Positions 1 to 64,000 of a stretch of 64,000 nt of DNA are shown piece by piece. Numbering within the stretch: position 1 is the stretch's first letter; the number at the start of each line of letters is the position of its first letter. The DNA comes from Actinotalea alkalitolerans. GTDB lineage: Bacteria; Actinomycetota; Actinomycetes; Actinomycetales; Cellulomonadaceae. A program made the translations under genes and the position numbers. The stretch spans positions 248,001 to 312,000 of the forward strand of contig NZ_JAMBPP010000001.1 in assembly GCF_023369855.1 (NCBI RefSeq), written 5' to 3'. The notes beneath the pieces are model-generated. The model made no database searches, was not told the DNA's origin, and saw only the letters and a program-made list of their open reading frames with translations.

Positions 1-35
1 CCCTTGTGCAGGCCCTCGACGACGACGGCGTTCAC
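1..35 (-). CDS. 5' end of an ABC transporter ATPase gene (partial)
   Basis: Read on the minus strand, a GTG codon follows a strong Shine-Dalgarno GGGAGG with a six-base gap. The eleven codons before the window edge read MNAVVVEGLHK, the usual opening of an ABC-type ATPase in which the first beta strand precedes the A-loop. Only this opening is visible, so no Walker motif can be checked. Bases 36-162 between this start and the first repeat hold no gene I can support. Confidence 0.5.
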   Translation of the reverse strand, partial: MNAVVVEGLHK

Positions 36-162
36 GGTGCACCTCCCGGTGATCGGCTCACCCCCCGTTCTACCGGCACCACCCCTCCCACGGCAGCCAC
101 TTACGCCCCCCGATCACCCCCCAACGGTCTCCGCCTGTCCCCCTCCCCACCCCCGAGCGGCA

Positions 163-228
163 GAGGACGCACATCTGCACCCAGAACGCACTGGCGACCG
201 TGCGACCTCGCTGCGGATGTGCGACCTC
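163..228 (+). repeat. 66-bp nested palindromic intergenic repeat, copy 1
   Basis: First of six 66-bp copies in this window. The element begins GAGGACGCACATCTGCA and ends TGCGGATGTGCGACCTC. An inner hairpin CGCAC-TGGCGACC-GTGCG lies at its centre. The two 29-base arms pair at about 23 positions around an 8-base loop. It directly abuts a fragment that looks like a broken AbiEi/DUF559-type gene. Confidence 0.85.
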
Positions 229-334
229 ACGACAGGCAAGTGGGTGGTGTTCAGCGCGAGGGCTGGGTCCTTCCCGGGGTCTACGTCGTCCGGCAGCATG
301 GGCGGCATGCGCGTGCTGCGGAACATCAGGTCCT
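229..334 (+). pseudogene. remnant resembling the N-terminal region of an AbiEi/DUF559-type protein
   Basis: In one frame this stretch reads RQVGGVQREGWVLPGVYVVR followed by a segment ending VLDAV. This resembles the winged-helix opening of AbiEi-type antitoxin or DUF559 proteins, which have a GxWxRVxPGVY-like motif. There is no start codon with a ribosome binding site, and the frame runs into the glycosyltransferase fragment in a different frame. I read it as a degraded piece. The assignment rests on one short motif and is weak. Confidence 0.3.
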
Positions 335-856
335 CGACGCCGTGACGCGGTGCGCGTCCTGGCCACCACGCGCCAGGGGCCCGACGTCACGGCGGCCGGG
401 CTCGAGCACGTCGCCTACCGCCGTCCCCGGCCCTGGTCGGGCCAGCAGCCTCGACCGTCGACCCGCGCCGCGGTGGACTTCCTGGCGATGGTCGGCGACC
501 GCGCCTACGGCCGCGACCTGGCCGAGACGCTCGCCACCCGCCCCGCCGACGTCGTCATGGTCGACGCCATGATCCCGGCAGCATCCCTCGCCGCGGCCCG
601 TCTGGGCGTGCCGAACGCCGTGCTCATGCACACGTTCGCCCGGTTCTTCCTGTCCCCCGCGCTCGAGGCGGCGGGCCGGCTGCGCGGGTTCTCCCCGCGA
701 CGGGCGTGGGCTCGCGCGTCGGCGGTCCTGGTGGTGTCGGACGCCGAGCTCGACCCCGCGCACGGCACGGCGCGGGCGGCCTCGTTCGAGTGGACCGGCG
801 TCGCGGAGCAGCACCCTACGGCCCTGCCCCGCGAGAGCACCCCGAGGACGGGGTGA
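335..856 (+). pseudogene. internal fragment of a UGT/MGT-type glycosyltransferase
   Basis: The readable segment starts RRRDAVRVLATTRQG and continues through PADVVMVDAMIPAASLAAA and GVPNAVLMHTF. This is the N-terminal Rossmann half of macrolide/UDP-type glycosyltransferases, where a VxDxM..aaaxaAexLGvP pattern is typical. The first beta strand and start codon are missing, and the frame stops after about 170 residues. The whole C-terminal nucleotide-sugar-binding domain of the usual roughly 400-residue enzyme is therefore absent. The fragment sits between repeat copies 1 and 2. Confidence 0.6.
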
Positions 857-877
857 CCCGCCACCGCCCCCTCCGCC

Positions 878-943
878 CAGAACGCACATCTGCACCGAGG
901 ACGCACCGGCCATCGTGCGACGTCGCTGCAGATGTGCGACCTC
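878..943 (+). repeat. 66-bp nested palindromic intergenic repeat, copy 2
   Basis: Same layout and orientation as copy 1. The outer arms are CAGAACGCACATCTGCA and TGCAGATGTGCGACCTC, with an inner hairpin CGCAC-CGGCCATC-GTGCG. It lies between the glycosyltransferase fragment and the ABC exporter operon, about 85 bases upstream of the first exporter start codon. Confidence 0.85.
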
Positions 944-1027
944 GCGCGGGCCGACGGCGGACCTCAGGGTGATCTCAGGGTGGTAACCCATGGCGCCGGG
1001 CACCTCGGAGCCACCAGGATCGTCCTC

Positions 1028-1984
1028 ATGGTCACCAGCCAGACGGACAGCGCAGCGGTGCCGTCCGTCCAGGTCGAGGGGCTGACGCGCACCTTCGGAC
1101 CGGTCACCGCGCTCGCCGACCTCACCGTCGCGATGCCGCAGGGCGTCGTCGGGCTGGTCGGGGCCAACGGCGCCGGCAAGTCGACCCTGATCAAGATCCT
1201 GCTGGGCCTGCTGCCCGCCACCTCGGGACGCGCCGAGGTGCTCGGCCTGGACTGCGCGACCGACGGCCTGGAGATCCGCGGCCTCGTGGGCTACATGCCC
1301 GAGAGCGACTGCCTGCCGCCCGACGTCTCGGCCACCGAGCTCATCGTGCACCTGGCGCGCATGTCCGGGCTGCCGACGGCGGTCGCCCGCGAGCGCACCG
1401 CCGACACGCTGCGCCACGTCGGCCTGTACGAGGAGCGCTACCGGCCCATCGGCGGCTACTCCACCGGCATGAAGCAGCGGGTCAAGCTCGCCCAGGCGCT
1501 CGTGCACGACCCCCGGCTGGTGCTGCTCGACGAACCGACCAACGGTCTGGACCCGGCCGGACGCGACGAGATGCTCGCCCTGATCCAGCGGATCAGCACC
1601 GAGTTCTCGATCGCCGTGGTGGTGACCTCCCACCTCCTCGGCGAGCTCGAGCGCATCGCCGACCACGTCGTGGTCATCGAGAGCGGCGTGCTGCAGCGGT
1701 CGACCTCGACGGCGGACGCCACCGGGTACAGCGGCGTGCTGCTGGTCGAGGTCACCGACCGCGGGCCCGAGCTCGCCGCGCTGCTGCGGGCCGCCGGGGC
1801 GCAGGTGGTGGCGAGCGGCTCGGCGGACTCCTTCACCGTCGAGCTCGCCGACGAGAGCGTGCTCGACACGCTCCAGGCCGGCGCCGCCGACCTCGAGGTC
1901 GGGCTGGTGCGCATGCAGCGCCGCCGGCACCACCTCACCGAGATCTTCAGCGACCGGACGGAGGGCGAGCGTGCCCGCCACTGA
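1028..1984 (+). CDS. ABC transporter ATP-binding protein
   Basis: This 318-residue nucleotide-binding subunit has Walker A GANGAGKST, the signature YSTGMKQRVKLAQAL and Walker B LVLLDEPTNGLDP, followed by the H-loop in TSHLLGEL. The spacing matches ATPases of ABC-2 exporters, and a C-terminal domain of about 90 residues follows the core. I chose the ATG that opens MVTSQTD; longer readings would start inside the upstream 66-bp repeat. The next gene overlaps its end by 14 bases. Genes one to four form two ATPase/permease pairs and probably assemble one heteromeric exporter; the substrate cannot be told from sequence. Confidence 0.9.
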   Translation: MVTSQTDSAAVPSVQVEGLTRTFGPVTALADLTVAMPQGVVGLVGANGAGKSTLIKILLGLLPATSGRAEVLGLDCATDGLEIRGLVGYMPESDCLPPDVSATELIVHLARMSGLPTAVARERTADTLRHVGLYEERYRPIGGYSTGMKQRVKLAQALVHDPRLVLLDEPTNGLDPAGRDEMLALIQRISTEFSIAVVVTSHLLGELERIADHVVVIESGVLQRSTSTADATGYSGVLLVEVTDRGPELAALLRAAGAQVVASGSADSFTVELADESVLDTLQAGAADLEVGLVRMQRRRHHLTEIFSDRTEGERARH

Positions 1985-2897
1985 ACCCGTCGCCACGCCC
2001 GGGCCTGCCGCAGCCGGACCGGGCGACGACGTCATCCACGACATCGGCTTCCGCCACTACGACGGGCCCCGCCTGGGCCGCGCCTGGGTGGTGCGCTCCC
2101 TCCTGGTCGAGACGGTGCGCGGGTGCTTCGGCCTGGGCCGACCCGCCCGGTCCAAGGTCATGCCCTGGTCGCTGATCGGCATCCTCCTGATCCCGCCGCT
2201 GATCATCGCGCTGTCGATCCTGCTGATCGGAGGGGACGAGCTGCCCGTCACCTACACCCAGTACCCCAACGCGCTGCAGCTCGTCGTGTCCCTCTTCGTC
2301 GCGGGCGCCGCGCCGTACTGCGTGTCCCGGGACCTGCGCCACGGCGTCATGCCGCTGTACCTGTCCCGGCCGATGATGCGCACCGACTACGTGCTCGCCA
2401 AGTTCGCCGGCCTGGCCCTCGCGGTGCTCGGCGTGCTGGCCCTGGCCCAGACCCTGCTGCTCATCGGCGCGCTGCTGGCCAAGCTCCCGGTCGGGGCCCA
2501 GCTCGTCGGGTGGGCGTCGGGCCTGCTCGTCTCGGTGGTGCTGGCCGTCCTGCTCAGTGCGATCACCCTGGTCGTGGCGGCGTTCACACCGCGGCGCGGG
2601 TTCGGCGTCGCCGCGATCATCACGATCCTCGTGGTGGTGAGCGGGGTGGCCGAGATGCTCACCGCGGTCGCGCAGGACCGTGGGCTCACCACGGCAGCGG
2701 CGTACCTGCCCGCTCTGGACCCGTTCAACCTCGTCGACGGGATCGCGGTGCGGCTGCTCGGCGCCGAGTCCGCCCGTGGTCATGACGTCCCACCCGGTGT
2801 GCTCGGTGGCCTCACCTTCCTCGTGGTCACCGCTGCCGTCGTCGCGGGCTGCCTCGCCCTGCTGATCCGCCGCTACCGGAAGGTGGGTGTGGTGTGA
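1971..2897 (+). CDS. ABC-2 type transporter permease
   Basis: This 308-residue integral membrane protein has a hydrophilic N-terminal stretch containing GFRHYDGPRLGRAW, a motif common in ABC-2 permeases. About six hydrophobic helices follow, including WSLIGILLIPPLIIALSILL and a long helix near residue 145. It starts with GTG inside the end of the upstream ATPase gene, indicating translational coupling, and its stop overlaps the next GTG start in a GTGA arrangement. It likely forms the membrane channel of the exporter together with the fourth gene. Confidence 0.85.
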   Translation: MPATEPVATPGPAAAGPGDDVIHDIGFRHYDGPRLGRAWVVRSLLVETVRGCFGLGRPARSKVMPWSLIGILLIPPLIIALSILLIGGDELPVTYTQYPNALQLVVSLFVAGAAPYCVSRDLRHGVMPLYLSRPMMRTDYVLAKFAGLALAVLGVLALAQTLLLIGALLAKLPVGAQLVGWASGLLVSVVLAVLLSAITLVVAAFTPRRGFGVAAIITILVVVSGVAEMLTAVAQDRGLTTAAAYLPALDPFNLVDGIAVRLLGAESARGHDVPPGVLGGLTFLVVTAAVVAGCLALLIRRYRKVGVV

Positions 2898-3805
2898 GCA
2901 CCCTCGTCCTGGACGGCGTCTCGCGCTGGTACGGCAACGTGGTCGCCGCCAACGACGTGACGATGACCGTCGGCCCCGGGATCACCGGCCTGCTCGGCCC
3001 GAACGGCGCCGGCAAGTCCACGCTCATCGCGATGATGGGCGGGTTCCTCGCGCCCTCGGCCGGCACGGTGACCCTCGACGGCACCGCGGTGTGGCGCCAC
3101 CCCGACATCTACCGCGCGATCGGCCTCGTCCCCGAGACCGAGGCGATGTACGACATGGTCACCGGCTGGCAGTTCGTGGTCGCCAACGCCCGGCTGCACG
3201 GGCTGCCCGACCCCGCCGCGGCGGCCCGCCGGGCACTCGAGACGGTCGAGATGATGGACGCCAAGGACCGCGAGATCGCGACCTACTCCAAGGGCATGAA
3301 GCAGCGGGTCAAGATGGCCACCGCCCTGGTGCACGACCCGTCCGTGCTCCTGCTCGACGAGCCGTTCAACGGGATGGACCCCCGCCAGCGCCTGCACCTC
3401 ATGGACCTGCTGCGCCGGCTCGGGCAGGAGGGCCGGACCGTGCTGTTCAGCAGCCACATCCTCGAGGAGGTCGAGGAGATCGCCGGCACCATCGAGGTGC
3501 TCGTGGCGGGCCGGCACGCGGCGTCGGGCGACTTCCGCCGGATCCGGCGGCTGATGACCGAGCGACCGCACCAGTACACGATCGCCTCGAGCGACGACCG
3601 GCGGCTGGCTGCGGCGATCGTCGCCGACGGCGCCGCCGACACCGTCGACCTGAGCGGTGGGAGCCTGGCCGTCCGGGCGCCCGACGTCGGCAGGTTCGTC
3701 CACGCGCTGCCCCGGCTCGCCCGGGACAACGGGGTGCGGCTGCTCGAGGTCTCCCCGGCCGACGAGTCCCTCGAGAGCGTCTTCGCCTACCTGGTGGCCC
3801 GATGA
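2894..3805 (+). CDS. ABC transporter ATP-binding protein
   Basis: This is the second nucleotide-binding subunit of the operon, 303 residues. It has Walker A GPNGAGKST, the signature YSKGMKQRVKMATAL, Walker B VLLLDEPFNGMDP and the H-loop SSHILEEVEEI. It starts at a GTG that overlaps the preceding stop and ends in an ATGA overlap with the next gene. The GMKQRVK signature is shared with the first ATPase, so the two are likely paralogues that work as a heterodimer. No regulator lies in the operon itself. Confidence 0.9.
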   Translation: MSTLVLDGVSRWYGNVVAANDVTMTVGPGITGLLGPNGAGKSTLIAMMGGFLAPSAGTVTLDGTAVWRHPDIYRAIGLVPETEAMYDMVTGWQFVVANARLHGLPDPAAAARRALETVEMMDAKDREIATYSKGMKQRVKMATALVHDPSVLLLDEPFNGMDPRQRLHLMDLLRRLGQEGRTVLFSSHILEEVEEIAGTIEVLVAGRHAASGDFRRIRRLMTERPHQYTIASSDDRRLAAAIVADGAADTVDLSGGSLAVRAPDVGRFVHALPRLARDNGVRLLEVSPADESLESVFAYLVAR

Positions 3806-4530
3806 ACGCCGTCGTGATGCAGCTGACGCTGCGAGGCCTGCTCGGGCGACGTCGGGCGCTGCTGCTGCTCGTGCTCCCGGCGTTGCTGCTCGTGCTCGCG
3901 GGCATCGTCCGCTGGGCCTCGGGGGCCGACGTGTTCGCCACCGTGGGCCTGACCGAGAACTTCGCGTTCGGCACCCTGCTGCCGCTCATGTGCCTGCTCA
4001 TCGGCACCGGGGTGATCGGTTCGGAGATCGACGACGGGTCGATCGTCTACCTGCTCGCCAAGCCGCTGCCACGCCGCACGATCATCCTGTCCAAGCTCGC
4101 CGTCGCCTGGGGCGCTGCGTTCGTGTTCGCGGTGCTCCCGCTCGTGGCGGCGGTCGAGATCGCCGGGGACGACGGCGGTCGGCTCGGCCTGGCGTACGGG
4201 GTCGCCGCGACGCTCGCCGCCCTGACCTACACCTCGCTCTTCGTCGCGCTGTCCGTGGTGACGCGCAACGCGGTGATCATCGGGCTGCTCTACGCGCTGC
4301 TCTGGGAGACCGTGCTGGGTGGCTACGTCCCCGGCATCCGCAACGTCAGCGTGCGGCAGTGGGCACTGGCGACCGCCGAGTCGATCCTGGGTGACTACGC
4401 CTACGTGTGGGGCGTGCTGTCCGCCGTCGGCCAGACCGCAGCCCTCGGCCTGCTGGCGGCGACGACCGTCGGTGCCGTGGTCCTGGCCGTGCGTCGCCTG
4501 GAGACCCTGCGGCTCACGGCGACCGACTGA
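3802..4530 (+). CDS. ABC-2 type transporter permease
   Basis: This 242-residue membrane protein has a short N-terminal amphipathic stretch and about six predicted helices, typical of NosY-like ABC-2 permeases. The GVIGSEIDDGSIVYLLAKPL segment is the conserved cytoplasmic loop of that family. Its ATG overlaps the stop of the second ATPase, and it is the last gene of the operon. A 66-bp repeat begins ten bases after its stop, between it and the convergent HxlR gene. Confidence 0.85.
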   Translation: MNAVVMQLTLRGLLGRRRALLLLVLPALLLVLAGIVRWASGADVFATVGLTENFAFGTLLPLMCLLIGTGVIGSEIDDGSIVYLLAKPLPRRTIILSKLAVAWGAAFVFAVLPLVAAVEIAGDDGGRLGLAYGVAATLAALTYTSLFVALSVVTRNAVIIGLLYALLWETVLGGYVPGIRNVSVRQWALATAESILGDYAYVWGVLSAVGQTAALGLLAATTVGAVVLAVRRLETLRLTATD

Positions 4531-4540
4531 GGACCCGGCC

Positions 4541-4606
4541 CCGGTCGCACATCTGCTGCGAGGACGCACTGGTGATCGTGCGATCTCGCTGCGGGTGTGC
4601 GATCTC
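4541..4606 (+). repeat. 66-bp nested palindromic intergenic repeat, copy 3
   Basis: This copy has outer sequences GGTCGCACATCTGC and GCGGGTGTGCGATCTC around the inner hairpin CGCAC-TGGTGATC-GTGCG. It fills almost all of the gap between two convergent genes, a position where it could end transcription from both sides. No T-rich tail follows, so ordinary intrinsic termination is not supported. Confidence 0.85.
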
Positions 4607-4623
4607 GCGAGGGTCGGCAGCGC

Positions 4624-5316
4624 TCACCCGTCGCGCGAGGGGCCCTCGAGCGACGTCGCGTCGAGCAGCGCGCGCACCGCGTCGACGTCGCCCGACACGT
4701 GCACCTCCGGGAGCCGCTCGAGGGCGACGCCGCCGATCACGCACGCCTTCCAGTCGGCGGTCGAGGCCCGGACCTCGGCGTGTGCCACGACGGCCTCGGG
4801 CGATCTTCCGACCTCGGTGGCGCGCTCGGACACCCGGGCCAGGTAGGTCACCGGCTGGGCGTTCTCGTGCCGCGAGTCCGTCAGACGGAGCACGACCCGT
4901 CGCTCGTCGGCGCACCCGGGGACCGGCCGCGCGTGCGCACGCATCGCAAGGACCACCGTGTCGGGGCTCATGCCCGCCTCGCGTGGCAGGGCCGGTGAGG
5001 CCACCGCCCATCGGGACAGCGCGGTGTTGACCGCCTCGAGCGCATGGCCCCACTCGGTGAGCTCGTACACGTCGACGCGGCCCGGTGCCGGAAGCCGGCG
5101 TCGGCGGGCGATCCCGTAGCGCTCCAGGTCGTGCAGGCGCTGTGTCAGGACGGCGGGCCCGATCCCGATCACGTCCCGCTGGATGTCGGAGAACCGCTTG
5201 GGGCCCAGCAGCAGCTCCCTCACGACGATCATCGTCCAGCGCTCGCCGACGAGGTCGAGGGCGTGGGCGGCTGCGCAGCCGTCGTCGTACGACCCGTACG
5301 ACCGTCGAGGGGCCAT
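4624..5316 (-). CDS. HxlR-family transcriptional regulator with C-terminal SCP2-like domain
   Basis: Residues 1-110 form the HxlR winged helix: a conserved Cys region near DDGCAAAHALDLVGERWTM, then LLGPKRFSDIQRDVIGI and the recognition-helix segment LTQRLHDLERYGI. Residues 115-230 form an extra domain resembling the SCP2 sterol-carrier fold often fused to actinobacterial HxlR proteins. The gene is divergent from two mycothiol-dependent isomerase-like genes. A nested palindrome between them is the obvious operator, so it probably controls both itself and that pair. The inducer is unknown. Confidence 0.85.
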   Translation of the reverse strand: MAPRRSYGSYDDGCAAAHALDLVGERWTMIVVRELLLGPKRFSDIQRDVIGIGPAVLTQRLHDLERYGIARRRRLPAPGRVDVYELTEWGHALEAVNTALSRWAVASPALPREAGMSPDTVVLAMRAHARPVPGCADERRVVLRLTDSRHENAQPVTYLARVSERATEVGRSPEAVVAHAEVRASTADWKACVIGGVALERLPEVHVSGDVDAVRALLDATSLEGPSRDG

Positions 5317-5327
5317 TGACAGATCGT

Positions 5328-5365
5328 ACTACTGATGCCGTAGTTTTCACTACGAAATCAGTAGT
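5328..5365. promoter_or_regulatory. nested palindromic operator in the HxlR divergent promoter
   Basis: An outer perfect inverted repeat ACTACTGAT/ATCAGTAGT encloses an inner one, CGTAGT/ACTACG. The element is AT-rich in a 73% G+C background and lies in the 81-base gap between the HxlR gene and its divergent neighbour. Both arms carry the ACTAC core typical of HxlR/MarR-type sites. I infer that the HxlR protein binds here as one or two dimers. Confidence 0.7.
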
Positions 5366-5397
5366 GAACGACGTCGTCCGACCGAGAGAGAGCCGGC

Positions 5398-6069
5398 ATG
5401 CGCACCTCCGCGGCAGAGATCTGGCACACCGTCCACGACGAGAGACGTCGTCTGCTCGCAGACCTCTCCGGGGCGCGACCCGAGCAGTGGCGCACACCGT
5501 CGCTCTGCCCCGGATGGGATGTCCACGACGTCCTGGCTCACCTGGTCGACACGGCGAGAACCGGTCGACTGACCTTCGTCCGTGAGCTGCTGAGCGCCCG
5601 GATGGACTTCGACCGCGCGAACGCCCGCGGTGTCACCCGGGAGCGGCGGGCGGACCCGCTCGACACCCTCGCCGCGCTCACCCGGGTCGCCGACCTCACC
5701 CGGACACCGCCTGCCGCCCTCGCCACCCGCCTGGTGGAGGCCATCGTGCACGGCGAGGACATCCGCCGACCCCTGGGGATCACCGGGTCCTACCCGGACG
5801 ACGCGGTCGCACAGGCCCTGACGCACCAGCTCAAGACCCCGGTCTCCTTCGGCGGGGGCCGCGAGCGCGCGGCAGGCCTCCAGCTGGTCGACCGCCGGAC
5901 GGGTGTCACCTGGGGCACCGGGGACGCCGTCGAGGCCGAGTCCCTCGACCTGCTCCTCGCGGTCTCCGGGCGCCCCGTGGACCGCGAGCGGCTCCGCGGG
6001 AGCGCAGCAGACCGGCTCGCCGACGCCGCGCAGGGCCGTGCGGGCGCTCACGAGGAGGGGGAGCGATGA
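5398..6069 (+). CDS. maleylpyruvate isomerase-family (DinB-like) mycothiol-dependent enzyme
   Basis: This 223-residue protein has the N-terminal DinB/mycothiol-dependent helix bundle. The segment PSLCPGWDVHDVLAHLVDTA contains the metal-ligand His of the family, and VEAIVHGEDIRRPLG contains the second conserved His. Members use mycothiol in isomerisation or detoxification reactions; the substrate is not predictable here. The ATG has an AGAGAG ribosome binding site and lies just downstream of the HxlR operator. Its stop overlaps the start of a paralogue. Confidence 0.8.
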   Translation: MRTSAAEIWHTVHDERRRLLADLSGARPEQWRTPSLCPGWDVHDVLAHLVDTARTGRLTFVRELLSARMDFDRANARGVTRERRADPLDTLAALTRVADLTRTPPAALATRLVEAIVHGEDIRRPLGITGSYPDDAVAQALTHQLKTPVSFGGGRERAAGLQLVDRRTGVTWGTGDAVEAESLDLLLAVSGRPVDRERLRGSAADRLADAAQGRAGAHEEGER

Positions 6070-6725
6070 GCCCGCGCGCCGACAGGAGGAAGCAGTCCGA
6101 CGCCGACCTGTGGGTCCTCGCCCATGCCGAACGGGCCGCACTTGCCGAGGACCTGTCGACCCTCAGCGCCGAGCAGTGGCGGCACAGCACCCTGTGCGGG
6201 GAGTGGGACGTCGAAGAGGTCGTGGCCCACCTCGTCGCGGCAGCCAGCCTGGACCAGTGGCAGTGGCTGCGCAGCATGCTCGGTGCGCGGTTCCGCCCTG
6301 AGGTGCACAACCGGCGACGCCTGGCCGAGCACCGCGGCCGGACGCCCGCCGAGACCCTGGACCGCTTCCACGCCGTCGTCGAGAGCACCACGGCACCCTC
6401 GAGCCACACCCCGGCCTACCTGGGCGAGGTCGTCGTGCACGCCCAGGACATCCGCCGTCCGCTGGGGCTGACCCGCTCACCCGGGGTCGAGGCACTGACC
6501 GCCGTGGCGGACTTCTTCGCCCGACGCGACTTCACCGTGAACAGCCGCACGCACGTCGCCGGCCTGGAGCTACGCGCGGACGACGGCCCGTTCGCGGCAG
6601 GCTCGGGCGCACCGGTCACCGGCTCGAGCCTTGCCCTGGTCATGGCCATGGCCGGCCGCGAGGCGTACCTCGACGAGCTCGACGGACCAGGCGTCTCCGT
6701 CCTCCGCAGCCGCCTGACGCCCTAG
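6066..6725 (+). CDS. maleylpyruvate isomerase-family (DinB-like) mycothiol-dependent enzyme, paralogue
   Basis: This 219-residue paralogue of the preceding gene overlaps it in an ATGA arrangement, so the two are co-translated. Family motifs are STLCGEWDVEEVVAHLVAAA and GEVVVHAQDIRRPLG, which hold the conserved His residues in the same places as its neighbour. The tandem pair under one HxlR regulator may act as a heterodimer or on related substrates. Repeat copy 4 follows 12 bases after the stop. Confidence 0.8.
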   Translation: MSPRADRRKQSDADLWVLAHAERAALAEDLSTLSAEQWRHSTLCGEWDVEEVVAHLVAAASLDQWQWLRSMLGARFRPEVHNRRRLAEHRGRTPAETLDRFHAVVESTTAPSSHTPAYLGEVVVHAQDIRRPLGLTRSPGVEALTAVADFFARRDFTVNSRTHVAGLELRADDGPFAAGSGAPVTGSSLALVMAMAGREAYLDELDGPGVSVLRSRLTP

Positions 6726-6737
6726 GCCGACTCCGCC

Positions 6738-6803
6738 GAGGTCGCACATCCGCATCCAAGACGCACCGGTGACCGTACGACCTCGATGCGGATGTGCGAC
6801 CTC
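6738..6803 (+). repeat. 66-bp nested palindromic intergenic repeat, copy 4 (perfect outer stem)
   Basis: The outer arms form a perfect 19-bp inverted repeat, GAGGTCGCACATCCGCATC against GATGCGGATGTGCGACCTC. Between them is the inner pair CGCAC-CGGTGACC-GTACG. It lies in the gap between convergent genes. The remaining roughly 75 bases up to the CHAD gene hold nothing recognisable. Confidence 0.9.
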
Positions 6804-6877
6804 GCGACGCGCACTGGTTGGGCATCACTCACGACGACGCGGGTCCGCTCGGCAGGAGGCGGCGACGGCGCCCGCGT

Positions 6878-8449
6878 TCACATCCAGCGCCGCAGCTTCT
6901 TGCGCGACGCCGCCCGCCAAGCCCGCTCGAACGCGGCGTCGGCGTCTCGGCGACGTCGACCCTCGAGAGCATGCAGGAGTCCCCAGGTGAACGCGTTCTC
7001 GCCGTCCAGATGTGCGCGGACGCCGATCTCGCGGGTCAGCGCCTGGGCGACGACGCTGTCGTGGTGCTCACCGAGGGCGTCCTGGACCTCCTCCATCGCG
7101 GCTGCGAAGCGCGTGGCCGGCCGCCCCGCGACCGCGACGAGGACCTCGGACGCGTAGCGGGTGCGCTTGGCCGCCTTGCGGCACTCGTGCAGGGCGGCGT
7201 CACGCTCCGGGCCCGGAGGCCACCGGCGAGCACGTGCAGACAGGTCGGCGAGGTCCCGGTACGCCTTCTCGACCCGGCGCGGCAGGACGGCGTCGGCCCT
7301 CTTGCGGGCCAGGTCGGTCCAGGGCGGCGAGTCCACGAGGTGGTCGAGCTGGTCGAGGAGACTCAGGTAGTGCTCCGTGTCGAGGTACGCGACGACGTCG
7401 CGGAGCGCCTGCCGGTAGCGGTCGTCCAGCTCCGACCGGAGCCTGCGCCGCACAGGCCCGATCACGAGCTCGACGTCCTGCTCCGCGAGGCTCGCCGCGA
7501 GCCGGTCACGCATCACCTCGGCGTCCCGGGCTCGTCCGAGCACCTCGCCCAGCTCCTTGAGGTCGGCACGCAGCGGATCGGTGACGGACCGGTCGAGCAA
7601 CGGCCGGAACGTCCTGAGCGCGCTGCGGAGCCGTCGCGACGCGACCCGCATCTGGTGGACCGCGTCCGGCTGGTCGGCACGGACCTCGGGGTCGCGGTCC
7701 GTGAGCGCCGTGACCTGCTCGGCCAGGTGCGACCACACGACCGCCCCGGCACGTCGTCGGCCCAGGCCTGGACGCGGCCCCGCGGGGACCTCGGTCGCCA
7801 GCACGTGATCGAGCTTCGACGCCGACGACGCCGGGACGGCGCCGGCCCCGGTGAGCAGCGACCCCGCGGTCTCGAGGATGCTCGGGTCACCGTCGCGCAG
7901 CTCGACCTCCCACTCGCGCCAGGTCAGCTGCCGGTGCCTGTCCGACCCCCGCGAACCGGCAGAGTCCTCCGACACGTCCGACGCCGCAGACCCCTCGATC
8001 CCGTCCAGGGTCGTGCCCGTCACGTGGTCGTCGCAGACCTCCGCGAGGACGCGTCCCTGCGCATCGAGGAGCAGGTGCACGACCCGCTCGTTCACCACGG
8101 TCGCCACCGCGACGAGCGGCCGGTTGCGCACGACCGCACGCACCTGCGCGCGCAGCGTGGCCGGTACCGTCCGCACGGCCCGACCGAGCGGGAGGCGGGT
8201 CTCGGCGCGGGCACCGTCACCGGTGGGTCGTTTGAGGTGCCAGCCCTCGTCGGGGCCACCGGTCCGCCGGCGCAGGGTGGCCCCGGTCGCGACGAGCGCG
8301 AGGTCCGCGGTGTCGAAGTAGGTTGCGACCAGGTGGTGGCTCTCGGTCCGGACGTCGGCCACTCCCGGCAACCCGCTGAGGTCGGGTACCGGGACGGCAT
8401 CGGCCGGGGCCTCGAGCTTGATCTCGCGCTCGATCTCGTCATGGACCAT
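6878..8449 (-). CDS. CYTH-CHAD domain protein
   Basis: This is a 523-residue two-domain protein. Residues 1-200 are CYTH, with the signature EREIKLE near the start and further charged strands (TYFDTADLAL, TLRRRTGG, GWHLKRP) lining the triphosphate tunnel. Residues 250-510 are CHAD, an all-helical domain with the conserved basic motifs HQMRVASRRLRSALR and ECRKAAKRTRYASEVL. CYTH enzymes act on triphosphates and CHAD binds polyphosphate, so a role in polyphosphate or inorganic triphosphate metabolism is likely. I chose the ATG giving MVHDEIE because the CYTH signature starts there. Confidence 0.88.
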   Translation of the reverse strand: MVHDEIEREIKLEAPADAVPVPDLSGLPGVADVRTESHHLVATYFDTADLALVATGATLRRRTGGPDEGWHLKRPTGDGARAETRLPLGRAVRTVPATLRAQVRAVVRNRPLVAVATVVNERVVHLLLDAQGRVLAEVCDDHVTGTTLDGIEGSAASDVSEDSAGSRGSDRHRQLTWREWEVELRDGDPSILETAGSLLTGAGAVPASSASKLDHVLATEVPAGPRPGLGRRRAGAVVWSHLAEQVTALTDRDPEVRADQPDAVHQMRVASRRLRSALRTFRPLLDRSVTDPLRADLKELGEVLGRARDAEVMRDRLAASLAEQDVELVIGPVRRRLRSELDDRYRQALRDVVAYLDTEHYLSLLDQLDHLVDSPPWTDLARKRADAVLPRRVEKAYRDLADLSARARRWPPGPERDAALHECRKAAKRTRYASEVLVAVAGRPATRFAAAMEEVQDALGEHHDSVVAQALTREIGVRAHLDGENAFTWGLLHALEGRRRRDADAAFERAWRAASRKKLRRWM

Positions 8450-8496
8450 GCCTGCAGTCTCGTCCGAGAGTGGCCCGCCCGCTCCTCGTGCGCCGC

Positions 8497-9810
8497 TCAC
8501 CCGGCGCCGACACCGGCTGAGACCTCGCCCCAGCCGGTCACCGCGAGGTCGCCCCACAACGCCCGGCCGGGCTCGGCAGTCGAGCCCTGGTAGGAGTACA
8601 TGGCCACCGCGCCGCCGTGCTGCACGGCCAGTCGGACCTGCGTGAGGGCATCGGTGGGGCTGTTCAGGTACCCGGCGACACCCGGGACGATGCGCGTGCC
8701 CGTCCGGCCCCCGAGCTGCACCTGGTAGGTCAGCCATGTCCGCAGCCACGCCGCCTGGTCCGGCTCCGCCTCGCGGAAGTAGTTCATCGGCATCAGCACG
8801 TCCACCAGGCCGCTCCGCGCCCAGCCCTCCCAGTCCTGGAGCGCCTCGCGGTACGCGCGGGTGTCGGCGAACGACGCCGTCCCCGCGCCACCAGGGCCCT
8901 CCCCCCAGCTGATCACAGCGGCCGAGAGCAGCGGTGACCTCTCGCCGGCCCGGATCGCATCCCGGGCGGCCAGCAGCAGCGCGTCGACCTGCTCACGACG
9001 CCACTGCGACCACGACGGGTCCTGCGGCTCGGGGACCTCGATCGCACCCGTCTGCGCCTGGTACAGGGCGATCGCCCTCGGGTGGTAGCCGTGCCGCTCG
9101 GAGGCGTAGCGCACGTAGTCCAGGTGGATCCCGTCGACCGCGTACCGGGAGGCGATCTCACCGACGACCTCCGCGAGATGCTCGCGGACCTCGGGCAGCG
9201 CCGGGTCGAGGTACTCGTCCCACGTCCCGTCGACGGTGCGGGTCACCCACCGGTCGGCCTCCGGGGCCGAGACCCCGTGATCGGCGGTCACCCAGCCGTC
9301 CGGGGCGGGCAGGTCCGCGTACGACGCGTGCCAGGTAGGCGCGACCGGCACCCACGCGTGGACCTCGAGACCGGCCGCGTGCCCCTCCTCGAGCAGGGCC
9401 TCCAGGACGTCGAGACCCGGTTCGAGGGCGGGGTCCGCGGTGCGCGGGAGGACCTCGGAGCGGTAGTACGCGTCGTGACGCCGGACCACCTCGGCCACGA
9501 CCGCCGTCGCGCCCGCGGACACCAGGTCGGCGACGACCCCCCGGATGGCCTCCCTGGTCTTCAGGGAGTCGTCGAACAGGTGGACCCAGACCGCTCGGGT
9601 CAGGGCGCTCTCGGCCGACGGCGGCGCGGGGACCTGCTCGGTCGGCGTGGGCGTCGGTTCCGGGAGGTTCGGCTCTGGCGCAGGCCCTGGCTGCGTCGGA
9701 CCCGGATCGACCCCCGGTCCGGACGACGGCTCGTCCCCGGGCCCGCACCCGGTCGCCACGAGGCCGACGAGCACCACGAGACCGAGCACGAGACCCCGAC
9801 CACGTCCCAC
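8497..9810 (-). CDS. lipoprotein with glycoside-hydrolase-like (GHL10/DUF187-type) domain
   Basis: This 437-residue secreted lipoprotein begins at GTG with GGGGAG upstream. It has a hydrophobic signal ending in the lipobox VATGC (Cys22) and then a Pro/Thr-rich linker. A TIM-barrel domain follows with TRAVWVHLFDDSL, EVHAWVPVAPTW, DGIHLDYVRYA and VDVLMPMNYF. This order matches the GHL10/DUF187 family of putative glycosidases that act on cell-surface polysaccharides. It is anchored outside the membrane. Specificity cannot be inferred. It lies 47 bases upstream of the CHAD gene on the same strand, possibly co-transcribed. Confidence 0.82.
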   Translation of the reverse strand: MGRGRGLVLGLVVLVGLVATGCGPGDEPSSGPGVDPGPTQPGPAPEPNLPEPTPTPTEQVPAPPSAESALTRAVWVHLFDDSLKTREAIRGVVADLVSAGATAVVAEVVRRHDAYYRSEVLPRTADPALEPGLDVLEALLEEGHAAGLEVHAWVPVAPTWHASYADLPAPDGWVTADHGVSAPEADRWVTRTVDGTWDEYLDPALPEVREHLAEVVGEIASRYAVDGIHLDYVRYASERHGYHPRAIALYQAQTGAIEVPEPQDPSWSQWRREQVDALLLAARDAIRAGERSPLLSAAVISWGEGPGGAGTASFADTRAYREALQDWEGWARSGLVDVLMPMNYFREAEPDQAAWLRTWLTYQVQLGGRTGTRIVPGVAGYLNSPTDALTQVRLAVQHGGAVAMYSYQGSTAEPGRALWGDLAVTGWGEVSAGVGAG

Positions 9811-9895
9811 GACAGCTCCCCGAAGGCTTCGACGCCAGCGCTGCAGAACACCATCGTCCCACCCGAGCCCAGGGCGGCTCTCCCGGCCCGCCGCC

Positions 9896-9961
9896 GAGGA
9901 CGCACATCCACCGTGAGAACGCCCAGGCGATCGTGCGATCTCGCTGCAGACGTGCGACCTC
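9896..9961 (+). repeat. 66-bp nested palindromic intergenic repeat, copy 5
   Basis: The most diverged copy: outer ends GAGGACGCACATC and GACGTGCGACCTC, inner CGCCC-AGGCGATC-GTGCG. It lies in the 346-base gap between divergent genes, so here it flanks promoters rather than gene ends. Apart from this repeat, and a weak inverted repeat AACGG/CCGTT just upstream of the acetyltransferase gene, I see nothing in that gap. Confidence 0.8.
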
Positions 9962-10156
9962 GCCCTGGCCGGTCGGTGGGTGAGGGCGTCGCTGAGGGAT
10001 CCGCCGACCGGACCAGGCACTCCGCACGCAGTCCGCCGTCGGTGCTGGTGATCGGCACTCCACCCGCTCTGGCCGGCGTCACGTGGGACGAACGGTCCTT
10101 GCCCGGTGGTGGGCACCGTTCCGATGCTGGGAGTACGGGAACCGAGGGAGGCACCG

Positions 10157-10828
10157 ATGACGCCGTCGACACCTGCAACCCGCCCGACCGGGCCTCAGCA
10201 CGACCGTCTGCCGGTGGAGGTGCGACGTCTCGCCCGCGAAGACCTCCCGGTGGCGGCGCGGATGTTCGCCGTCGCCTTCGACAGCGACCCGATGTCCCGC
10301 CTCATGCTCCCGGACGACGACCAGCGTCGCCGGTTCCTCGAGCGTGGGGGACGCCGCCAGATCGAGCGTGCGATCCCCCACCGGCACGTCTTCGGCGCCT
10401 ACCACGACGGGACGCTGTGCGGGATCGCGGTCTGGCTGCCGCCGGGCGTGGCCGTCCGGTCGGCCGAGGCGATCCCAGCGTCCGCCGCCCTCCGAGCGCT
10501 GCGGGTGGGGCTGCGTCACCCGCGTCTCACGGTCCGCTACCTGCGGGCGAGGGCGGCCGCCATGAAGGCGCTCCACCAGTCCGGCGCCTGGCACCTGGCG
10601 TTCCTGGCGACCGACCCCCGCGTCCAGGGGCGCGGGGTGGCCCGCCGGCTGCTCGACCGGGTGCTGCGTCGCGCCGACGAGGACGCCGTCGGCGTGTGGC
10701 TCGAGACGTACGACCCCGCGAACCCGCCGATCTACGAGCGGTTCGACTTCCGGACCACCACGGAGCTCACCGGCAGTGGGGTGCTGCCGCGCCTGTGGCT
10801 CATGGAACGCCCGCCGGCGGACGGCTGA
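10157..10828 (+). CDS. GNAT-family N-acetyltransferase
   Basis: This is a 223-residue acetyl-CoA-dependent acetyltransferase. After a short hydrophilic N-terminus, the GNAT fold shows LAREDLPVAARMFAVAF, then the acetyl-CoA-binding motif A LAFLATDPRVQGRGVARRLL (Q/RxxGxG/A), then VGVWLETYDPANPPIYERF. The closest general group is the actinobacterial GNATs with an N-terminal basic segment; the substrate is unknown. The ATG chosen has GAGGGAGG six bases upstream; a GTG 51 bases earlier would add 17 residues. Confidence 0.85.
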   Translation: MTPSTPATRPTGPQHDRLPVEVRRLAREDLPVAARMFAVAFDSDPMSRLMLPDDDQRRRFLERGGRRQIERAIPHRHVFGAYHDGTLCGIAVWLPPGVAVRSAEAIPASAALRALRVGLRHPRLTVRYLRARAAAMKALHQSGAWHLAFLATDPRVQGRGVARRLLDRVLRRADEDAVGVWLETYDPANPPIYERFDFRTTTELTGSGVLPRLWLMERPPADG

Positions 10829-10881
10829 CCGCCGGTCTCGGGGGACGTGGGACGCGGGACGTTCAGAGCGGACGGGCCAGC

Positions 10882-10911
10882 TGGACTTTGTTGAGAATGA
10901 TTCCTAGTATC
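10882..10911 (+). promoter_or_regulatory. promoter overlapping a candidate Zur/Fur-type box, probably leaderless
   Basis: A -35-like TGGACT and a -10 TAGTAT are separated by 17 bases. The spacer holds TTGAGAATGATTCCTAGTA, which matches the actinobacterial Zur-type core TGAxAATGAT in its left half. The GTG start of the surface protein lies seven bases after the -10, so the transcript probably begins at the start codon. Repression by a zinc-bound regulator sitting on the -10 is the simplest reading. Confidence 0.55.
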
Positions 10912-10916
10912 GTCCC

Positions 10917-13268
10917 GTGCTCGAGACGTCCCCTTTGTCCGCTCCGCTCCCCTCGTCGTCAATCTCCCCGCCACATGCCCGGATCGACACCACCCGCCGG
11001 CGACGCCGCGCCCTCGCCGGGGCCGCAGCACTGCTGCTCGCCCTGGGCGTGGCGACCGAGGCCATGGCCCTGTCACACGCGGCGCCGACGGGTACCGGCC
11101 CCACCGCTGCCGCGCGACAGGTGCTCGCCACCGAGCACACCGACGCCATCTCGGTCTTCCTCGACAAGGGCGCCCTGAGCCTCGCCACCAAGGCGGACCT
11201 CGGGTCGAGTCGTGGAGTCCGGCTCGACCCCGACGCTGTCGTCTTCCACGTCACCGACTCCGCGCTGCGAGCCGCGCCGAGCGGCAGCGCCTTCACCTTC
11301 CTCGGGGTGGCGCCGGGCAGCCCGGTGCACGTGATCCCGCAGGCCTACACGTCCGGCGTGCTCTGGGCCGGGTGGAACACCGAGAGCGTTCCGCCCTCAG
11401 CGGTCGACGGACCGGTCACCCTGACCTGGGAGCAGGTCAGCGGACCGGGCGCGGTCGAGGTGTACGAGAGCGGCCTCGACGGCCCGCGTCGTCTCTTCAG
11501 CAGCCGCGACAGCACGCTGCGGAGCCTGGCGGTGCCCGCGAACACCCACGCGCACGCCAGCTGGGTGTTCACCGCCCCCGGCATCTACAGGGTCACTGTC
11601 AGCGCCTCGGCCCGAACCCCCCAGGGCGCGGCACTGTCAGCACCGCCACGCACCTACGTCTTCGCGGTCGGAGGGACGTCCCTCCCCGCACTCACGACCT
11701 CCGTCTCCCTCGACGCGCAGGCAGCCGACGAGGGACGGGTCAGCATGAGTGCCCAGGTCCGCTGGGCAGGGGCGGAGCAGGCGACGGCGCCCGAAGGTCG
11801 GGTCGAGCTGCTGCACGTCGGCGGAGGCGTCGAGACGCCGCTGGGAGACACCCCGGCATCGGCGGGGCGCGCCCATCTGACGGCGACCGTCCCGGGCGGC
11901 GGGCAGCTCGTCGCGAGGTTCGTCCCCAACGATCCCCAGCTCGTGGCGGGCGCGACCTCCCCCGGGGTGACCAACCCGCTCACGGCCACGGCACCGCAGG
12001 TCACCGGGCTGCGCCAGCAGTACCAGCCCGGCGAGCAGGTCGAGCTGGCACTCGAAGGTCACGACTCCCTGGCCCCCCACGGTGCACGGTGGGCCGTGCA
12101 CCGCGTCGGGGCAGGCGAACCCGAGCAGCACACCGGCTGGACCCTGTCGATGCTCGCCACCGACGACCTCGACGGCGCCCGTGTGGTCGTCGACCTCCAG
12201 GACGCCGACGGCGGGCCCCTGGGCCAGACCCCTCCGGTCGTGATCCGTGTCGCGTCCTCACCGGCTCCGTCCCCCGCACCGTCGCCCGCGCCGCTGTCTC
12301 CGTCACCGACCTCGACGGATCCGCCATCCTCCGTGGAGAGCACGCCCTCGCCGAGCCCCCTCCAGGCTCCGCAGGGCGTCGACGCGGACGCAGCACCGGC
12401 GTGCCTGCCGACGCCGGTCACCGAGACGGTCGACGCGGGCAACGTCGACATCGTCACCGACGGGCACCTCGACCTGGGGCCGACCGTCCGCGACGGCCGC
12501 CTGGTCGCGGCGGTCAAGGACGACCGGTCCGGGACACCCGTGTGGCGATCACCCGAAGAGCTGGTGCTGCACCTCGACGGGACCTCCAGGACACCCGTCC
12601 CCACCGGCGGGGACTTCGCGTTCCTCGGGACGGGACACGTCTGGACGATCCCCCTCGCGCAACGTTCGGGCATCCCCTGGCTCGGGTGGAACACCCAGCA
12701 CCCGACGATCGCGGGACGGACAGCGGGGCCCATCACGATGACGCTCGAGTCCGTCGACGGTCCCGGAGACCTCGCCGTCTACTCCCTGGACACCTTCGGA
12801 GGCGTCGGGGAGCGGTACTTCGGGAGCGTCGAGGGCTTCCCCCGTTCGACCGCCGTCCCCGTCGGTGCGGCAGGCGCGCACGTCCACGGGATCTGGGCCT
12901 TCACCGCCGAGGGGGCCTACCGGGTCACCATCGGCTTCTCGGGCACGGTGGACGGCGCCGCGCTGACGGGCAGTGCGGTCCTCGCCTTCGCGGTCGGCGA
13001 CGTCGACCCCACCACCGCCGTCCAGTCGACGACCGTGACCCGGTACGAGGGACGGACCGCGGACGGGCAGGAGTGCGAGCTCGACCCGGCGCTGACCGGC
13101 CGCGCCCTGGCGCAGACCGGCCTCGACGACCAGTCGCTGACCGACCTCGGCATCGTCAGCGGCGTCCTGCTGGCCGCTGGAACAGCCCTCGCAGGGCTGT
13201 CCGCCGTGGGGCGCGAGCCGCGGCGCCGCAGGTCGAACCCCACCACCTCCCCCACCACCACAGGTTGA
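10917..13268 (+). CDS. sortase-anchored surface protein with two choice-of-anchor M domains
   Basis: This is a 783-residue exported protein. An Arg-rich n-region (TTRRRRRALAG) and hydrophobic core near residues 30-50 form the signal. Two copies of the actinobacterial surface-anchored (choice-of-anchor M) domain lie at about 60-245 and 505-690, each with a VxxGHLDLGP-like opening and an IYRVT or AYRVTI ending. A linker of about 45 residues made of Pro/Ser repeats separates them. The C-terminus has the sortase motif LAQTG at 731-735, a hydrophobic helix and a basic tail, matching class E sortase substrates (LAxTG). Such proteins accompany zinc ABC transporters in other actinobacteria, which agrees with the candidate Zur box. 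Confidence 0.82.
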   Translation: MLETSPLSAPLPSSSISPPHARIDTTRRRRRALAGAAALLLALGVATEAMALSHAAPTGTGPTAAARQVLATEHTDAISVFLDKGALSLATKADLGSSRGVRLDPDAVVFHVTDSALRAAPSGSAFTFLGVAPGSPVHVIPQAYTSGVLWAGWNTESVPPSAVDGPVTLTWEQVSGPGAVEVYESGLDGPRRLFSSRDSTLRSLAVPANTHAHASWVFTAPGIYRVTVSASARTPQGAALSAPPRTYVFAVGGTSLPALTTSVSLDAQAADEGRVSMSAQVRWAGAEQATAPEGRVELLHVGGGVETPLGDTPASAGRAHLTATVPGGGQLVARFVPNDPQLVAGATSPGVTNPLTATAPQVTGLRQQYQPGEQVELALEGHDSLAPHGARWAVHRVGAGEPEQHTGWTLSMLATDDLDGARVVVDLQDADGGPLGQTPPVVIRVASSPAPSPAPSPAPLSPSPTSTDPPSSVESTPSPSPLQAPQGVDADAAPACLPTPVTETVDAGNVDIVTDGHLDLGPTVRDGRLVAAVKDDRSGTPVWRSPEELVLHLDGTSRTPVPTGGDFAFLGTGHVWTIPLAQRSGIPWLGWNTQHPTIAGRTAGPITMTLESVDGPGDLAVYSLDTFGGVGERYFGSVEGFPRSTAVPVGAAGAHVHGIWAFTAEGAYRVTIGFSGTVDGAALTGSAVLAFAVGDVDPTTAVQSTTVTRYEGRTADGQECELDPALTGRALAQTGLDDQSLTDLGIVSGVLLAAGTALAGLSAVGREPRRRRSNPTTSPTTTG

Positions 13269-13297
13269 TCACGCACCACCACACCGAGAGGAACAAC

Positions 13298-14818
13298 ATG
13301 GCACTGACGACACTACGGAGGCGCGCAGGCGTCTCCGGCGCCCTCGCGGCTCTTGCCACGATGGCGCTCACCCTTCCGGCGCAGGCGGTACCGGTCGAGG
13401 AGAGCGTCTACGCGGGCAGGACGGTCATGTCGACCGGCCACCTCGACCTGCTGTACGTCGACGTGATCGACGGCCAGAACCGCTCCATCACGCACACCGA
13501 GCTGGGCAACCTCGATCCGGCCGAGCTGGTGCTGCACGCCAAGCCCTCGGTCGCCTCGCGGACGGTCAGCGCGACCGTCGCCACCCTTCCGGGCATGAAG
13601 GCCCAGGGCGAGACCTACTACCTGCTCCCGCAGACCAGCCAGCTCGGCCAGCTGTTCGTGGGCTTCGGCTACTCCTCGGCCCTGCCGAGCGGCACCGCGA
13701 TCACCCACCAGATCACCGACTTCGAGGGCGCTGGTGAGCTCATCGCCTGGCAGAACTCCGAGGACGGCCCGCTGCCCTTCTTCGGGTCGCACGAGTCCGC
13801 CCCGGCCGCCTTCACGAGCGAGGCGAACCACGAGCACGTCAACTGGGGCTTCACCGAGCTCGGCGAGTACCTCATCACGGTGACGTCGTCGGTGACCGTC
13901 CCGGGCGGGGAGGCCGAGACCCTCGCCCCGGCGACCTACACCGTGCTGGTCGGTGAGGACCTGCCGGCCGCTGACCCGGGCACCGATCCCGGTGACCCGG
14001 TCGACCCGGTCGACCCGGTCGACCCCGTCGACCCGACGGTGCTGAGCATCACGGGTCTCGGGCACCACTACCACGCCGGTGGTATCGCCACCCTGACCGC
14101 GGTCCAGGAGCCCGACACGGGCATCGACCACTACCACTGGTTCACCCGCGCGGACGCCTCCGCGGAGTGGTCGGTCGTGCCCGGTGCCGAGGCGGGCACC
14201 TACAGCTTCGTGGTGCGGACGGCTGACCATGGCTCTCAGGTCAAGGTCGTCCTGTACGACCACGACCACAGCGTGCTCACCGAGTCCGACCCGGTGACGA
14301 TCGCCGTCGACGACCACGGCAACGACCCGGTCAACGGTCCGACCATCACTGCGACGCTCCCCGCTGTCGACGGTGCGCTCACACTGAGCGTCGCCCCAGA
14401 GAACCGTGAGGTCGACCTGGGTGAGCTGACCCTCACCCCCGCCGCCGACCGCTTCGCCGCTGAGGGAGCGCTCAAGCCCATCACGGTGACCGACACGCGG
14501 GCGGGCGACCCGGGCTGGTCGGCCTCGGGCCGGGTCCGCGCCTTCACCACCATCGACGGGTCCACCCTCACGGGTGCGCACCTCGGGTGGGCCCCCAGCG
14601 TCCTCGAGGCGAGCGAGGGGCAGTCCGTCACCGCCGGACCCGCAGTCGCGGGAACGCTGAGCGGCGGCCCGGGCGTGGGTGCCTGGAGCGTGCTCGGTCA
14701 GGCGCCGGAGGGTGCCGGGCGCGGCACCACTCAGCTCGGTGCAGAGCTCCTGCTCGAGGCCCCGACCACGCTCGAGCCCGGTACCTACACCGGGATGCTC
14801 ATCCTGACCGTCATCTGA
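13298..14818 (+). CDS. secreted choice-of-anchor M domain protein with His-rich linker domain
   Basis: This 506-residue protein has a signal peptide ending near LPAQAVPVEE and a choice-of-anchor M domain (about 28-230) opening GRTVMSTGHLDLLYVDVID. A DPV repeat linker follows, then an Ig-like segment rich in His (GLGHHYHAGG, DHYHWF, YDHDHSV) and a C-terminal beta domain. No sortase motif or membrane helix ends it, so it may be released or bound to its anchored neighbour. The ATG has GAGAGGAA upstream, and the gene lies 29 bases behind the anchored paralogue. The His clusters suggest metal binding. Confidence 0.8.
   Translation: MALTTLRRRAGVSGALAALATMALTLPAQAVPVEESVYAGRTVMSTGHLDLLYVDVIDGQNRSITHTELGNLDPAELVLHAKPSVASRTVSATVATLPGMKAQGETYYLLPQTSQLGQLFVGFGYSSALPSGTAITHQITDFEGAGELIAWQNSEDGPLPFFGSHESAPAAFTSEANHEHVNWGFTELGEYLITVTSSVTVPGGEAETLAPATYTVLVGEDLPAADPGTDPGDPVDPVDPVDPVDPTVLSITGLGHHYHAGGIATLTAVQEPDTGIDHYHWFTRADASAEWSVVPGAEAGTYSFVVRTADHGSQVKVVLYDHDHSVLTESDPVTIAVDDHGNDPVNGPTITATLPAVDGALTLSVAPENREVDLGELTLTPAADRFAAEGALKPITVTDTRAGDPGWSASGRVRAFTTIDGSTLTGAHLGWAPSVLEASEGQSVTAGPAVAGTLSGGPGVGAWSVLGQAPEGAGRGTTQLGAELLLEAPTTLEPGTYTGMLILTVI
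13994..14029 (+). repeat. in-frame 9-bp tandem repeat encoding (DPV)n
   Basis: Four head-to-tail units of GACCCGGTC (the last GACCCCGTC) encode Asp-Pro-Val repeats between the anchor M domain and the His-rich domain. It acts as an extended spacer and is a likely site of length variation. Confidence 0.85.
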
Positions 14819-14827
14819 CCCGCTCTG

Positions 14828-14862
14828 CCGTGGCCCCCCGGATCACCTCCGGGGGGCCACGG
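14828..14862 (+). terminator. strong hairpin after the surface-protein genes
   Basis: A perfect 15-bp stem, CCGTGGCCCCCCGGA against TCCGGGGGGCCACGG, closes on the five-base loop TCACC. It starts ten bases after the stop of the secreted protein. There is no T-run, as is usual in very high G+C actinobacteria. It may reduce expression of the following membrane-protein gene relative to the first two, or stabilise the upstream mRNA end. Confidence 0.7.
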
Positions 14863-14881
14863 TGCGCCCGAGGAGACCCCC

Positions 14882-16108
14882 ATGCCCGGACACCGTTCAC
14901 CCCTCACCCGGCACCGGTGGCGCAGCATGCTGCGCACCGCGGCAGCAGAGCTGACGACCCGCACCGGCCTCGTCCTGCTGTCGGCCGCCCTCGCTGCGGG
15001 GATCGGTGCGACCGAGCCACCCCCTGATGCCGCGCCCGAACCGGCGCCGACCTCGTGGTCGGTCGCCCCCGCGACCAGCGAGGGACCGGACGGCCGGGCC
15101 CGGTTCGAGTACATCGTGGAGCCGGGCCACCAGTACGACGACCACGTGGCGATCCGGAACGTGGGCACCGAGCCCCTCGAGCTCGAGGTGTACGCGGCGG
15201 ACGCCGCGAGCGGTGAGGACGGGAGCTTCACGGTCCTCGCGTCCGACGAGCCCAGCAGCGCAGTGGGCGGCTGGCTCACCCTGCCTGTCCAGAACCTGGA
15301 GATCGCACCCCGCGACACCGCCCTGGTCCCGTTCAGCATGATCATCCCGTCGGAGGTCGAGCCGGGGGACTACGCCGGAGGCATCGTCGCGGTGGTGCAC
15401 ACCCAGGGCACCGGCGAGACCTCTGGGGTCGACGTGCAGACCAGGGTCGGTACCCGCGTGTACGTGCGGGTCGCCGGCCCGGTCGAACCGGGACTGACGG
15501 TGGAGTCGGTCACCGCCTCGTACGCGCACGTCGTCAACCCCGCTCGACCCGGGAGCTCCGTGGTGAGCTACACCGTGGTGAACACCGGGAACGTGCGTCT
15601 GGACGCCGTGCCCACCGTCGAGGTGAAGGCTCCCTTCGGCCTCTGGTCGCACGTCGTCGAGGCAGACCCTGTGGTCGACCTGTTCCCCGGGATGGCCGTC
15701 TCCCGCACGATCGAGCTGCCCGTGGCACCCCTCGGGCCCATGACCGTGGACGTCGTCGTGCAGCCCGTCGCCTCAGCGGGCCAGGAGATCACCGTGCCGC
15801 AGGTGCGGGCCGGCACGGTGATCTGGGCTGTGCCCTGGGCCGCCCTGGTGGTCCTCGTGCTCCTCGCGCTCGTCGTCTGGTCGGCGGTGCGGGCGCGGCG
15901 ACGGGTGCGCGAGCGTACCGATGGGCCCACCAGGGCAGGAAGCACGACGCCGGCACCCGAGCGGGCTCCCACGACTGACCGCCCAGCGCCGGCCCACCCG
16001 CGCGAGCCCGACGACGCAGCGACCCCGCGAGGCGGGACGGCCGACGAGCGCCCCGAGGTGCTCCCCACCGGGCGGGCCACCCCCGCGGCAGGTCGGGACC
16101 CCCGGTGA
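14882..16108 (+). CDS. DUF916-like membrane-anchored extracellular protein
   Basis: This is a 408-residue protein with an N-terminal signal-like helix. A DUF916/WxL-binding type beta-sandwich (about 55-200) contains RFEYIVEPGHQYDDHVAIRN and PSEVEPGDYAGGIVAVVHTQ. A second beta domain follows (about 200-315), then a transmembrane helix (WAALVVLVLLALVVWSAV) and a basic, low-complexity cytoplasmic tail. This architecture parallels the DUF916 proteins that attach surface proteins to the envelope. Its place behind the two anchor M proteins suggests it belongs to the same surface assembly. Confidence 0.78.
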   Translation: MPGHRSPLTRHRWRSMLRTAAAELTTRTGLVLLSAALAAGIGATEPPPDAAPEPAPTSWSVAPATSEGPDGRARFEYIVEPGHQYDDHVAIRNVGTEPLELEVYAADAASGEDGSFTVLASDEPSSAVGGWLTLPVQNLEIAPRDTALVPFSMIIPSEVEPGDYAGGIVAVVHTQGTGETSGVDVQTRVGTRVYVRVAGPVEPGLTVESVTASYAHVVNPARPGSSVVSYTVVNTGNVRLDAVPTVEVKAPFGLWSHVVEADPVVDLFPGMAVSRTIELPVAPLGPMTVDVVVQPVASAGQEITVPQVRAGTVIWAVPWAALVVLVLLALVVWSAVRARRRVRERTDGPTRAGSTTPAPERAPTTDRPAPAHPREPDDAATPRGGTADERPEVLPTGRATPAAGRDPR

Positions 16109-16905
16109 CTCGGAGCCGGTCGGACGCGGCGCGCTCGACGGGGCCGACGAGCAACGGTCGGCTCGACCCGGAGCTCGCGGTCGGCTGGGTCGCTTCCTGG
16201 GACCGGCAGCAGGAGGCGTACGCGGTCGGCCGCGAGGAGCGCTTCGCGGTCGTCGCCGAGGTGGTCGCGACGGTCGTCGCCGCACGGCCGGCGCCGGTCG
16301 TGGTCGACCTCGGCTGCGGCCCCGGCTCGCTCGCGCTCCGCGTGGCGCGCCGCATCCCCCGCGCCCGGGTGATCGGCATCGACACCGACCCGCTGCTGCT
16401 CGCGCTCGGGCGGGCGGCGTCGCCAGAGGTCGACCTGGTCGAGGGGGTCGTGGCGGCCCCCGGGTGGACCGGTGCTCTCCCGCGCCCGCTCGACGCCGTC
16501 GTGTCCTCGACGGCCCTGCACTACCTCCGGCCCGACGACCTGCTCGGTGTGTACACCGACCTGGCGGCCCTCGTGCGACCCGGCGGTGTGCTCGTCAACG
16601 CCGACCACCTCCCCGCCGACGACGCCGTCCTGGAGACCCTCGCGCGCGACGTGTCACGCCGGCCCAGGTACGACGCGGAGCCGCCGCTGGACGCGGCCAC
16701 GGCCTGGAGCTCCTGGTGGGACGCGGTCGCAGCGGAGCCGCTCCTTCAGGATCTTCTCGACGAGCGCCGTCGTCGGCCGCAGGTCACCGATGATCACCCC
16801 CTGTCCGCAGCAACCCACTCGCGCCTGCTCCGCGAGAGCGGCTTCCGCCACTGCGGGGTGGTCTGGCAGGACGGCCCCAGCACGGTCCTCGTCGCCGTGC
16901 GGTAG
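16105..16905 (+). CDS. class I SAM-dependent methyltransferase
   Basis: This 266-residue enzyme has the SAM-binding motif VVVDLGCGPGSLALRVA, the acidic end of strand two in VIGIDTDPLLL, and post-motif residues in STALHYLRPDDL. Its GTG start overlaps the previous stop (GTGA), so it is translated with the DUF916-like gene, although a functional link is not obvious. The N-terminal helix with VGWVASWDRQQEAY is typical of small-molecule methyltransferases of this group. The substrate is unknown. Confidence 0.85.
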   Translation: MTRSRSDAARSTGPTSNGRLDPELAVGWVASWDRQQEAYAVGREERFAVVAEVVATVVAARPAPVVVDLGCGPGSLALRVARRIPRARVIGIDTDPLLLALGRAASPEVDLVEGVVAAPGWTGALPRPLDAVVSSTALHYLRPDDLLGVYTDLAALVRPGGVLVNADHLPADDAVLETLARDVSRRPRYDAEPPLDAATAWSSWWDAVAAEPLLQDLLDERRRRPQVTDDHPLSAATHSRLLRESGFRHCGVVWQDGPSTVLVAVR

Positions 16906-16931
16906 CACGTGGTCTCTCGCCGCTCGCAGCC

Positions 16932-16997
16932 GAGGACGCACACGTGCAGCGAGGACGCACAGGCGTCCGTGCGTCCTCGCTGGAGATGTGCGACCTC
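16932..16997 (+). repeat. 66-bp nested palindromic intergenic repeat, copy 6 (perfect inner stem)
   Basis: In this copy the inner stem is perfect over ten pairs, GAGGACGCAC against GTGCGTCCTC, around the loop AGGCGTCC. The outer arms are GAGGACGCAC and GTGCGACCTC. It lies between the convergent methyltransferase and His-rich protein genes. No further copy is found in the remaining 47 kb. Confidence 0.88.
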
Positions 16998-17022
16998 GCG
17001 CCGGGCGCGGGGCAGGCTGGGC

Positions 17023-17322
17023 TCAGTGCTCGTCGACGTGGTCCTCGTGCTGGGAGTGGTGGTGGCCGTCGTGGACGTAGTCGGTGTGGCCGGCGTGCTC
17101 GACGGTCTCGTGCCCGCAGTCGGGGCCGTGGGCGTGGTCGTGCGCCTCGTGGACGGCGTGGACCTCGCCCTCGTGCTCGTCGACGTGGTCCTCGTGGACG
17201 TGGTGCAGGTGGCCCTCGTGCAGGAAGTCCACGTGCCCCTCGTGCGGGACTGTGGCGTGCCCGCACTCCTCGCCGTGGGTGTGGGTGTGGTCGGTGTGGA
17301 CACGGTGCGTGGCGGCGCTCAT
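17023..17322 (-). CDS. histidine-rich metal-binding protein
   Basis: This 99-residue protein contains 30 His, 2 Cys and many Asp/Glu. It is an internal duplication: residues 17-50 and 66-99 both follow the pattern CGHxTVxHxGHxDxxHxGH and end HEDHVDEH. It has no signal peptide, so it is probably a cytoplasmic zinc (or nickel/copper) buffer. The ATG has AGAGGAG upstream and lies 12 bases after the ArsR-family gene, with which it forms an operon. Similar small His-rich proteins sit beside zinc regulators in many actinobacteria. Confidence 0.8.
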   Translation of the reverse strand: MSAATHRVHTDHTHTHGEECGHATVPHEGHVDFLHEGHLHHVHEDHVDEHEGEVHAVHEAHDHAHGPDCGHETVEHAGHTDYVHDGHHHSQHEDHVDEH

Positions 17323-17334
17323 CGCGGTGCTCCT

Positions 17335-17694
17335 CTATCTCGTGGGGTGCTCTGACAGGGCGTGCTCGTGATGCTCCGGATCGACGACCGGGACGTTCTC
17401 GGGCTGCGGAGGTTCGCCGACGTGGGCGAGCGCGTCGGCGACCAGCGCGCTGATGTGGGTGTCCATCAGCGTGTAGACGACCTCTTTGCCGCGCCGGTCG
17501 CCGCGCACCAGCTGGGCACCCCGCAGGACGCGCAGGTGCTGCGAGACCAGTGACTGCGAGGCCCCCGACTGCTGCACCAGCTCGTGGACGCAGGCGGGGC
17601 CGCGCTCGAGCTCGATCAGGAGTGCCAGCCGCGCCGGGGAGGACAGGGCCTTGAAGAGCTCTGCTGCGCCGCGGACCGACTCGTTCTCCTTCAC
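17335..17694 (-). CDS. ArsR/SmtB-family zinc-responsive repressor
   Basis: This is a 119-residue winged-helix repressor. The DNA-binding region is ELVQQSGASQSLVSQHLRVL followed by the wing RRGKEVVYTL. The alpha-5 metal site of SmtB/CzrA-type zinc sensors is complete: Asp78, His80, His91 and Glu94 in the DxHx10HxxE pattern. A His-containing tail (PEHHEHALSEH) may add metal affinity. It lacks the alpha-3 CVC arsenic motif. It leads the operon with the His-rich protein, so zinc excess probably derepresses both. Confidence 0.88.
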   Translation of the reverse strand: MKENESVRGAAELFKALSSPARLALLIELERGPACVHELVQQSGASQSLVSQHLRVLRGAQLVRGDRRGKEVVYTLMDTHISALVADALAHVGEPPQPENVPVVDPEHHEHALSEHPTR

Positions 17695-17700
17695 ACGCAG

Positions 17701-17722
17701 ATATTAGCACCTCTTCATATGA
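17701..17722. promoter_or_regulatory. AT-rich candidate operator/promoter of the ArsR-family gene
   Basis: The 22 bases upstream of the regulator start are AT-rich in a very GC-rich context. They show an imperfect dyad with ATAT at both ends (ATATTAG, then CATATGA). SmtB-family proteins usually bind imperfect 12-2-12 dyads of this kind at their own promoter. The match is weak and the exact boundaries are uncertain. Confidence 0.4.
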
Positions 17723-17763
17723 CCGCAAGAGGCCCCTGAGGGCCCCTCCCCGGGCCGAGGGCG

Positions 17764-18978
17764 CTACCGGCCGAGCCGGTCCAGCGCGCCCTGCGCGGCA
17801 GCCACCCCGGTGCTGAACGAGGCCTGGAGCAGGTATCCGCCCGTGGGGGCCTCCCAGTCGAGCATCTCCCCCGCGACGAAGGTGCCGGGCAGGCTCCGCA
17901 GCATCAGTGACGCGTCGACCTCCGACCACGCGATGCCCCCCGCGGTCGAGATCGCCCGGTCGATCGGCATCGTCGCGGACACCACCACCGGGGTCGCCTT
18001 GACCAGTGCCGCCATCTGGCCGGCGTCACCGGGCAACGCACCGCCCCCCGCCTCACGCAGCAGCCCGATCGCGGTCGGGTCCAGGCCCGTCCGACGCAGC
18101 CACGTCGAGCCCGAGTCCTTCGGCCGACGGCGCTCGAGCCGCTCGGCGAGCTGGTCGACACCGAGGTCCGGGCGCAGGTCGACCTCCAGGACGCACGACC
18201 CGTCGGCGTCGAGCGCGTCACGGATCGCGGCGCCGATCGCGTAGACCGGGCCGCCCTCCAGCCCGGTGCGCGTGACCATCGCATCCCCGCGCACCCCGTG
18301 ACCCGACCCCTGGACCGTGAGGCCGACCTGCTTGAGCGGTGCACCCTCGAAGCGGTCGGCGAACAGGGGCGTCCACCCGACCCGCACCCCGACGTTCGCC
18401 GCCCGCAGGGGCGTCACCCGCACACCACGGTCGGTGAACGGACCTACCCAGCCGCCGTCGGACCCGAGCCGGGGCCACGACGCCCCACCCAGGGCGAACA
18501 CCGTCACGTCGGCGGTGGCCTCGGCCGTCGTGCCGTCGGCCGCCGTGAAGCACAGCCCGGTGCCGTCTTCGGTCCAGCCCGTCCATCGCTGCCGCCGCTC
18601 GAGGCGCACCCCGAGTCTGGCGAGGCGCGCCAACCAGGCGCGGACCAGCGGCGTCGCCCGGAACGACCGGGGGAAGACCCGGCCGCTCGACCCGACGAAC
18701 GTCGGCTCCCCGAGCCCCGCGCACCACTCACGCAGGTCGTCGGGACCAAAGGCGGCGAGCATCGGGGTGAGCCGGTCGGCGGAGTCGCCGTAGCGGGTGA
18801 GCAGGCGCTCGCGGTCCTCGCTGTGGGTGAGGTTCAGCCCACCGTGACCCGCGAGCAGGAGCTTGCGGGCGACCGAGGGCATCCGGTCGTACACGGTCAC
18901 CGCGAGACCGGCCCCGGCCAGTCGCTCTGCGGCTATCAGTCCTGCCGGTCCTCCGCCGACGACGCACGCGGTCGCCAT
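17764..18978 (-). CDS. HI0933/BaiN-like FAD-dependent flavoprotein (TIGR03862 type)
   Basis: This 404-residue flavoprotein has an N-terminal dinucleotide-binding motif CVVGGGPAGLIAAERLAGAG, followed by the family-defining KLLLAGHGGLNLTHSED. Near the C-terminus PTGGYLLQASFSTGVAAAQG closes the FAD site. Proteins of this group are putative NAD(P)H-linked reductases with unassigned substrates; the family includes BaiN in bile-acid metabolism. I chose the ATG opening MATACVV, since the Rossmann strand begins there; a longer frame upstream has no ribosome binding site. The gene stands alone. Confidence 0.85.
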   Translation of the reverse strand: MATACVVGGGPAGLIAAERLAGAGLAVTVYDRMPSVARKLLLAGHGGLNLTHSEDRERLLTRYGDSADRLTPMLAAFGPDDLREWCAGLGEPTFVGSSGRVFPRSFRATPLVRAWLARLARLGVRLERRQRWTGWTEDGTGLCFTAADGTTAEATADVTVFALGGASWPRLGSDGGWVGPFTDRGVRVTPLRAANVGVRVGWTPLFADRFEGAPLKQVGLTVQGSGHGVRGDAMVTRTGLEGGPVYAIGAAIRDALDADGSCVLEVDLRPDLGVDQLAERLERRRPKDSGSTWLRRTGLDPTAIGLLREAGGGALPGDAGQMAALVKATPVVVSATMPIDRAISTAGGIAWSEVDASLMLRSLPGTFVAGEMLDWEAPTGGYLLQASFSTGVAAAQGALDRLGR

Positions 18979-19057
18979 CGTCAGGTCCGAGTGGGATCGA
19001 CGACGCTGCGCGGCACCCGCCGAACATAGTCCACCGGCCTGGACGGCGGGGCCGCGA

Positions 19058-19627
19058 CTAGGGCCCGAGCAGTCGGTCAAGGACGGGAACAACCAAGAGC
19101 ATCCATCCGGCGAAGGCCAGTGCGGTGGTGACGAACGGGTACGCGTGGGCGAAGGCGAACGCCTCCGGCCAGCGGCGTCGGTAGTCCTTGGCCCGGCTGA
19201 GGTAGTCCCCCTCGAGCCTCGCGGGCACGCCCAGCGGCTCCCACATCTCGCGGAGCCGTCGCTTCCGGGCGATCCGACCCCGCGGGATGCCCTGTGCGCC
19301 GATGCGCAGACGGACGGCCCCGTCGTGCCCGATCACCACCGCGTAGAGCACGATCGAGTCGGGGCCCTTGGTGTTCACGTACACGACCTCGATCAGCGCG
19401 ACCCGGGCGACCTCCGCGATTGCCAGCGCCTTGGACCTGCCCCACCGCGACCGCCACGTCAGTCGACCCGAGTGGACCGCCACCGTGAAGAACGCCGCCC
19501 GGTCCGCTCGCGGTGGGCGCGGACCCTGCCGTGGATCGACCGGCCGCACCCCGACCACCAGGCCCTCGACCAGCTCGACGAGGCGCAACCACGTCCACGC
19601 GGTGCGTTCACCCGGCTCGACCCCCAT
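19058..19627 (-). CDS. hypothetical protein with C-terminal membrane helix
   Basis: I do not recognise a family. The 189 residues contain a beta-rich middle (TWRSRWGRSKALAIAEVARV and EVVYVNTKGPDSIVLYAVVI) that resembles a PH-like fold. A basic stretch follows, then one hydrophobic helix near the C-terminus (FVTTALAFAGWMLLVVPVL). The ATG used has GGAG five bases upstream; a GTG at 19690 would add 21 residues but lies against the MarR operator. It is divergent from the MarR gene, so it may share that regulation. Confidence 0.6.
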   Translation of the reverse strand: MGVEPGERTAWTWLRLVELVEGLVVGVRPVDPRQGPRPPRADRAAFFTVAVHSGRLTWRSRWGRSKALAIAEVARVALIEVVYVNTKGPDSIVLYAVVIGHDGAVRLRIGAQGIPRGRIARKRRLREMWEPLGVPARLEGDYLSRAKDYRRRWPEAFAFAHAYPFVTTALAFAGWMLLVVPVLDRLLGP

Positions 19628-19697
19628 GCCCGCTCCGTCGGCGCCCACGTCGCTCGGCTTGAGCGGACCTCGAGCCGCGGTGCACTCCACTCAGGAT

Positions 19698-19734
19698 GTC
19701 AACTGGTTGACAGCCTGAGTGTCAACCGGTTGAC
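19698..19734. promoter_or_regulatory. twin MarR-type operators
   Basis: Two near-identical palindromes lie before the MarR start: GTCAACTGGTTGAC (19698-19711) and GTCAACCGGTTGAC (19721-19734). Their centres are 23 bases apart, about two helical turns, so two dimers would sit on the same face. The left one is also enclosed by ACTCAGG/CCTGAGT. The second site ends nine bases before the start codon. I infer autoregulation of the MarR-reductase operon. Confidence 0.75.
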
Positions 19735-19742
19735 TCATCACC

Positions 19743-20177
19743 ATGAGCGATCGCATCACGTACTCCCTCAACCACCTGGTGACAGCGATGAACGCCTACG
19801 CCGACCAGGTGCTCGCCGAACGCTGGGGCCTGACGTTCAGCCAGTTCACCTTCCTCGCGGTGCTCGAGGACGGCCAACCCCTCGACATCACCCGCATGGC
19901 CGAGTGCCTGGGGGTCTCCAAGGCCGCCGTCAGCAAGCGCGTCCCCGGTCTCCAGGCCAAGGGCTACGTGCAGACCGTCGCCGACCCCGCCAACGCCCGC
20001 CGCGTGCTGCTCACCCTGACCGACGAGGGTCTTCGCCTCGCCCACGAGGCCGGCGGCCTGCTCGACGCCGAGCTCACCCAGCTGTTCGAGGGCCGCGCCG
20101 ACCTCGACCTCGACCGCACCCACGCCGACGTGCTCCTCATGCTCGAAGCCGTCCTCTCGAAGGGAAACCGCTCATGA
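19743..20177 (+). CDS. MarR-family transcriptional regulator
   Basis: This 144-residue winged-helix regulator has helix 1 ITYSLNHLVTAMNAYADQVL, recognition segment ECLGVSKAAVSKRVPGLQAKGYV and wing DPANARRVLLTLTDEGL. The size and order are those of a MarR dimer with long terminal helices. It lies directly behind twin palindromes and overlaps the start of a flavodoxin-fold reductase gene in an ATGA arrangement. It most likely represses that reductase until a ligand or oxidant binds. Confidence 0.88.
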   Translation: MSDRITYSLNHLVTAMNAYADQVLAERWGLTFSQFTFLAVLEDGQPLDITRMAECLGVSKAAVSKRVPGLQAKGYVQTVADPANARRVLLTLTDEGLRLAHEAGGLLDAELTQLFEGRADLDLDRTHADVLLMLEAVLSKGNRS

Positions 20178-20851
20178 GCCCCGCCCGACCCCGGATCCTC
20201 GTCGTCCTCGGCCACCCCCGTGGCGACAGCCTGTGCGCCGGCCTCGCCGACGCCTACGCCGCCGGCGCTCGCGCCGAAGGCGCCGAGGTCACGGTCCTGC
20301 GCCTCGGCGAGACCGACTTCGACCTCGCCTCGCGCGAGCCCAGCCTGCTCCGCTGGCACGGCCCCGACCAGGTCCCGGCCCGCGAGCCCGAGGTCGAGCA
20401 GATGATCGACGACGTGCGCGACGCCGACCACCTGGTGATGGTCTTCCCCCAGTGGTGGGGCACCTACCCGGCCCTGCTCAAGGGCTACATCGACCGCGTG
20501 TTCCTGTCCCGGTTCGCCTTCGCCTACCGCGAGGGTTCCTCGCTGTGGGACAAGCGCCTCACCGGCCGCACCGCGCGGGTGCTGATGACCATGGACAGCC
20601 CCCTGCTGTGGGACACCCTCAAGTACCGACGTGCCGCGGTGACCTCGCTGACCCAGGCGGTCCTCGGCTACTGCGGCGTACGGACCGTCGGCGTGACCCG
20701 CTTCCCCAGGGTGCGCTTCTCCACCGCGCAGAAGCGCGCGGACTGGCTCGCCCGGGTCGAGCAGATGGGACGCAAGGACGCCCGTCGCACACCCGCCGTC
20801 CGACCGGTCGAGACCGACGGGCACGCGGCGCTGGCGACCCCGACGCCCTGA
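20174..20851 (+). CDS. flavodoxin-fold NAD(P)H oxidoreductase
   Basis: This 225-residue protein of the Flavodoxin_2/quinone-oxidoreductase family has ILVVLGHPRGDSLCAGLADA (phosphate-binding loop) and VMVFPQWWGTYPALLKGYID (flavin ring loop). Family members reduce quinones or nitro compounds with NAD(P)H using FMN or FAD. It is translationally coupled to the upstream MarR gene. That pairing is typical of quinone- or electrophile-inducible detoxification. Confidence 0.85.
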   Translation: MSPARPRILVVLGHPRGDSLCAGLADAYAAGARAEGAEVTVLRLGETDFDLASREPSLLRWHGPDQVPAREPEVEQMIDDVRDADHLVMVFPQWWGTYPALLKGYIDRVFLSRFAFAYREGSSLWDKRLTGRTARVLMTMDSPLLWDTLKYRRAAVTSLTQAVLGYCGVRTVGVTRFPRVRFSTAQKRADWLARVEQMGRKDARRTPAVRPVETDGHAALATPTP

Positions 20852-20915
20852 CGCGCTCGCCGAGCTCCCTGAGCCGTCCGGCCACGGCGTCCCGCAGATC
20901 CCCTGAACGGCACTG

Positions 20916-22301
20916 TCAGGCGGGTACCGCGACGCGGTCGGGTTCCGGGGCCTCCCACTGCGCCTCGCCGACATCGGGGGCGTCGGGGTGGTTTCGCGAA
21001 CGGAGGTAGACGATCGTGCCGATGATCACCCAGACGCCGAGCATGACCATCGCCGGCACGCTGAGCTGCCCGGGCGAACCCGGCCAGGCGAGGAGCGCGA
21101 TGAACCCGACGGAGAACGCCAGACCCACCAGGGACAGGTTCCGCTCAGCGCCTGCGCGACCGATGCGCATGCTGATGAAGCAGGTGTAGGCGTACGCTAC
21201 TGCCGCAAGCATCGAGGACATGTCGACGATGTAGTTGACCACCTCACGGCCTGCCCACGGCGCCAGCAGACTGACCCCGAGAACCGCCAGGACGGCCCGG
21301 TCGAGAACGTGCTTGCCGCTCCGGTGCGTCAACCCGATCGGCAGGAACCGGTTCCGGGCGAGGGAGGAGATCAGACTGCTCGCCGCCAGGGTGAACGCGC
21401 TGATGCCGCCGAGGACAGCGCCGACGAGCGCACCGACCAGCAGGACGAAGCCGATCGGGCCGACGTACTGGGCCACGGCAGCGCCGGTGGCCCACTCCTC
21501 GGCCGCTGCCTGCTCCGGGGTGAAAGCAAGGGCCGTGAGGGTGTTCATCCCGATGTAGAGCACGGCCCCGATGACGATCCCCACGACGGCGAGCTTGGCA
21601 GCACGCCTCGGCGGGTAGGAGAGCTGCTTGGCCACCTGCGGGATGACGTCGAAGCCGACGAAGAGGAAGGGCACGATCGCAACCACCGAAGCGACGCGCC
21701 CCCACTCGACCGTCCACCCCGTCACGTAGGCGCCCACGAACTGGTCGACGTCACCGAGCACGAGCATGAGCGCGAACAGGATGGTCACGTTGATGAGCAG
21801 GCCCAGCACCAGGACGCTCTCCGTGCGGGCGCTGACCTTGAGCCCACGCAGGTTGAGCCAGGTGAACAGGATCATGGTGGCGCTGGCGATGGCGATGTCC
21901 GTGGCGTACACCCCGAAGCCCTCGACGGTGTAGAGGTACCCCTGGGAGATGCCGTCACCGAAGATCCGTTTGAGGACGAGCACGAAGGCGGTGCCGTTGA
22001 GACCGACCATGCTGGTGTAGGTCAGGACGAGGGCCCACCCGACGACGAACCCGTGGCCGCGCCCGAGGAAGCGGGCGGCGTAGGCCGACTCCCCCCCGTC
22101 ATCCACGTGCCGTTCGAGCATCACGTGGTACCCGCGCTGGATGAAGACCACGGCCACAGCACCGATGGCGAACCCGATCGCCGTGTCGATCACCCCTGGA
22201 CCAGACAGGAACCGGGTACCGGGGAGGGTGAACGATCCCCACCCGATGATGGCTCCCACGACCAGGACCACCGTGTCGAACCGGGACAGGCGTGCGGTCA
22301 T
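20916..22301 (-). CDS. APC-superfamily amino acid permease
   Basis: This 461-residue protein has about twelve hydrophobic helices. The first carries the APC substrate-site motif VVGAIIGWGSFTLPG, with the unwound Gly-rich segment. The loop SYPPRRAAKLAVVGI is the usual cytoplasmic loop. The substrate is probably an amino acid or amine. It follows the sulfur-carrier genes on the same strand, separated by a 24-bp perfect palindrome and a suspicious G/C tract, so co-transcription is uncertain. The ATG selected is the one at the start of MTARLSRFD. Confidence 0.85.
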   Translation of the reverse strand: MTARLSRFDTVVLVVGAIIGWGSFTLPGTRFLSGPGVIDTAIGFAIGAVAVVFIQRGYHVMLERHVDDGGESAYAARFLGRGHGFVVGWALVLTYTSMVGLNGTAFVLVLKRIFGDGISQGYLYTVEGFGVYATDIAIASATMILFTWLNLRGLKVSARTESVLVLGLLINVTILFALMLVLGDVDQFVGAYVTGWTVEWGRVASVVAIVPFLFVGFDVIPQVAKQLSYPPRRAAKLAVVGIVIGAVLYIGMNTLTALAFTPEQAAAEEWATGAAVAQYVGPIGFVLLVGALVGAVLGGISAFTLAASSLISSLARNRFLPIGLTHRSGKHVLDRAVLAVLGVSLLAPWAGREVVNYIVDMSSMLAAVAYAYTCFISMRIGRAGAERNLSLVGLAFSVGFIALLAWPGSPGQLSVPAMVMLGVWVIIGTIVYLRSRNHPDAPDVGEAQWEAPEPDRVAVPA

Positions 22302-22324
22302 GGAGGCTCCAAGGACAGCCGGGT

Positions 22325-22348
22325 GGCCCGCCGGCATGCCGGCGGGCC
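22325..22348. terminator. perfect 24-bp palindromic hairpin
   Basis: An 11-bp arm GGCCCGCCGGC pairs with GCCGGCGGGCC around the two bases AT. It lies between the flavoprotein-rhodanese gene and the permease gene and could act as a terminator or processing hairpin. Such a tight GC stem can also block sequencing, which may explain the odd tract next to it. Confidence 0.5.
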
Positions 22349-22434
22349 GGGGGGGGGCGGGCGCAGCGGGGGCGGACAGGAGCCCGGGGGCCGGGGGGGC
22401 CGCCCCCGGCCGGGGGGCGGCCCCCCCCGGCGGG
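22349..22434. other. G/C homopolymer tract, likely sequence or assembly artefact
   Basis: This stretch is almost only G and C in long runs (up to nine G and eight C) with mirror-like blocks. Nothing coding or regulatory can be read in it. A second tract of the same style occurs near the right end of the window inside an open frame. I treat both as unreliable sequence. Confidence 0.65.
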
Positions 22435-22437
22435 CGA

Positions 22438-24135
22438 TCAGGCGAAGTTGTACTTCGTCACGAGCGACTCACGACCGGTGGCCTGGTCGGTGAAGTACTC
22501 GTGGTTGCAGAACCCGAGGAAGGAGCCACCGATGTTGATCGCATTGGGGAAGCCCAGCTGGTTCAGTGCCCGCACGACGTTGTACGACCGCTGGCCGATA
22601 CGGCAGTGGCAGTACACGGGCCGGTCGGTCGGGATCTCGTCGAGCCTCTGGCGGAACTGGCTCATCGGGATGTTGATCGCGCCCTTGATGTGCGCGAAGT
22701 CGTACTCGTTCGGCTCACGGACGTCAATGATGAACGCGTCCTCCTCGACGATGAGCCGTCGCAGGTCCCCCACCGTGACCTGGCTGATCACCTTGTTCAG
22801 GACGTTCAGCGCGACGAGGGCCGCGTTGTTCACGACGTCCTTGGCCGTGGAGTACATCGGCGAGTAGCAGAGCTCGAGGTCCCGCATGTCCTCGAGCGTC
22901 CCGCCCATCATGATGAGGGTCGCGATCACGTCGATGCGCTTCTCGACGTTGCCGGGGCCGACTGCCTGGGCGCCGAGAACGCGTCCGGTAGGCACCTCGA
23001 AGAGCAGCTTGAGGTGCATCGGCCTCGCCTCGGGCATGATGCCGACCATGTCCGAGCCGATGACGTACACCTTGTCGAACGACATGTTCTCGGCACGGCA
23101 CTCGTCCTCGGTCAGGCCGGTCGACGCTGCGGTCTGCTCGAACACGCGCACGACGGCCGAGCCGATCACGCCGGTCTGGCGCTGGGACATCCCGCAGATG
23201 TGGTCTGCGGCCGCTCGTGCCTGACGCTGGGCCGGTCCAGCCATGGCCAGCCTGCTCGGCTTGTGGGTGAGCTGGTTGAAGACCTCGATGGCGTCGCCCA
23301 CGGCGTAGATGCTCGAGTCGCTCGTCCGGTAGTGGCTGTCCACCGCGATACCTCCGGTGGAACCGATCCGCAGGCCGCTCTCGACCGCCAGGGTCGTCTC
23401 GGGCCGCACCCCCACCGCCATGATCACCGCCTGCGCCGGCAGGGTCGCCCCGGAGGCGACCGTGACCGTGTCAGGCCCGATCTTCGCCAGGGCGTCGTTG
23501 AGCACCAGCCGCACGCCCCTGTCGTGCAGCTCGCGGTGCAGGAGCTGGACGATGTCGCTGTCCAGGCGCATCATCACACGGTCGCGCATCTCGACCATGG
23601 TGACCCTCTTGCCGGCCATCTCCAGGTTCTCGGCGACCTCGAGCCCGATGTACCCGCCGCCGACGACGACCACGTCGCTGACGTGCTCCTGGTCGACGTG
23701 GCGCTTGAGCCGGTCGATGTCGACAACGTCGCGCACCGTGAACACGTGCGGGGAGTCCGCGCCGGGAATCGGCGGGACCAGGGGTACCGCGCCGGGAGAA
23801 AGGACGAGGAAGTCGTAGTCCTCGTCCCAGCGGTCGCCCGTCTCGAGGTTGACGACCACGACTGTCTTGGCCACGCGGTTGATGGCCACGACCTCATGGC
23901 GTACCCGGGCGTCGATCGCGTACTGCGTGGCGAACACCTTTGGTGTCATGAGCACCAGAGAGTCGGCATCAGGGATGATGCCGGAGAGGTGGAACGGCAG
24001 CGCGCAGTTGGAGAACGAGACGTCCCGTCCCCGGTCCAGGACGAGGATCTCGGCTCGCTCGTCGAGCCGTCGCAGGCGAGCGGCGACCGACATCCCGCCG
24101 GCCACACCCCCGACGATGATGATCTTCTTGCTCAT
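22438..24135 (-). CDS. CoA-disulfide reductase-like flavoprotein fused to a rhodanese domain
   Basis: This is a 565-residue fusion. Residues 1-445 form a pyridine nucleotide-disulfide oxidoreductase with FAD motif IIIVGGVAGGMSVAARLRR, the single redox Cys44 in SFSNCALPF as in CoA-disulfide and CoA-persulfide reductases, and NAD(P)H motif VVVVGGGYIGLEVAENLEMAG. Residues 460-555 form a rhodanese domain with catalytic Cys511 in CRIGQRS. Fusions of this type (Npsr-like) reduce polysulfide or CoA persulfide. The thiosulfate channel gene lies just upstream, so imported sulfane sulfur is the likely substrate. Confidence 0.9.
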   Translation of the reverse strand: MSKKIIIVGGVAGGMSVAARLRRLDERAEILVLDRGRDVSFSNCALPFHLSGIIPDADSLVLMTPKVFATQYAIDARVRHEVVAINRVAKTVVVVNLETGDRWDEDYDFLVLSPGAVPLVPPIPGADSPHVFTVRDVVDIDRLKRHVDQEHVSDVVVVGGGYIGLEVAENLEMAGKRVTMVEMRDRVMMRLDSDIVQLLHRELHDRGVRLVLNDALAKIGPDTVTVASGATLPAQAVIMAVGVRPETTLAVESGLRIGSTGGIAVDSHYRTSDSSIYAVGDAIEVFNQLTHKPSRLAMAGPAQRQARAAADHICGMSQRQTGVIGSAVVRVFEQTAASTGLTEDECRAENMSFDKVYVIGSDMVGIMPEARPMHLKLLFEVPTGRVLGAQAVGPGNVEKRIDVIATLIMMGGTLEDMRDLELCYSPMYSTAKDVVNNAALVALNVLNKVISQVTVGDLRRLIVEEDAFIIDVREPNEYDFAHIKGAINIPMSQFRQRLDEIPTDRPVYCHCRIGQRSYNVVRALNQLGFPNAINIGGSFLGFCNHEYFTDQATGRESLVTKYNFA

Positions 24136-24164
24136 CAGAGTCCCACTTTCGCCCGGCACGCGGG

Positions 24165-25535
24165 TCACACGTAGTTCTTGGGCAGGGAGTGGGGGTTCGG
24201 GCCGATGATGTTGACCTTGCCCCCGAAGTACTTCAGGGCACCCAGGGCACCGGCCCACAGGGCGAGTCCGAAGACCCATCCGGAGAGCGACAGGTTGCCG
24301 ATGCCCGAGTAGAGCGCACCGATGTTGCAGCCGTTCGCCAGGCGGGCGCCGATGCCCATCAGCAGGCCCCCGACCATGTAGGTCATGATGTCGAGCCCGC
24401 GGAACTTCACGTCGAAGCGGAACCGGCTGGCCAGGAGCAGGGCGACAGCGGCACCCAGGATGATGCCGACGTTGCGCACACCGGTGCCGAGGTTGATGAC
24501 GCCACCCGCGACGGCCTCGTTCGCCGCGGCGAAGGCCGGGTGGGTCAGCTCGATGCCGAACAGGTTGAGGAACCAGATGCCCCACTCGGAGAAGACACCT
24601 GTGACGCCCCACGACTTCTTGGTCGTCATCAGGATGAACAGGAACATGAACGAGAGCAGCACGGCCCCGGTGACGAAGGTCCAGCGAGTGACGAACAGGG
24701 TGTGGAACGTCCGGTAGCTGAGGAACCTGTACGGCTCGCCGGCGGGCTGCTCAGGCAGCTCCTTCTCGTGCTCGCTCCACTGCTCGACGGCGTAGTGACC
24801 CTCAGCCTTGCGCTTCTGCTCGTACCACCGGGTGATCGCGTAGATCCCGAGGAGCCCGGCAAGGGTCACCGCGACAGCGCCCGGGTAGCCGAGCGTGTCC
24901 GGAAGGTAGACCCGCGTACCGATCTCGCTGAGCGCGGTCGCGCTGAACTCGTAGGTCATCCAGACGCCGACCACGGAGCCGACGATGAACATCGGCAACG
25001 AGAAGGCGGCTCGCAGTGCCCCCTCACCGAGGTCCGACAGCGTGCCGGAGGCGCAACCGCCGGCCATGACCATGCCGATCCCGAAGAGTGCGCCACCGAT
25101 GAGGAGCGCGATGCCGATGAACCCGACGTTCTGCGAGCCGGGGATCACGGCGTCGCCCTCCGCCGCGACCGCAGCGATGACTGCTCCACCCTGCGCGGCC
25201 GCCCAGTGCAGACCCGCGGTGAACGTCGAGGAGAGCGCGAAGGTGATCACGAGAGCCTTGGTGAGGCTGCCCTCGCCGGTCATGTAGATCCGCTTGACCC
25301 CGCCGGCGTAGCCGAACCGTGAGCGGGTCAGGATGTACCCGAGCGCGAGCCCGGTGATCATGAACAGGGCGAACTGGGCTGGGTCGGCAGCGAGCGGCAT
25401 ACCGATGGCGAACGCTGCGACGAGGACACCGAGACCCCACCACACCTGCGACGTCGCCCGTACAACGGGCAACGGCTTCATCGTCCGGTCGACGAGCCCT
25501 TCGGACGCACTGGACGTTGTCGTGGAGCTGGCCAT
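24165..25535 (-). CDS. YeeE/YedE-family thiosulfate transporter
   Basis: This 456-residue membrane protein is built of two repeated halves. Each has a conserved Cys motif: GGCASGTLSDLGEG in the first and LANGCNIGALYSGIGN in the second, as in the TsuA thiosulfate channel. About nine to eleven hydrophobic segments are visible, with a hydrophilic insert (residues about 250-280). I chose the ATG opening MASSTTTSS because AAGGAAG lies nine bases upstream. It is the first gene of the sulfur cluster, 29 bases before the CoA-disulfide reductase-rhodanese gene. Confidence 0.88.
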   Translation of the reverse strand: MASSTTTSSASEGLVDRTMKPLPVVRATSQVWWGLGVLVAAFAIGMPLAADPAQFALFMITGLALGYILTRSRFGYAGGVKRIYMTGEGSLTKALVITFALSSTFTAGLHWAAAQGGAVIAAVAAEGDAVIPGSQNVGFIGIALLIGGALFGIGMVMAGGCASGTLSDLGEGALRAAFSLPMFIVGSVVGVWMTYEFSATALSEIGTRVYLPDTLGYPGAVAVTLAGLLGIYAITRWYEQKRKAEGHYAVEQWSEHEKELPEQPAGEPYRFLSYRTFHTLFVTRWTFVTGAVLLSFMFLFILMTTKKSWGVTGVFSEWGIWFLNLFGIELTHPAFAAANEAVAGGVINLGTGVRNVGIILGAAVALLLASRFRFDVKFRGLDIMTYMVGGLLMGIGARLANGCNIGALYSGIGNLSLSGWVFGLALWAGALGALKYFGGKVNIIGPNPHSLPKNYV

Positions 25536-25629
25536 GTGGGGCACTTCCTTGGGTCCATGCCGGCGAGGCGCGATGGAGCTGTGCCCGGGGCGCCTCTCAC
25601 GGGGGTGCCAGGTTCAACGTATGGGCGAG

Positions 25630-25667
25630 CACTCACCGAGTGGGAGGGCCTACGTCCTGCAGGACGT
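25630..25667. promoter_or_regulatory. palindromes in the divergent region between sulfur genes and GGDEF-EAL gene
   Basis: The 280-base divergent gap holds a perfect 16-bp palindrome, ACGTCCTGCAGGACGT (25652-25667), and a smaller dyad CACTC-ACC-GAGTG (25630-25642) 9 bases before it. Either could be an operator for the thiosulfate transporter promoter or for the opposite gene. No regulator gene is adjacent. I see nothing else in the gap. Confidence 0.45.
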
Positions 25668-25815
25668 TCGTCCTCGGCAGGTCGCCGCAGCGCGCGACCG
25701 GTCCCGTCCGACGCACCCACGCGCAGCAGCGACTCCCGTCCAGCGCTGAAGCCCTCACGACCCGGCAGCACCGGTCGATCATGAAGGCGACGATGCTGCA
25801 CGAGGGAGTGGGCCG

Positions 25816-28800
25816 ATGACCGATGCCCCCGCTGGGGGAGCAGGCAACATCCTCGTGCTCACCCTGCACACCGGTGGCCACTACTACGGCGAGATCCTCG
25901 CCGGGGTGCTGCGCACCGCCGCCGTGGCCGGGCGTCACGTGGTCGTGGCCGAGACCCGCGACCCCGGGGGACGCCACGGGGACCGCTCCTGGGGTCCGGC
26001 GTTCTCCCTTCCCCTGGCGTGGGACCGGGTGGCCGGCGTCGTCTCGATCGCGAACTCGGCCACACCCTCGTACCTCGCCGCCCTGCGTGAACGCCGGTTC
26101 CCGATCGTGCTCGCGAGCGAGGTGCACGAGGGCTTCGACGGCCCGGTCGCGCTGCCTGCCAACAAGGTCGCCATCGAGGCCGCCGTCCAGCACCTCGTCG
26201 ACCACGGGCACACGAGGATCGGGTTCGTCGGTTCCCTGGACATCCGCGACTTCCGCGAGCGCTACGCGGCGTACCAGGTCGCGATGACCGCTCACGGGCT
26301 ACCGGTCGACGACACCCTGTTCTTCCCCACGGCCGACTTCTCCCGCGAGAGCGGAGCGGCCGCGGCCCGTCGACTGCTCGCCCACCCCGCCCCCCCGACG
26401 GCGATCGTCAGCGCGACCGACGCCAACGCGATCGGGCTCATCCAGGCACTCACCACCGCGGGGCTCCGCGTCCCCGACGACCTCGCCGTCCTCGGCTTCG
26501 ACAACACCGAGGGGGGTGCGTACTCGACGCCCAGCCTGTCGAGCGTCGGTCAACGGTTCCAGGACGTCGGCGCCCTGGCCGGGCGGCTGATCATCGACCT
26601 CGTCAACGGTCTCGACGTACCCGCCGGCAGCTACACGCCCGAGACGGTCGTCATGGCCCGGCGTGCGTCGTGCGGGTGTCGCTCGGACCTGACCGGCGCA
26701 GCGCGTCACGGCCGCCAGGTCGCCGCTCCCCCGACGGTGCACAGCCCGGTCGACGGGCTCCTCGCCGCAGCCCGCTCGCAGGACGAACGCACCATCCTCC
26801 GCTCGGTGGCGCGACAGGTCGAGGCACTGACCCTGTGCCCGCTGCCGCCCACCGATGAGCAGCTCACCGAGGTCGTGACCGCCCTGCGGGAGGTCAGCCG
26901 CGACGCGGAGGAGGTGCAGAGCATCGCCGCCGACCTCGCCGAGCACGTCATCGACGGCGTCGGCACCGTCGTGCCCGGCGAGGAGGTCGACCCGCGCACT
27001 CCCGGTCACGGGCGCATGGCCGCCACGCTCTGGGAGCTGCAGGCCCGGGGGCACCGCCACGGTGAGCGACGCCTCGACGCGTCCTCGATCGAGCTCGAGA
27101 GGATCGCGAGCTCCCTGCTGCGCAGCGACGGCGAGCACACCCGGTCGCTCGCCTGGCTTGCCGCGACCCACGTCCGCGCCGGGGTCCTCGCTCTGTGGGA
27201 CGGCCCGCCCTCCGCGGGTCGCCTGCGGATCGCGGGCCTGCACGACCCCGACGGGCTGACCGGCCACCGGCTCGGTGAGCTCGTGGGGGTCAGGCAGTTC
27301 CCCGGGGAGGCTCTCGCCGCCGCGAGCCGCTCGTGGGACCGGGAGATGTGCGTGGTCCTGCCGGTCGCGTCGCACAGCAGGTCATGGGGACTGCTGGCCC
27401 TGCTCGGTCGGGTCGACACGAGCTCGGTGCGTGAGCCCTACCACCAGATGACCGAGCTGCTCTTCCGGGCCCTGGAGTCCGAGGAGCTCGAGGACGCCGT
27501 CCGCACGAGCGGTGAGCGCTACGCCTGGGCGGCACGCGCCTCCAACGACGGGCTGTGGGAGCTCGACGTCGTGACCGGACGGTTGTTCCTCTCGGCCCGT
27601 TGCCGGGACCTGCTGGGTGTCGGCCCCGAGGAGGAGGTCACCACCGAGGACTGGCTCGGGAGGGTCCTGCCCCCGGACCGCGAGCTCGTCGCGCAGGCCC
27701 TGGCGACGACGACACGACGCCCGGGCGTCCCGACGGAGATCGAGTACCGGCTCGCCCCGCGGACCCCTGACGGCAGGGCGGTCGGGGCCCGCTGGGTGCT
27801 GAGCCGTGGGCTCGGCGTCCCGGGGCCCGACCAGGACGCCGTGCGTCTGGTCGGCTCGCTGGCCGACGTCACGACGCGACGCGAGCTCGAGCTGCGGCTG
27901 CGCCGAGCCGCGATGTACGACGAGGTCACAGGGCTCGCCAACCGCCGCCTGTTCCTCGAGAGCCTGTCCGCCGCGATCCGGACCAACCAACGCGACCGTG
28001 GCCGCAGGTTCGCGGTGATCTTCCTCGACCTCGACGGGTTCAAGCTCGTCAACGACTCCCTCGGTCACCTCGCCGGTGACGACCTGCTGCGTGCCGTCGC
28101 CTCGCGGATGAGGTCCGCGACGAGGGCGGGCGACACCGCCGCACGCTTCGGCGGGGACGAGTTCGCGGTCCTGCTCACCGACCCGGTCCCGGACGAGCTC
28201 CTCGCGGTGGCCCGCCGCCTCCAGGGCCTCATCAGCCGACCCGTGCGCCTCGACGGGCAGGAGGTCTCCGTCACCGCGAGCGTCGGGATCGCGACGTCGG
28301 AGAGCGGCTACCTCGACGCCGAGGACGTGCTGCGTGACGCCGACACGGCCATGTACCAGTCCAAGGAGGCGCAGCGCGGGACCGCGACGATCTTCGACCA
28401 GACGATGCACGAGCGGGTCACCGATCACCTGCGGTCCCGCACCGAGATCCGTACCGCGCTCGCCGAACGCCAGCTCGTCGTCCACTACCAGCCGATCGTC
28501 GGGCTCGACGGCTCCCCGGTGACCGCGTTCGAGGCCCTCGTCCGGTGGCAGCACCCCGAGCGCGGGCTCCTGCTGCCCGGGCAGTTCCTTCACCTGGTCG
28601 AGGACACCGACGCCATCGTCACCCTGGGCCGCTGGGTCACGGACGAGGCATGCCGGCAGATCGCACGGTGGCGTGACGACGGGGTCGGCAGCGCGCAGGT
28701 CTCGGTCAACGTGTCCAACCTGGAGTTCTGGCACGAGGACCTGGTGCCCTGCTTGGTCGAGACGGTCGCACGGCACGGGCTGCCGGCGTCGTCGTTGGTC

Positions 28801-29220
28801 CTGGAGATCACCGAGTCGGTGCTCATCACCGACGTCGAGCGGGCCCGGCGGACCATGACCGACCTCGGCGGGCTCGGGTTCCGGCTGCACGTCGACGACT
28901 TCGGCACCGGTCAGTCGTCGCTGCAGACCCTCCAGGCCTTCCCGGTGCACGCCCTGAAGATCGACGGGTCGTTCGTCCGCGGCCTCACCGGCTCGGACCG
29001 TTCTGCGGTGATCGTGCGTGCGGTCGTCGCGATGGCCGGCGGGCTCGGCATGGACGTGATCGCCGAGTGCGTCGAGCTGCCCGACCAGGCGCGGATGCTC
29101 CGGGAGATGGGGTGCGCCCACGGCCAGGGCTGGCTGTTCGCCCGGGCGATGCCGGGCGAGGAGGCCGGAGCGTTCATCGGCCGGAGGCTCGACGTGACCG
29201 GTGTCGGTGGTCGGCCCTAG
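25816..29220 (+). CDS. LacI-type ligand-binding, PAS, GGDEF and EAL domain fusion protein
   Basis: This 1134-residue protein has no signal peptide. Residues 10-290 are a LacI/PurR-type ligand-binding domain without the DNA-binding head; IGFVGSLDIRDF and DLAVLGFDNTEGG are typical strands. A helical, GAF-like middle part follows, then a PAS domain (565-690). The GGDEF domain (695-865) has an intact GGDEF motif at 779-783. The EAL domain (870-1125) has EAL at 906-908 and DDFGTGQSSL. Both catalytic signatures look complete, so it may make and degrade cyclic di-GMP under control of a cytoplasmic small ligand, perhaps a sugar. Confidence 0.9.
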   Translation: MTDAPAGGAGNILVLTLHTGGHYYGEILAGVLRTAAVAGRHVVVAETRDPGGRHGDRSWGPAFSLPLAWDRVAGVVSIANSATPSYLAALRERRFPIVLASEVHEGFDGPVALPANKVAIEAAVQHLVDHGHTRIGFVGSLDIRDFRERYAAYQVAMTAHGLPVDDTLFFPTADFSRESGAAAARRLLAHPAPPTAIVSATDANAIGLIQALTTAGLRVPDDLAVLGFDNTEGGAYSTPSLSSVGQRFQDVGALAGRLIIDLVNGLDVPAGSYTPETVVMARRASCGCRSDLTGAARHGRQVAAPPTVHSPVDGLLAAARSQDERTILRSVARQVEALTLCPLPPTDEQLTEVVTALREVSRDAEEVQSIAADLAEHVIDGVGTVVPGEEVDPRTPGHGRMAATLWELQARGHRHGERRLDASSIELERIASSLLRSDGEHTRSLAWLAATHVRAGVLALWDGPPSAGRLRIAGLHDPDGLTGHRLGELVGVRQFPGEALAAASRSWDREMCVVLPVASHSRSWGLLALLGRVDTSSVREPYHQMTELLFRALESEELEDAVRTSGERYAWAARASNDGLWELDVVTGRLFLSARCRDLLGVGPEEEVTTEDWLGRVLPPDRELVAQALATTTRRPGVPTEIEYRLAPRTPDGRAVGARWVLSRGLGVPGPDQDAVRLVGSLADVTTRRELELRLRRAAMYDEVTGLANRRLFLESLSAAIRTNQRDRGRRFAVIFLDLDGFKLVNDSLGHLAGDDLLRAVASRMRSATRAGDTAARFGGDEFAVLLTDPVPDELLAVARRLQGLISRPVRLDGQEVSVTASVGIATSESGYLDAEDVLRDADTAMYQSKEAQRGTATIFDQTMHERVTDHLRSRTEIRTALAERQLVVHYQPIVGLDGSPVTAFEALVRWQHPERGLLLPGQFLHLVEDTDAIVTLGRWVTDEACRQIARWRDDGVGSAQVSVNVSNLEFWHEDLVPCLVETVARHGLPASSLVLEITESVLITDVERARRTMTDLGGLGFRLHVDDFGTGQSSLQTLQAFPVHALKIDGSFVRGLTGSDRSAVIVRAVVAMAGGLGMDVIAECVELPDQARMLREMGCAHGQGWLFARAMPGEEAGAFIGRRLDVTGVGGRP

Positions 29221-29230
29221 CGTGCAGGGC

Positions 29231-29629
29231 ATGGGCGCACGCGTGCAGGAGGTGGTCATCGACTGTGCCGATCCCGCGGGGCTCGCGGGGTTCTGGGCGC
29301 AGGTGCTCGAGGCCCGCTGGGCATCGGTCGACGAGGGCTGGGCTGTGGTCGACGCCGACCCGATCCTCATCGCGTTCCAGCGGGTGCCGGAGGCGAAGCA
29401 GTCACCGAAGAACAGGCTGCACCTCGACGTGCGGGTGGACGCGGCACCCGAGGCGGTCGCCCGCGCGGAGGCGCTCGGCGCCCGCCGGACCGGGCAGTCC
29501 GAGCTCAGCACGACCGGCGACGGCTACGTGGTGCTCCAGGACCCGGAGGGCAACGAGTTCTGCTTCGTGGTCGACGAGGGCGGCACCTGGACCTCGACCA
29601 TGCGCGCTGCGCTCGACGCCGCGCCATGA
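29231..29629 (+). CDS. VOC/glyoxalase-like protein
   Basis: This 132-residue protein has a vicinal oxygen chelate fold: VQEVVIDCADPAGLAGFWAQ opens the first beta-alpha-beta unit, RLHLDVRVDAAPEAVARAEA the second, and VVLQDPEGNEFCFV the end. It belongs to the Glyoxalase_6-type small proteins of actinobacteria, whose substrates are mostly unknown. I prefer the ATG of MGARVQEV; a start 30 bases earlier overlaps the upstream gene. Its stop overlaps the start of the DUF1905 gene. Confidence 0.8.
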   Translation: MGARVQEVVIDCADPAGLAGFWAQVLEARWASVDEGWAVVDADPILIAFQRVPEAKQSPKNRLHLDVRVDAAPEAVARAEALGARRTGQSELSTTGDGYVVLQDPEGNEFCFVVDEGGTWTSTMRAALDAAP

Positions 29630-29991
29630 CCCACCCGACCTACCGCTTCACCACCACGTTGTGGCAGACCGAGGGCGTCGGACCGTGGGTGATGCTCACC
29701 GTGCCCTTCGAGCAGGCCGACGCGATCGACGAGGTCTCCCAGGGGCAGCGGCACGGCTTCGGCTCGGTGCGGGTCGAGGTGCGCATCGGCACGACGACGT
29801 GGCGCACCTCCTTGTTCCCCGACCGGCGCCGCAAGAGCTTCGTCATGGGGGTCAAGCGCGCGGTGCGCGACGCCGAGGGGCTCGACGTCGGCGACACCGC
29901 TGAGGTCGAGGTCACTCTCCTGGAGGTGACCGTGACCCCTCCGTCGGCGCCGTCGCCACCCCGCAGCAGGCCGTCCTCACCGACGCCCTGA
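29626..29991 (+). CDS. DUF1905 domain protein
   Basis: This 121-residue small beta-barrel protein opens YRFTTTLWQTEGVGPWVMLTV, the DUF1905 pattern (FxaxlwxxxGxgxWxfvxvP), and continues GFGSVRVEVRIGTTTWRTSLF. Members are uncharacterised and often sit next to YdeI-type or glyoxalase-like genes, as here. The ATG overlaps the preceding stop. The C-terminal 20 residues are Pro/Ser-rich and may not be folded. Confidence 0.75.
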   Translation: MTHPTYRFTTTLWQTEGVGPWVMLTVPFEQADAIDEVSQGQRHGFGSVRVEVRIGTTTWRTSLFPDRRRKSFVMGVKRAVRDAEGLDVGDTAEVEVTLLEVTVTPPSAPSPPRSRPSSPTP

Positions 29992-30049
29992 CCGCCCCCG
30001 ATCACGGCGGAGCACCGGGCGGCACCCGTTCGACGTACGCTCACTGGTC

Positions 30050-30499
30050 GTGGCCACCTTCTCCTCCGTGACGAGACAGCACGTCCTCCAGGCGATCGCC
30101 GAGCACGACACCCGTGGCGGCGAGCAGTTCATGGAGGTGTACGGCTTCGAGCCGTCGCCCGCCTGGACGCTGCTCCACGAGGGGCGCGAGTACGACGCCA
30201 GGGCGGTCCTGGGTGTCGCCCACCGGTTCGCGACCGGACGGCTCGCGACACCCGACGAGTTCAGCGGCGACATGCCTGGCGCGGTCGCGATCCTGCGCAA
30301 GCGGGGTTTCGAGGTGACCGAGCCGGCGTCACCCGTGCGGGCGACGCCCCCGCGGGCCCCGCGTTCGCCCCGGACGACGGCCGTGCGGACCCGTACACCT
30401 GCCGCGCGTGCCGTGGCCGCCCGCGACAACCCGCCCGCGATCTGCCCGACGTGCTCGATGACCCTCCCGGCGACCGGCGTCTGCGACGACTGCAGCTGA
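30050..30499 (+). CDS. orphan ScoMcrA N-terminal-head-like protein with C-terminal zinc ribbon
   Basis: This is a 149-residue protein. Residues 5-90 resemble the N-terminal head domain of the type IV restriction enzyme ScoMcrA: TRQHVLQAIAEHD, WTLLHEGREYDARAVLGVAH and AVAILRKRGFEV. None of the SBD, SRA or HNH nuclease domains is present. After a basic, Pro/Arg-rich linker the protein ends in a CPTC...CDDC zinc-ribbon motif. It starts at GTG. It could be a free DNA- or protein-binding adaptor, or a leftover of a larger enzyme; I see no nuclease gene nearby. Confidence 0.6.
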   Translation: MATFSSVTRQHVLQAIAEHDTRGGEQFMEVYGFEPSPAWTLLHEGREYDARAVLGVAHRFATGRLATPDEFSGDMPGAVAILRKRGFEVTEPASPVRATPPRAPRSPRTTAVRTRTPAARAVAARDNPPAICPTCSMTLPATGVCDDCS

Positions 30500-30535
30500 C
30501 CTGCCGGCGCAGGGGGCTGACCCGCCGGCGCGCGA

Positions 30536-31246
30536 CTAGCGCGCGACCCGCAGCAGCATCTCGACCACCCCCTCGTCCTGGACGGTCACGAAGCCCAGGT
30601 CAGGGGCGGTGAGGTCGTGGTCCGTGAGGACCACGGGCAGGCTCCCCGCCACGTCGAACCCGTCGGCGGTCCGTCGAGCGTCGAGGGTGACCGTGGCCGG
30701 CCGCGTGACGCCGTGCAGCGTGAAGGTCCCGACCGCGTCGACCTGGACGCTGCCCTCGTCGGCGAGGCCGGTGAGGTCGACCGGCTCGGCCAGGGTGAAG
30801 CGCGCCTCGGGGAGATCGGCGACCCGCAGGGCCCTGCGGAAGTACGCGTCGCGCGCGGACTCGTCCGTCTCGATCGAGGCGACCTGCACCGTGACGTCGG
30901 CGCTGACCAGCACCCCGTCCTGGACGACGAGCGTCCCGCCGACCTCCTCGGTCCGTCCGACGACCGTGACCGGCTGCCCGGACAGCACCTCGTCGAGGCG
31001 ATACCCCGCCTCGGAGCCCTCGGCGACCTCCCAGCTGCCGTCGACGTCCACCGGCCCGGTGCCAGAGTCGACGGCCCCGGCGGCGGGCGGTGAGATCCCG
31101 AGAACGGCCGGCGGCTCGGGGGCCAGCACCCGTGCGTAGAGCCACGGTCCGCCGAGGACCGCTGCCACCAGGAGCGCCGCCGCGAACCCGACGACGAGCA
31201 GACGGCGGGTGCGTGGACGCGGCCGGGCCGGCTCGGTGGTGACCAT
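30536..31246 (-). CDS. YceI-family lipocalin-like protein, membrane anchored
   Basis: This 236-residue protein has an N-terminal membrane helix (LLVVGFAAALLVAAVLGGPW) preceded by basic residues, so its main domain faces outside. Residues 75-235 are a YceI beta-barrel: GSWEVAEGSEAGYRLDEVL, ARDAYFRRALRVADLPEARF and GVTRPATVTLDA carry the family pattern. YceI proteins bind polyisoprenoids or other lipids. The ATG has GAGGAGG upstream. The 140-base gap before it holds no gene. Confidence 0.88.
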   Translation of the reverse strand: MVTTEPARPRPRTRRLLVVGFAAALLVAAVLGGPWLYARVLAPEPPAVLGISPPAAGAVDSGTGPVDVDGSWEVAEGSEAGYRLDEVLSGQPVTVVGRTEEVGGTLVVQDGVLVSADVTVQVASIETDESARDAYFRRALRVADLPEARFTLAEPVDLTGLADEGSVQVDAVGTFTLHGVTRPATVTLDARRTADGFDVAGSLPVVLTDHDLTAPDLGFVTVQDEGVVEMLLRVAR

Positions 31247-31386
31247 GGGTTTCCTCCTCGAGAAGGGTGGCCCTGGCCGGCGGGCGCCGGTCGGGGCTGC
31301 TCGGGAGGGGGTTCGGAGCCGACCGGCGACCGGACGGGTCACGGTGCACCCGGCGCGGCGGGGCGGCCCGCCCTCGCGCCCCGTCC

Positions 31387-31821
31387 CTACACCGCGCCCG
31401 ATCCCAACGGCGTGCTCAGCACCCAGGCGACGAGCCCGGTCACCGCGACCGCCATCACGAGCACCCCGCCGACGATGACGAGCGCCCCGGGGAGGAACGT
31501 CCGGGCCCGTGGGCGCAGCGCGACGTCGGAGGGATCGTCGCGGGCCACCCAGACCCATCCGCAGAACACGGGCGTCGCGCCGAGCCCTCGGCGGAACGCG
31601 GAGAACACCCTCGTCCGGCGCGGGTACCCGTCCGGGCCGGGGAACTCGACCTCGACGAGCATCCCGGGTCCGGCCCAGGTGGCGCCGACCTGACGGGCGG
31701 GCAGCTGGACACGGTCCTTCGCCCGCTCGTGGCGCCCGAGCGCCACGGCGCCGGTGAAGCACGCCGTCGCGACCACGACCGCGACCGCCCATGCCGCCCA
31801 GACCCACGGTGCAGTCTCCAC
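31387..31821 (-). CDS. hypothetical two-helix membrane protein
   Basis: I do not recognise a named family with certainty; DUF3592-like proteins have a similar layout. The protein has two hydrophobic helices, one at the N-terminus (WVWAAWAVAVVVATACFTGA) and one at the C-terminus, around a hydrophilic beta domain. I chose the GTG preceded by GGGGG, giving 144 residues. An ATG at 31926 would add 35 residues but lies over the -10-like TAGGCT of the divergent phosphofructokinase promoter. Confidence 0.55.
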   Translation of the reverse strand: METAPWVWAAWAVAVVVATACFTGAVALGRHERAKDRVQLPARQVGATWAGPGMLVEVEFPGPDGYPRRTRVFSAFRRGLGATPVFCGWVWVARDDPSDVALRPRARTFLPGALVIVGGVLVMAVAVTGLVAWVLSTPLGSGAV

Positions 31822-31959
31822 GTCGCCCCCAGCATCGCCCGACGGCGCACGTCCTGCACCGGTCGCGACCGTAGCCCACGGGGCCGTCGGTCCCCGGTCG
31901 GGGCTTACCGTCACCTCTAGGCTCATCCGGGAGCAGCATCACCGAGCAAGGGATCAGAC

Positions 31960-34203
31960 ATGGCCAGCGCAGCACCCGTCGACAACGCGACGGTCGCCCC
32001 GAGGACCGCCGTCGCCGTGCTCACCTCGGGCGGGGACGCCCAGGGGATGAACGCCGTGGTCCGCGCCGTGGTCCGGACGGCCATCGGGGCCGGTGCGGAC
32101 GTGTACGCGGTCTACGAGGGGCTGCAGGGCCTGGTCGACGGCGGTGACCGGATCAAGAGGTTCGAGTGGGGCTCGGTGGGCTCGATCCTGCACCGCGGGG
32201 GGACGGTCATCGGGACCGCCCGGTCCGTCGACTTCCGACAGCGCGACGGGCGGCTCAAGGCTGCCCGCAACCTCGTCCACCACGGCATCGACCGGATCGT
32301 GGTGATCGGTGGGGACGGTTCGCTCACCGGGACGGACCTGTTCCGCAGCGAGTGGAGCGGCCTGCTCGCCGAGCTCGTCGACCAGGGCGAGATCACCCCC
32401 GAGCAGGCCCAGCGACACACCCGGCTGATCATCGCCGGCGTGGTCGGCTCGATCGACAACGACATGGTCGGCACCGACATGACGGTCGGTGCCGACACGG
32501 CCCTGCACCGCATCGTCGAGGCCATCGACGCGCTGTCCAGCACGGCGGCCAGCCACCAGCGCTCGTTCGTCGTCGAGGTGATGGGTCGGCACTGCGGCTA
32601 CCTCGCCCTGATGAGTGCGATCGCCGGTGGCGCCGACTACGTGCTGATCCCCGAGAACCCGCCCGCCGAGGGCTGGGAGGACGAGATGTGCGCCCGCCTC
32701 CGTGCGGGCCGTGCCGCGGGCCGCCGCGACAGCATCGTGATCGTCGCCGAGGGCGCCCGGGACCGCACCGGGGCGCCGATCACCAGCCAGGGTGTGCGCG
32801 ACCTGCTCGAGGAGCGTCTCGGGGAGGACACCCGGGTCACCATCCTCGGCCACGTGCAGCGCGGTGGGACCCCCAGCGCCTACGACCGGTGGATGCCGAC
32901 GCTGGTCGGCCACGCCGCCGCGATGGAGGTCGTCGACGCGGGGCCGGACCACGAGCCCCAGCTCATCGGCGTGCGCCACAACCGGGTGCACCGCACCCCG
33001 CTGATGGCCGCCGTCCAGCGCACCCAGGAGATCCCCGGGCTGATCGACGCCGGGGACTACGACGGGGCGATGGCCGCACGCGGGTCCTCCTTCACCGAGA
33101 TGGTGCGGGTGTTCCAGGGCATCGCCCAGGTCGCACCGACGGACGCACCCACCCGGTCGCGCATCGCCATCCTGCACGCCGGGGGTCTGGCACCGGGGAT
33201 GAACACGGCCGTGCGGGCCGCGGTGCGCTTCGGCCTCTCGCGAGGGCACACGATGCTCGGCGTGCGGGGCAGCTTCCAGGGCCTCATCGACGGCCAGGTG
33301 AGCGAGCTGACCTGGGGCGACGTCGACGGCTGGGTGGGTCTGGGTGGCGCCGAGCTCGGCACCAGCCGGGCCATGCCGAGCGTCGAGCAGTTCTACGCGG
33401 TCAGTCGCGCGCTGGAGAACAACGACATCGGCGCGCTCCTCGTGGTCGGCGGGCACCGCGCCTACGAGGCCACGTACCGGATGCTCCAGGAGCGTGACCG
33501 CTACCCCGGCTTCCAGGTGCCCGTCATCTGCCTGCCCACGACCATCGACAACAACCTGCCCGGGTGGGAGCTGACCATCGGCGCCGACACCGCCCTGTGC
33601 GAGGTCGTCAGTGCGGTCGACCGGATCAAGCAGTCGGCGATGGCCTCACGTCGCACCTTCGTGGTCGAGGTGATGGGTCGGTTCTGCGGCTACCTGGCCC
33701 TGATGGGCTCGCTGTCGGTCGGCGCGGAACGCGTCTACCTGCACGAGGAGGGGGTGCGCCTGGCCGACCTCACGCAGGACGTCGCCTCGATGGTCGCGGG
33801 CTTCGCCGCCGGCCGGCGCTTCCACCTCACGATCCGCAACGAGGACGCGAGCGTCGGGTACACCACCGACTTCCTGTGCCAGCTCTTCACCGAGGAGTCC
33901 GGCGGCCTGTTCGACGTGCGCCCGATGGTCCTGGGCCACCTCCAGCAGGGTGGCAGCCCGACGCCCTTCGACCGCGTGCAGGCGACGCGGCTCGCGGCCT
34001 ACTGCGTCGACTGGCTCTCGCAGCAGATCGTCTCGGGGAGCACGGAGTGGGGCTTCGTCGGTCAGGCCGACGGCGCGCTGACCACCCTGCCGCTCAAGAC
34101 CATGCCCGACCTGTTCGACATGGAGTTCCGCCGCCCGGTCAACCAGTGGTGGCTCGACCTGAAGCCGGTCATGGAGGCCCTCGCGACCGAGCCGTCCATC
34201 TAG
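31960..34203 (+). CDS. two-domain (eukaryotic-type) 6-phosphofructokinase
   Basis: At 747 residues this is twice the usual bacterial length, a tandem fusion of two PFK domains. The N-half keeps the nucleotide loop LTSGGDAQGMNAVVR, GGDGS (117-121) and the catalytic Asp in GSIDNDMVGTDMTVGADTA. In the C-half GGDGS is replaced by GGHRA (497-501) and the catalytic segment reads TTIDNNLPG, so it is probably an allosteric, non-catalytic half as in animal and yeast PFK. It should catalyse the committed step of glycolysis with ATP. A -10-like TAGGCT lies 36 bases upstream of the ATG. Confidence 0.9.
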   Translation: MASAAPVDNATVAPRTAVAVLTSGGDAQGMNAVVRAVVRTAIGAGADVYAVYEGLQGLVDGGDRIKRFEWGSVGSILHRGGTVIGTARSVDFRQRDGRLKAARNLVHHGIDRIVVIGGDGSLTGTDLFRSEWSGLLAELVDQGEITPEQAQRHTRLIIAGVVGSIDNDMVGTDMTVGADTALHRIVEAIDALSSTAASHQRSFVVEVMGRHCGYLALMSAIAGGADYVLIPENPPAEGWEDEMCARLRAGRAAGRRDSIVIVAEGARDRTGAPITSQGVRDLLEERLGEDTRVTILGHVQRGGTPSAYDRWMPTLVGHAAAMEVVDAGPDHEPQLIGVRHNRVHRTPLMAAVQRTQEIPGLIDAGDYDGAMAARGSSFTEMVRVFQGIAQVAPTDAPTRSRIAILHAGGLAPGMNTAVRAAVRFGLSRGHTMLGVRGSFQGLIDGQVSELTWGDVDGWVGLGGAELGTSRAMPSVEQFYAVSRALENNDIGALLVVGGHRAYEATYRMLQERDRYPGFQVPVICLPTTIDNNLPGWELTIGADTALCEVVSAVDRIKQSAMASRRTFVVEVMGRFCGYLALMGSLSVGAERVYLHEEGVRLADLTQDVASMVAGFAAGRRFHLTIRNEDASVGYTTDFLCQLFTEESGGLFDVRPMVLGHLQQGGSPTPFDRVQATRLAAYCVDWLSQQIVSGSTEWGFVGQADGALTTLPLKTMPDLFDMEFRRPVNQWWLDLKPVMEALATEPSI

Positions 34204-34292
34204 GGCCGAGGGCAGCCCAGCACCTCACCCCCTTGCACCGAGGGGCCGGACGTCGGCACAGTGGTGGCCCCGACGCCCGGAAGGCGGTTGTC

Positions 34293-34730
34293 ATGCGACA
34301 CCGGATGCTCGTCCCTGGTCTTGTCTCGGTGCTCCTCCTGACCGGCTGCGGTGGCTCGGCCGACGAGCCCGACGCCGAGGAGACCACCCCTGCCGGTACG
34401 ACGACCGCGACCCAGGACCCGGGTTCGTCGGGAGAGGCCACGGTGCTGCTCGCGTCGGTCGGCACCGAGGAGGACCCTGAGGCGTTCGTCATCGCGCTGA
34501 CCGACGAGTCGGGCGAGCCGGTCACCACGCTGCCCGCCGGGGACTACGTCATCCAGGTCAGCGACCCGTCGACGAGCCACAACTTCCGCCTCCGGGGCGA
34601 AGGGGTCGACGAGTCGACGTCGGTGCCGGGGACGGACGACGCGACCTTCGAGGTGACCCTGGACCCGGGTGACTACACCTACACGTGCGACCCGCACCCC
34701 GCGATGACCGGGACCTTCACCGTCGAGTGA
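34293..34730 (+). CDS. cupredoxin-domain (plastocyanin-like) lipoprotein
   Basis: This 145-residue lipoprotein has a signal ending in the lipobox LLTGC (Cys19), then a Thr/Glu-rich linker and a plastocyanin-like beta-sandwich. Type 1 copper ligands can be placed: His in STSHNFRL, and Cys, His and Met in YTCDPHPAMTG. The domain ends at GTFTVE as in cupredoxins. It is held on the outer face of the membrane and probably carries electrons or stores copper. The ATG has GGAAGG upstream. Confidence 0.82.
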   Translation: MRHRMLVPGLVSVLLLTGCGGSADEPDAEETTPAGTTTATQDPGSSGEATVLLASVGTEEDPEAFVIALTDESGEPVTTLPAGDYVIQVSDPSTSHNFRLRGEGVDESTSVPGTDDATFEVTLDPGDYTYTCDPHPAMTGTFTVE

Positions 34731-34780
34731 GCGCTCCGGGGCCGCGGACCTCAGCGAGCGCTTCCGGCCCTCGGCACGGC

Positions 34781-35614
34781 ATGCTGGGTCCCGTGCCGGC
34801 GACCACCCCCCTCACCGACGCCCCCGCCCAGCTGTCGGTCAAGCTCCTGCCCGCCGCCGGTGTCTCGGCGTCGGCGATCCTGCTGTTCGGGCTCCACGTG
34901 CGGCCCCTGGGCTACGTGGTGCTCGCCCTCAGCCTGGTGGCCGCCTTCCTGGTGGACCGCGGCCTGGGTCGTGACCTGCTGCTCATCGGGGTCGGCATCA
35001 GCATCGTCAGCACCACCTCGATGGAGGCCGACGTCTCCTGGCCGCGGTTCATCGCGATCGGCACGGCGCTGACCCTCGCGGTGCTCGTCCCGTTCCTCAT
35101 CGACCGCTTCGTGTACCGGCGCAAGGCCATCCGCTTCCCGTGGCGCACCGGCCAGCGGTGGCCCACGATCGAGAAGGCGTACATCCTCGCGGTTCCGCTG
35201 CTGGGCTGGGCGATCCTGCCGTTCTACTTCATCCGGTCGGGCGCCTACCAGAACTGGCCGCAGATCACCGAGACCGACGAGCTGGCCCGCTTCTTCGTCG
35301 GGGTGAACGGCGTCGGCACCTGGGACGAGCTGTTCTTCATCTGCACCTGCTTCGCCCTCCTCCTGCGCCACTTCCCGGCCTGGCAGGCGAACCTCCTGCA
35401 GGCGGCGATCTTCGTCTCGTTCCTGTGGGAGCTGGGGTACCGGTCGTGGGGCCCGCTGCTGACGATCCCGTTCGCGCTGCTGCAGGGCCTGATCTTCACC
35501 CGTACGGGTTCGCTGACCCTGGTGCTGATCGTGCACCTGCTGTTCGACGCGATCGTGTTCATGGCGATCGTGCACGCCAACGTGCCGTCGCTCTTCGCGA
35601 TCTTCTTCTACTGA
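34781..35614 (+). CDS. CPBP-like intramembrane protein
   Basis: This 277-residue membrane protein has about eight hydrophobic helices. The C-terminal half resembles CPBP/CAAX-type intramembrane proteases: GTWDELFFICTCF stands at the motif 1 position, and GLIFTRTGSLTLVLIVHLLF followed by D gives the HxxxD of motif 4. The canonical EExxxR is not intact (only one acidic pair, DE, and no Arg at the usual distance), so protease activity is doubtful. The start is either this ATG or a GTG 12 bases later. It stands alone. Confidence 0.6.
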   Translation: MLGPVPATTPLTDAPAQLSVKLLPAAGVSASAILLFGLHVRPLGYVVLALSLVAAFLVDRGLGRDLLLIGVGISIVSTTSMEADVSWPRFIAIGTALTLAVLVPFLIDRFVYRRKAIRFPWRTGQRWPTIEKAYILAVPLLGWAILPFYFIRSGAYQNWPQITETDELARFFVGVNGVGTWDELFFICTCFALLLRHFPAWQANLLQAAIFVSFLWELGYRSWGPLLTIPFALLQGLIFTRTGSLTLVLIVHLLFDAIVFMAIVHANVPSLFAIFFY

Positions 35615-35632
35615 TGCAGCGCACACCCCGGC

Positions 35633-37024
35633 TCAGCGCTGCGAGGCGGCCTCGGCCATCAGCCGACGTGCGGCCACGCCGATCACCGCGCTGTACGTCG
35701 GGTAGGCGAACTCGACCTTCGCCAGGGTCGCGACGTCGACCCCCGCCGCCATCGACGTGGTGACCGCCTGGATGACCTCGACCGCGTTCTCGCCCACCGC
35801 GTGCGCCCCGAGCAGGAGCTCACGCCGCCGGTCGGCGATCAGCTTGAGGAAGCCACGGGGGCGGTCGTCGATGATCGGACGCTCCATGGTGTCGTAGGGC
35901 ACGAGGGCCACGATGCAGTGCCGGTCCCGGTCACGGGCCTCGTCCTCGGTGAGCCCCACGCCGGCGTAGTCGGGGTCGGTGAAGCCACCCGAGGGCAGCA
36001 GGCTGTGCGGGGTGCGCAGGGTTGCTCCCAGCACCGCGTTGCGGGCCGCCGCCTCGGCCTCGAAGTGCGCGGCCTGCACCAGCATCGCCTGCCCGTTGGC
36101 GTCGCCCGCGGCGAAGATGTGGGGGACGTCGGTGCGCAGGTACTCGTCGACCGGGATCGCGTTGCGCTCGGCGCTCACCCCGGCCGCCTCGAGCCCGAGG
36201 CCCTCGAGCGCCGCGGGCCAGCCGGTCGCCATGACCACGGCGTCCACCACCTCGTGGTGCTGGCGTCCACCCACCTGCCAGGTCAGGCGGATGCCGTCTT
36301 CCTGGCCCTCGAGGGAGACGACCGTCTCGACCCCGGTCACCACACGCACCCCCTGCTCGGCGAAGGCCCTCCCGACGTGCTCGGACACCGACGCGTCGGC
36401 CTGGGCCAGGATCCGCGGTGCGACCTCGAGCAGGGTCACCTCGCTGCCGAAGGCGTTGAACACCGTGACCAGCTGGGCACCGGTGTTCCCCGCGCCGATG
36501 ATCGCGACCCGGCGCGGGATCGTCGGGAGGTCCAGCACCTCCTCGGGCACGGTCGCGAGCTCGGCCCCCGGCACCGGGAGCCTGCGCGACCTGCCGCCGA
36601 CGCACAGGATCACCGACGCCGCGTGCACCCTCGTCCCGGTGCCCTCGATCTCCACCTCGTGCGGACCGACGAACCGCGCCCTGCCCTCGATCAGGGTCAC
36701 CCCGGCCGCGGCGAGCCGGTCGGGCTCGTCCTTGACCTCGAGCACCCGCTCGACGGTCGAGCGCACACGGGCCACGGTGGTGGGCCAGTCGATGGTCTGC
36801 TCACCGACGGTGATGCCGTACACGTCGGCGGTGCGCACCTCGCGCATCAGCCGGGCCGTCTTGGCCAGCACCCGGGTGGGGACGCAGCCGGTGTTGACGC
36901 ACGTGCCGCCCGTGCGTCGGGCCTCGACGACGGCCACGCTCGCCCCGAGCTCGGCGGCACGCAGGGCGGCCGAGGTACCCGCAGGTCCCGCGCCGATGAC
37001 CAGGACGTCGTAGGTGTCGCTCAC
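35633..37024 (-). CDS. dihydrolipoamide dehydrogenase-like FAD-dependent oxidoreductase
   Basis: This is a 463-residue flavoprotein disulfide reductase. It has FAD motif YDVLVIGAGPAGTSAALRAA, the redox disulfide GGTCVNTGCVPTR, NAD motif RVAIIGAGNTGAQLV and second FAD motif IFAAGDANGQ. The usual C-terminal HxHPTxxE that carries the catalytic His-Glu pair is replaced by EFAYPTYSAV, so proton transfer to a dithiol substrate is not expected. Related proteins act as transhydrogenases or quinone reductases. It is divergent from the hydrogenase gene, leaving a 207-base shared upstream region in which I find a direct repeat of GGTCCGA (two units) but no clear known operator. Confidence 0.85.
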   Translation of the reverse strand: MSDTYDVLVIGAGPAGTSAALRAAELGASVAVVEARRTGGTCVNTGCVPTRVLAKTARLMREVRTADVYGITVGEQTIDWPTTVARVRSTVERVLEVKDEPDRLAAAGVTLIEGRARFVGPHEVEIEGTGTRVHAASVILCVGGRSRRLPVPGAELATVPEEVLDLPTIPRRVAIIGAGNTGAQLVTVFNAFGSEVTLLEVAPRILAQADASVSEHVGRAFAEQGVRVVTGVETVVSLEGQEDGIRLTWQVGGRQHHEVVDAVVMATGWPAALEGLGLEAAGVSAERNAIPVDEYLRTDVPHIFAAGDANGQAMLVQAAHFEAEAAARNAVLGATLRTPHSLLPSGGFTDPDYAGVGLTEDEARDRDRHCIVALVPYDTMERPIIDDRPRGFLKLIADRRRELLLGAHAVGENAVEVIQAVTTSMAAGVDVATLAKVEFAYPTYSAVIGVAARRLMAEAASQR

Positions 37025-37210
37025 GCACCCACTCTCGCCGCTGCGGACGACGTCCGCGACCGCCCGGCACCTCTGGACCCTGTGCGTCTAGGTCCGAGGT
37101 CCGATGCGCCCACCCTCGACGCGATCCTACGGTGGAAGAGAGGTTCCAGCGTCGGCGCGGACGCTCGGCGAGGCAACGGGCGTCCCGTGCATCCTTCGCT
37201 GCGCTTGTGA

Positions 37211-37230
37211 TCAAACCAACGGAGGTTTGA
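37211..37230 (+). promoter_or_regulatory. hairpin that contains the hydrogenase Shine-Dalgarno sequence
   Basis: A perfect inverted repeat, TCAAACC (37211-37217) and GGTTTGA (37224-37230), flanks the six bases AACGGA. The ribosome binding site GGAGG occupies the loop end and the start of the second arm, six bases before the GTG start. In RNA this hairpin would hide the site. It could also be a DNA operator. Confidence 0.6.
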
Positions 37231-37231
37231 C

Positions 37232-40200
37232 GTGCGCGACATGTCCGCGAGCGACCGGGTGACCATCACGGTCGACAACCGCGAGATCCAGGTGAACGAC
37301 GGCCTGACGATCCTTCAGGCCCTCTCGATGGAGGGCATCGAGGTGCCCTCCCTGTGCCACGACATCCGCCTCAAGCGGTCCAACGGCAGCTGCGGGCTGT
37401 GCGTCGTCGAGGTCGGCGAGGACTCCCCGCGTGACGTCAAGGCGTGCCTGACCCCCGTCCAGGCCGGCATGGTCGTCGCGACCCGCACCCCCCGGCTCGA
37501 GGCCTACCGCAAGGTGCGGCTCGAGCAGCTGCTGTGCGACCACAACGCCGACTGCGTGGCGCCGTGCGTCCAGACCTGCCCGGCCACCATCGACATCCAG
37601 ACCTACCTGGCCCACGTGGCCGACGGCAACTACGAGGCCGCGGTGCGTGTGATCAAGGACCGCAACCCCTTCCCGTCGGTGTGCGGCCGGGTGTGCCCCC
37701 ACCCCTGCGAGGCCGAGTGCCGCCGCAACCTGGTCGACGAGCCCGTCGCGATCAACCACGTCAAGCGGTTCGCCGCCGACTGGGACATGGCACGTGAGCA
37801 CCCGTGGGTCCCCCGGGTGGGTGAGCCGACGGGCAAGCGGATCGCGATCGTCGGCGCAGGGCCGTCCGGCCTGTCCGCGGCGTACTACAGCGCCATCGCG
37901 GGCCACGCGGTCACGGTCTTCGACAAGCAGAACCACGCGGGCGGGATGATGCGCTACGGCATCCCCGAGTACCGGCTGCCCAAGGCGACGCTCGAGCAGG
38001 AGATCGGGATCATCGAGGCCCTGGGCGTCACGATCGTCACCGGCAAGGCCCTCGGCACCCACCTGCACCTCGAGGACCTGCAGCGGGACTTCGACTCGGT
38101 CTACCTGGCGATCGGCTCGTGGCGCGCGACCCCGATGCAGATCGACGGCGAGAACCTCGAAGGGGTCTCTCTGGGCATCCAGTACCTCGAGCAGGCCACC
38201 AAGGACCTCGTGCCGACCGGAGACCGCGTCGTCGTCGTCGGGGGCGGGAACACCGCGATCGACTGCGCCCGCACGGCGCTGCGCAAGGGCGCCTCGCAGG
38301 TGACCCTGGTCTACCGGCGCACCCGCGAGGAGATGCCCGCCCAGTCCGTCGAGGTCGACGAGGCCCTGATCGAGGGGGTCGAGATGCTGTTCCTCGCCTC
38401 CCCCACCCGGATCACCGCGACCGGCGACCTCAAGCAGCTGCACTGCACCCGGATGGAGCTCGGCGAGCCGGACCGCTCGGGCCGCCGCCGCCCGGTCGTG
38501 GTCGAGGGCAGCGACTTCGTCATCGAGGCCCACACGATCATCGGCGCGATCGGCCAGAGCACCGACACGAGCTTCCTCTACAACGACCTGCCGGTGCGCC
38601 TGAACACCTGGGGCGACGTCGACATCGACGGCTTCACCATGCAGACCTCCGAGCCGACCGTCTTCGCCGGGGGCGACTGCGTGACCGGCCCGGCCACCGT
38701 GATCCAGGCCGTGGCTGCCGGACGGCGCGCCGCCATGGCCATGGACGAGCTGCTCACCCGGGGGTACGTGCGCGCCGGCACCGAGGACTACGCGTGCAGC
38801 CGCGGGAGCCTCGAGGACCTGCCGCGCCACGAGTTCGAGAGCCTGCCCCACCTGTCCCGGGCGAGCATGCCGACGCTGGCCCCGGCCGACCGGACGCACA
38901 GCTTCGTCGAGGTCGAGACCGGCCTCACCGAGGCGCAGGCCCGGGCCGAGGCGGCCCGCTGCCTCACCTGCGGGTGCTCCAAGCAGGACACCTGCGCGCT
39001 GCGCCAGGAGGCCACCGCGCACAGCGTCGAGTTCGCCCTCCCGCTGCACGTGCGGCCCTACTCCCCGGTGGTCGCCGACCACCCGTTCATCATCCGCGAC
39101 AACAACAAGTGCATCTCGTGCGGACGGTGCGTGGCCGCCTGCGCCGAGATCGAGGGCCCCGGCGTGCTGGCCTTCCAGTTCCACGAGGGGCGCCTGACCG
39201 TCGGGACGCACAACGACCTCCCGCTCGGGCTGACCGACTGCGTCTCGTGCGGGCAGTGCGTGCGGGCCTGCCCGTGCGGCGCGCTCGACTACGTCCGCGA
39301 GCGCGGGGACGTGTTCACCGCGATCAACGACCCGGCCAAGACCGTGGTCGGGTTCGTCGCCCCCGCGGTGCGCAGCGTGATCGCCGCCGAGTACGGGATC
39401 CCGTTCGACGAGGCCTCGGCGTTCATCGCCGGGATGATGCGCAAGATCGGCTTCGACAAGGTCTTCGACTTCGCGTTCGCCGCCGACCTCACGATCATGG
39501 AGGAGACCACCGAGTTCCTCGGCCGGGTCACCTCGGGCGGCGTCATGCCGCACTTCACGTCGTGCTGCCCGGGCTGGGTGAACCTCGTCGAACGCCGCTG
39601 GCCCGCGATGATCCCCCACCTGTCGAGCTGCCGTTCGCCCCAGCAGATGATGGGCGCCACGGTCAAGAACCACTTCGCCCAGCAGGCGGGCATCGGCCTC
39701 GACGAGCTGTACGTGGTGTCGATCGTGCCGTGCCTGGCCAAGAAGTACGAGGCCGCGCGCCCCGAGTTCGCCCCCGAGGGGGTGCGGGACGTCGACGCTG
39801 TGCTGACCACCACCGAGTTCCTGGAGATGATCGCGATGCTGCGGCTCGAGCCGCAGGACATCACCCCCTCGGAGTTCGACGCCCCCTACGCGCGGGTCAG
39901 CGGCGCCGGGGTGCTGTTCGGCGCCTCGGGCGGCGTCGCCGAGGCCTCGCTGCGCATGGCGGTCGAGAAGCTGACCGGTGAGCCGCTCGTCGACCGGCTC
40001 GAGTTCGAGGACGTCCGCGGCTTCGAGGGCATCAAGGAGGCCAGCGTCACCGCGGGTGGCACCACCGTGCGGGTCGCGGTGATCTCCGGGCTGAACAACG
40101 TCGAGCCGCTCGTGAAGCGGATCATCGCCGGTGAGGACATCGGCTACGACCTGGTCGAGGTCATGGCCTGCCCGGGCGGGTGCATCAACGGCGCCGGGCA

Positions 40201-40393
40201 CCCCGTGCCCGAGCGGGTCGGGGAGATGGCCGACCGGCAGAAGGTGCTGGTCCAGATCGACCGGTCCTCGCGCTACCGCAAGTCCCAGGAGAACCCCGAC
40301 ATCCTGCGCCTGTACGACGAGTTCTACGGCGAGCCCGGCTCCGAGGTCGCCCACGACCTGCTCCACACGGGGTACGCGCCGTTCCGCACCTGA
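37232..40393 (+). CDS. [FeFe]-hydrogenase fused to a GltD/NfnB-like NAD(P)H module
   Basis: This is a 1053-residue multidomain enzyme. Residues 10-85 form a [2Fe-2S] ferredoxin (Cys42, 54, 57, 72). Residues 105-600 resemble GltD/NfnB: Cys-rich N-terminal cluster motifs (CVAPCVQTCPATID, CGRVCPHPCEAEC), FAD motif IVGAGPSGLSAAYYSA and NAD(P)H motif VVVVGGGNTAIDCA. Two [4Fe-4S] motifs follow (CISCGRCVAAC at 627, CVSCGQCVRAC at 670). The H-cluster domain has L1 TSCCPGW (776-782), L2 VPCLAKKYE (832-840) and L3 EVMACPGGCINGAGHP (976-991), so all four cluster Cys are present. It should couple NAD(P)H oxidation to H2 formation, or the reverse, in the cytoplasm. The HydEFG maturases are not in this window. 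Confidence 0.92.
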   Translation: MRDMSASDRVTITVDNREIQVNDGLTILQALSMEGIEVPSLCHDIRLKRSNGSCGLCVVEVGEDSPRDVKACLTPVQAGMVVATRTPRLEAYRKVRLEQLLCDHNADCVAPCVQTCPATIDIQTYLAHVADGNYEAAVRVIKDRNPFPSVCGRVCPHPCEAECRRNLVDEPVAINHVKRFAADWDMAREHPWVPRVGEPTGKRIAIVGAGPSGLSAAYYSAIAGHAVTVFDKQNHAGGMMRYGIPEYRLPKATLEQEIGIIEALGVTIVTGKALGTHLHLEDLQRDFDSVYLAIGSWRATPMQIDGENLEGVSLGIQYLEQATKDLVPTGDRVVVVGGGNTAIDCARTALRKGASQVTLVYRRTREEMPAQSVEVDEALIEGVEMLFLASPTRITATGDLKQLHCTRMELGEPDRSGRRRPVVVEGSDFVIEAHTIIGAIGQSTDTSFLYNDLPVRLNTWGDVDIDGFTMQTSEPTVFAGGDCVTGPATVIQAVAAGRRAAMAMDELLTRGYVRAGTEDYACSRGSLEDLPRHEFESLPHLSRASMPTLAPADRTHSFVEVETGLTEAQARAEAARCLTCGCSKQDTCALRQEATAHSVEFALPLHVRPYSPVVADHPFIIRDNNKCISCGRCVAACAEIEGPGVLAFQFHEGRLTVGTHNDLPLGLTDCVSCGQCVRACPCGALDYVRERGDVFTAINDPAKTVVGFVAPAVRSVIAAEYGIPFDEASAFIAGMMRKIGFDKVFDFAFAADLTIMEETTEFLGRVTSGGVMPHFTSCCPGWVNLVERRWPAMIPHLSSCRSPQQMMGATVKNHFAQQAGIGLDELYVVSIVPCLAKKYEAARPEFAPEGVRDVDAVLTTTEFLEMIAMLRLEPQDITPSEFDAPYARVSGAGVLFGASGGVAEASLRMAVEKLTGEPLVDRLEFEDVRGFEGIKEASVTAGGTTVRVAVISGLNNVEPLVKRIIAGEDIGYDLVEVMACPGGCINGAGHPVPERVGEMADRQKVLVQIDRSSRYRKSQENPDILRLYDEFYGEPGSEVAHDLLHTGYAPFRT

Positions 40394-40417
40394 TCACCGC
40401 GACGAGGGAGGCCCACC

Positions 40418-41470
40418 ATGAAGCACGTCGCGACCCTGGCCACGGGCCTCCTCCTGGTCGGTGGCCTGCTGGGCGGGTGCAGCCAGGCGGTGCCCGCCGA
40501 GCCGTCCCCCGCCGCGCCCGCGGTGACCGCCACCCCCGACGCGCAGGCCGAGGCGGCCGCCGAGCGGACCACCGTGCGGATCGCCTCGCTCAAGGGGCCC
40601 ACCACGATGGGCCTGGTCAAGCTCATGGACGACGCCGAGCAGGGTCGGGGCGCCCAGGACTACCAGGTGTCGATGTTCGGCACCCCCGACGAGGTCGTGG
40701 TGCGGGTCGTGCAGGGCGAGGTCGACGTCGCCCTGGTGCCGGCGAACCTGGCCGCGGTGCTCCACGCGCGCACCCGGGACTCCGACGGCGCGCAGGTGGC
40801 CGTGGCCGCGATCAACACCTTGGGGATGCTCGAGGTGCTCGAGAACGGCAACACCGTGCGCAGCATCGCCGACCTCGCCGGGCGGACGGTGTACAGCACC
40901 GGCAAGGGCGCCTCACCCGAGCACGTCCTGAACTACCTGCTGGTCGCCAACGGCCTCGACCCGGCCTCCGACCTGACGATCGAGTACCGCAGCGAGTCCA
41001 CCGAGGTCGCGGCACTGCTCGCCGGCCAGCCCGGGGCCGTGGGCGTGCTGCCCCAGCCCTACGCCACGGTGCTCACCACCCAGCAGACGTCCGTCCGGAC
41101 CGCCCTGCGCCTGGCCGAGGAGTGGGCCGCGGTCTCGACCGACTCCCAGATGGTCACCGGCGTGGTGGTGGTCCGCACCACGTTCGCCGAGGAGCACCCC
41201 GAGGCCTTCGAGGACTTCCTGGACGACTACCGCGCCTCGACCACCTTCACCAACACCGAGCCCGCCCTCGCCGCGCCGCTGATCGTCGAGGCCGGGATCG
41301 CCCCCTCGGCCGAGGTCGCCGAGGCGGCGATCCCCGCGTGCAACATCACCTACATCGAGGGTGAGGAGATGCGGGCCGTGCTGGGCGGCTACCTCGAGGT
41401 GCTCTTCGACGCCGACCCGGCCTCGACCGGCGGAAGCCTGCCGGGAGATGACTTCTACCACCGCCGCTGA
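40418..41470 (+). CDS. nitrate/sulfonate/taurine-type ABC transporter substrate-binding lipoprotein
   Basis: This 350-residue lipoprotein has the lipobox LLGGC (Cys21). The mature part opens VRIASLKGPTTMGLVKLMDD and continues GEVDVALVPANLAAVL and GRTVYSTGKGASPEHVLNYL, which is the NMT1/SsuA-type periplasmic binding fold. The KGPTTMG loop sits where this group binds its ligand. The gene begins 24 bases after the hydrogenase stop, with GAGGGAGG upstream, so it is in the same apparent operon. The ligand is unknown; sulfonates, nitrate, pyrimidines or riboflavin-like compounds are carried by relatives. Confidence 0.85.
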   Translation: MKHVATLATGLLLVGGLLGGCSQAVPAEPSPAAPAVTATPDAQAEAAAERTTVRIASLKGPTTMGLVKLMDDAEQGRGAQDYQVSMFGTPDEVVVRVVQGEVDVALVPANLAAVLHARTRDSDGAQVAVAAINTLGMLEVLENGNTVRSIADLAGRTVYSTGKGASPEHVLNYLLVANGLDPASDLTIEYRSESTEVAALLAGQPGAVGVLPQPYATVLTTQQTSVRTALRLAEEWAAVSTDSQMVTGVVVVRTTFAEEHPEAFEDFLDDYRASTTFTNTEPALAAPLIVEAGIAPSAEVAEAAIPACNITYIEGEEMRAVLGGYLEVLFDADPASTGGSLPGDDFYHRR

Positions 41471-42245
41471 GGCGGCTCGCCGGGACGCGCGGTGGAGGGC
41501 TGCGCGCCCGGTGCTCGCGGTCGTCTTCTGGGTGGGCTGCTGGCAGGTGGCCGCCACCGCGCTGGACCAGCAGATCCTGCTGGTGCCACCGGGCGAGGTG
41601 GTCGTCCGCCTCGTCGAGCTGGGCGGCACGGCGGACTTCTGGGCGACCGTGTGGCACTCCTTCGCCCGCATCGTCTCGGGGTTCGGTGCTGCGACGATCG
41701 TCGGGGTGCTGCTCGCGGCCCTCGCCGCGACGTCGCGGGTCGTGGACGCCCTGGTCACGCCACTGGCCACGGCGATCCGCACCACACCGGTGGTGTCCTT
41801 CATCATCCTGGTGCTGATGTGGTCGGGCAGCGGTCGGCTGGCGTTCCTGATCAGCTTCATGATGGTCGCGCCGATCATCTACACGAACGTCCTGGAGGGG
41901 ATCCACCGTCGCGACCGCGCGCTGCTCGAGGTCGCCGAGGTTTTCGGCATCCCGCTGGTGCGGCGCATCCCCGCGATCGACGTCCCGGCCGTCCTGCCCT
42001 ACCTGGTCGCCGGGTGCCGGGTGGGTGTCGGCCTGGCCTGGAAGAGCGGGATCGCCGCGGAGGTGATCGGCCTGCCGCAGGGCAGCATCGGCGAGCGTCT
42101 GTACCAGGCGAAGATCTTCCTGAGCACCGCGGACGTGTTCGCCTGGACCCTGGTGGTGATCGCGCTCAGCTTCGCGGTCGAGAAGGCGGTGCTGGTGCTG
42201 CTCGGACGCTCCCAGCGGAGCCCGTCACGGGTGGGCTCACGATGA
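41448..42245 (+). CDS. ABC transporter permease (SsuC/TauC type)
   Basis: This 265-residue permease has about six helices and the binding-protein-dependent transport loop LEVAEVFGIPLVRRIPAIDV (an EAA-like motif), followed by GCRVGVGLAWKSGIAAEVIG. The start overlaps the end of the lipoprotein gene by 23 bases, and its stop overlaps the ATPase start in an ATGA. It forms the channel for the ligand delivered by the upstream lipoprotein. Confidence 0.87.
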   Translation: MTSTTAAEAARRDARWRAARPVLAVVFWVGCWQVAATALDQQILLVPPGEVVVRLVELGGTADFWATVWHSFARIVSGFGAATIVGVLLAALAATSRVVDALVTPLATAIRTTPVVSFIILVLMWSGSGRLAFLISFMMVAPIIYTNVLEGIHRRDRALLEVAEVFGIPLVRRIPAIDVPAVLPYLVAGCRVGVGLAWKSGIAAEVIGLPQGSIGERLYQAKIFLSTADVFAWTLVVIALSFAVEKAVLVLLGRSQRSPSRVGSR

Positions 42246-42832
42246 TCAGCCTGCGCGGGGTGACGCTGCGGCTCGGCGGGCGGGTCGTGCTCGACGGTCT
42301 GGACCTCGACCTGGCCGAGGGGCAGGTCACCGCGCTGATGGGCCCCAACGGCTCGGGGAAGACGACGCTGGCCCGGGTGCTGCTGGGGTTGACCGTCCCG
42401 GACAGCGGCCAGGTGCTGGGCCTGGACGGTGTGCGGCGTGCCGCCGTCTTCCAGGAGGACCGGCTGTGCGAGCAGCTGAGCGCCGTCGGCAACGTGCGGC
42501 TCGTCCTGCCCCGGGGCACCCGCGTCGCGGACGTGCGGGGCGAGCTGCGCCGCGCGGGCCTGGACGAGGACTCCCTCGCCAAGCCGGTCCGTGACCTCTC
42601 GGGCGGGCAGCGTCGCAAGGTCGCCGTCGTGCGGGCGCTGGCCCCCGAGGCCGACCTGGTCGTGCTCGACGAGCCCTTCACCGGCCTCGACGTCGACGGC
42701 GGGCCCGTGGTGATGACCTACGCACGGGCTCGGTGCACCGGGCGGACGACCCTCTTGATCACCCACGACCGGGCCGAGGCCGACCTGTTCGGGGCCCGGG
42801 TGGTCGAGCTCGCCCCGCACCCGACCGGCTGA
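42242..42832 (+). CDS. ABC transporter ATP-binding protein, short form
   Basis: This 196-residue ATPase is shorter than the roughly 250 residues usual for the SsuB/TauB group. It has Walker A GPNGSGKTT, signature LSGGQRRKVAVVRAL, Walker B LVVLDEPFTGLD and H-loop LLITHDRAEADLF. The helical and C-terminal parts are trimmed, but every catalytic motif is present. It is the last gene of the hydrogenase-transporter operon. The 213-base gap that follows contains one hairpin and no gene. Confidence 0.87.
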   Translation: MISLRGVTLRLGGRVVLDGLDLDLAEGQVTALMGPNGSGKTTLARVLLGLTVPDSGQVLGLDGVRRAAVFQEDRLCEQLSAVGNVRLVLPRGTRVADVRGELRRAGLDEDSLAKPVRDLSGGQRRKVAVVRALAPEADLVVLDEPFTGLDVDGGPVVMTYARARCTGRTTLLITHDRAEADLFGARVVELAPHPTG

Positions 42833-42949
42833 GCCGGACGATCAAGGAACCCCCGCTCAGATCCTGCCCGGCTGCCCCCACGACGTACTGTTGCGCTTCA
42901 GCGTTGCCGCCCGGATGCCGATGAGTGCACCAGGCGGCGCGCGATCGAG

Positions 42950-42977
42950 GCCGCTCGGACACCTCGCCCCGAGCGGC
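42950..42977. terminator. hairpin between the transporter operon and the LAS peptidase gene
   Basis: A 9-bp stem, GCCGCTCGG against CCGAGCGGC, encloses a ten-base loop. It lies 118 bases after the ATPase stop and about 70 bases before the next start, so it could end the upstream operon or be part of a leader. No T-run follows. Confidence 0.4.
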
Positions 42978-43045
42978 GAGCACCGACGGGACGCCCATGC
43001 GTCGACGGCGCACCGAAGCGCCCCCATCCTGGTACGGAGAACCCG

Positions 43046-44278
43046 ATGCACCTGCTCGCCAGAGCCGCCCGACCCCTGCGCGTCGCCGCGCTCGTCCTCT
43101 CGCTGGTGCTGATGGGCTCCGTGGCCTCCCCCGTGCAGGCCGTGCCGTCCGGGCCCAGCGCACCGGCTCCAGCACCCGACCCGATCGACGCCTACGCGAC
43201 CTATCGGGCCCAGAGCACGTGCGACCCGACCGTCAAGCCCGGTGCGCAGTACCTGCTGGACCTGGTACGGAGCCACTACGGGGTGGGCCGGGCCTCTCCC
43301 ATCACCCGCGCGTGCTCGGTCGGCGGTGCGAGCGAGCACAAGGAGGGCCGGGCGATCGACTGGGGGGTCAACGTCAACAACCCCACCGAGAAGGCAGCAG
43401 GCGACCATTTCGTCGGCTGGCTGACGGCCGTCGGCCCGGACGGGAAGGTCGGCTACAACGCCCGCCGACTGGGGGTGATGTACGTCATCTGGAACGGGCG
43501 CATCTGGAGCAACTCGAGCTCCAACGCCGCCTGGCGTGCCTACACCGGGTCGAGCCCGCACACCGACCACGTCCACGTGTCGCTGAGCTGGAACGGCGCC
43601 TACCAGCGCACCTCGTGGTGGACCGGGGTGGCCGTACCCAGCGAGTTCGCGATCACCCAGTACGTCACGGCGGTCTACCGCGACCTGTTCCAGCGCTCCC
43701 CCGACGCCGAGGGCCTGCGCACCTGGACACGGGCGCTGAACACCGGCACGCCACGTGTGGCCGTCGCCAACGCGATCACCGCATCGACCGAGTACCGCTC
43801 CGGGCTCATCCGCGGCGCCTACCGCGACTTCTTGGGGCGCACCCCCGACCCGAAGGGCATGACCGACTGGCTCTCGGCGATGGCAGGAGGGTTGACCATC
43901 CAGCGGATGGAAGCCGGGTTCCTGGCCTCACCGGAGTATTTCGCGCAGGCAGGCAACGACGACGCCCGGTGGGTGAGCCGCCTGTACAACCACGTCTTGA
44001 ACCGGCAGCCGGGGCCGGCTGAGGTCGACCACTGGGTCGCGGCGCTCGCCCAGGGGCAGACCCGCGACGGTGTCGCGATCGGTTTCGTGCTCTCCACGGA
44101 ACGGCTCACCACGGTGGTCGACGGCTACTACCGCCATCTGCTGGGTCGCGGCCTCGACCCGACCGGGCGACAGACCTGGGTGGGTGCGATCCAGGCCGGC
44201 GGGCGGACCGAAGCGATCATCGGCGGGATCATCTCGAGCGACGAGTACTTCGCGAGGGCCGAGCGCTCGAAGCGTTAG
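43046..44278 (+). CDS. secreted LAS-type peptidase domain protein with four DUF4214 repeats
   Basis: This is a 410-residue exported protein with signal peptide ending near SPVQAVPSG. Residues 55-200 form a LAS/M15-like zinc peptidase domain (ARB_07466-like). The metal-site residues are in SEHKEGRAIDWGV (HxxGxxxD) and SPHTDHVHVSL (HxH), as in D-Ala-D-Ala peptidases. Residues 205-405 carry four DUF4214-type helical repeats, each with a YRDLFQRSPDAEGLRTW-like core; these occur in surface and S-layer-associated proteins. It probably acts on peptidoglycan or binds the cell surface. Confidence 0.82.
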   Translation: MHLLARAARPLRVAALVLSLVLMGSVASPVQAVPSGPSAPAPAPDPIDAYATYRAQSTCDPTVKPGAQYLLDLVRSHYGVGRASPITRACSVGGASEHKEGRAIDWGVNVNNPTEKAAGDHFVGWLTAVGPDGKVGYNARRLGVMYVIWNGRIWSNSSSNAAWRAYTGSSPHTDHVHVSLSWNGAYQRTSWWTGVAVPSEFAITQYVTAVYRDLFQRSPDAEGLRTWTRALNTGTPRVAVANAITASTEYRSGLIRGAYRDFLGRTPDPKGMTDWLSAMAGGLTIQRMEAGFLASPEYFAQAGNDDARWVSRLYNHVLNRQPGPAEVDHWVAALAQGQTRDGVAIGFVLSTERLTTVVDGYYRHLLGRGLDPTGRQTWVGAIQAGGRTEAIIGGIISSDEYFARAERSKR

Positions 44279-44303
44279 GTGTCCGCTCGAACGATCCCCG
44301 CCG

Positions 44304-45014
44304 TCAGGGAGTGGCGACCGGCCACGGCCCGCCGACGGCGTGCCACGTCCCCTGGTCGACGGTGTGGACGGCCTGCACCCCGTGCAGCGCGTAGTCCGAC
44401 CATCGCAGGGGCGGCGACCCGTCGGTGAGGTCGGGGTCGGTCCCGCAGCCGCGCAGCGCGGTCTGCCACGCGATGCCGAACTCGACCACACCGCGCGGCA
44501 CGGCCTGTGACCGCGGTGAGCGCCCCCCGGTCCAGGGATCGCTGCGCTGGAGCCCGACGACCCGACCCGTGCTGGTGTCCACGGCGACGAAGCGGGGCAG
44601 GTCGGCGCCCCGCAGGTCGGGCAGCGCGTCGGGTGACCTGAGACGCGTGGTGACCGTGACCGCACCATCGGGCGCGACGACGACGGCCTCGAGCAGGTCC
44701 AGGCTCAGGGGCCGGTCGCTCACCCAGCCGAGCTCCTCGAGGGTCCGCCCGCACGTCGCCTGGCCCAGCACCGGGACCGGGCCGTCGTCGTCGGCGGGCT
44801 GCGGTCCCGCGCCGCGCAGCACCGAGACGCCCGTCACGCCGACGGCGAGGACGACCGCCGCCGCGGCGAGCAGTCGGGTGGCGGTGCGCAGCGCCCGACG
44901 GCGACGCCCCGCCCTCGCCAGGTGGGCGGTCTCGTCGGGCAGCCACGACTCCGCGGCGTCGTCGGGGATGCGGCGGGCCAGGGCACGCAGCGCGGCGCCG
45001 AGGTCCGCGGTCAC
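44304..45014 (-). CDS. putative anti-sigma-like membrane protein
   Basis: This 236-residue protein has a cytoplasmic N-terminal part of about 40 residues, one membrane helix (LLAAAAVVLAVGVTGVSVL) and an extracytoplasmic domain of about 165 residues with two Cys (CGRTLEELGW and LRGCGTDPDL). No zinc anti-sigma HxxxCxxC motif is present. The GTG start overlaps the stop of the sigma-like gene. That order and coupling is typical of a regulator of the upstream sigma factor, but the domain itself is not one I recognise. Confidence 0.65.
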   Translation of the reverse strand: MTADLGAALRALARRIPDDAAESWLPDETAHLARAGRRRRALRTATRLLAAAAVVLAVGVTGVSVLRGAGPQPADDDGPVPVLGQATCGRTLEELGWVSDRPLSLDLLEAVVVAPDGAVTVTTRLRSPDALPDLRGADLPRFVAVDTSTGRVVGLQRSDPWTGGRSPRSQAVPRGVVEFGIAWQTALRGCGTDPDLTDGSPPLRWSDYALHGVQAVHTVDQGTWHAVGGPWPVATP

Positions 45015-45529
45015 CGCTCGCCGGCCTCTGGCAGCACCTGCTGGTACTCGACGGTGCTCAAACCGCCCGACCGGTCGTCCGCCCCGTCCTCGACCAGGCT
45101 GGTCGCCTCACCGAGGGCGTTCTCGACGTCTCCCCGGTCCAGGCCGAGCAGGTCGGCGATCTGCGGCACGGGCAGGCCCTCGCCGAACCGCAGCACCGTG
45201 CAGACCCGCTGGGTCGGGGACATCCGCGCCAGCGCGGCCTCGACGCCACCCGGGACCGGCGAGACCGGCGCACCTCGTCCGGCCGACGCCCGGTCCGGCC
45301 GACGCCGTCGGGTGCCCGCCAGGACGGCCGTGACCATCACCCGACGGACCTCGGCCTCGGCGGTCCGGACCGCGAGGTCGCGGCGTGGCGCCGCGACGAC
45401 GGCCACCAGGGCCCGCCGCACGAGGTCCTCCGCGGCGTCCCGGTCGCCGCACAGCAGGTAGCCCAGGCGGATCAGCGCCGTCCCGTGCTCACGGATCAGC
45501 CGGTCGAGCACGATCTCCTCGGCAGCCAC
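45011..45529 (-). CDS. ECF-type sigma factor-like protein
   Basis: This 172-residue protein has region 2-like sequence LIREHGTALIRLGYLLCGDRDAAEDLV and region 4-like sequence SPTQRVCTVLRFGEGLPVPQIADLLGLDRGDVENALG. This layout matches the small actinobacterial ECF (SigE/SigM-like) group. The conserved tryptophan-rich region 2.3 is poorly kept, so promoter melting could be weak. The GTG start follows GGAGG by nine bases. It is translationally coupled to a membrane protein that may hold it inactive. Confidence 0.72.
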   Translation of the reverse strand: MAAEEIVLDRLIREHGTALIRLGYLLCGDRDAAEDLVRRALVAVVAAPRRDLAVRTAEAEVRRVMVTAVLAGTRRRRPDRASAGRGAPVSPVPGGVEAALARMSPTQRVCTVLRFGEGLPVPQIADLLGLDRGDVENALGEATSLVEDGADDRSGGLSTVEYQQVLPEAGER

Positions 45530-45671
45530 GACGTCCCACCTCCTCGCCGGCCCCTGCACCTCGGTGCCGCGACGCCCGCGAGGGCGTGCGCCGTCCTGCT
45601 GACAGCCTGACGCCTGACCCGCCGTCGAGGAACCCCACCCGACGGGCGGGCCGGTGGGTAGCCTCAGCGCC

Positions 45672-46091
45672 ATGGTGCTCGAGCGGCGTGCGCGCGCGGT
45701 GGTCGTGGGTCTCCTCGCCGTCGCCGTCGGCGGGGGCGCCGCGATCCTCTTCGCACGGGGCCCGGCGACCTGTCCCGCGATCGGGTACGGGAACCTCGCG
45801 GCCATCGAGCTCGAGGTGCCCGAGGGGACCGACGCCGTCGCCGCGTGCCTCGGCCCGGGCTGCACCCCACGACCGGTGCCGACCGCCGCGGACGGCACCT
45901 GGTCGGTCCCCCAGGAGGACCCCTACCTCCAGTCCCCTGACGCGGCGGGGAGCGTCACCCACGTGACCGTGCAGGCGCAGGCGCGCGGCACGGTCGTGGT
46001 CGACGGCGTCCTCGAGGTCGAGCGGCAGGCGGTGAACCGGTGGGCGCGGTGCCCGGGACCGTTCAGGTACCTGCCGGTGCAGGTCGGCTGA
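45672..46091 (+). CDS. hypothetical membrane-anchored protein
   Basis: I do not recognise a family. The 139 residues begin with a basic stretch and a hydrophobic helix (AVVVGLLAVAVGGGAAILFA), then an extracytoplasmic beta-rich domain with paired Cys (ATCPAIG, AACLGPGC, RWARCPG). The ending YLPVQVG closes a likely disulfide-linked fold. Its last 29 bases overlap the end of the convergent GH94-like gene. It stands alone and is divergent from the sigma-like gene. Confidence 0.6.
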   Translation: MVLERRARAVVVGLLAVAVGGGAAILFARGPATCPAIGYGNLAAIELEVPEGTDAVAACLGPGCTPRPVPTAADGTWSVPQEDPYLQSPDAAGSVTHVTVQAQARGTVVVDGVLEVERQAVNRWARCPGPFRYLPVQVG

Positions 46092-49000
46092 CGCGGTCGG
46101 TCGCGCGACCTCGCGCGGGCACGTCCACGGTGAGGCGCAGCACCTCACCCGTGCGCCGGAACACCCGGTCGCTGAGGTCGGCGTCGAGCCGGTCGCCGCA
46201 CAGCACGCGGGTGCCGTCGGCCAGGTCCACCACCATGCCGAGCGCCGCGCCCTCGACACCGGTGCCGACCGACGCTCCGTCCGGGGACGGGACGCGACGG
46301 TAGACGACCGGCACCTGGCAGAAGGTGTAGGCCAGTGAGCCTGCGGGCAGGTCCAGGGTGTGCTCGTCGCCGTGGACGTCGAGGTGGTGGAAGGTCCGCG
46401 GACGGTCGGTCCACTCCTGCTCGCGCAGCAGCACCGGACGGATCACCACGGTGCCGTCCTCGACCCGCAGCCCGAGCTCGCCCAGCCGGGTCAGCACCTC
46501 CTCCTTGACCTGGCCGGTCATCCCGGGCTGACGCGCGCCCCGACCACCGGGGGTGTGCGAGTACGGGTCGACCGGGAAGGCCCCGTACACCTGCGGCGGC
46601 TTGCAGTACCCGAGACCTCGACGCACGTCCTCGTAGGCGTCCGCGAGCCGGCAGACCAGCGAGGGGTCGGCGCCCTCGGCCACGGCCCGCTCGTGGGTCT
46701 CCTGCACGGCCAGCAGCAGCTTCGAGACCATGTGCCAGTAGATGCTGCCGAGCCCCTCGAAGGCGAAGAACGAGCCCGACCTGCCGGTGAACTCCGCGTG
46801 CCGGAAGGTCTCCTCGAAGATCGCCAGGAGCTCGTCACGGTCCTGCTCGACCGCCTCGGGGTCCACGTCCCCCGCGACCACGTCGGCCGGCAGCGCGTCC
46901 AGTGCGGCCACGACGTCCCGCGCGTTGCGGATGCCCGGCGCGAAGCGGTAGTCGCCGTTCAGGTCCCGCTGGACCACCGACCTGTCCCCGGCGCGCACGA
47001 GCTCGGCCAGCAGCGGGCAGGCCTCGGCCCTCGCCGCGGGCACCCGGTTGTGGTCCAGGAACCGGGGCAGCACCTTGTCGGGGTAGAGCAGGTAGCTGTG
47101 CTGGTCAGCGCGGTACAGCGCGCTGCGGCGCAGGGCCGCGAGCAGGTCGAGCGACTCCTGCGGACCCAGCAGCCCGCTGGAGAGCACCGCGACCTGACCC
47201 TCGAGCATCTCCTGCAGGCGCCCGATGCCGGCCGTCGCGTCCCCCAGGTCGAGCAGGTTGTAGGAGTGGAACAGGGAGTCCTCGCGGCGGTTGAGCCGCA
47301 GGGCCTGGTCGACGTAGCGCTGTGCCAGGTCGAGCAGGTCGCCGACGTCCCGCGCACCGACCGTCACGCGGTGGCCGGCGAACCCGGCGTAGACCCGTGA
47401 GCGGTAGGCCGTCCCGGCCGCACCGAGCTCGTCCATCACGGTGCGGCGCAGGGGGTCGGAGAAGCCCGAGGTCGTCCCGTCGACGTGCCGCGCCAGGATG
47501 CGCCGCACGTCGTGCAGCAGGTCTCCCAGCTCGGTGGTGAGGGTGAGGTCGGTGCCCAGCAGGTCACGCAGGGTGTCGAGGTAGCGCCGCACGTAGGCGA
47601 GGGTGACCACCGACAGGCCGCGGCCGACGAGCGCGTTGTTCGCGTCGTTCCACTCGGGGCGCTGGGTGTTCATCCAGATCCCCCCCTCGGGGACCAGGTT
47701 GACCAGCTTGGCCAGCAGGAGGAGCAGGAGCTTCTCGCCCAGCGTGACCCGCACCAGGTCGCCGTCGGGGCCGTGCACGAGCCGTCCGTCCGCACCTTCG
47801 TCCAGCACCCGTCGGGCGATCGCCGCGTCGGCCTCACGGTCGAACACGATGGTCGAGGCCGGGTCGGCGACGGTCCGCGCGTACGACGCGATCCGGTAGG
47901 GCACGTCGGCGTGGGTGAACATCGCGGTGTCGACCAGGTCCTGCAGCCGTCCCGGGTGGAACCGTCGCGAGGCCTCGAGGAGCTTGAGCAGGTACACGAC
48001 CTGGTGGTCGCTCCAGTACCCGATGTTCGCCCAGGGGTTCTCGGGCTCGGGGACCTCCCAGTCGACGCCCTCGCGGGAGATCCGGTACGGGTTGTAGCCG
48101 TCGGCGGTGGTCGCGTCGACGAAGACGGCGGTCATCTGCTCGAGGTACTCGGGGAAGGACCAGGCCAGCGCCTCCCAGTTCTGGAAGATGTCCCGCCAGT
48201 TGCCCTGGTAGCCGACGATCGTGCGCCCGTCGGCGTCGTGCAGGGCGATGCGGAACCTGTTCCAGGGCCTGCTCGGGTCGCCGTGGCGGCGGCTGAAGGT
48301 CAGCGGCAGGTACTCGGTCGCCAGGCGCCACAGGTCCACGTCCCCGTGCTCGCGGGCGCGGGCGACCAGGGCGCCGACGCTCAGCCGGGCCGGCAGGGCG
48401 CGCAGCAGGTCGGCGCAGCGGGCCGCGGTCGCGGGGCTGCGCTGCTCGACGAAACGGCGCACGTCGGCGGCCTCGGCCGTGTAGCCGTCGACCGGGACTC
48501 CCCCGCGCATCGCGTTGAAGAGGACGTTCGCCCCGTGGTGGGCGGCCGCGAGCTCGTCACCGGTGAGCTGCGTGGCGTCGGCGGTCGCGACCAGACGCTC
48601 GAGCTCGGTGCGGGTGCGCTCGACGTCGACGGCGAGCCGGCCCGCGAGCGCCGTAGGGTCGGTGAGCTCGTGACGCAGCGCGACGACGTCCGCCGCGCTC
48701 TGGTCGACGTCGGCCACGGCGTGCCAGTCCCGGCTCTGACCAGGGGCGAGGGCGAACGTCGCGCGGACCAGGTATGCGCCGCGCTCGCCACGGACCTCGT
48801 CCTCGGGCTCGACCGGGCGTCCGGCCACGAACGCGGGCAGCTGGCGGCTCGACAGCAGGTGCTGGACCTGGCCCAGGCCCACGTGCCACGCGACGTTGGC
48901 GTGCAGCGACTCGCTCGGCTCGGCGAGGTCGGTGAGGCGTGAGCTCAGCGACAGGATCCCCAGGCCTGTCCCGGGGTCGAGCTCGGTCCGCTTGTAGGCG

Positions 49001-49614
49001 TCGAGCAGGGTGCTCAGCTCGTTCTGGACCTGCACGGTCGCGCCGGCGGGCAGCAGGTTCTGGAAGCCGTCCAGGACCTCGACCTCGATCGGGTGGTCGG
49101 CGGTCGAGGTGAGCACCCCGCTGCGGACCACGCCGTACCGCGCGCTGGTCCGCCAGGTCACCCGCAGCCGCAGCCCGAGGTCGGGACGGGTCTCCTCGAA
49201 GACGAGCGTGGTGCCGAGGTGGTCCTTGGCGAGGGAGCGCTCGACGGCGGGGTCCCCGTGCCGGGTCTCGGCGAACGGGTGCCAGCACACGATGCCGCCG
49301 TCGGCCGTCCGCACGCGCACCACGGTGAGCCCACCGGTGTGCCCGGCGCTCTCGGTGACCTTGTCCTCGGTGTAGTAGGGGAAGAGCGCCCGTTCGGCCT
49401 CCTGCCGCCCTGCGGTCACCCCGCCGGTGCTCGAGATGAACACCCACAGGTCGCTGGCCCCGACCAGGGTCATGAAGAAGGGCGGCATCTGGTCGTAGGC
49501 GCTGATCCGGTAGAACCGGCGACCGTCCAGCTCGACCGGCTCACCGGTGACGGGCCGGGTGGCGCCGTCCGGAGGGACGGTGCGGCGTTCGGTGGCGACT
49601 GCCTGCGCGGACAT
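46063..49614 (-). CDS. GH94-like glucoside phosphorylase/hydrolase, very large
   Basis: This is a 1183-residue cytoplasmic protein without signal peptide. A beta-sandwich N-terminal part (about 25-310) is followed by an all-helical barrel. The barrel holds WNDANNALVG around Asp657, the position and sequence type of the catalytic Asp in GH94 cellobiose and cyclic-glucan phosphorylases (DWNDGLNxVG). Other marked segments are GYQGNWRDIFQNWEALAW, NPWANIGYWSDHQVVYLLKL and a C-terminal YGAFPVDPYSHTPGG. The length is well above GH94 (about 800) and near GH149/GH161 beta-1,3-glucan phosphorylases. The ATG has AAGGAG upstream. A LacI-type operator before it suggests induction by a beta-glucan sugar. 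Confidence 0.72.
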   Translation of the reverse strand: MSAQAVATERRTVPPDGATRPVTGEPVELDGRRFYRISAYDQMPPFFMTLVGASDLWVFISSTGGVTAGRQEAERALFPYYTEDKVTESAGHTGGLTVVRVRTADGGIVCWHPFAETRHGDPAVERSLAKDHLGTTLVFEETRPDLGLRLRVTWRTSARYGVVRSGVLTSTADHPIEVEVLDGFQNLLPAGATVQVQNELSTLLDAYKRTELDPGTGLGILSLSSRLTDLAEPSESLHANVAWHVGLGQVQHLLSSRQLPAFVAGRPVEPEDEVRGERGAYLVRATFALAPGQSRDWHAVADVDQSAADVVALRHELTDPTALAGRLAVDVERTRTELERLVATADATQLTGDELAAAHHGANVLFNAMRGGVPVDGYTAEAADVRRFVEQRSPATAARCADLLRALPARLSVGALVARAREHGDVDLWRLATEYLPLTFSRRHGDPSRPWNRFRIALHDADGRTIVGYQGNWRDIFQNWEALAWSFPEYLEQMTAVFVDATTADGYNPYRISREGVDWEVPEPENPWANIGYWSDHQVVYLLKLLEASRRFHPGRLQDLVDTAMFTHADVPYRIASYARTVADPASTIVFDREADAAIARRVLDEGADGRLVHGPDGDLVRVTLGEKLLLLLLAKLVNLVPEGGIWMNTQRPEWNDANNALVGRGLSVVTLAYVRRYLDTLRDLLGTDLTLTTELGDLLHDVRRILARHVDGTTSGFSDPLRRTVMDELGAAGTAYRSRVYAGFAGHRVTVGARDVGDLLDLAQRYVDQALRLNRREDSLFHSYNLLDLGDATAGIGRLQEMLEGQVAVLSSGLLGPQESLDLLAALRRSALYRADQHSYLLYPDKVLPRFLDHNRVPAARAEACPLLAELVRAGDRSVVQRDLNGDYRFAPGIRNARDVVAALDALPADVVAGDVDPEAVEQDRDELLAIFEETFRHAEFTGRSGSFFAFEGLGSIYWHMVSKLLLAVQETHERAVAEGADPSLVCRLADAYEDVRRGLGYCKPPQVYGAFPVDPYSHTPGGRGARQPGMTGQVKEEVLTRLGELGLRVEDGTVVIRPVLLREQEWTDRPRTFHHLDVHGDEHTLDLPAGSLAYTFCQVPVVYRRVPSPDGASVGTGVEGAALGMVVDLADGTRVLCGDRLDADLSDRVFRRTGEVLRLTVDVPARGRATDRVSRPAPAGT

Positions 49615-49691
49615 GGCGTGCTCCTTCGCGGACCGGCGAGGCAGGCCGGCGACTGGAGCGCCGGTCCGTGGGTCCGCCGTCGGTGCCGGTC

Positions 49692-49707
49692 GAGAGAGCG
49701 CTCTCTC
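49692..49707. promoter_or_regulatory. LacI-family (CebR/CelR-like) operator
   Basis: GAGAGAGCGCTCTCTC is a perfect 16-bp palindrome, 77 bases upstream of the GH94-like start. Its centre GAGCGCTC equals the core of the cellobiose-responsive CebR/CelR operator (TGGGAGCGCTCCCA). No regulator gene is adjacent, so control would be by a distant LacI-family repressor. Confidence 0.72.
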
Positions 49708-49819
49708 ACAGAGTGCCACGTCCGGCTCGAGGCAGCAACGACCCGGCGAGCCAGACTCGCGGGTCGGACCGGACCGGTCGGCAGGTACCGCTCTGCCGGT
49801 ACCGCTCAGCCGAGGACCG

Positions 49820-50665
49820 TCACAGCCGACCCGCAGCCGGCCCGGTGGCGACCGGCCGGGCCGCGTCTCGCACCCAGTGCGACCACGACCCGGGGTAGAG
49901 GCCGACGTCGACCCCTGCCTCGTGGCCCGCGAGCACCAGCTGCGCGGCGGTCACCCCTGACCCGCAGTACGCGGTGACCGGTCCCTGACGACCACCGACC
50001 AACGGCGCCAGGACCTCACGCAGGGCGGACGGCGCGAGGTAGCGGCCGTCGGCCTCCTGCAGCGCGGTCGTGGGGCACGACTGCGCACCAGGGATGTGAC
50101 CCGCGACGGGGTCGACCGGCTCGACCTCCCCGCGGAACCGCTCGGCCGACCGGGCGTCGAGCAACGTCCCGCCCCGACCGGCCAGCACGTCGTCGACCTC
50201 GACCACGGGCATCGACCCCACGTGGGCCCGGGCCTGCGGGGCCGGCTGCGGGGCCACCTCTCCGACCTCGAGCGCGCCACCGGACCGCTGCCACGCGGCC
50301 AGCCCGCCGTCGAGCACCCGGACCTGCTCGTGACCGGCCCAGCGCAGGCACCACCACGCGCGGGCCGCCGCAGCCCCCGGTCCGGCGTCGTACACCACGA
50401 CCTCCCGGCCGGGACCGATCCCGCGGCGACGCATCGTCGCCGTGAGCGAGTCCTGCGTCGGCAGCGGGTGCCGCCCACCCTCACCGGGCGGCGCGGCGAG
50501 CTCGGTGTCCAGGTCGCAGAAGACCGCGCCCGGGAGGTGACCCGCCAGGTAGCCCGGCCGGTCGGAACCGGCGAGGGACCACCGGACGTCGACCAGCAGC
50601 GGCGGGGTGGGGTCGGTCAGGGACGCGGCGAGCTCGTCGGGGGAGATCAGGGCGCGGTCGGTCAT
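49820..50665 (-). CDS. sseA: two-domain sulfurtransferase (thiosulfate/3-mercaptopyruvate type)
   Basis: This 281-residue protein has tandem rhodanese domains. The inactive N-domain opens LLVDVRWSLAGSDRPGYLAG and the catalytic C-domain has LDARSAERFRGEVEPVDP, HIPGA and the active Cys in the loop YCGSGVTA. CGSGVTA is the mercaptopyruvate sulfurtransferase signature, while thiosulfate enzymes usually have CRKGVTA, so 3-mercaptopyruvate is the likelier substrate. It is divergent from the kinase-like gene. Confidence 0.87.
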   Translation of the reverse strand: MTDRALISPDELAASLTDPTPPLLVDVRWSLAGSDRPGYLAGHLPGAVFCDLDTELAAPPGEGGRHPLPTQDSLTATMRRRGIGPGREVVVYDAGPGAAAARAWWCLRWAGHEQVRVLDGGLAAWQRSGGALEVGEVAPQPAPQARAHVGSMPVVEVDDVLAGRGGTLLDARSAERFRGEVEPVDPVAGHIPGAQSCPTTALQEADGRYLAPSALREVLAPLVGGRQGPVTAYCGSGVTAAQLVLAGHEAGVDVGLYPGSWSHWVRDAARPVATGPAAGRL

Positions 50666-50705
50666 CGGCCCACTCTCGCACCTGGCCGCCCGGTAGCGTC
50701 GCCCC

Positions 50706-51737
50706 ATGCCCGCAGCGATCGGACCGGCGCGCGTCCCTGGCGTGGAGATCCCCCACGGGTCCACCGCGCAGCGCACCACCTGGCCCTCGCTGCCCGCCAC
50801 GATCCGGGCGCTCGTCGAGCGGCGGCTGGGGCGGTCGGTGGTCGACGCGGACTCGCAGCAGGGTGGCTTCACCGACGGGTTCGCGAGCAGGCTGCTGCTC
50901 GCCGACGGCACCCGGGTGTTCGTCAAGGCGATCTCGGCTGAGCAGAACCCGCAGGTGCACCCCTCCTACCTCCAGGAGATCGCGGTGGCGAGCGCGCTGC
51001 CCCCGCACGCCCCGGCGCCCCACCTGCTCTGGGCCGTCGAGCAGGGCGACTGGGCCGTGCTCGCCTTCGAGGACGTCGCGGGTCGCCTCCCGACGCGACC
51101 GTGGGACACCGACGAGCTGGGCCGGGTGCTCGACCTGCTCCCGGTGCTCGCGTCGGCGATGACCCCGGCCCCCGCAGGGCTCCCCGACCTCCCGACGACG
51201 GCCGACCTCGACGCCCACTTCACGGTGTGGCGGCGCCATGCGGCCGCGGGGACCGTCCCGGACGGGCTCGATCCGAGGTGGCATCCACGGGTCACCGAGC
51301 TGGCGGCCCTGGAGGCGGACTGGGCGACGCTCTCGGACGGCACCACCGCCGTGCACTTCGACCTGCGGGACGACAACATCCTGCTCGGCGACGACGGCCG
51401 GGTCCTGGTCTGCGACTGGAACTGGCTCTCGCTGGCGGCCCCGTGGGTCGACCTGGTCGGGCTGCTGGTCAGCGTCCACGGCGACGGCCTCGACGCCCAG
51501 CACCTCATCGCGTCCCACCCGTTGAGCCGCGACGTGCCGGCCCGCTCGGTCGACGCGTTCCTCTGCGCACTGGCCGGCTACTTCGTCGAGGCCTCCGCCC
51601 GGCCACCGGTCCCGAGCTCGCCGTGGCTGCGCCCCCACCAGGCCTGGTGGCGCGACGCGGCCCTGGACTGGCTGGGGCTGCGCCTGGACCACCTGGCTCG
51701 GGTGACGCCCGGGCCACCCGGGGCGGGTCGCGGATGA
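50706..51737 (+). CDS. aminoglycoside phosphotransferase-fold kinase
   Basis: This 343-residue protein has the APH/choline-kinase fold. The N-lobe has DSQQGGFTDGFASRLLLADG with the nucleotide loop. The catalytic loop is AVHFDLRDDNILL (HxDxxxxN) and the metal motif is VCDWNWL (D at the DFG-like position). Family members phosphorylate aminoglycosides, macrolides, choline or sugars; nothing here argues for antibiotic resistance. It is coupled to the next gene by an ATGA overlap. Confidence 0.8.
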   Translation: MPAAIGPARVPGVEIPHGSTAQRTTWPSLPATIRALVERRLGRSVVDADSQQGGFTDGFASRLLLADGTRVFVKAISAEQNPQVHPSYLQEIAVASALPPHAPAPHLLWAVEQGDWAVLAFEDVAGRLPTRPWDTDELGRVLDLLPVLASAMTPAPAGLPDLPTTADLDAHFTVWRRHAAAGTVPDGLDPRWHPRVTELAALEADWATLSDGTTAVHFDLRDDNILLGDDGRVLVCDWNWLSLAAPWVDLVGLLVSVHGDGLDAQHLIASHPLSRDVPARSVDAFLCALAGYFVEASARPPVPSSPWLRPHQAWWRDAALDWLGLRLDHLARVTPGPPGAGRG

Positions 51738-52705
51738 GTCCGACCTGGACCGTCCGGGTGCTCGCCGCGGCCGCGGTGGCCGTCGTCGGCTGGTGCGCCG
51801 TGACGGCGTGGCCCGCGGTGGTGCACGGTCACCCGTCGTACGCCGCACTGCTCGGCGCGACCCTGGTCGTGGCCGTCACGGCCGGGGCACTCACCCTGCG
51901 CGGCCCGGCACCGGACCGTCGTCGCCGCGCACCGCGCGACCCGGGCCGGGCGGTGATCGCCCGACGGCTCGGCGGGGTCGCGCTGGCCCTGGTCGTGGTG
52001 GGCTGGCTGGGGCTGCTCGGGTGGCTCCGCCCGTTCTCCGCGGTCGAGCCCGCACCCTCGGCGATGGTCTCCGACGCCGCCGTGACCGTGACCGACAGCG
52101 CGACCCGGATCATCCTGCGGCCGGTCACCGGCGCCACCGGAACCGGGATCGTCTTCCAGCCGGGGGCGAGGGTCGAGGCCCGCGCCTACGCCGCGGCGCT
52201 GCGCCCGCTCGCCGAGGCGGGAACGCTCGTGGTGGTGCCCAAGCAGCCGCTGGGCATCGGCTTCCTGGCCGCGGGCGCCTTCGAGAGCGCCCGCGCCGAC
52301 CACCCCGAGGTCGAGCGCTGGGTGGTCGGGGGGCACTCGTTGGGCGGGACTGTCGCCTCACTGGACGCCGCCGCGCACGGCAGCGGAGACGACGGCGACG
52401 CGCCACTGGTGGGACTCGTGCTGTGGGCCTCCTACCCGGCCTCCGACCTGAGCCGGACCCTGACCGGGGAGGTGCTCTCGGTCTCGGCCGACGGCGACGG
52501 CCTGGCGACCCCCGCGGACATCGAGGCCTCGCGCGCCGACCTGCCCCAGGACACGACGTTCGTCGTGGTGCCGGGTGCGGTGCACGCCTCGTTCGGCGAC
52601 TACGGCCCCCAGCCCGGTGACGGCACACCGACCCTGGACCCCGACGAGGCGCGCCGGCAGATCACCGGGGCGACGCTGACCTTCCTCGACGACCTGCCGC
52701 GCTGA
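51734..52705 (+). CDS. membrane-anchored alpha/beta hydrolase
   Basis: This 323-residue protein has three hydrophobic helices in the first 105 residues. An outside-facing alpha/beta hydrolase domain follows (about 120-320) with nucleophile elbow GGHSLGGTVASL, an Asp in SVSADGDGLATPADI and a His in VPGAVHASFGDYG. The VPGAVHASFGDYGPQ pattern is typical of actinobacterial alpha/beta hydrolases of unknown substrate. It overlaps the upstream kinase-like gene. Confidence 0.82.
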   Translation: MSPTWTVRVLAAAAVAVVGWCAVTAWPAVVHGHPSYAALLGATLVVAVTAGALTLRGPAPDRRRRAPRDPGRAVIARRLGGVALALVVVGWLGLLGWLRPFSAVEPAPSAMVSDAAVTVTDSATRIILRPVTGATGTGIVFQPGARVEARAYAAALRPLAEAGTLVVVPKQPLGIGFLAAGAFESARADHPEVERWVVGGHSLGGTVASLDAAAHGSGDDGDAPLVGLVLWASYPASDLSRTLTGEVLSVSADGDGLATPADIEASRADLPQDTTFVVVPGAVHASFGDYGPQPGDGTPTLDPDEARRQITGATLTFLDDLPR

Positions 52706-52746
52706 CCTCCGACGCCCGGGCGCCCGGGGCGCCGGAGGTGCCCGCG

Positions 52747-53739
52747 TCAGGCCGGGTCGTCGTGCGGGGTCGCGACACGCACGCCGTCCTGCGCGGAGCG
52801 GACGATCGCACCGGCCAGGGCGAGCGCCCGACGACCTGCGCGGGCATGCACCGGGGGTTCGTGACCGGCACGCAGGGCGGCGAGCACCGCGTCGACGTGC
52901 CGGTCGAACGTGGTGTGGAAGCTGCGCGCCTCGTCGTTGAAGTAGCCGGCCTCCCAGACCCGCGCGGTCTCCTCCCCGGCGCGGGACAGCACGAGCCGTC
53001 GCACCGTGTCCTCGACGACACCCCGGCCGAGCGTCCCGTTGACCTCGAGGTGGTGGCTCTGCGGGTAGGCGTAGGAGGAGTCGTAGCTGCCCAGCAGGGT
53101 CCCGACCGCCCCGCTGGCGAACTCCAGGGCCACCGCCAGGGTCGTGAAGGTCCCCGGCAGCGTCCGGTCGTACATCTGGGCCATCACCGAGGCCACCGGC
53201 CCGCACAGGTGCTCGAGGGTGTCCAGGCCGTGCACCTGGGTCTCGATGAGGTTGGCGTGCGGCGAGGTCCCGATGTTCGCCTCCCCACCGAAGCGCCAGG
53301 TCGCGAACACCAGGTCGCCGAGCTCGCCGGCCTCGATCGCCCGGCGCAGGCGCTGCACGGGCTCGGCGTAGCGGTGGTTGAGGTCGATCGCGAAGAACAG
53401 CTCCCGCTCGGCGGCCTCGGCCAGCAGGACGTCGGCCTGCGCGAGGTCGAACACCAGCGGCTTCTCCACCAGCAGCGGGACGCCACGCCGGATCAGGTGC
53501 AACGTCGGCTCGAAGTGGGCCTCGTTGGGCAGCGAGACGGTCACCAGGTCGGGGCGCTCGACGTCGAGCATCCGGTCCAGGTCGGTGTACGCCGTGGTCC
53601 CGTAGGCCTGCGCACGAGCCTGCGCACGGGCCGGGTCACGCCCGACCACCCCGCACAGCACGGTGTCGGTGCGGTCGGCGAAGACCCGTGCGTGCTGCTC
53701 CCCCCACCCTCCGGTGCCGACCACCGCGACCCGCAGCAC
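52747..53739 (-). CDS. Gfo/Idh/MocA-family oxidoreductase
   Basis: This 330-residue NAD(P)-dependent dehydrogenase opens LRVAVVGTGGWGEQHARVF (Rossmann motif) and has the family catalytic Lys in VPLLVEKPLVFDLAQA. A second conserved segment is NLIETQVHGLDTLEHLCGPV, with the His near the active site. Substrates are typically inositols or sugars. I chose the GTG directly before the Rossmann strand; its AGGAG is only three bases away, and an ATG 57 bases upstream is the alternative. It stands alone. Confidence 0.85.
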   Translation of the reverse strand: MLRVAVVGTGGWGEQHARVFADRTDTVLCGVVGRDPARAQARAQAYGTTAYTDLDRMLDVERPDLVTVSLPNEAHFEPTLHLIRRGVPLLVEKPLVFDLAQADVLLAEAAERELFFAIDLNHRYAEPVQRLRRAIEAGELGDLVFATWRFGGEANIGTSPHANLIETQVHGLDTLEHLCGPVASVMAQMYDRTLPGTFTTLAVALEFASGAVGTLLGSYDSSYAYPQSHHLEVNGTLGRGVVEDTVRRLVLSRAGEETARVWEAGYFNDEARSFHTTFDRHVDAVLAALRAGHEPPVHARAGRRALALAGAIVRSAQDGVRVATPHDDPA

Positions 53740-53997
53740 GGGCTCCTGAGGGGGGCAGCGAGGGGCGGACGGCGGCGAGAACGTCACGGGGCACATGGCC
53801 CCACTCTGCACCTGCGTGGCCCCTGCGGACCACGGCGGGCGCGCGAGGGGCCGGACCTGTCGTCGGACAGAGGTCCCGGGTGCGCGTTCGCAGGCACGGA
53901 ACAGTGGTGCCTACCCTGGCTGCACCCCGGGCAGGTCGTGCTTCGAGCATGCGCCGCGAGTGCCTGCCGGGTCTGCGACCTCCACGAAGGGCCGACC

Positions 53998-56706
53998 ATG
54001 GACCAGCCGAAGAGCGCGCACTCCCGCACGGTGGGCGAGGTGCTCGCCGAGCTCGACACCACCCCCGAGGGACTCAGCGGTGAGGAGGCCCAGCGCCGCC
54101 TGGGCTCCGCGGGGCCCAACCGGCTGCCCGACGCGCGGCGCGAGAACCTGCTCCGTCGGATCCTCAAGCACTTCGACGACATCCTGATCTACATCCTGCT
54201 GGTCGCGGTGGTGGTCACCGCGCTGCTCGGCGAGTGGGTCGACTCGGGCGTCATCCTGGGCGTGGTGGTGATCATCGCCGCGATCGGCTTCATCCAGGAG
54301 GGCAAGGCCGAGTCCGCGCTCGAGGGGATCCGCGCGATGCTGACCCCGGAGGCCCAGGCGCGCCGCGACGGGCACTGGGCGACCATCGACGCCCAGGACC
54401 TGGTCCCGGGGGACGTGGTGCGGCTGCGCTCGGGCGACCGGGTGCCCGCCGACCTCCGGGTGATCGACGCGACGAACCTGTCCATCGAGGAGTCGGCGCT
54501 CACCGGGGAGTCGATGCCGACGGACAAGGGACCGGACCCGGCCGAGGAGGACGCCGGCCTCGGCGACCGCCCGTCGATGGCGTTCTCGAGCTCGCTGGTC
54601 ACCTCGGGCCGCGGTGTGGGCGTGGTCACCGGGACGGGTGTGCACACCGAGATCGGGCGGATCAGCACCCTGACCAGCGAGGTGCAGACCCTCGCGACCC
54701 CGTTGACCCGGTCGATGAACCGCTTCGGCAAGCAGCTGTCGGTGGCGATCGGGGTGCTGGCAGGGGTCGTCTTCCTGATCGGCGTCCTGGTGCACGGCGA
54801 CCCGGCCCCGGACATGCTGATCGCGGCGATCAGCCTCGCGGTGGCCGCCGTGCCCGAGGGCCTGCCCGCGGTGCTGACCATCACCTTCGCGATCGGCGCG
54901 CAGCGGATGGCGCGCCGCAAGGCGATCACCCGCCGGCTCGACGCCGTCGAGACCCTCGGCTCGATCACCGTGATCTGCTCGGACAAGACCGGGACGCTGA
55001 CCCGCAACGAGATGACCGTGCGGTCGGTCCAGACCACCCGCGGACGCTACGACGTGACCGGTACGGGCTACGCGCCCGAGGGCGAGGTGCAGCACGAGGG
55101 CCAGCCGGTGCCCGACGACCGCCACGACCTGGTCGCGGTGCTCGAGGCCATGGCGGTGGCCAACGACTCCGAGGTGTTCCTGGACGGTGACCGCTGGGTG
55201 CTCAACGGTGCGCCGACCGAGGGCGCGCTGCAGACGCTCGCGCTCAAGTCCGGCTTCGACGCCTCGGGCTACTCCCGGCGCGCGGAGGTCCCGTTCGAGT
55301 CCGAGCACAAGCTCATGGCCACCCTGGCGTCGGGCCCCGGCAGCGGGTCCGTGGTGCTGGTCAAGGGGGCACCCGACCATCTGCTCGACCGGTGCGACAC
55401 CGAGCTGTCCGAGGACGGACAGGAACACCCGCTGGACCGCGCCTGGTGGGAGGAGCGGATCGCCGAGATGACCTCGGGCGGGTCACGCGTGCTGGCCGCG
55501 GCGCGTCGTGACGCGGCCGACGACGACGACTCCCTCGCGCTCGAGGACCTCGACGGCGGGCTGGTCCTGCTGGGCGTCGTGGGCATCGTCGACCCGCCCC
55601 GCCCTGAGGCCGTCGAGGCCATCGCGGCGTGCCACCGGGCAGGCATCACGGTCAAGATGATCACCGGTGACCACCCGAGCACCGCGCTGGCGATCGCCCG
55701 GGAGATGGGCATCGTCGACGACTCCGTGGGGCAGGACGCCGCGGTCACGGGCAGGCAGCTCGAGGCCGCCTCGGACGAGGAGCTCGCGACACTCGCCCGC
55801 GATCACCACGTGTTCGCACGGACCAGCCCTGAGCACAAGCTCCGCCTGGTCACCGCCCTGCAGGCCGCGGGCCAGGTGGTGGCCATGACGGGGGACGGGG
55901 TGAACGACGCCCCGGCCCTCAAGCGGGCCGACGTCGGGGTGGCGATGGGGGTCAAGGGCACCGAGGCCACCAAGGAGGCCGCCGAGATCGTCCTGGCCGA
56001 CGACAACTTCGTGACCATCGAGCGGGCCGTGGAGGAGGGGCGGACGATCTACGACAACCTCCGCAAGTCGATCCTGTTCATCCTGCCCACCAACGCGGCG
56101 CAGGCCCTGGTGATCGTCGCGGCGGTGCTCCTCGCCTTCACCCTCCCGCTCACCCCCACCCAGATCCTGTGGATCAACATGGTCACCGCGGTCACCCTGG
56201 CCCTGACCCTCGCCTTCGAGAAGGCCGAGCCGGGGATCATGGAGCGGCCCCCGCGGGACCCGGACACCCCGATCCTCGACGCCTACTCGGTGGGGCGGAT
56301 CGCCTTCGTGGCGCTGCTGATCGCAGGGGCCACGATCACCGCGTTCCGGTTCGTGCATGCCGGGACGGGCGACCTCGAGGTCGCCCGGACCGTGGCGGTC
56401 AGCACCTTGGCCCTGACCCAGGTCTGCTACCTCTTCAACAGCCGGTACCTCGTGGCGGCGAGCTACCTCCCGAGCCGGCTGGTCGGCAACCCGGTCGTGT
56501 GGTGGGGCGTCGGGGCGATGATCGCCCTGCAGCTCGGGCTGGTGTACCTGCCGTTCATGAACACGCTGTTCCGCACCGCCCCGCTGACCCCGCAGCAGTG
56601 GGTGCTCCCCGTCCTGGCAGGCCTGGCCGTGTTCGTGCTGGTCGAGGTCGAGAAGGCCGTGTTCCGGCAGGTGCAGCGCACCCGGGAGCGGAGGGCAGGA
56701 CCATGA
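53998..56706 (+). CDS. P2-type (calcium-type) cation-transporting ATPase
   Basis: This 902-residue P-type ATPase has an N-terminal cation ATPase domain (VLAELDTTPEGLSGEEAQRR), actuator TGES (SALTGESMP), membrane motif AVPEGLPAVLTITFAIGAQR and phosphorylation site CSDKTGTLT (Asp329). It also has a nucleotide site KGAPDHLLDRC, hinge MTGDGVNDAPALK and about ten helices. The PEGLP motif with later NTIL-type helices places it in the P2 group, transporting Ca2+, Mn2+ or Na+/K+. The ATG overlaps nothing upstream; the 258-base gap before it shows no gene. A short-chain dehydrogenase overlaps its end. Confidence 0.9.
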   Translation: MDQPKSAHSRTVGEVLAELDTTPEGLSGEEAQRRLGSAGPNRLPDARRENLLRRILKHFDDILIYILLVAVVVTALLGEWVDSGVILGVVVIIAAIGFIQEGKAESALEGIRAMLTPEAQARRDGHWATIDAQDLVPGDVVRLRSGDRVPADLRVIDATNLSIEESALTGESMPTDKGPDPAEEDAGLGDRPSMAFSSSLVTSGRGVGVVTGTGVHTEIGRISTLTSEVQTLATPLTRSMNRFGKQLSVAIGVLAGVVFLIGVLVHGDPAPDMLIAAISLAVAAVPEGLPAVLTITFAIGAQRMARRKAITRRLDAVETLGSITVICSDKTGTLTRNEMTVRSVQTTRGRYDVTGTGYAPEGEVQHEGQPVPDDRHDLVAVLEAMAVANDSEVFLDGDRWVLNGAPTEGALQTLALKSGFDASGYSRRAEVPFESEHKLMATLASGPGSGSVVLVKGAPDHLLDRCDTELSEDGQEHPLDRAWWEERIAEMTSGGSRVLAAARRDAADDDDSLALEDLDGGLVLLGVVGIVDPPRPEAVEAIAACHRAGITVKMITGDHPSTALAIAREMGIVDDSVGQDAAVTGRQLEAASDEELATLARDHHVFARTSPEHKLRLVTALQAAGQVVAMTGDGVNDAPALKRADVGVAMGVKGTEATKEAAEIVLADDNFVTIERAVEEGRTIYDNLRKSILFILPTNAAQALVIVAAVLLAFTLPLTPTQILWINMVTAVTLALTLAFEKAEPGIMERPPRDPDTPILDAYSVGRIAFVALLIAGATITAFRFVHAGTGDLEVARTVAVSTLALTQVCYLFNSRYLVAASYLPSRLVGNPVVWWGVGAMIALQLGLVYLPFMNTLFRTAPLTPQQWVLPVLAGLAVFVLVEVEKAVFRQVQRTRERRAGP

Positions 56707-57536
56707 CCCGGCGTACCGTCGTCATCACCGGCGCGAGCGACGGGATCGGCGCCGCCGCGGCCCGCCGGCTCGTCGAGGCGGGCGACCGGGTGGTGGTCGT
56801 GGGCCGGTCGCAGGGCAAGACCCTCGCCGTGGCCCGGGAGCTGGGCAGCCCGGCGCACCTGGCCGACTTCACCCGGCTCGACGACGTCCGTCGCCTGGCC
56901 GGGGAGCTGCGCACCGCGTACCCGCGCATCGACGTGCTGGTCAACAACGCGGGCGGCCTGATGGGTGACCGCGAGCTCACCGGGGACGGCTTCGAGAAGA
57001 CCCTGCAGGTCAACCACCTGGCGCCGTTCCTGCTCACGCACCTGCTGATGGACCGGCTCGTCGAAGGCCGTGCGACCGTGGTCAGCACCTCGAGCGCGGC
57101 CGCCCGGCTCTTCGGCAGGCTGGACCTGGACGACCTGGACAACAGCCGGCGGTACTCCCCGAACAAGGCGTACGGCGACGGCAAGCTCGCCAACATCCTG
57201 TTCACCCGCGAGCTGCACCGACGGTTCCACGACCAGGGCATCGCGGCCGCAGCGTTCCACCCGGGGGTGGTGGCCACGAACTTCGCCGAGGGGTCGACCA
57301 GCATGATGCGGTTCCTCTACCGCACCCCGCTGCGGCACCTCGGGCTGCTCAGCCCCGATGCGGGGGCCGACACCCTGGTCTGGCTCGCGCAGGGCACACC
57401 CGGGCAGGACTGGGTCTCGGGTGCCTTCTACGAGAAGCGGAAGGTCTCCCGGACCCACCCGCAGGCCGACGACGCCGCCCTCGCCGCGGGGCTGTGGGAG
57501 CGGAGCCTGGAGATGGTGGGGCTCGTCGCGCCCTGA
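56703..57536 (+). CDS. short-chain dehydrogenase/reductase (retinol dehydrogenase-like)
   Basis: This 277-residue SDR has cofactor motif TVVITGASDGIGAAAARRL (TGxxxGIG), NNAGGLMG, the catalytic Ser in VVSTSSAAARLFG and YGDGKLAN (YxxxK). The Arg in VVGRSQGKT after strand two favours NADP. The pattern DLDDLDNSRRYSPNKAYGDGK is that of retinol-dehydrogenase-like SDRs. It overlaps the ATPase stop (ATGA) and so is co-translated, without an obvious functional link. Confidence 0.87.
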   Translation: MTRRTVVITGASDGIGAAAARRLVEAGDRVVVVGRSQGKTLAVARELGSPAHLADFTRLDDVRRLAGELRTAYPRIDVLVNNAGGLMGDRELTGDGFEKTLQVNHLAPFLLTHLLMDRLVEGRATVVSTSSAAARLFGRLDLDDLDNSRRYSPNKAYGDGKLANILFTRELHRRFHDQGIAAAAFHPGVVATNFAEGSTSMMRFLYRTPLRHLGLLSPDAGADTLVWLAQGTPGQDWVSGAFYEKRKVSRTHPQADDAALAAGLWERSLEMVGLVAP

Positions 57537-57572
57537 CCCCGACGGGCGGCGGCGACGGGCGGTGCGCCGAGC

Positions 57573-57953
57573 TCAGGCGGCCCAGGCCAGCACGAGGTAC
57601 GCGGCGCACAGCACCAGGCACACCGGCGTCATCGTGAACCGCTCGGGCAGGCTCCGGGAGATCCCGTTCATCACGATGCCGACCAGGAAGTACGCCGCGA
57701 GCACCCAGGCCCCGACCGTGGAGACGCCGTCGGGCAGGAGGTCGACCAGACCCGCGCGGTCCAGGGCGACGACCGCGAAGGCCGCGTAGAGCACGATCGA
57801 GACCGCGCTGCCCACGCGCAGCCGTCGCGGCAGCACGTCGTGGGCGCCGCCCCACGCGAACCTCCCGATCGGTGCGCCGAGCACCAGCGCGAGCTGGAAG
57901 ACTGCCAGCAGGCCGAGCAGGACGGTGGCCACGAGCGCGGCGACGGTGGTCAT
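57573..57953 (-). CDS. small four-helix membrane protein
   Basis: I do not recognise a named family. The 126 residues contain four hydrophobic helices: VAALVATVLLGLLAVFQLAL, SAVSIVLYAAFAVVALD, TVGAWVLAAYFLVGIVMNGI and TPVCLVLCAAYLVLAW. The loop RFAWGGAHDVLPRRLRVGS recurs in small actinobacterial membrane proteins of unknown role. It ends 37 bases from the convergent SDR gene and lies just behind the DUF1648 gene on the same strand. Confidence 0.7.
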   Translation of the reverse strand: MTTVAALVATVLLGLLAVFQLALVLGAPIGRFAWGGAHDVLPRRLRVGSAVSIVLYAAFAVVALDRAGLVDLLPDGVSTVGAWVLAAYFLVGIVMNGISRSLPERFTMTPVCLVLCAAYLVLAWAA

Positions 57954-57963
57954 GGGCCGGATG

Positions 57964-58992
57964 CTAGCGGGGCGAGGCGTCGTCCTGGTGCCGGGCACGT
58001 GCCGCGAGGGTGTTGAGCAGGGCTGCACCGGTCGGGGCGTCGTCGACGGTCACCACGAAGACGCGCCCGCCGGTGCGCCGCACCTGCAGACCCGGGCCCC
58101 GGCGCAGCACGACACCGCTGCGCCCCCCGTTCCCGGTGCGCAGGCCCCACCCGCCGAACTCGTGCACCGGACGGACCTCGACCACCTCGGCCTCGAGCAC
58201 CTCCTCGAGCGGGACCAGCACCCGCGGCCGTCGCAGCAGCGACCGCACCGCCAGCCCGTCGCGGTCGACGGTCACCGTCCACGGACCGAGCATCACCACG
58301 AGCAGGGCGAGCACGAGCGCGAGGACCGCCACGACCCCCCACTGCCGGCTGAGCACGGCGATCCCTGCCATCAGGACGGCGACACCGATGCCGAACCAGC
58401 GGGCGCCGTCGGGCGCGGCCTCACGGACCCAGGTCGCCTGCTCGGTGGCGGCCAGCGGCACGGTGGGGGCACCCGGCGGCACGGGTGCGGTGGTGGGCTG
58501 GGGCCGGTCGGCCGGGACGAGCCGCGCGGCGAGTGCACCCAGCAGGCTCGCTGCGACGAGCCCGGCGAGCAGGACACCGCTGGTCGAGCCGGTCTCGGCC
58601 GCGTCGGTCAGGCCCCGTTGCGGGGCGAGCGTCCCGACGAAGGTCACGGCGAAGAAGACCGCGGACCAGACCGAGATCCCGGCCGCGAGCCGCCGGGTCA
58701 GGGAGTCCCTCCCGCCGAGGAAGCCGACCAGCCACAGGAAGCCGCACAGCACGACGGTCAGCGCGGTCAGCCCGACCAGGTGCCCGGTGAGGCTGCCGTA
58801 CCCGTCCACGCCGTCGGACCCCCAGTGGACGGCGACCGGGTCGGGCAGGTCGTCGCGCCACGAGAGGGCGACGGCAACGGCCACGAGCACCACGACGGCG
58901 GGGACGCCGAGGGTCAGCACCGTGGTCGTGCCGCGGTGCGGGACCGTCCCGCGCGACGTGCGCGGCGGGGTCGGGTGGGTGCGGGTGCTCAT
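57964..58992 (-). CDS. DUF1648 domain membrane protein
   Basis: This 342-residue protein has about seven hydrophobic helices and the DUF1648 signature DPVAVHWGSDGVDGYGSLTG in the first outer loop. The C-terminal 100 residues form a soluble domain (VTVDRDGLAVRSLLRRPRVL, like a bacterial PH-type fold). Its start overlaps the stop of the YtrA-type regulator gene. YtrA-DUF1648 pairs are common in actinobacteria, often in response to cell-wall stress. Confidence 0.83.
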   Translation of the reverse strand: MSTRTHPTPPRTSRGTVPHRGTTTVLTLGVPAVVVLVAVAVALSWRDDLPDPVAVHWGSDGVDGYGSLTGHLVGLTALTVVLCGFLWLVGFLGGRDSLTRRLAAGISVWSAVFFAVTFVGTLAPQRGLTDAAETGSTSGVLLAGLVAASLLGALAARLVPADRPQPTTAPVPPGAPTVPLAATEQATWVREAAPDGARWFGIGVAVLMAGIAVLSRQWGVVAVLALVLALLVVMLGPWTVTVDRDGLAVRSLLRRPRVLVPLEEVLEAEVVEVRPVHEFGGWGLRTGNGGRSGVVLRRGPGLQVRRTGGRVFVVTVDDAPTGAALLNTLAARARHQDDASPR

Positions 58993-59342
58993 CGCAGCGC
59001 CTCCTTGAGCAGGGCGGTGGTGGTCCCCGGGGCGAGCCCGAGGTGTCGGGACTCGCGCACGACGAGGTCGAGCGCCTCGCGCAGGGGCAGGTAGTCCTGC
59101 TCGGCGCGGGTGCTGATGACGGCGCCGCGGCCCCGGTGCAGCTCGATCAGGCCCTCGTCGCGCAGCTCCTGGTAGGCGCGCAGCACGGTGTGCAGGTTGA
59201 CGGCGAGCGACGCGGCGAGGTCCCGGGCGGCGGGCAGCCGGGTGCCGGCGGTCAGGTCACCCCGGGCGACGGCCGACCTGACCTGGACGGCGAGCTGCTC
59301 GAAGAGCGGCTCGGCGGCGGTGGGATCGATGCGGAAGAGCAC
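58989..59342 (-). CDS. GntR-family (YtrA subfamily) transcriptional regulator
   Basis: This 117-residue protein has the GntR winged helix (PLFEQLAVQVRSAVARGDLT, LPAARDLAASLAVNLHTVLRAYQELRDEGL written in two parts: LPAARDLAASLAVNL and HTVLRAYQELRDEGL) followed by the short helical tail of the YtrA group, without a ligand-binding domain. It starts at GTG, seven bases after a -10-like TAGGAT, so its mRNA is probably leaderless. An inverted repeat within that promoter suggests autorepression of the operon with the DUF1648 protein. Confidence 0.87.
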   Translation of the reverse strand: MLFRIDPTAAEPLFEQLAVQVRSAVARGDLTAGTRLPAARDLAASLAVNLHTVLRAYQELRDEGLIELHRGRGAVISTRAEQDYLPLREALDLVVRESRHLGLAPGTTTALLKEALR

Positions 59343-59348
59343 AGAATG

Positions 59349-59378
59349 ATCCTAGTTGTATGCAGAGAACTAGAACAA
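59349..59378 (-). promoter_or_regulatory. leaderless promoter and YtrA operator
   Basis: On the minus strand TTGTTC and TAGGAT are spaced by 18 bases, and the GTG start lies at the expected transcription start. The inverted repeat CTAGTT/AACTAG with a ten-base spacer (59352-59373) covers both promoter elements. This is the arrangement expected for an autorepressing YtrA-type dimer. Confidence 0.65.
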
Positions 59379-59461
59379 GTCTCCCGCTGTGCCCGAGCAC
59401 GTCGTGTGACATGCTCGAAGCCCGCAGATGATCCCGCCCACGACCGAGGCAGCGAGTTCCC

Positions 59462-59833
59462 ATGAGCGACACCAGCACCCCCGGGCAGCAGCCGCACAGC
59501 CAGGCCGCGCAGCCCCCCGCCCCGTCCGTCGACGGTCCGACGACCAGCGCCTACCCCGCCGCACCCCCCGCAGGTGACCCGACGGCCCGCACCAACGTCA
59601 TGGCGATCCTCTCGATGATCTCCTCGATCCTGGGGCTCACCGTCCTCCCGGTGGTCGGCAGCATCGTCGCCGTGGTGACCGGCCACATCGCCCGACGGCA
59701 GATCGCCGAGACCGGCGAGCAGGGCTCCGGGGCTGCCACCGCCGGACTGGTCATCGGCTACGTCGGGGTCGCGCTCCTGGCCCTGCTGATCGTCGGCGCG
59801 ATCCTGTTCGTGACCCTCGTCGCCGCTGCCTGA
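59462..59833 (+). CDS. DUF4190 domain membrane protein
   Basis: This 123-residue protein has a Pro/Gln/Ala-rich cytoplasmic N-terminus of about 45 residues. The DUF4190 domain follows: a helix pair around NVMAILSMISSILGL and the central GHIARRQIAETGEQGSGAA, then a second helix. Members are small membrane proteins of unknown function in Gram-positive bacteria. It is divergent from the YtrA gene with a 119-base gap. Confidence 0.8.
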   Translation: MSDTSTPGQQPHSQAAQPPAPSVDGPTTSAYPAAPPAGDPTARTNVMAILSMISSILGLTVLPVVGSIVAVVTGHIARRQIAETGEQGSGAATAGLVIGYVGVALLALLIVGAILFVTLVAAA

Positions 59834-59877
59834 CCCACCCTCCGCCCGACCCAGCCCCGCGCCCTGTCCCCGTCGGG

Positions 59878-60744
59878 CTACGGGCACGACGTCGCCCGAC
59901 GGCTGACCTCCACCAGGGCGTCGAGCAGCGCAGGCCCCTGGCTGAGCTCGAGGTCGTTGTGGTCGGCCCCCTCGACCTCGACCTCCAGCACGTCGAGCCC
60001 ACCCGCCCGCGCGGTCTGCGCCACCTCCCGGCTCAGCGCCGCGGGGACGATCGTGTCCCCGCTCCCGAGGACGACGGCCAGCGGCCCAGGGGTCGCCGCG
60101 ATGTCCCGCGCGACCGGGAAGTGGTCGCGCAGCACCCACCCGAGGGGCACGCCGTAGGCCGCCCGGCCGGCGTCGGCCAGGGAGGTGAACGGTGACCGCA
60201 GCACCATGGCAGCCGGTGGGTGGTCGACGGCCAGGGCCGTGACCACGCCGGTCCCGATGCTCTCGCCCAGGTAGACCAGGGCCTCCTCGGGCACCCCGGC
60301 CTCACCGGTGAGGAAGGCGTGCGCGGCACGCGCGTCGTGAGCCAGTCCCTGCTCGGAGGGCCGGCCCGGGTTGCCCCCGTACCCGCGGTAGTCCAGGAGC
60401 AGCACGCCCAGACCACGGTCGCCGATCGCCCGGGCCAGCCCGGCACGCCCGGCACGGTTGCCACCGTTGCCCGGCGCGACCAGCACCGTCGTCGGGCAGG
60501 CGGCGGGCGCCGGGAGGTACCAGGCCCCGAGCTCGAGCCCGTCCTGCGTGGTCAGCAGCACGTCCTGCCCGCCCGGGAGCATGTCGGCAGCCGAGCCGGG
60601 GCGGCTGGTGTCCGGGAAGTAGATGAGGGTGCGCTGGCCGAGCCACAGGACGACCACCAGGAGTACGACGACCACCACGACGGCCACCAGGACACCCACC
60701 GGCCCCCGCCTCCCCGCGTTCGCTCCGCCGTCCACCCGTGCCAT
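59878..60744 (-). CDS. membrane-anchored alpha/beta hydrolase (BAAT/serine aminopeptidase type)
   Basis: This 288-residue protein has one N-terminal membrane helix (VLVAVVVVVVLLVVVLWLG), then an alpha/beta hydrolase domain. The nucleophile elbow is VYLGESIGTGVVTAL (GxSxG), the oxyanion region APGNGGNRAG, the acid in LGSGDTIVP and the His in VEGADHNDLE. The RTLIYFPDTSRPG opening is typical of Wis2/Bem46-like hydrolases anchored at the membrane. The substrate is unknown. Confidence 0.84.
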   Translation of the reverse strand: MARVDGGANAGRRGPVGVLVAVVVVVVLLVVVLWLGQRTLIYFPDTSRPGSAADMLPGGQDVLLTTQDGLELGAWYLPAPAACPTTVLVAPGNGGNRAGRAGLARAIGDRGLGVLLLDYRGYGGNPGRPSEQGLAHDARAAHAFLTGEAGVPEEALVYLGESIGTGVVTALAVDHPPAAMVLRSPFTSLADAGRAAYGVPLGWVLRDHFPVARDIAATPGPLAVVLGSGDTIVPAALSREVAQTARAGGLDVLEVEVEGADHNDLELSQGPALLDALVEVSRRATSCP

Positions 60745-60849
60745 GGTCCCAGCGTCACAGAGGGTCGGCGGCCCCGCCCGCCCTGAGACCCGCTGGCCTG
60801 CCGGGTACGGGCCCTGACAGGCTGTGCGGCACCACAGGACGACGAGAGG

Positions 60850-61986
60850 GTGGACGTGCTGCCGAGCACCGAGTGGCCGGACCTGCGCAGCCGGGTCCGT
60901 GGGTTCGTCGTCGGGTACTGCCTGGGCGACGCGCTCGGCCGGTCCCCCAACCCGCACGCCGGGATCCTGCCCGTGGGGACCCCCAGCCTGCTCTTCCTGT
61001 CCAGCACCGAGGGCGTGATCCGCGCCCTCGTGCGCGCCTCGCTGTCCGGCGCCCCGGCAGGGGTCCCCGAGGCGTGCTGGCACGCGACCGCCCGCTGGGC
61101 GTACCGGGCTCGACGGCAGACCCTTCCGGGTGTCCTCGCCTGGCAGGAGTCCGCGCCCTCGGCCACCTGGCCCGACGGGTGGCTCTCCCAGCTGTCCCTG
61201 CTGCAGGGCGGGCGAGGGTCAGCCCCCGCCGTCGAGGAGGCCCTGCAGCTCGGCTCGAACCTGGACCCCCGGCCGGGGGAGAGCGCCTCGGACAGCGCCG
61301 GAGACCTCGTGCTCGCCCGGACGCTCCCGGTCGCCCTGCTCGCCGCCGCGCACCGCGGGGGCGCGCCCCAGGTCGCCGACGACGCGGACCTCGGGCTGCA
61401 CGTCAGCAAGGTCGCACGGGACGTCGCCGCGTACAGCCACGGCCTGCCCGCGCAGGTCGTGGCCGTCGCCCTGACCCGTACCGCGGTCAAGGTGCTCACC
61501 ACGGGCGAGGTCCAGCCGCTGGCCGACCTGCCCGACCTCTCATCGGTCTACGAGGGGGTGCCGGGCGCCTCCGAGGTCGTCCGGGCACGGGTCGCGCTGC
61601 GAGCCCTGGCCGACGTGCTGCCGCCCCATCCCCGCGCGACCACCTTCGTCAGCCACGGCGTCCCCGCCGGCCCGCGCACCGCGCTGCGAGCCCTCAGCGA
61701 GGGGGCCTTCTGCGCGCTCACCCACGCGGGACGCGCCGAGGTCGCCGGCGCCGTCGAGGACCTCCTGCAGACACCCGAGCCGGCCGCCGGCGCGGTCGCG
61801 CTCTCGCTGCTCGGCGCAGCCCACGGCATCGAGGCCCTGCCGCCCGACGCCGTGGCCCGGCTCGACGTGGGTCACGTCGCCGACCAGCTCGCCAACGACC
61901 TGCTCACCCAGACCCACGCGGGGCCGTTGGCCGGGGGCGACACCCCCGCTGCGCACGCCTGGCTCGAGCGCTACCCGGCCTGGTGA
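60850..61986 (+). CDS. ADP-ribosylglycohydrolase-like protein, apparently degenerate
   Basis: This 378-residue all-helical protein opens RVRGFVVGYCLGDALGRSPN, matching the first motif of ADP-ribosylglycohydrolases (GxxxGxxxGDALG). The acidic metal ligands expected later, an early TDDT-like stretch and a C-terminal GGDTDT, are not seen; only GGDTPAA near the end recalls the latter. Its enzymatic activity is therefore uncertain. The start is this GTG or the GTG two codons later, which has better spacing to AGAGG. Confidence 0.62.
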   Translation: MDVLPSTEWPDLRSRVRGFVVGYCLGDALGRSPNPHAGILPVGTPSLLFLSSTEGVIRALVRASLSGAPAGVPEACWHATARWAYRARRQTLPGVLAWQESAPSATWPDGWLSQLSLLQGGRGSAPAVEEALQLGSNLDPRPGESASDSAGDLVLARTLPVALLAAAHRGGAPQVADDADLGLHVSKVARDVAAYSHGLPAQVVAVALTRTAVKVLTTGEVQPLADLPDLSSVYEGVPGASEVVRARVALRALADVLPPHPRATTFVSHGVPAGPRTALRALSEGAFCALTHAGRAEVAGAVEDLLQTPEPAAGAVALSLLGAAHGIEALPPDAVARLDVGHVADQLANDLLTQTHAGPLAGGDTPAAHAWLERYPAW

Positions 61987-62001
61987 GTCGCGCCGGGCGG
62001 T

Positions 62002-63606
62002 TCACGGCGCCGCCGTCTCGGCCAGCACCCGGGCCATGACCTCGGCGAAGCGGGCCGGCTCGTCACGGTGCGGGGTGTGGCCGGACCGGTCCAGGACCAC
62101 CCGTTCCTTGTGCGGAGCTACGAGGAGCGCGAACCACTCGTCGGCGAGGACGGCACGGCCGCGCACCTCGTGGGCCCCCTGCACCAGGTACACCGGGACC
62201 TCGAGCCGCGGGGCGTCGCGGCGCAGGTCGACGTCCTGGAGCTGGGGGTAGACCACGGCGAAGGTGTCCACGAGTCCGGCCACCGAGCGGAACTGCTCGG
62301 TCAGCGTGTACTCGGCCGTGAACAGGCTCATCGGGTACTCCACGCGCCAGTCGTAGTCGTGGCCGTGCGGGAAGTCCATCCACTCCGGGTTCGAGGCCAG
62401 CGCCGCGGAGTAGGCCATCGTGTCCTGGTACGGGGGTGGGCCCTGCGTGGCCAGGCGCTCGGCGAGGGCGGCGTCCCCCACGCGGGCGGCGTAGTCGACC
62501 ACCTCGTCGTACATGAGCAGGTCGGTGGCCTGCTGGTCGACCATCTGACCGGTGCCGACATAGGCCGTGAAGAGGTCGGGGCGCTGCTGCACGGCCAGGA
62601 CATCCAGGGTGGTGCCCCAGGAGCTGCCCACCAGGTACACGCCGTCCTCGCCGAAGCGGTCGCACAGGTGCTCGGCGACCTCGATGGTGTCCTGGACCAG
62701 TCGGTCCACCGTCAGCGTGCCCGGGTCGAGGGAGCGCACAGAACGACCGGTGCCGCGCTGGTCCCAGGTCGCCACGACGAAGTGCTCCTCGAGCCCCTCC
62801 CCCGCGTAGCGCATCGCGCCGACGGCCGTGCCACCCGGTCCGCCCTCGAGGAACAGCAGCACCGGTGCGTCGACGTCCCTCCCCCGCAGCATGATGCCCT
62901 GGTCGTACCCGCCGACCCGCACGGTGGTGAGCTCGGCGATGCTGCCGACCACCGGCGCACCGTCGGCGCCGAGGATCGGCTCGGTGCCCGCGGGGCGCAC
63001 GAGGCCGGCCACCAGGCCCAGCAGGGCGAGGGCTGCGAGCCCCAGACCAGCCCGCCGCACCGCGCCGGAGAAGCCGCCCGGGCGCGGGATGCCGGCCGCA
63101 CGGCGGGCGGCCGCAGCTCCCAGCAGCGCCCCCACGGCCGCCGGCATGCCGATGACGAGCGCATCGAAGCCCCGCCCGGCGATCAGCACACCCCACTCGG
63201 CCAGGCCACCGAGCCGGACCCCCCCGAGGGTGGGCAGGTCCGAGCCGAGCCGGAAGGCCTCGACCACCAGGGCGGTGACCATCACCGTGAGCAGCGCCGC
63301 CCAGCGTGAGCGGAGCAGCCAGCCGGTCAGCCCTCCCACCGCCAGGGCGCAGGTCAGCACCCCGAGGGACTCGACGGTCGTCAGCGGACCACGCGGCATC
63401 CAGGTCCCGATGGCGAGACCGAGCAGCCCCGCGGCGGTCGTGGCGCCGACGATCGCGGTACGAGGTCCGGGCCGGCACCGCACCACCCGCACGGCACGGG
63501 GCCGCCACGAGGCACCCGTGGCCAGGACGCCCCCCGCGACGACGCTCAGCAGGGCGGCGGCACCGGGCAGCAGCACCGCTCGGACGGCACCGGGGGCGAG
63601 GTCGGC
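62002..63606 (-). CDS. alpha/beta hydrolase (S33 aminopeptidase-like) with N-terminal membrane domain, 5' end unreliable
   Basis: The readable 535 residues have about five hydrophobic helices in the first 220, then an S33-type hydrolase: oxyanion region FLEGGPGGTAVGAMRYA, DQRGTGRS, nucleophile elbow LVGSSWGTTLDVLA and C-terminal His in DRSGHTPHRDEP. This is the proline iminopeptidase pattern. The true start lies in or before a G/C homopolymer tract, and the open frame runs through that tract into a different protein, so the N-terminus cannot be fixed. Confidence 0.75.
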   Translation of the reverse strand, partial: ADLAPGAVRAVLLPGAAALLSVVAGGVLATGASWRPRAVRVVRCRPGPRTAIVGATTAAGLLGLAIGTWMPRGPLTTVESLGVLTCALAVGGLTGWLLRSRWAALLTVMVTALVVEAFRLGSDLPTLGGVRLGGLAEWGVLIAGRGFDALVIGMPAAVGALLGAAAARRAAGIPRPGGFSGAVRRAGLGLAALALLGLVAGLVRPAGTEPILGADGAPVVGSIAELTTVRVGGYDQGIMLRGRDVDAPVLLFLEGGPGGTAVGAMRYAGEGLEEHFVVATWDQRGTGRSVRSLDPGTLTVDRLVQDTIEVAEHLCDRFGEDGVYLVGSSWGTTLDVLAVQQRPDLFTAYVGTGQMVDQQATDLLMYDEVVDYAARVGDAALAERLATQGPPPYQDTMAYSAALASNPEWMDFPHGHDYDWRVEYPMSLFTAEYTLTEQFRSVAGLVDTFAVVYPQLQDVDLRRDAPRLEVPVYLVQGAHEVRGRAVLADEWFALLVAPHKERVVLDRSGHTPHRDEPARFAEVMARVLAETAAP

Positions 63607-63711
63607 GCCCCCCCCCGGGGGGGGGCCGGCGGGGGGGGGGGGGGGGGGGGGCCCCCCCCCGGGGGGGGCGGCCCGCCGCGGCCGGGCGGGCGCGAGCGGG
63701 GGCCCCGGGGG
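63607..63711. other. G/C homopolymer tract inside an open frame, likely assembly artefact
   Basis: This stretch consists of runs of C and G (one G run is 21 bases long) with GC-only blocks. In frame it would encode runs of Pro and Gly joining an S33 hydrolase to an unrelated membrane protein segment. It matches the tract at 22349-22434 in style. I regard the junction as unproven sequence, possibly with missing bases. Confidence 0.65.
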
Positions 63712-64000
63712 GTTCGGGGCGTCGTAGCGAAGGTCGCGCTCGTATCCCTCGACCTCGACGCGTGCGCCGGTCGGGTCGACGACCTCGATGGCCTCCAGGG
63801 GGAGGCCCTGCGGAGAACGGCCTTCGTAGTGCACGACGTGCAGACCGGGCCGGGTGATCTCGACCGTCACGGCGCCGGGGATCGGGGTGCGCACGAGCTC
63901 GGCCGGGCGCTGGGTCTGGTCGATCACCCCGGTGACCGCCCAGACACCCGCGACGCAGGTGCCGATCAGGGCCACGAGGACGCCGAGCAGGATGCCGGTC
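63712..64000 (-). CDS. partial membrane protein, hypothetical
   Basis: In frame with the window edge, the sequence reads a hydrophobic helix (TGILLGVLVALIGTCVAGVW) followed by an outer beta domain (PGAVTVEITRPGLHVVHYEG, LEAIEVVDPTGARVEVEGYE). No start codon fits before the helix, so the gene begins beyond the window. Its end is lost in the G/C tract. I do not recognise a family; the sequence does not look like the N-terminus of the neighbouring hydrolase. Confidence 0.5.

Follow-up and report, generated by a model that had tools for sequence, protein, structure and literature searches.

Dispersed 66-bp intergenic palindromes of Actinotalea alkalitolerans and an AbiEi-like/Vsr-like gene flanked by matching palindromes: a probable mobile element

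MITEs are short, gene-free sequences of fixed length with an inverted-repeat architecture, and the EDxHD homing endonucleases are related to Vsr. According to the accessible part of its description, the EDxHD enzyme I-Bth0305I has a restriction-like active site and acts as a dimer at a site almost 60 bp long (PMC3943268). As far as the accessible text of the relevant papers goes, the REP/REPIN systems with RAYT combine extragenic palindromes with an enzyme gene lying between two cognate repeats (PMC2817692; also PMC3116915, PMC3733652); REPs are 20–40 bp long and tagged GTAG or CGTC (PMC3733652), and the 3′ end of the RAYT gene lay beside a repeat in four reported cases (PMC2817692). Binding sites made of repeats are described in the accessible part of PMC7319586 for AbiEi (two 23-bp inverted repeats 3 bp apart) and for Rv2827c (four repeats in its own promoter). 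Repeats of Arthrobacter are listed in PMC12306157, in the accessible portion of which we found no mention of RAYT or an endonuclease. As an earlier note on the present DNA had supposed, no named family with the repeat layout described here was found in the open-access literature, and in its accessible portions we found no earlier report of the gene–palindrome pairing.

The window analyzed here is a 64-kb stretch of Actinotalea alkalitolerans DNA. Six 66-bp palindromes lie in it at the positions given by the earlier note, all on the + strand: 163..228 (23 of 29 possible pairs; covariance model E 6.3e-18), in an intergenic region; 878..943 (23/29; E 1e-16), upstream of an ABC-transporter ATPase gene; 4541..4606 (21/29; E 2.2e-16), in the gap between an ABC-2 permease gene and an HxlR gene that converge on it, their ends being 10 and 17 bp away; 6738..6803 (25/29; E 1.5e-17), between convergent MDMPI_N and CYTH-CHAD genes; 9896..9961 (21/29; E 5.2e-16), between divergent genes; and 16932..16997 (25/29; E 2.6e-17), 26 bp after a methyltransferase-like gene. 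The pairs counted are Watson–Crick pairs. A crude gene caller places all six between genes, all six loops fit the proposed consensus NGGYNWYC when judged by eye, and the mean column identity in the alignment is 88%. The E-values in the 64 kb, from 6.3e-18 to 5.2e-16, are not independent evidence, as the same six copies trained the model; it finds no copy in the remaining 47 kb, the next-best place having E 0.17. A described RNA family was rejected as the identity of the palindromes, because an Rfam search of the first 20 kb of the window at E ≤1 gave one match far under its cut-off and none on a copy.

Confinement to the first 17 kb, which the note had claimed, holds within the window but not for the genome, where the covariance model finds 19 places at E <1e-5, every one 66 bp long; three weaker places (E 0.39 to 0.56; 48, 60 and 68 bp) were excluded from this number. 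A BLAST search with a single copy also detects extra genome copies, independently of the model. The copies do cluster: eight gaps among the 19 are shorter than 8 kb, against a mean of 0.61 and a maximum of 5 in 20,000 uniform simulations. By model score the six window copies likewise share the + orientation; training on the + strand, however, biases the model toward it, the element is nearly symmetric, and genome-wide the better-scoring strand is + at 14 places and − at 5, the contigs being unordered. When the search was extended to relatives, as the note had proposed, matches were obtained in 16 of the 59 searched genomes, own included. The length read is 66 bp in 87 of 89 distinct places in nine genomes; the two others, L065 (69 bp) and L106:4014 (52 bp), were dropped, and in 2 of the 87 places analyzed the opposite-strand match is 64 or 68 bp.

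The 66-bp element, whose consensus ends are GAG...CTC, is composed of four motif copies of about 10 bp, two per arm and 19 bp apart, a layout measured in this family and judged by eye in others. Bases that vary are identical across all four motif copies in just 16 of the 87 elements. The arms covary, but this does not by itself show the suggested selection on structure, since inverted related protein-binding motifs would yield the same signal. In six genomes a Promicromonospora subfamily gives 24 to 75 hits per genome, both strands counted, and dispersal is seen in two subfamilies with different motifs.

In four genomes the 66-bp copies abut a gene for a protein of about 320 aa with AbiEi-like and Vsr/DUF559-like regions. 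Copies lie on both sides of this gene in three genomes (G018, G006 and G014) and on one side in the own genome (L050), where the contig stops 150 bp beyond the gene start. Among the genes called in the fetched stretches, it is the sole gene common to all four loci; a kinase-like gene beside copies (L048) was dropped as partner, its G018 relative having a copy on one side only. In G014, which has two flanked genes, we inspected 26 of about 36 places: 9 are similar to the palindromes flanking one gene, 15 to those flanking the other (including the latter two flanks themselves), and 2 to neither pair.

Members of a hand-picked profile (39 of 80 named homologous loci) give partial family matches at E ≤0.1 to AbiEi_4 (27/39), MTES_1575 (18/39), AbiEi_1 (10/39) and DUF559 (9/39), and all 39 match PADLOC AbiEi models at E ≤0.01. 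The own-genome protein has no Pfam or NCBIfam match at E ≤1, no transposase family match was obtained for the partner gene, and the profile gave weak matches to ribosomal S20 only among solved structures. An alignment of 24 proteins shows no variation at E213, D244 and E255-x-D257 (L107 numbering), and we read these acidic residues as candidate catalytic residues; judging from the partial family matches, the protein is probably a nuclease. In a sample of 296 genomes spanning Actinomycetota, 78, own included, contain a profile match at E ≤1e-15. G004 carries 66-bp copies and no homologue of the partner gene at E ≤1e-10, and the only homologue in G002 is 42% identical and flanked by a somewhat different motif; if the family is mobile, such orphan copies require loss or transfer.

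Pairings of this gene with palindromes occur in many other actinobacteria. Around the 80 named loci, palindromes (score ≥14) were found on the left in 47, on the right in 47, on both sides in 37 and on any side in 57; the same finder gave none in 23. The 95.7 kb lying no more than 600 bp from the gene contain 97 palindromes and the 287 kb farther off 18, a 16-fold contrast that mixes coding with intergenic DNA. An intergenic-only control gives a weaker contrast: 81 of 142 gene-adjacent regions hold a palindrome versus 13 of 86 others (2.2 vs 0.9 per kb; Fisher p 2e-10). Left and right palindromes match each other, the own pair being the best in 24 of the 37 two-sided loci and in the top three in 35; the corresponding p of 6e-29 presumes independent loci, which related loci are not. 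The motifs around homologous genes elsewhere are mostly unlike that of the 66-bp family. A further set of 30 loci from other families, reduced to 28 by excluding the own and one Arthrobacter locus, has any palindrome in 18, both sides in 11 and none in 10, with 32 palindromes in 33.6 kb near the gene versus 1 in 49.6 kb far from it; some are short (31–43 bp). Two of the locus sets from which the analysis drew overlap in membership, and counts from them are not additive. With palindromes close by on either side of the gene, there is little space for an additional one, such as an AbiEii toxin gene in the same operon.

One Cellulomonas site carries the unit in some genomes and lacks it in others, and both orientations of the unit occur there. 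Flanks that are 1,243 bp apart in L170 are 18, 33, 47 and 50 bp apart in G192, G229, G208 and G228, respectively. The orientation of the gene relative to matching flanks is reversed within the pairs L170/L181, L235/L243 and L217/L219, and also within L239/L219 as judged from one flank. No exact target duplication was found at the empty Cellulomonas sites, whose flanks (78–92% identical) are too diverged for one to be recognised; a 4-bp GCAC overlap occurs at one doubtful site, the G024 copy. This solitary copy (L273), which its relative G061 lacks, includes 24 codons from the gene's 3′ terminus. It is not counted as proof of copying, since the gene match extends, weakly, into DNA that G061 also has, and since in the three outgroups its flank hits lie 36 bp (G060) and 11 bp (G059) apart, and 1,311 bp apart in G063 without a palindrome or gene match; instead of being a new copy, L273 may be a decaying unit that G061 has lost in part. 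Several other candidates were discarded. G004 is not a clean empty site of the G018 unit, as both flanks are present and the gap holds other frames, TetR-like and monooxygenase-like by eye; the L069 cluster compared with five genomes showed no continuous left flank, matches ending near contig ends in G004; L275 had a clear G061 match for its right flank only; and of 23 pattern matches in phage contigs, none was confirmed as a relative.

Taking together the copies, their four-motif layout, the gene flanking, the left–right match, the dispersal of two subfamilies, the presence or absence of units and their two orientations, all of which are observed, we interpret the 66-bp palindromes as non-autonomous copies, scattered over the genome, of a mobile element whose gene-carrying form encodes the AbiEi-like/Vsr-like protein that binds, cuts and spreads them (a probability of about two in three). 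Binding, cleavage and protein-caused spread are the parts that we infer. The gene-carrying form would be a unit of about 1.2 kb, palindrome–gene–palindrome, whose product joins an AbiEi-like DNA-binding region to a Vsr/DUF559/MTES_1575-like nuclease region. The former would bind the motif, which occurs twice in each arm and four times per element, and the latter may nick or cut at the palindrome or at a target bearing a motif; repair or rejoining would then put the palindrome, with or without the gene, into a new intergenic place, mostly just behind a gene. Each gene lineage appears to have its own motif and would thus spread its own palindromes. The earlier proposal of a mobile MITE/REP-like element is supported in its REP-like part, namely by a partner gene with matching ends and by units that are present or absent, and in both orientations, at one site, except that the partner is not a RAYT. 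The search for a RAYT-like or other transposase with matching ends, which had been suggested, found the AbiEi-like/Vsr-like gene instead; the Y1 (PF01797) RAYT transposase was absent from all 10 genomes searched, a control search being positive in 5 of 14 known genomes, and RAYT was rejected as the mobility enzyme.

Dispersed copies are nearer to a gene end in 41 of 49 codirectional gaps, convergent gaps holding a copy outnumber divergent ones by 23 to 10 (p 0.035), and the median distance is 39 bp to gene 3′ ends versus 113 bp to gene starts. Such placement speaks against regarding the protein as a solo AbiEi-type repressor, the palindromes as its operators and the scattered copies as its regulon, even though the repeat-binding sites of AbiEi and Rv2827c resemble the four-motif palindrome and 47 of the 80 genes have a palindrome upstream; a palindrome lies downstream equally often (47/80), units are present or absent and in both orientations at one site, and we find this explanation unlikely. 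The same closeness to 3′ ends, the covarying arms and the strong hairpins predicted for the window copies would suit stem-loops that are retained downstream of genes to end transcription from both directions or to stabilise RNA, and that spread by ordinary duplication only. Terminators, however, need neither a shared sequence of fixed length, which 87 of the 89 places have, nor a matching pair around one gene family, and 10 copies lie between divergent genes, so that we regard this as very improbable.

It is also conceivable, if quite unlikely, that another recombinase moves palindrome-ended units in trans and that the AbiEi/Vsr-like protein is cargo or an immunity function, as might be supposed from its matches to PADLOC AbiEi models in 39 of 39 profile members and from the fact that its chemistry is deduced from sequence. 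Against this, the gene recurs between palindromes, gene lineage goes with motif, and the search for the Y1 family was negative in those 10 genomes.

Returning to the mobile element with its own AbiEi-like/Vsr-like enzyme, we lean slightly toward a wider view: a phylum-wide class in Actinomycetota, in which the gene of a DNA-binding, Vsr-like nuclease lies between palindromes of its own and seeds short non-coding palindromes by cut-and-copy, a REP/RAYT lifestyle reached independently with an unrelated enzyme, and in which many genes matching AbiEi antitoxin or DUF559 are its mobility genes. The proposal offers a testable role for a widespread but unexplained group of actinobacterial genes and accounts for a class of intergenic repeats for which no named family was found. 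If true, palindromic repeats served by an enzyme of their own evolved on more than one occasion and by different chemistry, and the AbiEi label and defence-system calls resting on it may mark mobile elements.

Compared with known systems, the element shares with AbiE type IV toxin–antitoxins an AbiEi-like region and inverted binding sites comparable in layout to the palindromes, but its C-terminal region is Vsr-like, a single gene stands between the palindromes, copies are dispersed, and units may be present or absent. Like EDxHD homing endonucleases, it may have a restriction-like active site, to judge from the sequence; unlike them, it has palindromic ends and many gene-free dispersed copies, and no intron was seen. 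The 66-bp copies are MITE-like in being short, gene-free, of fixed length and of inverted-repeat architecture, whereas each copy is a palindrome over its entire length, target duplication is not clearly seen, and the parent-like unit that exists carries a gene without a transposase family match. From REPs it differs in length (66 vs 20–40 bp), ends (GAG...CTC vs GTAG/CGTC tags), two motif copies per arm and tens rather than hundreds of copies (>100 being usual for REPs), and from RAYT in that no Y1/HUH transposase was detected in the 10 genomes and the protein belongs to another superfamily. The features in common with REP/RAYT are extragenic palindromes, a gene with two cognate repeats and co-occurrence of gene and repeat; a gene less conserved than its neighbours and repeats that can cluster, as in the accessible descriptions of that system; a gene 3′ end beside a repeat, here in one doubtful case (L273); dispersed extragenic copies, 19 in the own genome and 24–75 hits in six others; and, around a different gene, cognate repeats on both sides in 37 of 80 loci, with matching pairs.

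The earlier note had described six 66-bp imperfect palindromes confined to the first 17 kb of the window (163-228, 878-943, 4541-4606, 6738-6803, 9896-9961 and 16932-16997), and we recovered all of them there, with 21–25 of 29 arm positions forming Watson-Crick pairs in each copy around an 8-base loop; a covariance model built from the six gave no seventh place in the rest of the window at E < 0.1. The wider search that the note had proposed found 19 places at E < 1e-5 in the own 4.37-Mb genome (G000), every one of 66 bp (three additional places at E 0.39–0.56 were excluded from this count), and matches in 16 of the 59 genomes searched: the own genome, 8 of 18 further members of the genus and 7 genomes from other genera, where some matches differed in length (64, 65, 67, 69, 76 and 105 bp). 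Searching the loci fetched from nine genomes gave 89 distinct places, 87 of which were analysed as 66-mers. In other genera, palindromes related to the 66-mer, 76 and 105 bp long, were seen at L036 and L045 (genome G038) and at L038 and L046 (G036). Contig ends lie within a few hundred bases of palindromes at the ends of L050 and L048 and the start of L067, so that the palindromes may cause assemblies to break and their copies may be undercounted.

Because the ten outermost bases of the arm return at an offset of 19 bases towards the loop (mean identity there 8.5 of 10, against at most 4.0 of 10 at all other offsets from 8 to 27), each copy can be described as four motifs close to GAGNNCGNAC, one arm carrying two in direct and the other two in inverted orientation. 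Within one element, the variable motif bases gave 2.64 matching pairs of 6, against 0.96 when shuffled, all four motifs being identical at these bases in only 16 of 87 copies; the arms covary, being 84% paired (75% shuffled), with 179 doubly changed cells against 65. Since kinship among the copies inflates both sets of figures, we take them to support matched motifs or structure, without choosing between the two. A crude gene caller placed 49 of the 87 copies in codirectional, 23 in convergent and 10 in divergent gaps and 1 within a predicted gene, leaving 4 unassigned; the convergent-divergent skew is weak (p 0.035), and in 41 of the 49 codirectional gaps the copy was closer to the end of the upstream gene (p 2e-6). 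At the end of contig C11 of the own genome (L048:3125-4210), two 66-bp copies flank a kinase-like gene, weakly Bud32-like, whose relative in Actinotalea soli (G018) is accompanied by a copy on just one side.

When genes adjoining the copies were compared among loci of G000, G018, G006 and G014, one gene was common to the four, and no second one was shared within the fetched stretches. This partner gene has a copy on each side in G018, G006 and G014, twice in the last (L110, in one frame, and L099, in two frames); in the own genome (L050) a copy stands 10 bp from its stop codon, with the contig end on the other side. The protein of about 320 aa has partial family matches to AbiEi-type and Vsr-type MTES_1575/DUF559 proteins; PMC3710099 describes MTES_1575 as a nuclease domain with the Vsr fold, and PMC12907096 calls a DUF559 protein of Caulobacter Vsr-like. 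Twenty residues are invariant in 24 aligned homologues, including E213, D244, E255-x-D257-G, K261-Y262, E273 and R276.

Homologous genes are often accompanied by palindromes as well. Among 30 loci in relatives, a long palindrome was found within 450 bp in 24, on both sides in 11, mostly with motifs unlike those of the 66-mer, some being detected also by the 66-bp model. The 80 named loci come from Actinotalea, Cellulomonas, Promicromonospora, Isoptericola, Luteimicrobium, Oerskovia, Arthrobacter and others and are the best 80 among 183 relatives; 57 of them had a palindrome and 37 had one on both sides, the left and right palindromes of one gene being matching partners. Among 28 loci in other families, of which 4 share the order of the own genome, 8 its class, and 16 come from different classes, the counts were 18 and 11, a few finds being short, and most both-side pairs resembled each other by eye. 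Palindromes were present in 81 of 142 regions adjoining the gene and in 13 of 86 other intergenic regions; because the latter also hold palindromes, the left-right match counts as much as frequency for the gene-palindrome link. Of 26 copies looked at in G014, 9 were of one flanked gene's type and 15 of the other's, and six genomes carry dispersed copies of a Promicromonospora palindrome whose motif is different. By eye, Promicromonospora loci L272, L281 and L273 (G024) carry extra single motifs in tandem beside palindromes, in numbers differing between close relatives.

At one Cellulomonas site, both flanks lie on one contig in at least 17 genomes, their spacing among the matches listed being 18–50 bp in 4, 248 bp in 1, 1.2–1.4 kb in 8 (with a gene match inside for two of these, G195 and G215) and 2.4–4.1 kb in 4; the whole filled stretch was matched in at least 6 more genomes, including that of locus L170. 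In G208, the left and right open frames run towards each other and end with 54 bp between them, an arrangement expected of convergent genes. Flanks matching between L170 and L181 break off at 2341 and restart at 3543, the L170 palindromes lying at 2345-2420 and 3466-3537, and in L181 the match stops outside the palindromes, 13 and 75 bp from them. Gene direction relative to these flanks is opposite, as also in L235/L243 (Arthrobacter) and L217/L219, where the ends stand at most about 115 bp from the palindromes or, for one side of L235, inside the flank match, and, by one flank only, in L239/L219; either inversion in place or independent insertion in the other direction would account for this. 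A solitary G024 copy, absent from G061, bears 24 codons of the gene's 3' end, and the single motif beside it is kept in G061; because the gene match extends weakly into DNA common to both, this copy may be a decayed unit. At the place of the G018 unit (L071), the DNA of G004 (L147) is a stretch of about 1.9 kb whose open frames are, by eye, TetR-like and monooxygenase-like.

We infer the mechanism as a whole, from motif binding through cleavage to the route of spread. Since AbiEi has a binding site of two 23-bp inverted repeats and Rv2827c one of four repeats (PMC7319586), it would be natural for the AbiEi-like part to bind the palindrome's motifs; the Vsr-like region would provide cleavage, and either cut-and-copy or excision followed by insertion could carry the unit to new places.

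In many points, the anatomy of these palindrome-gene units is like that of REP/RAYT, in which palindromic repeats accompany a Y1 transposase gene. The partner gene is conserved less well than the DNA on either side of it (75–77% against 85–88% in L170/L177; 73% against 82–92% in L201/L205), as PMC2817692 reports for RAYTs, together with RAYT gene ends within repeat clusters. The note had suggested looking for a RAYT-like transposase; the Y1 transposase, a defining RAYT feature, was searched for in 10 genomes and was absent from them, and for this reason we do not class the element as a member of REP/RAYT. Judged by genome anatomy, it operates like REP/RAYT; we rate it as categorically new, since both its protein superfamily and its repeat layout differ, and weighing lifestyle above enzyme would make it a REP/RAYT variant instead.
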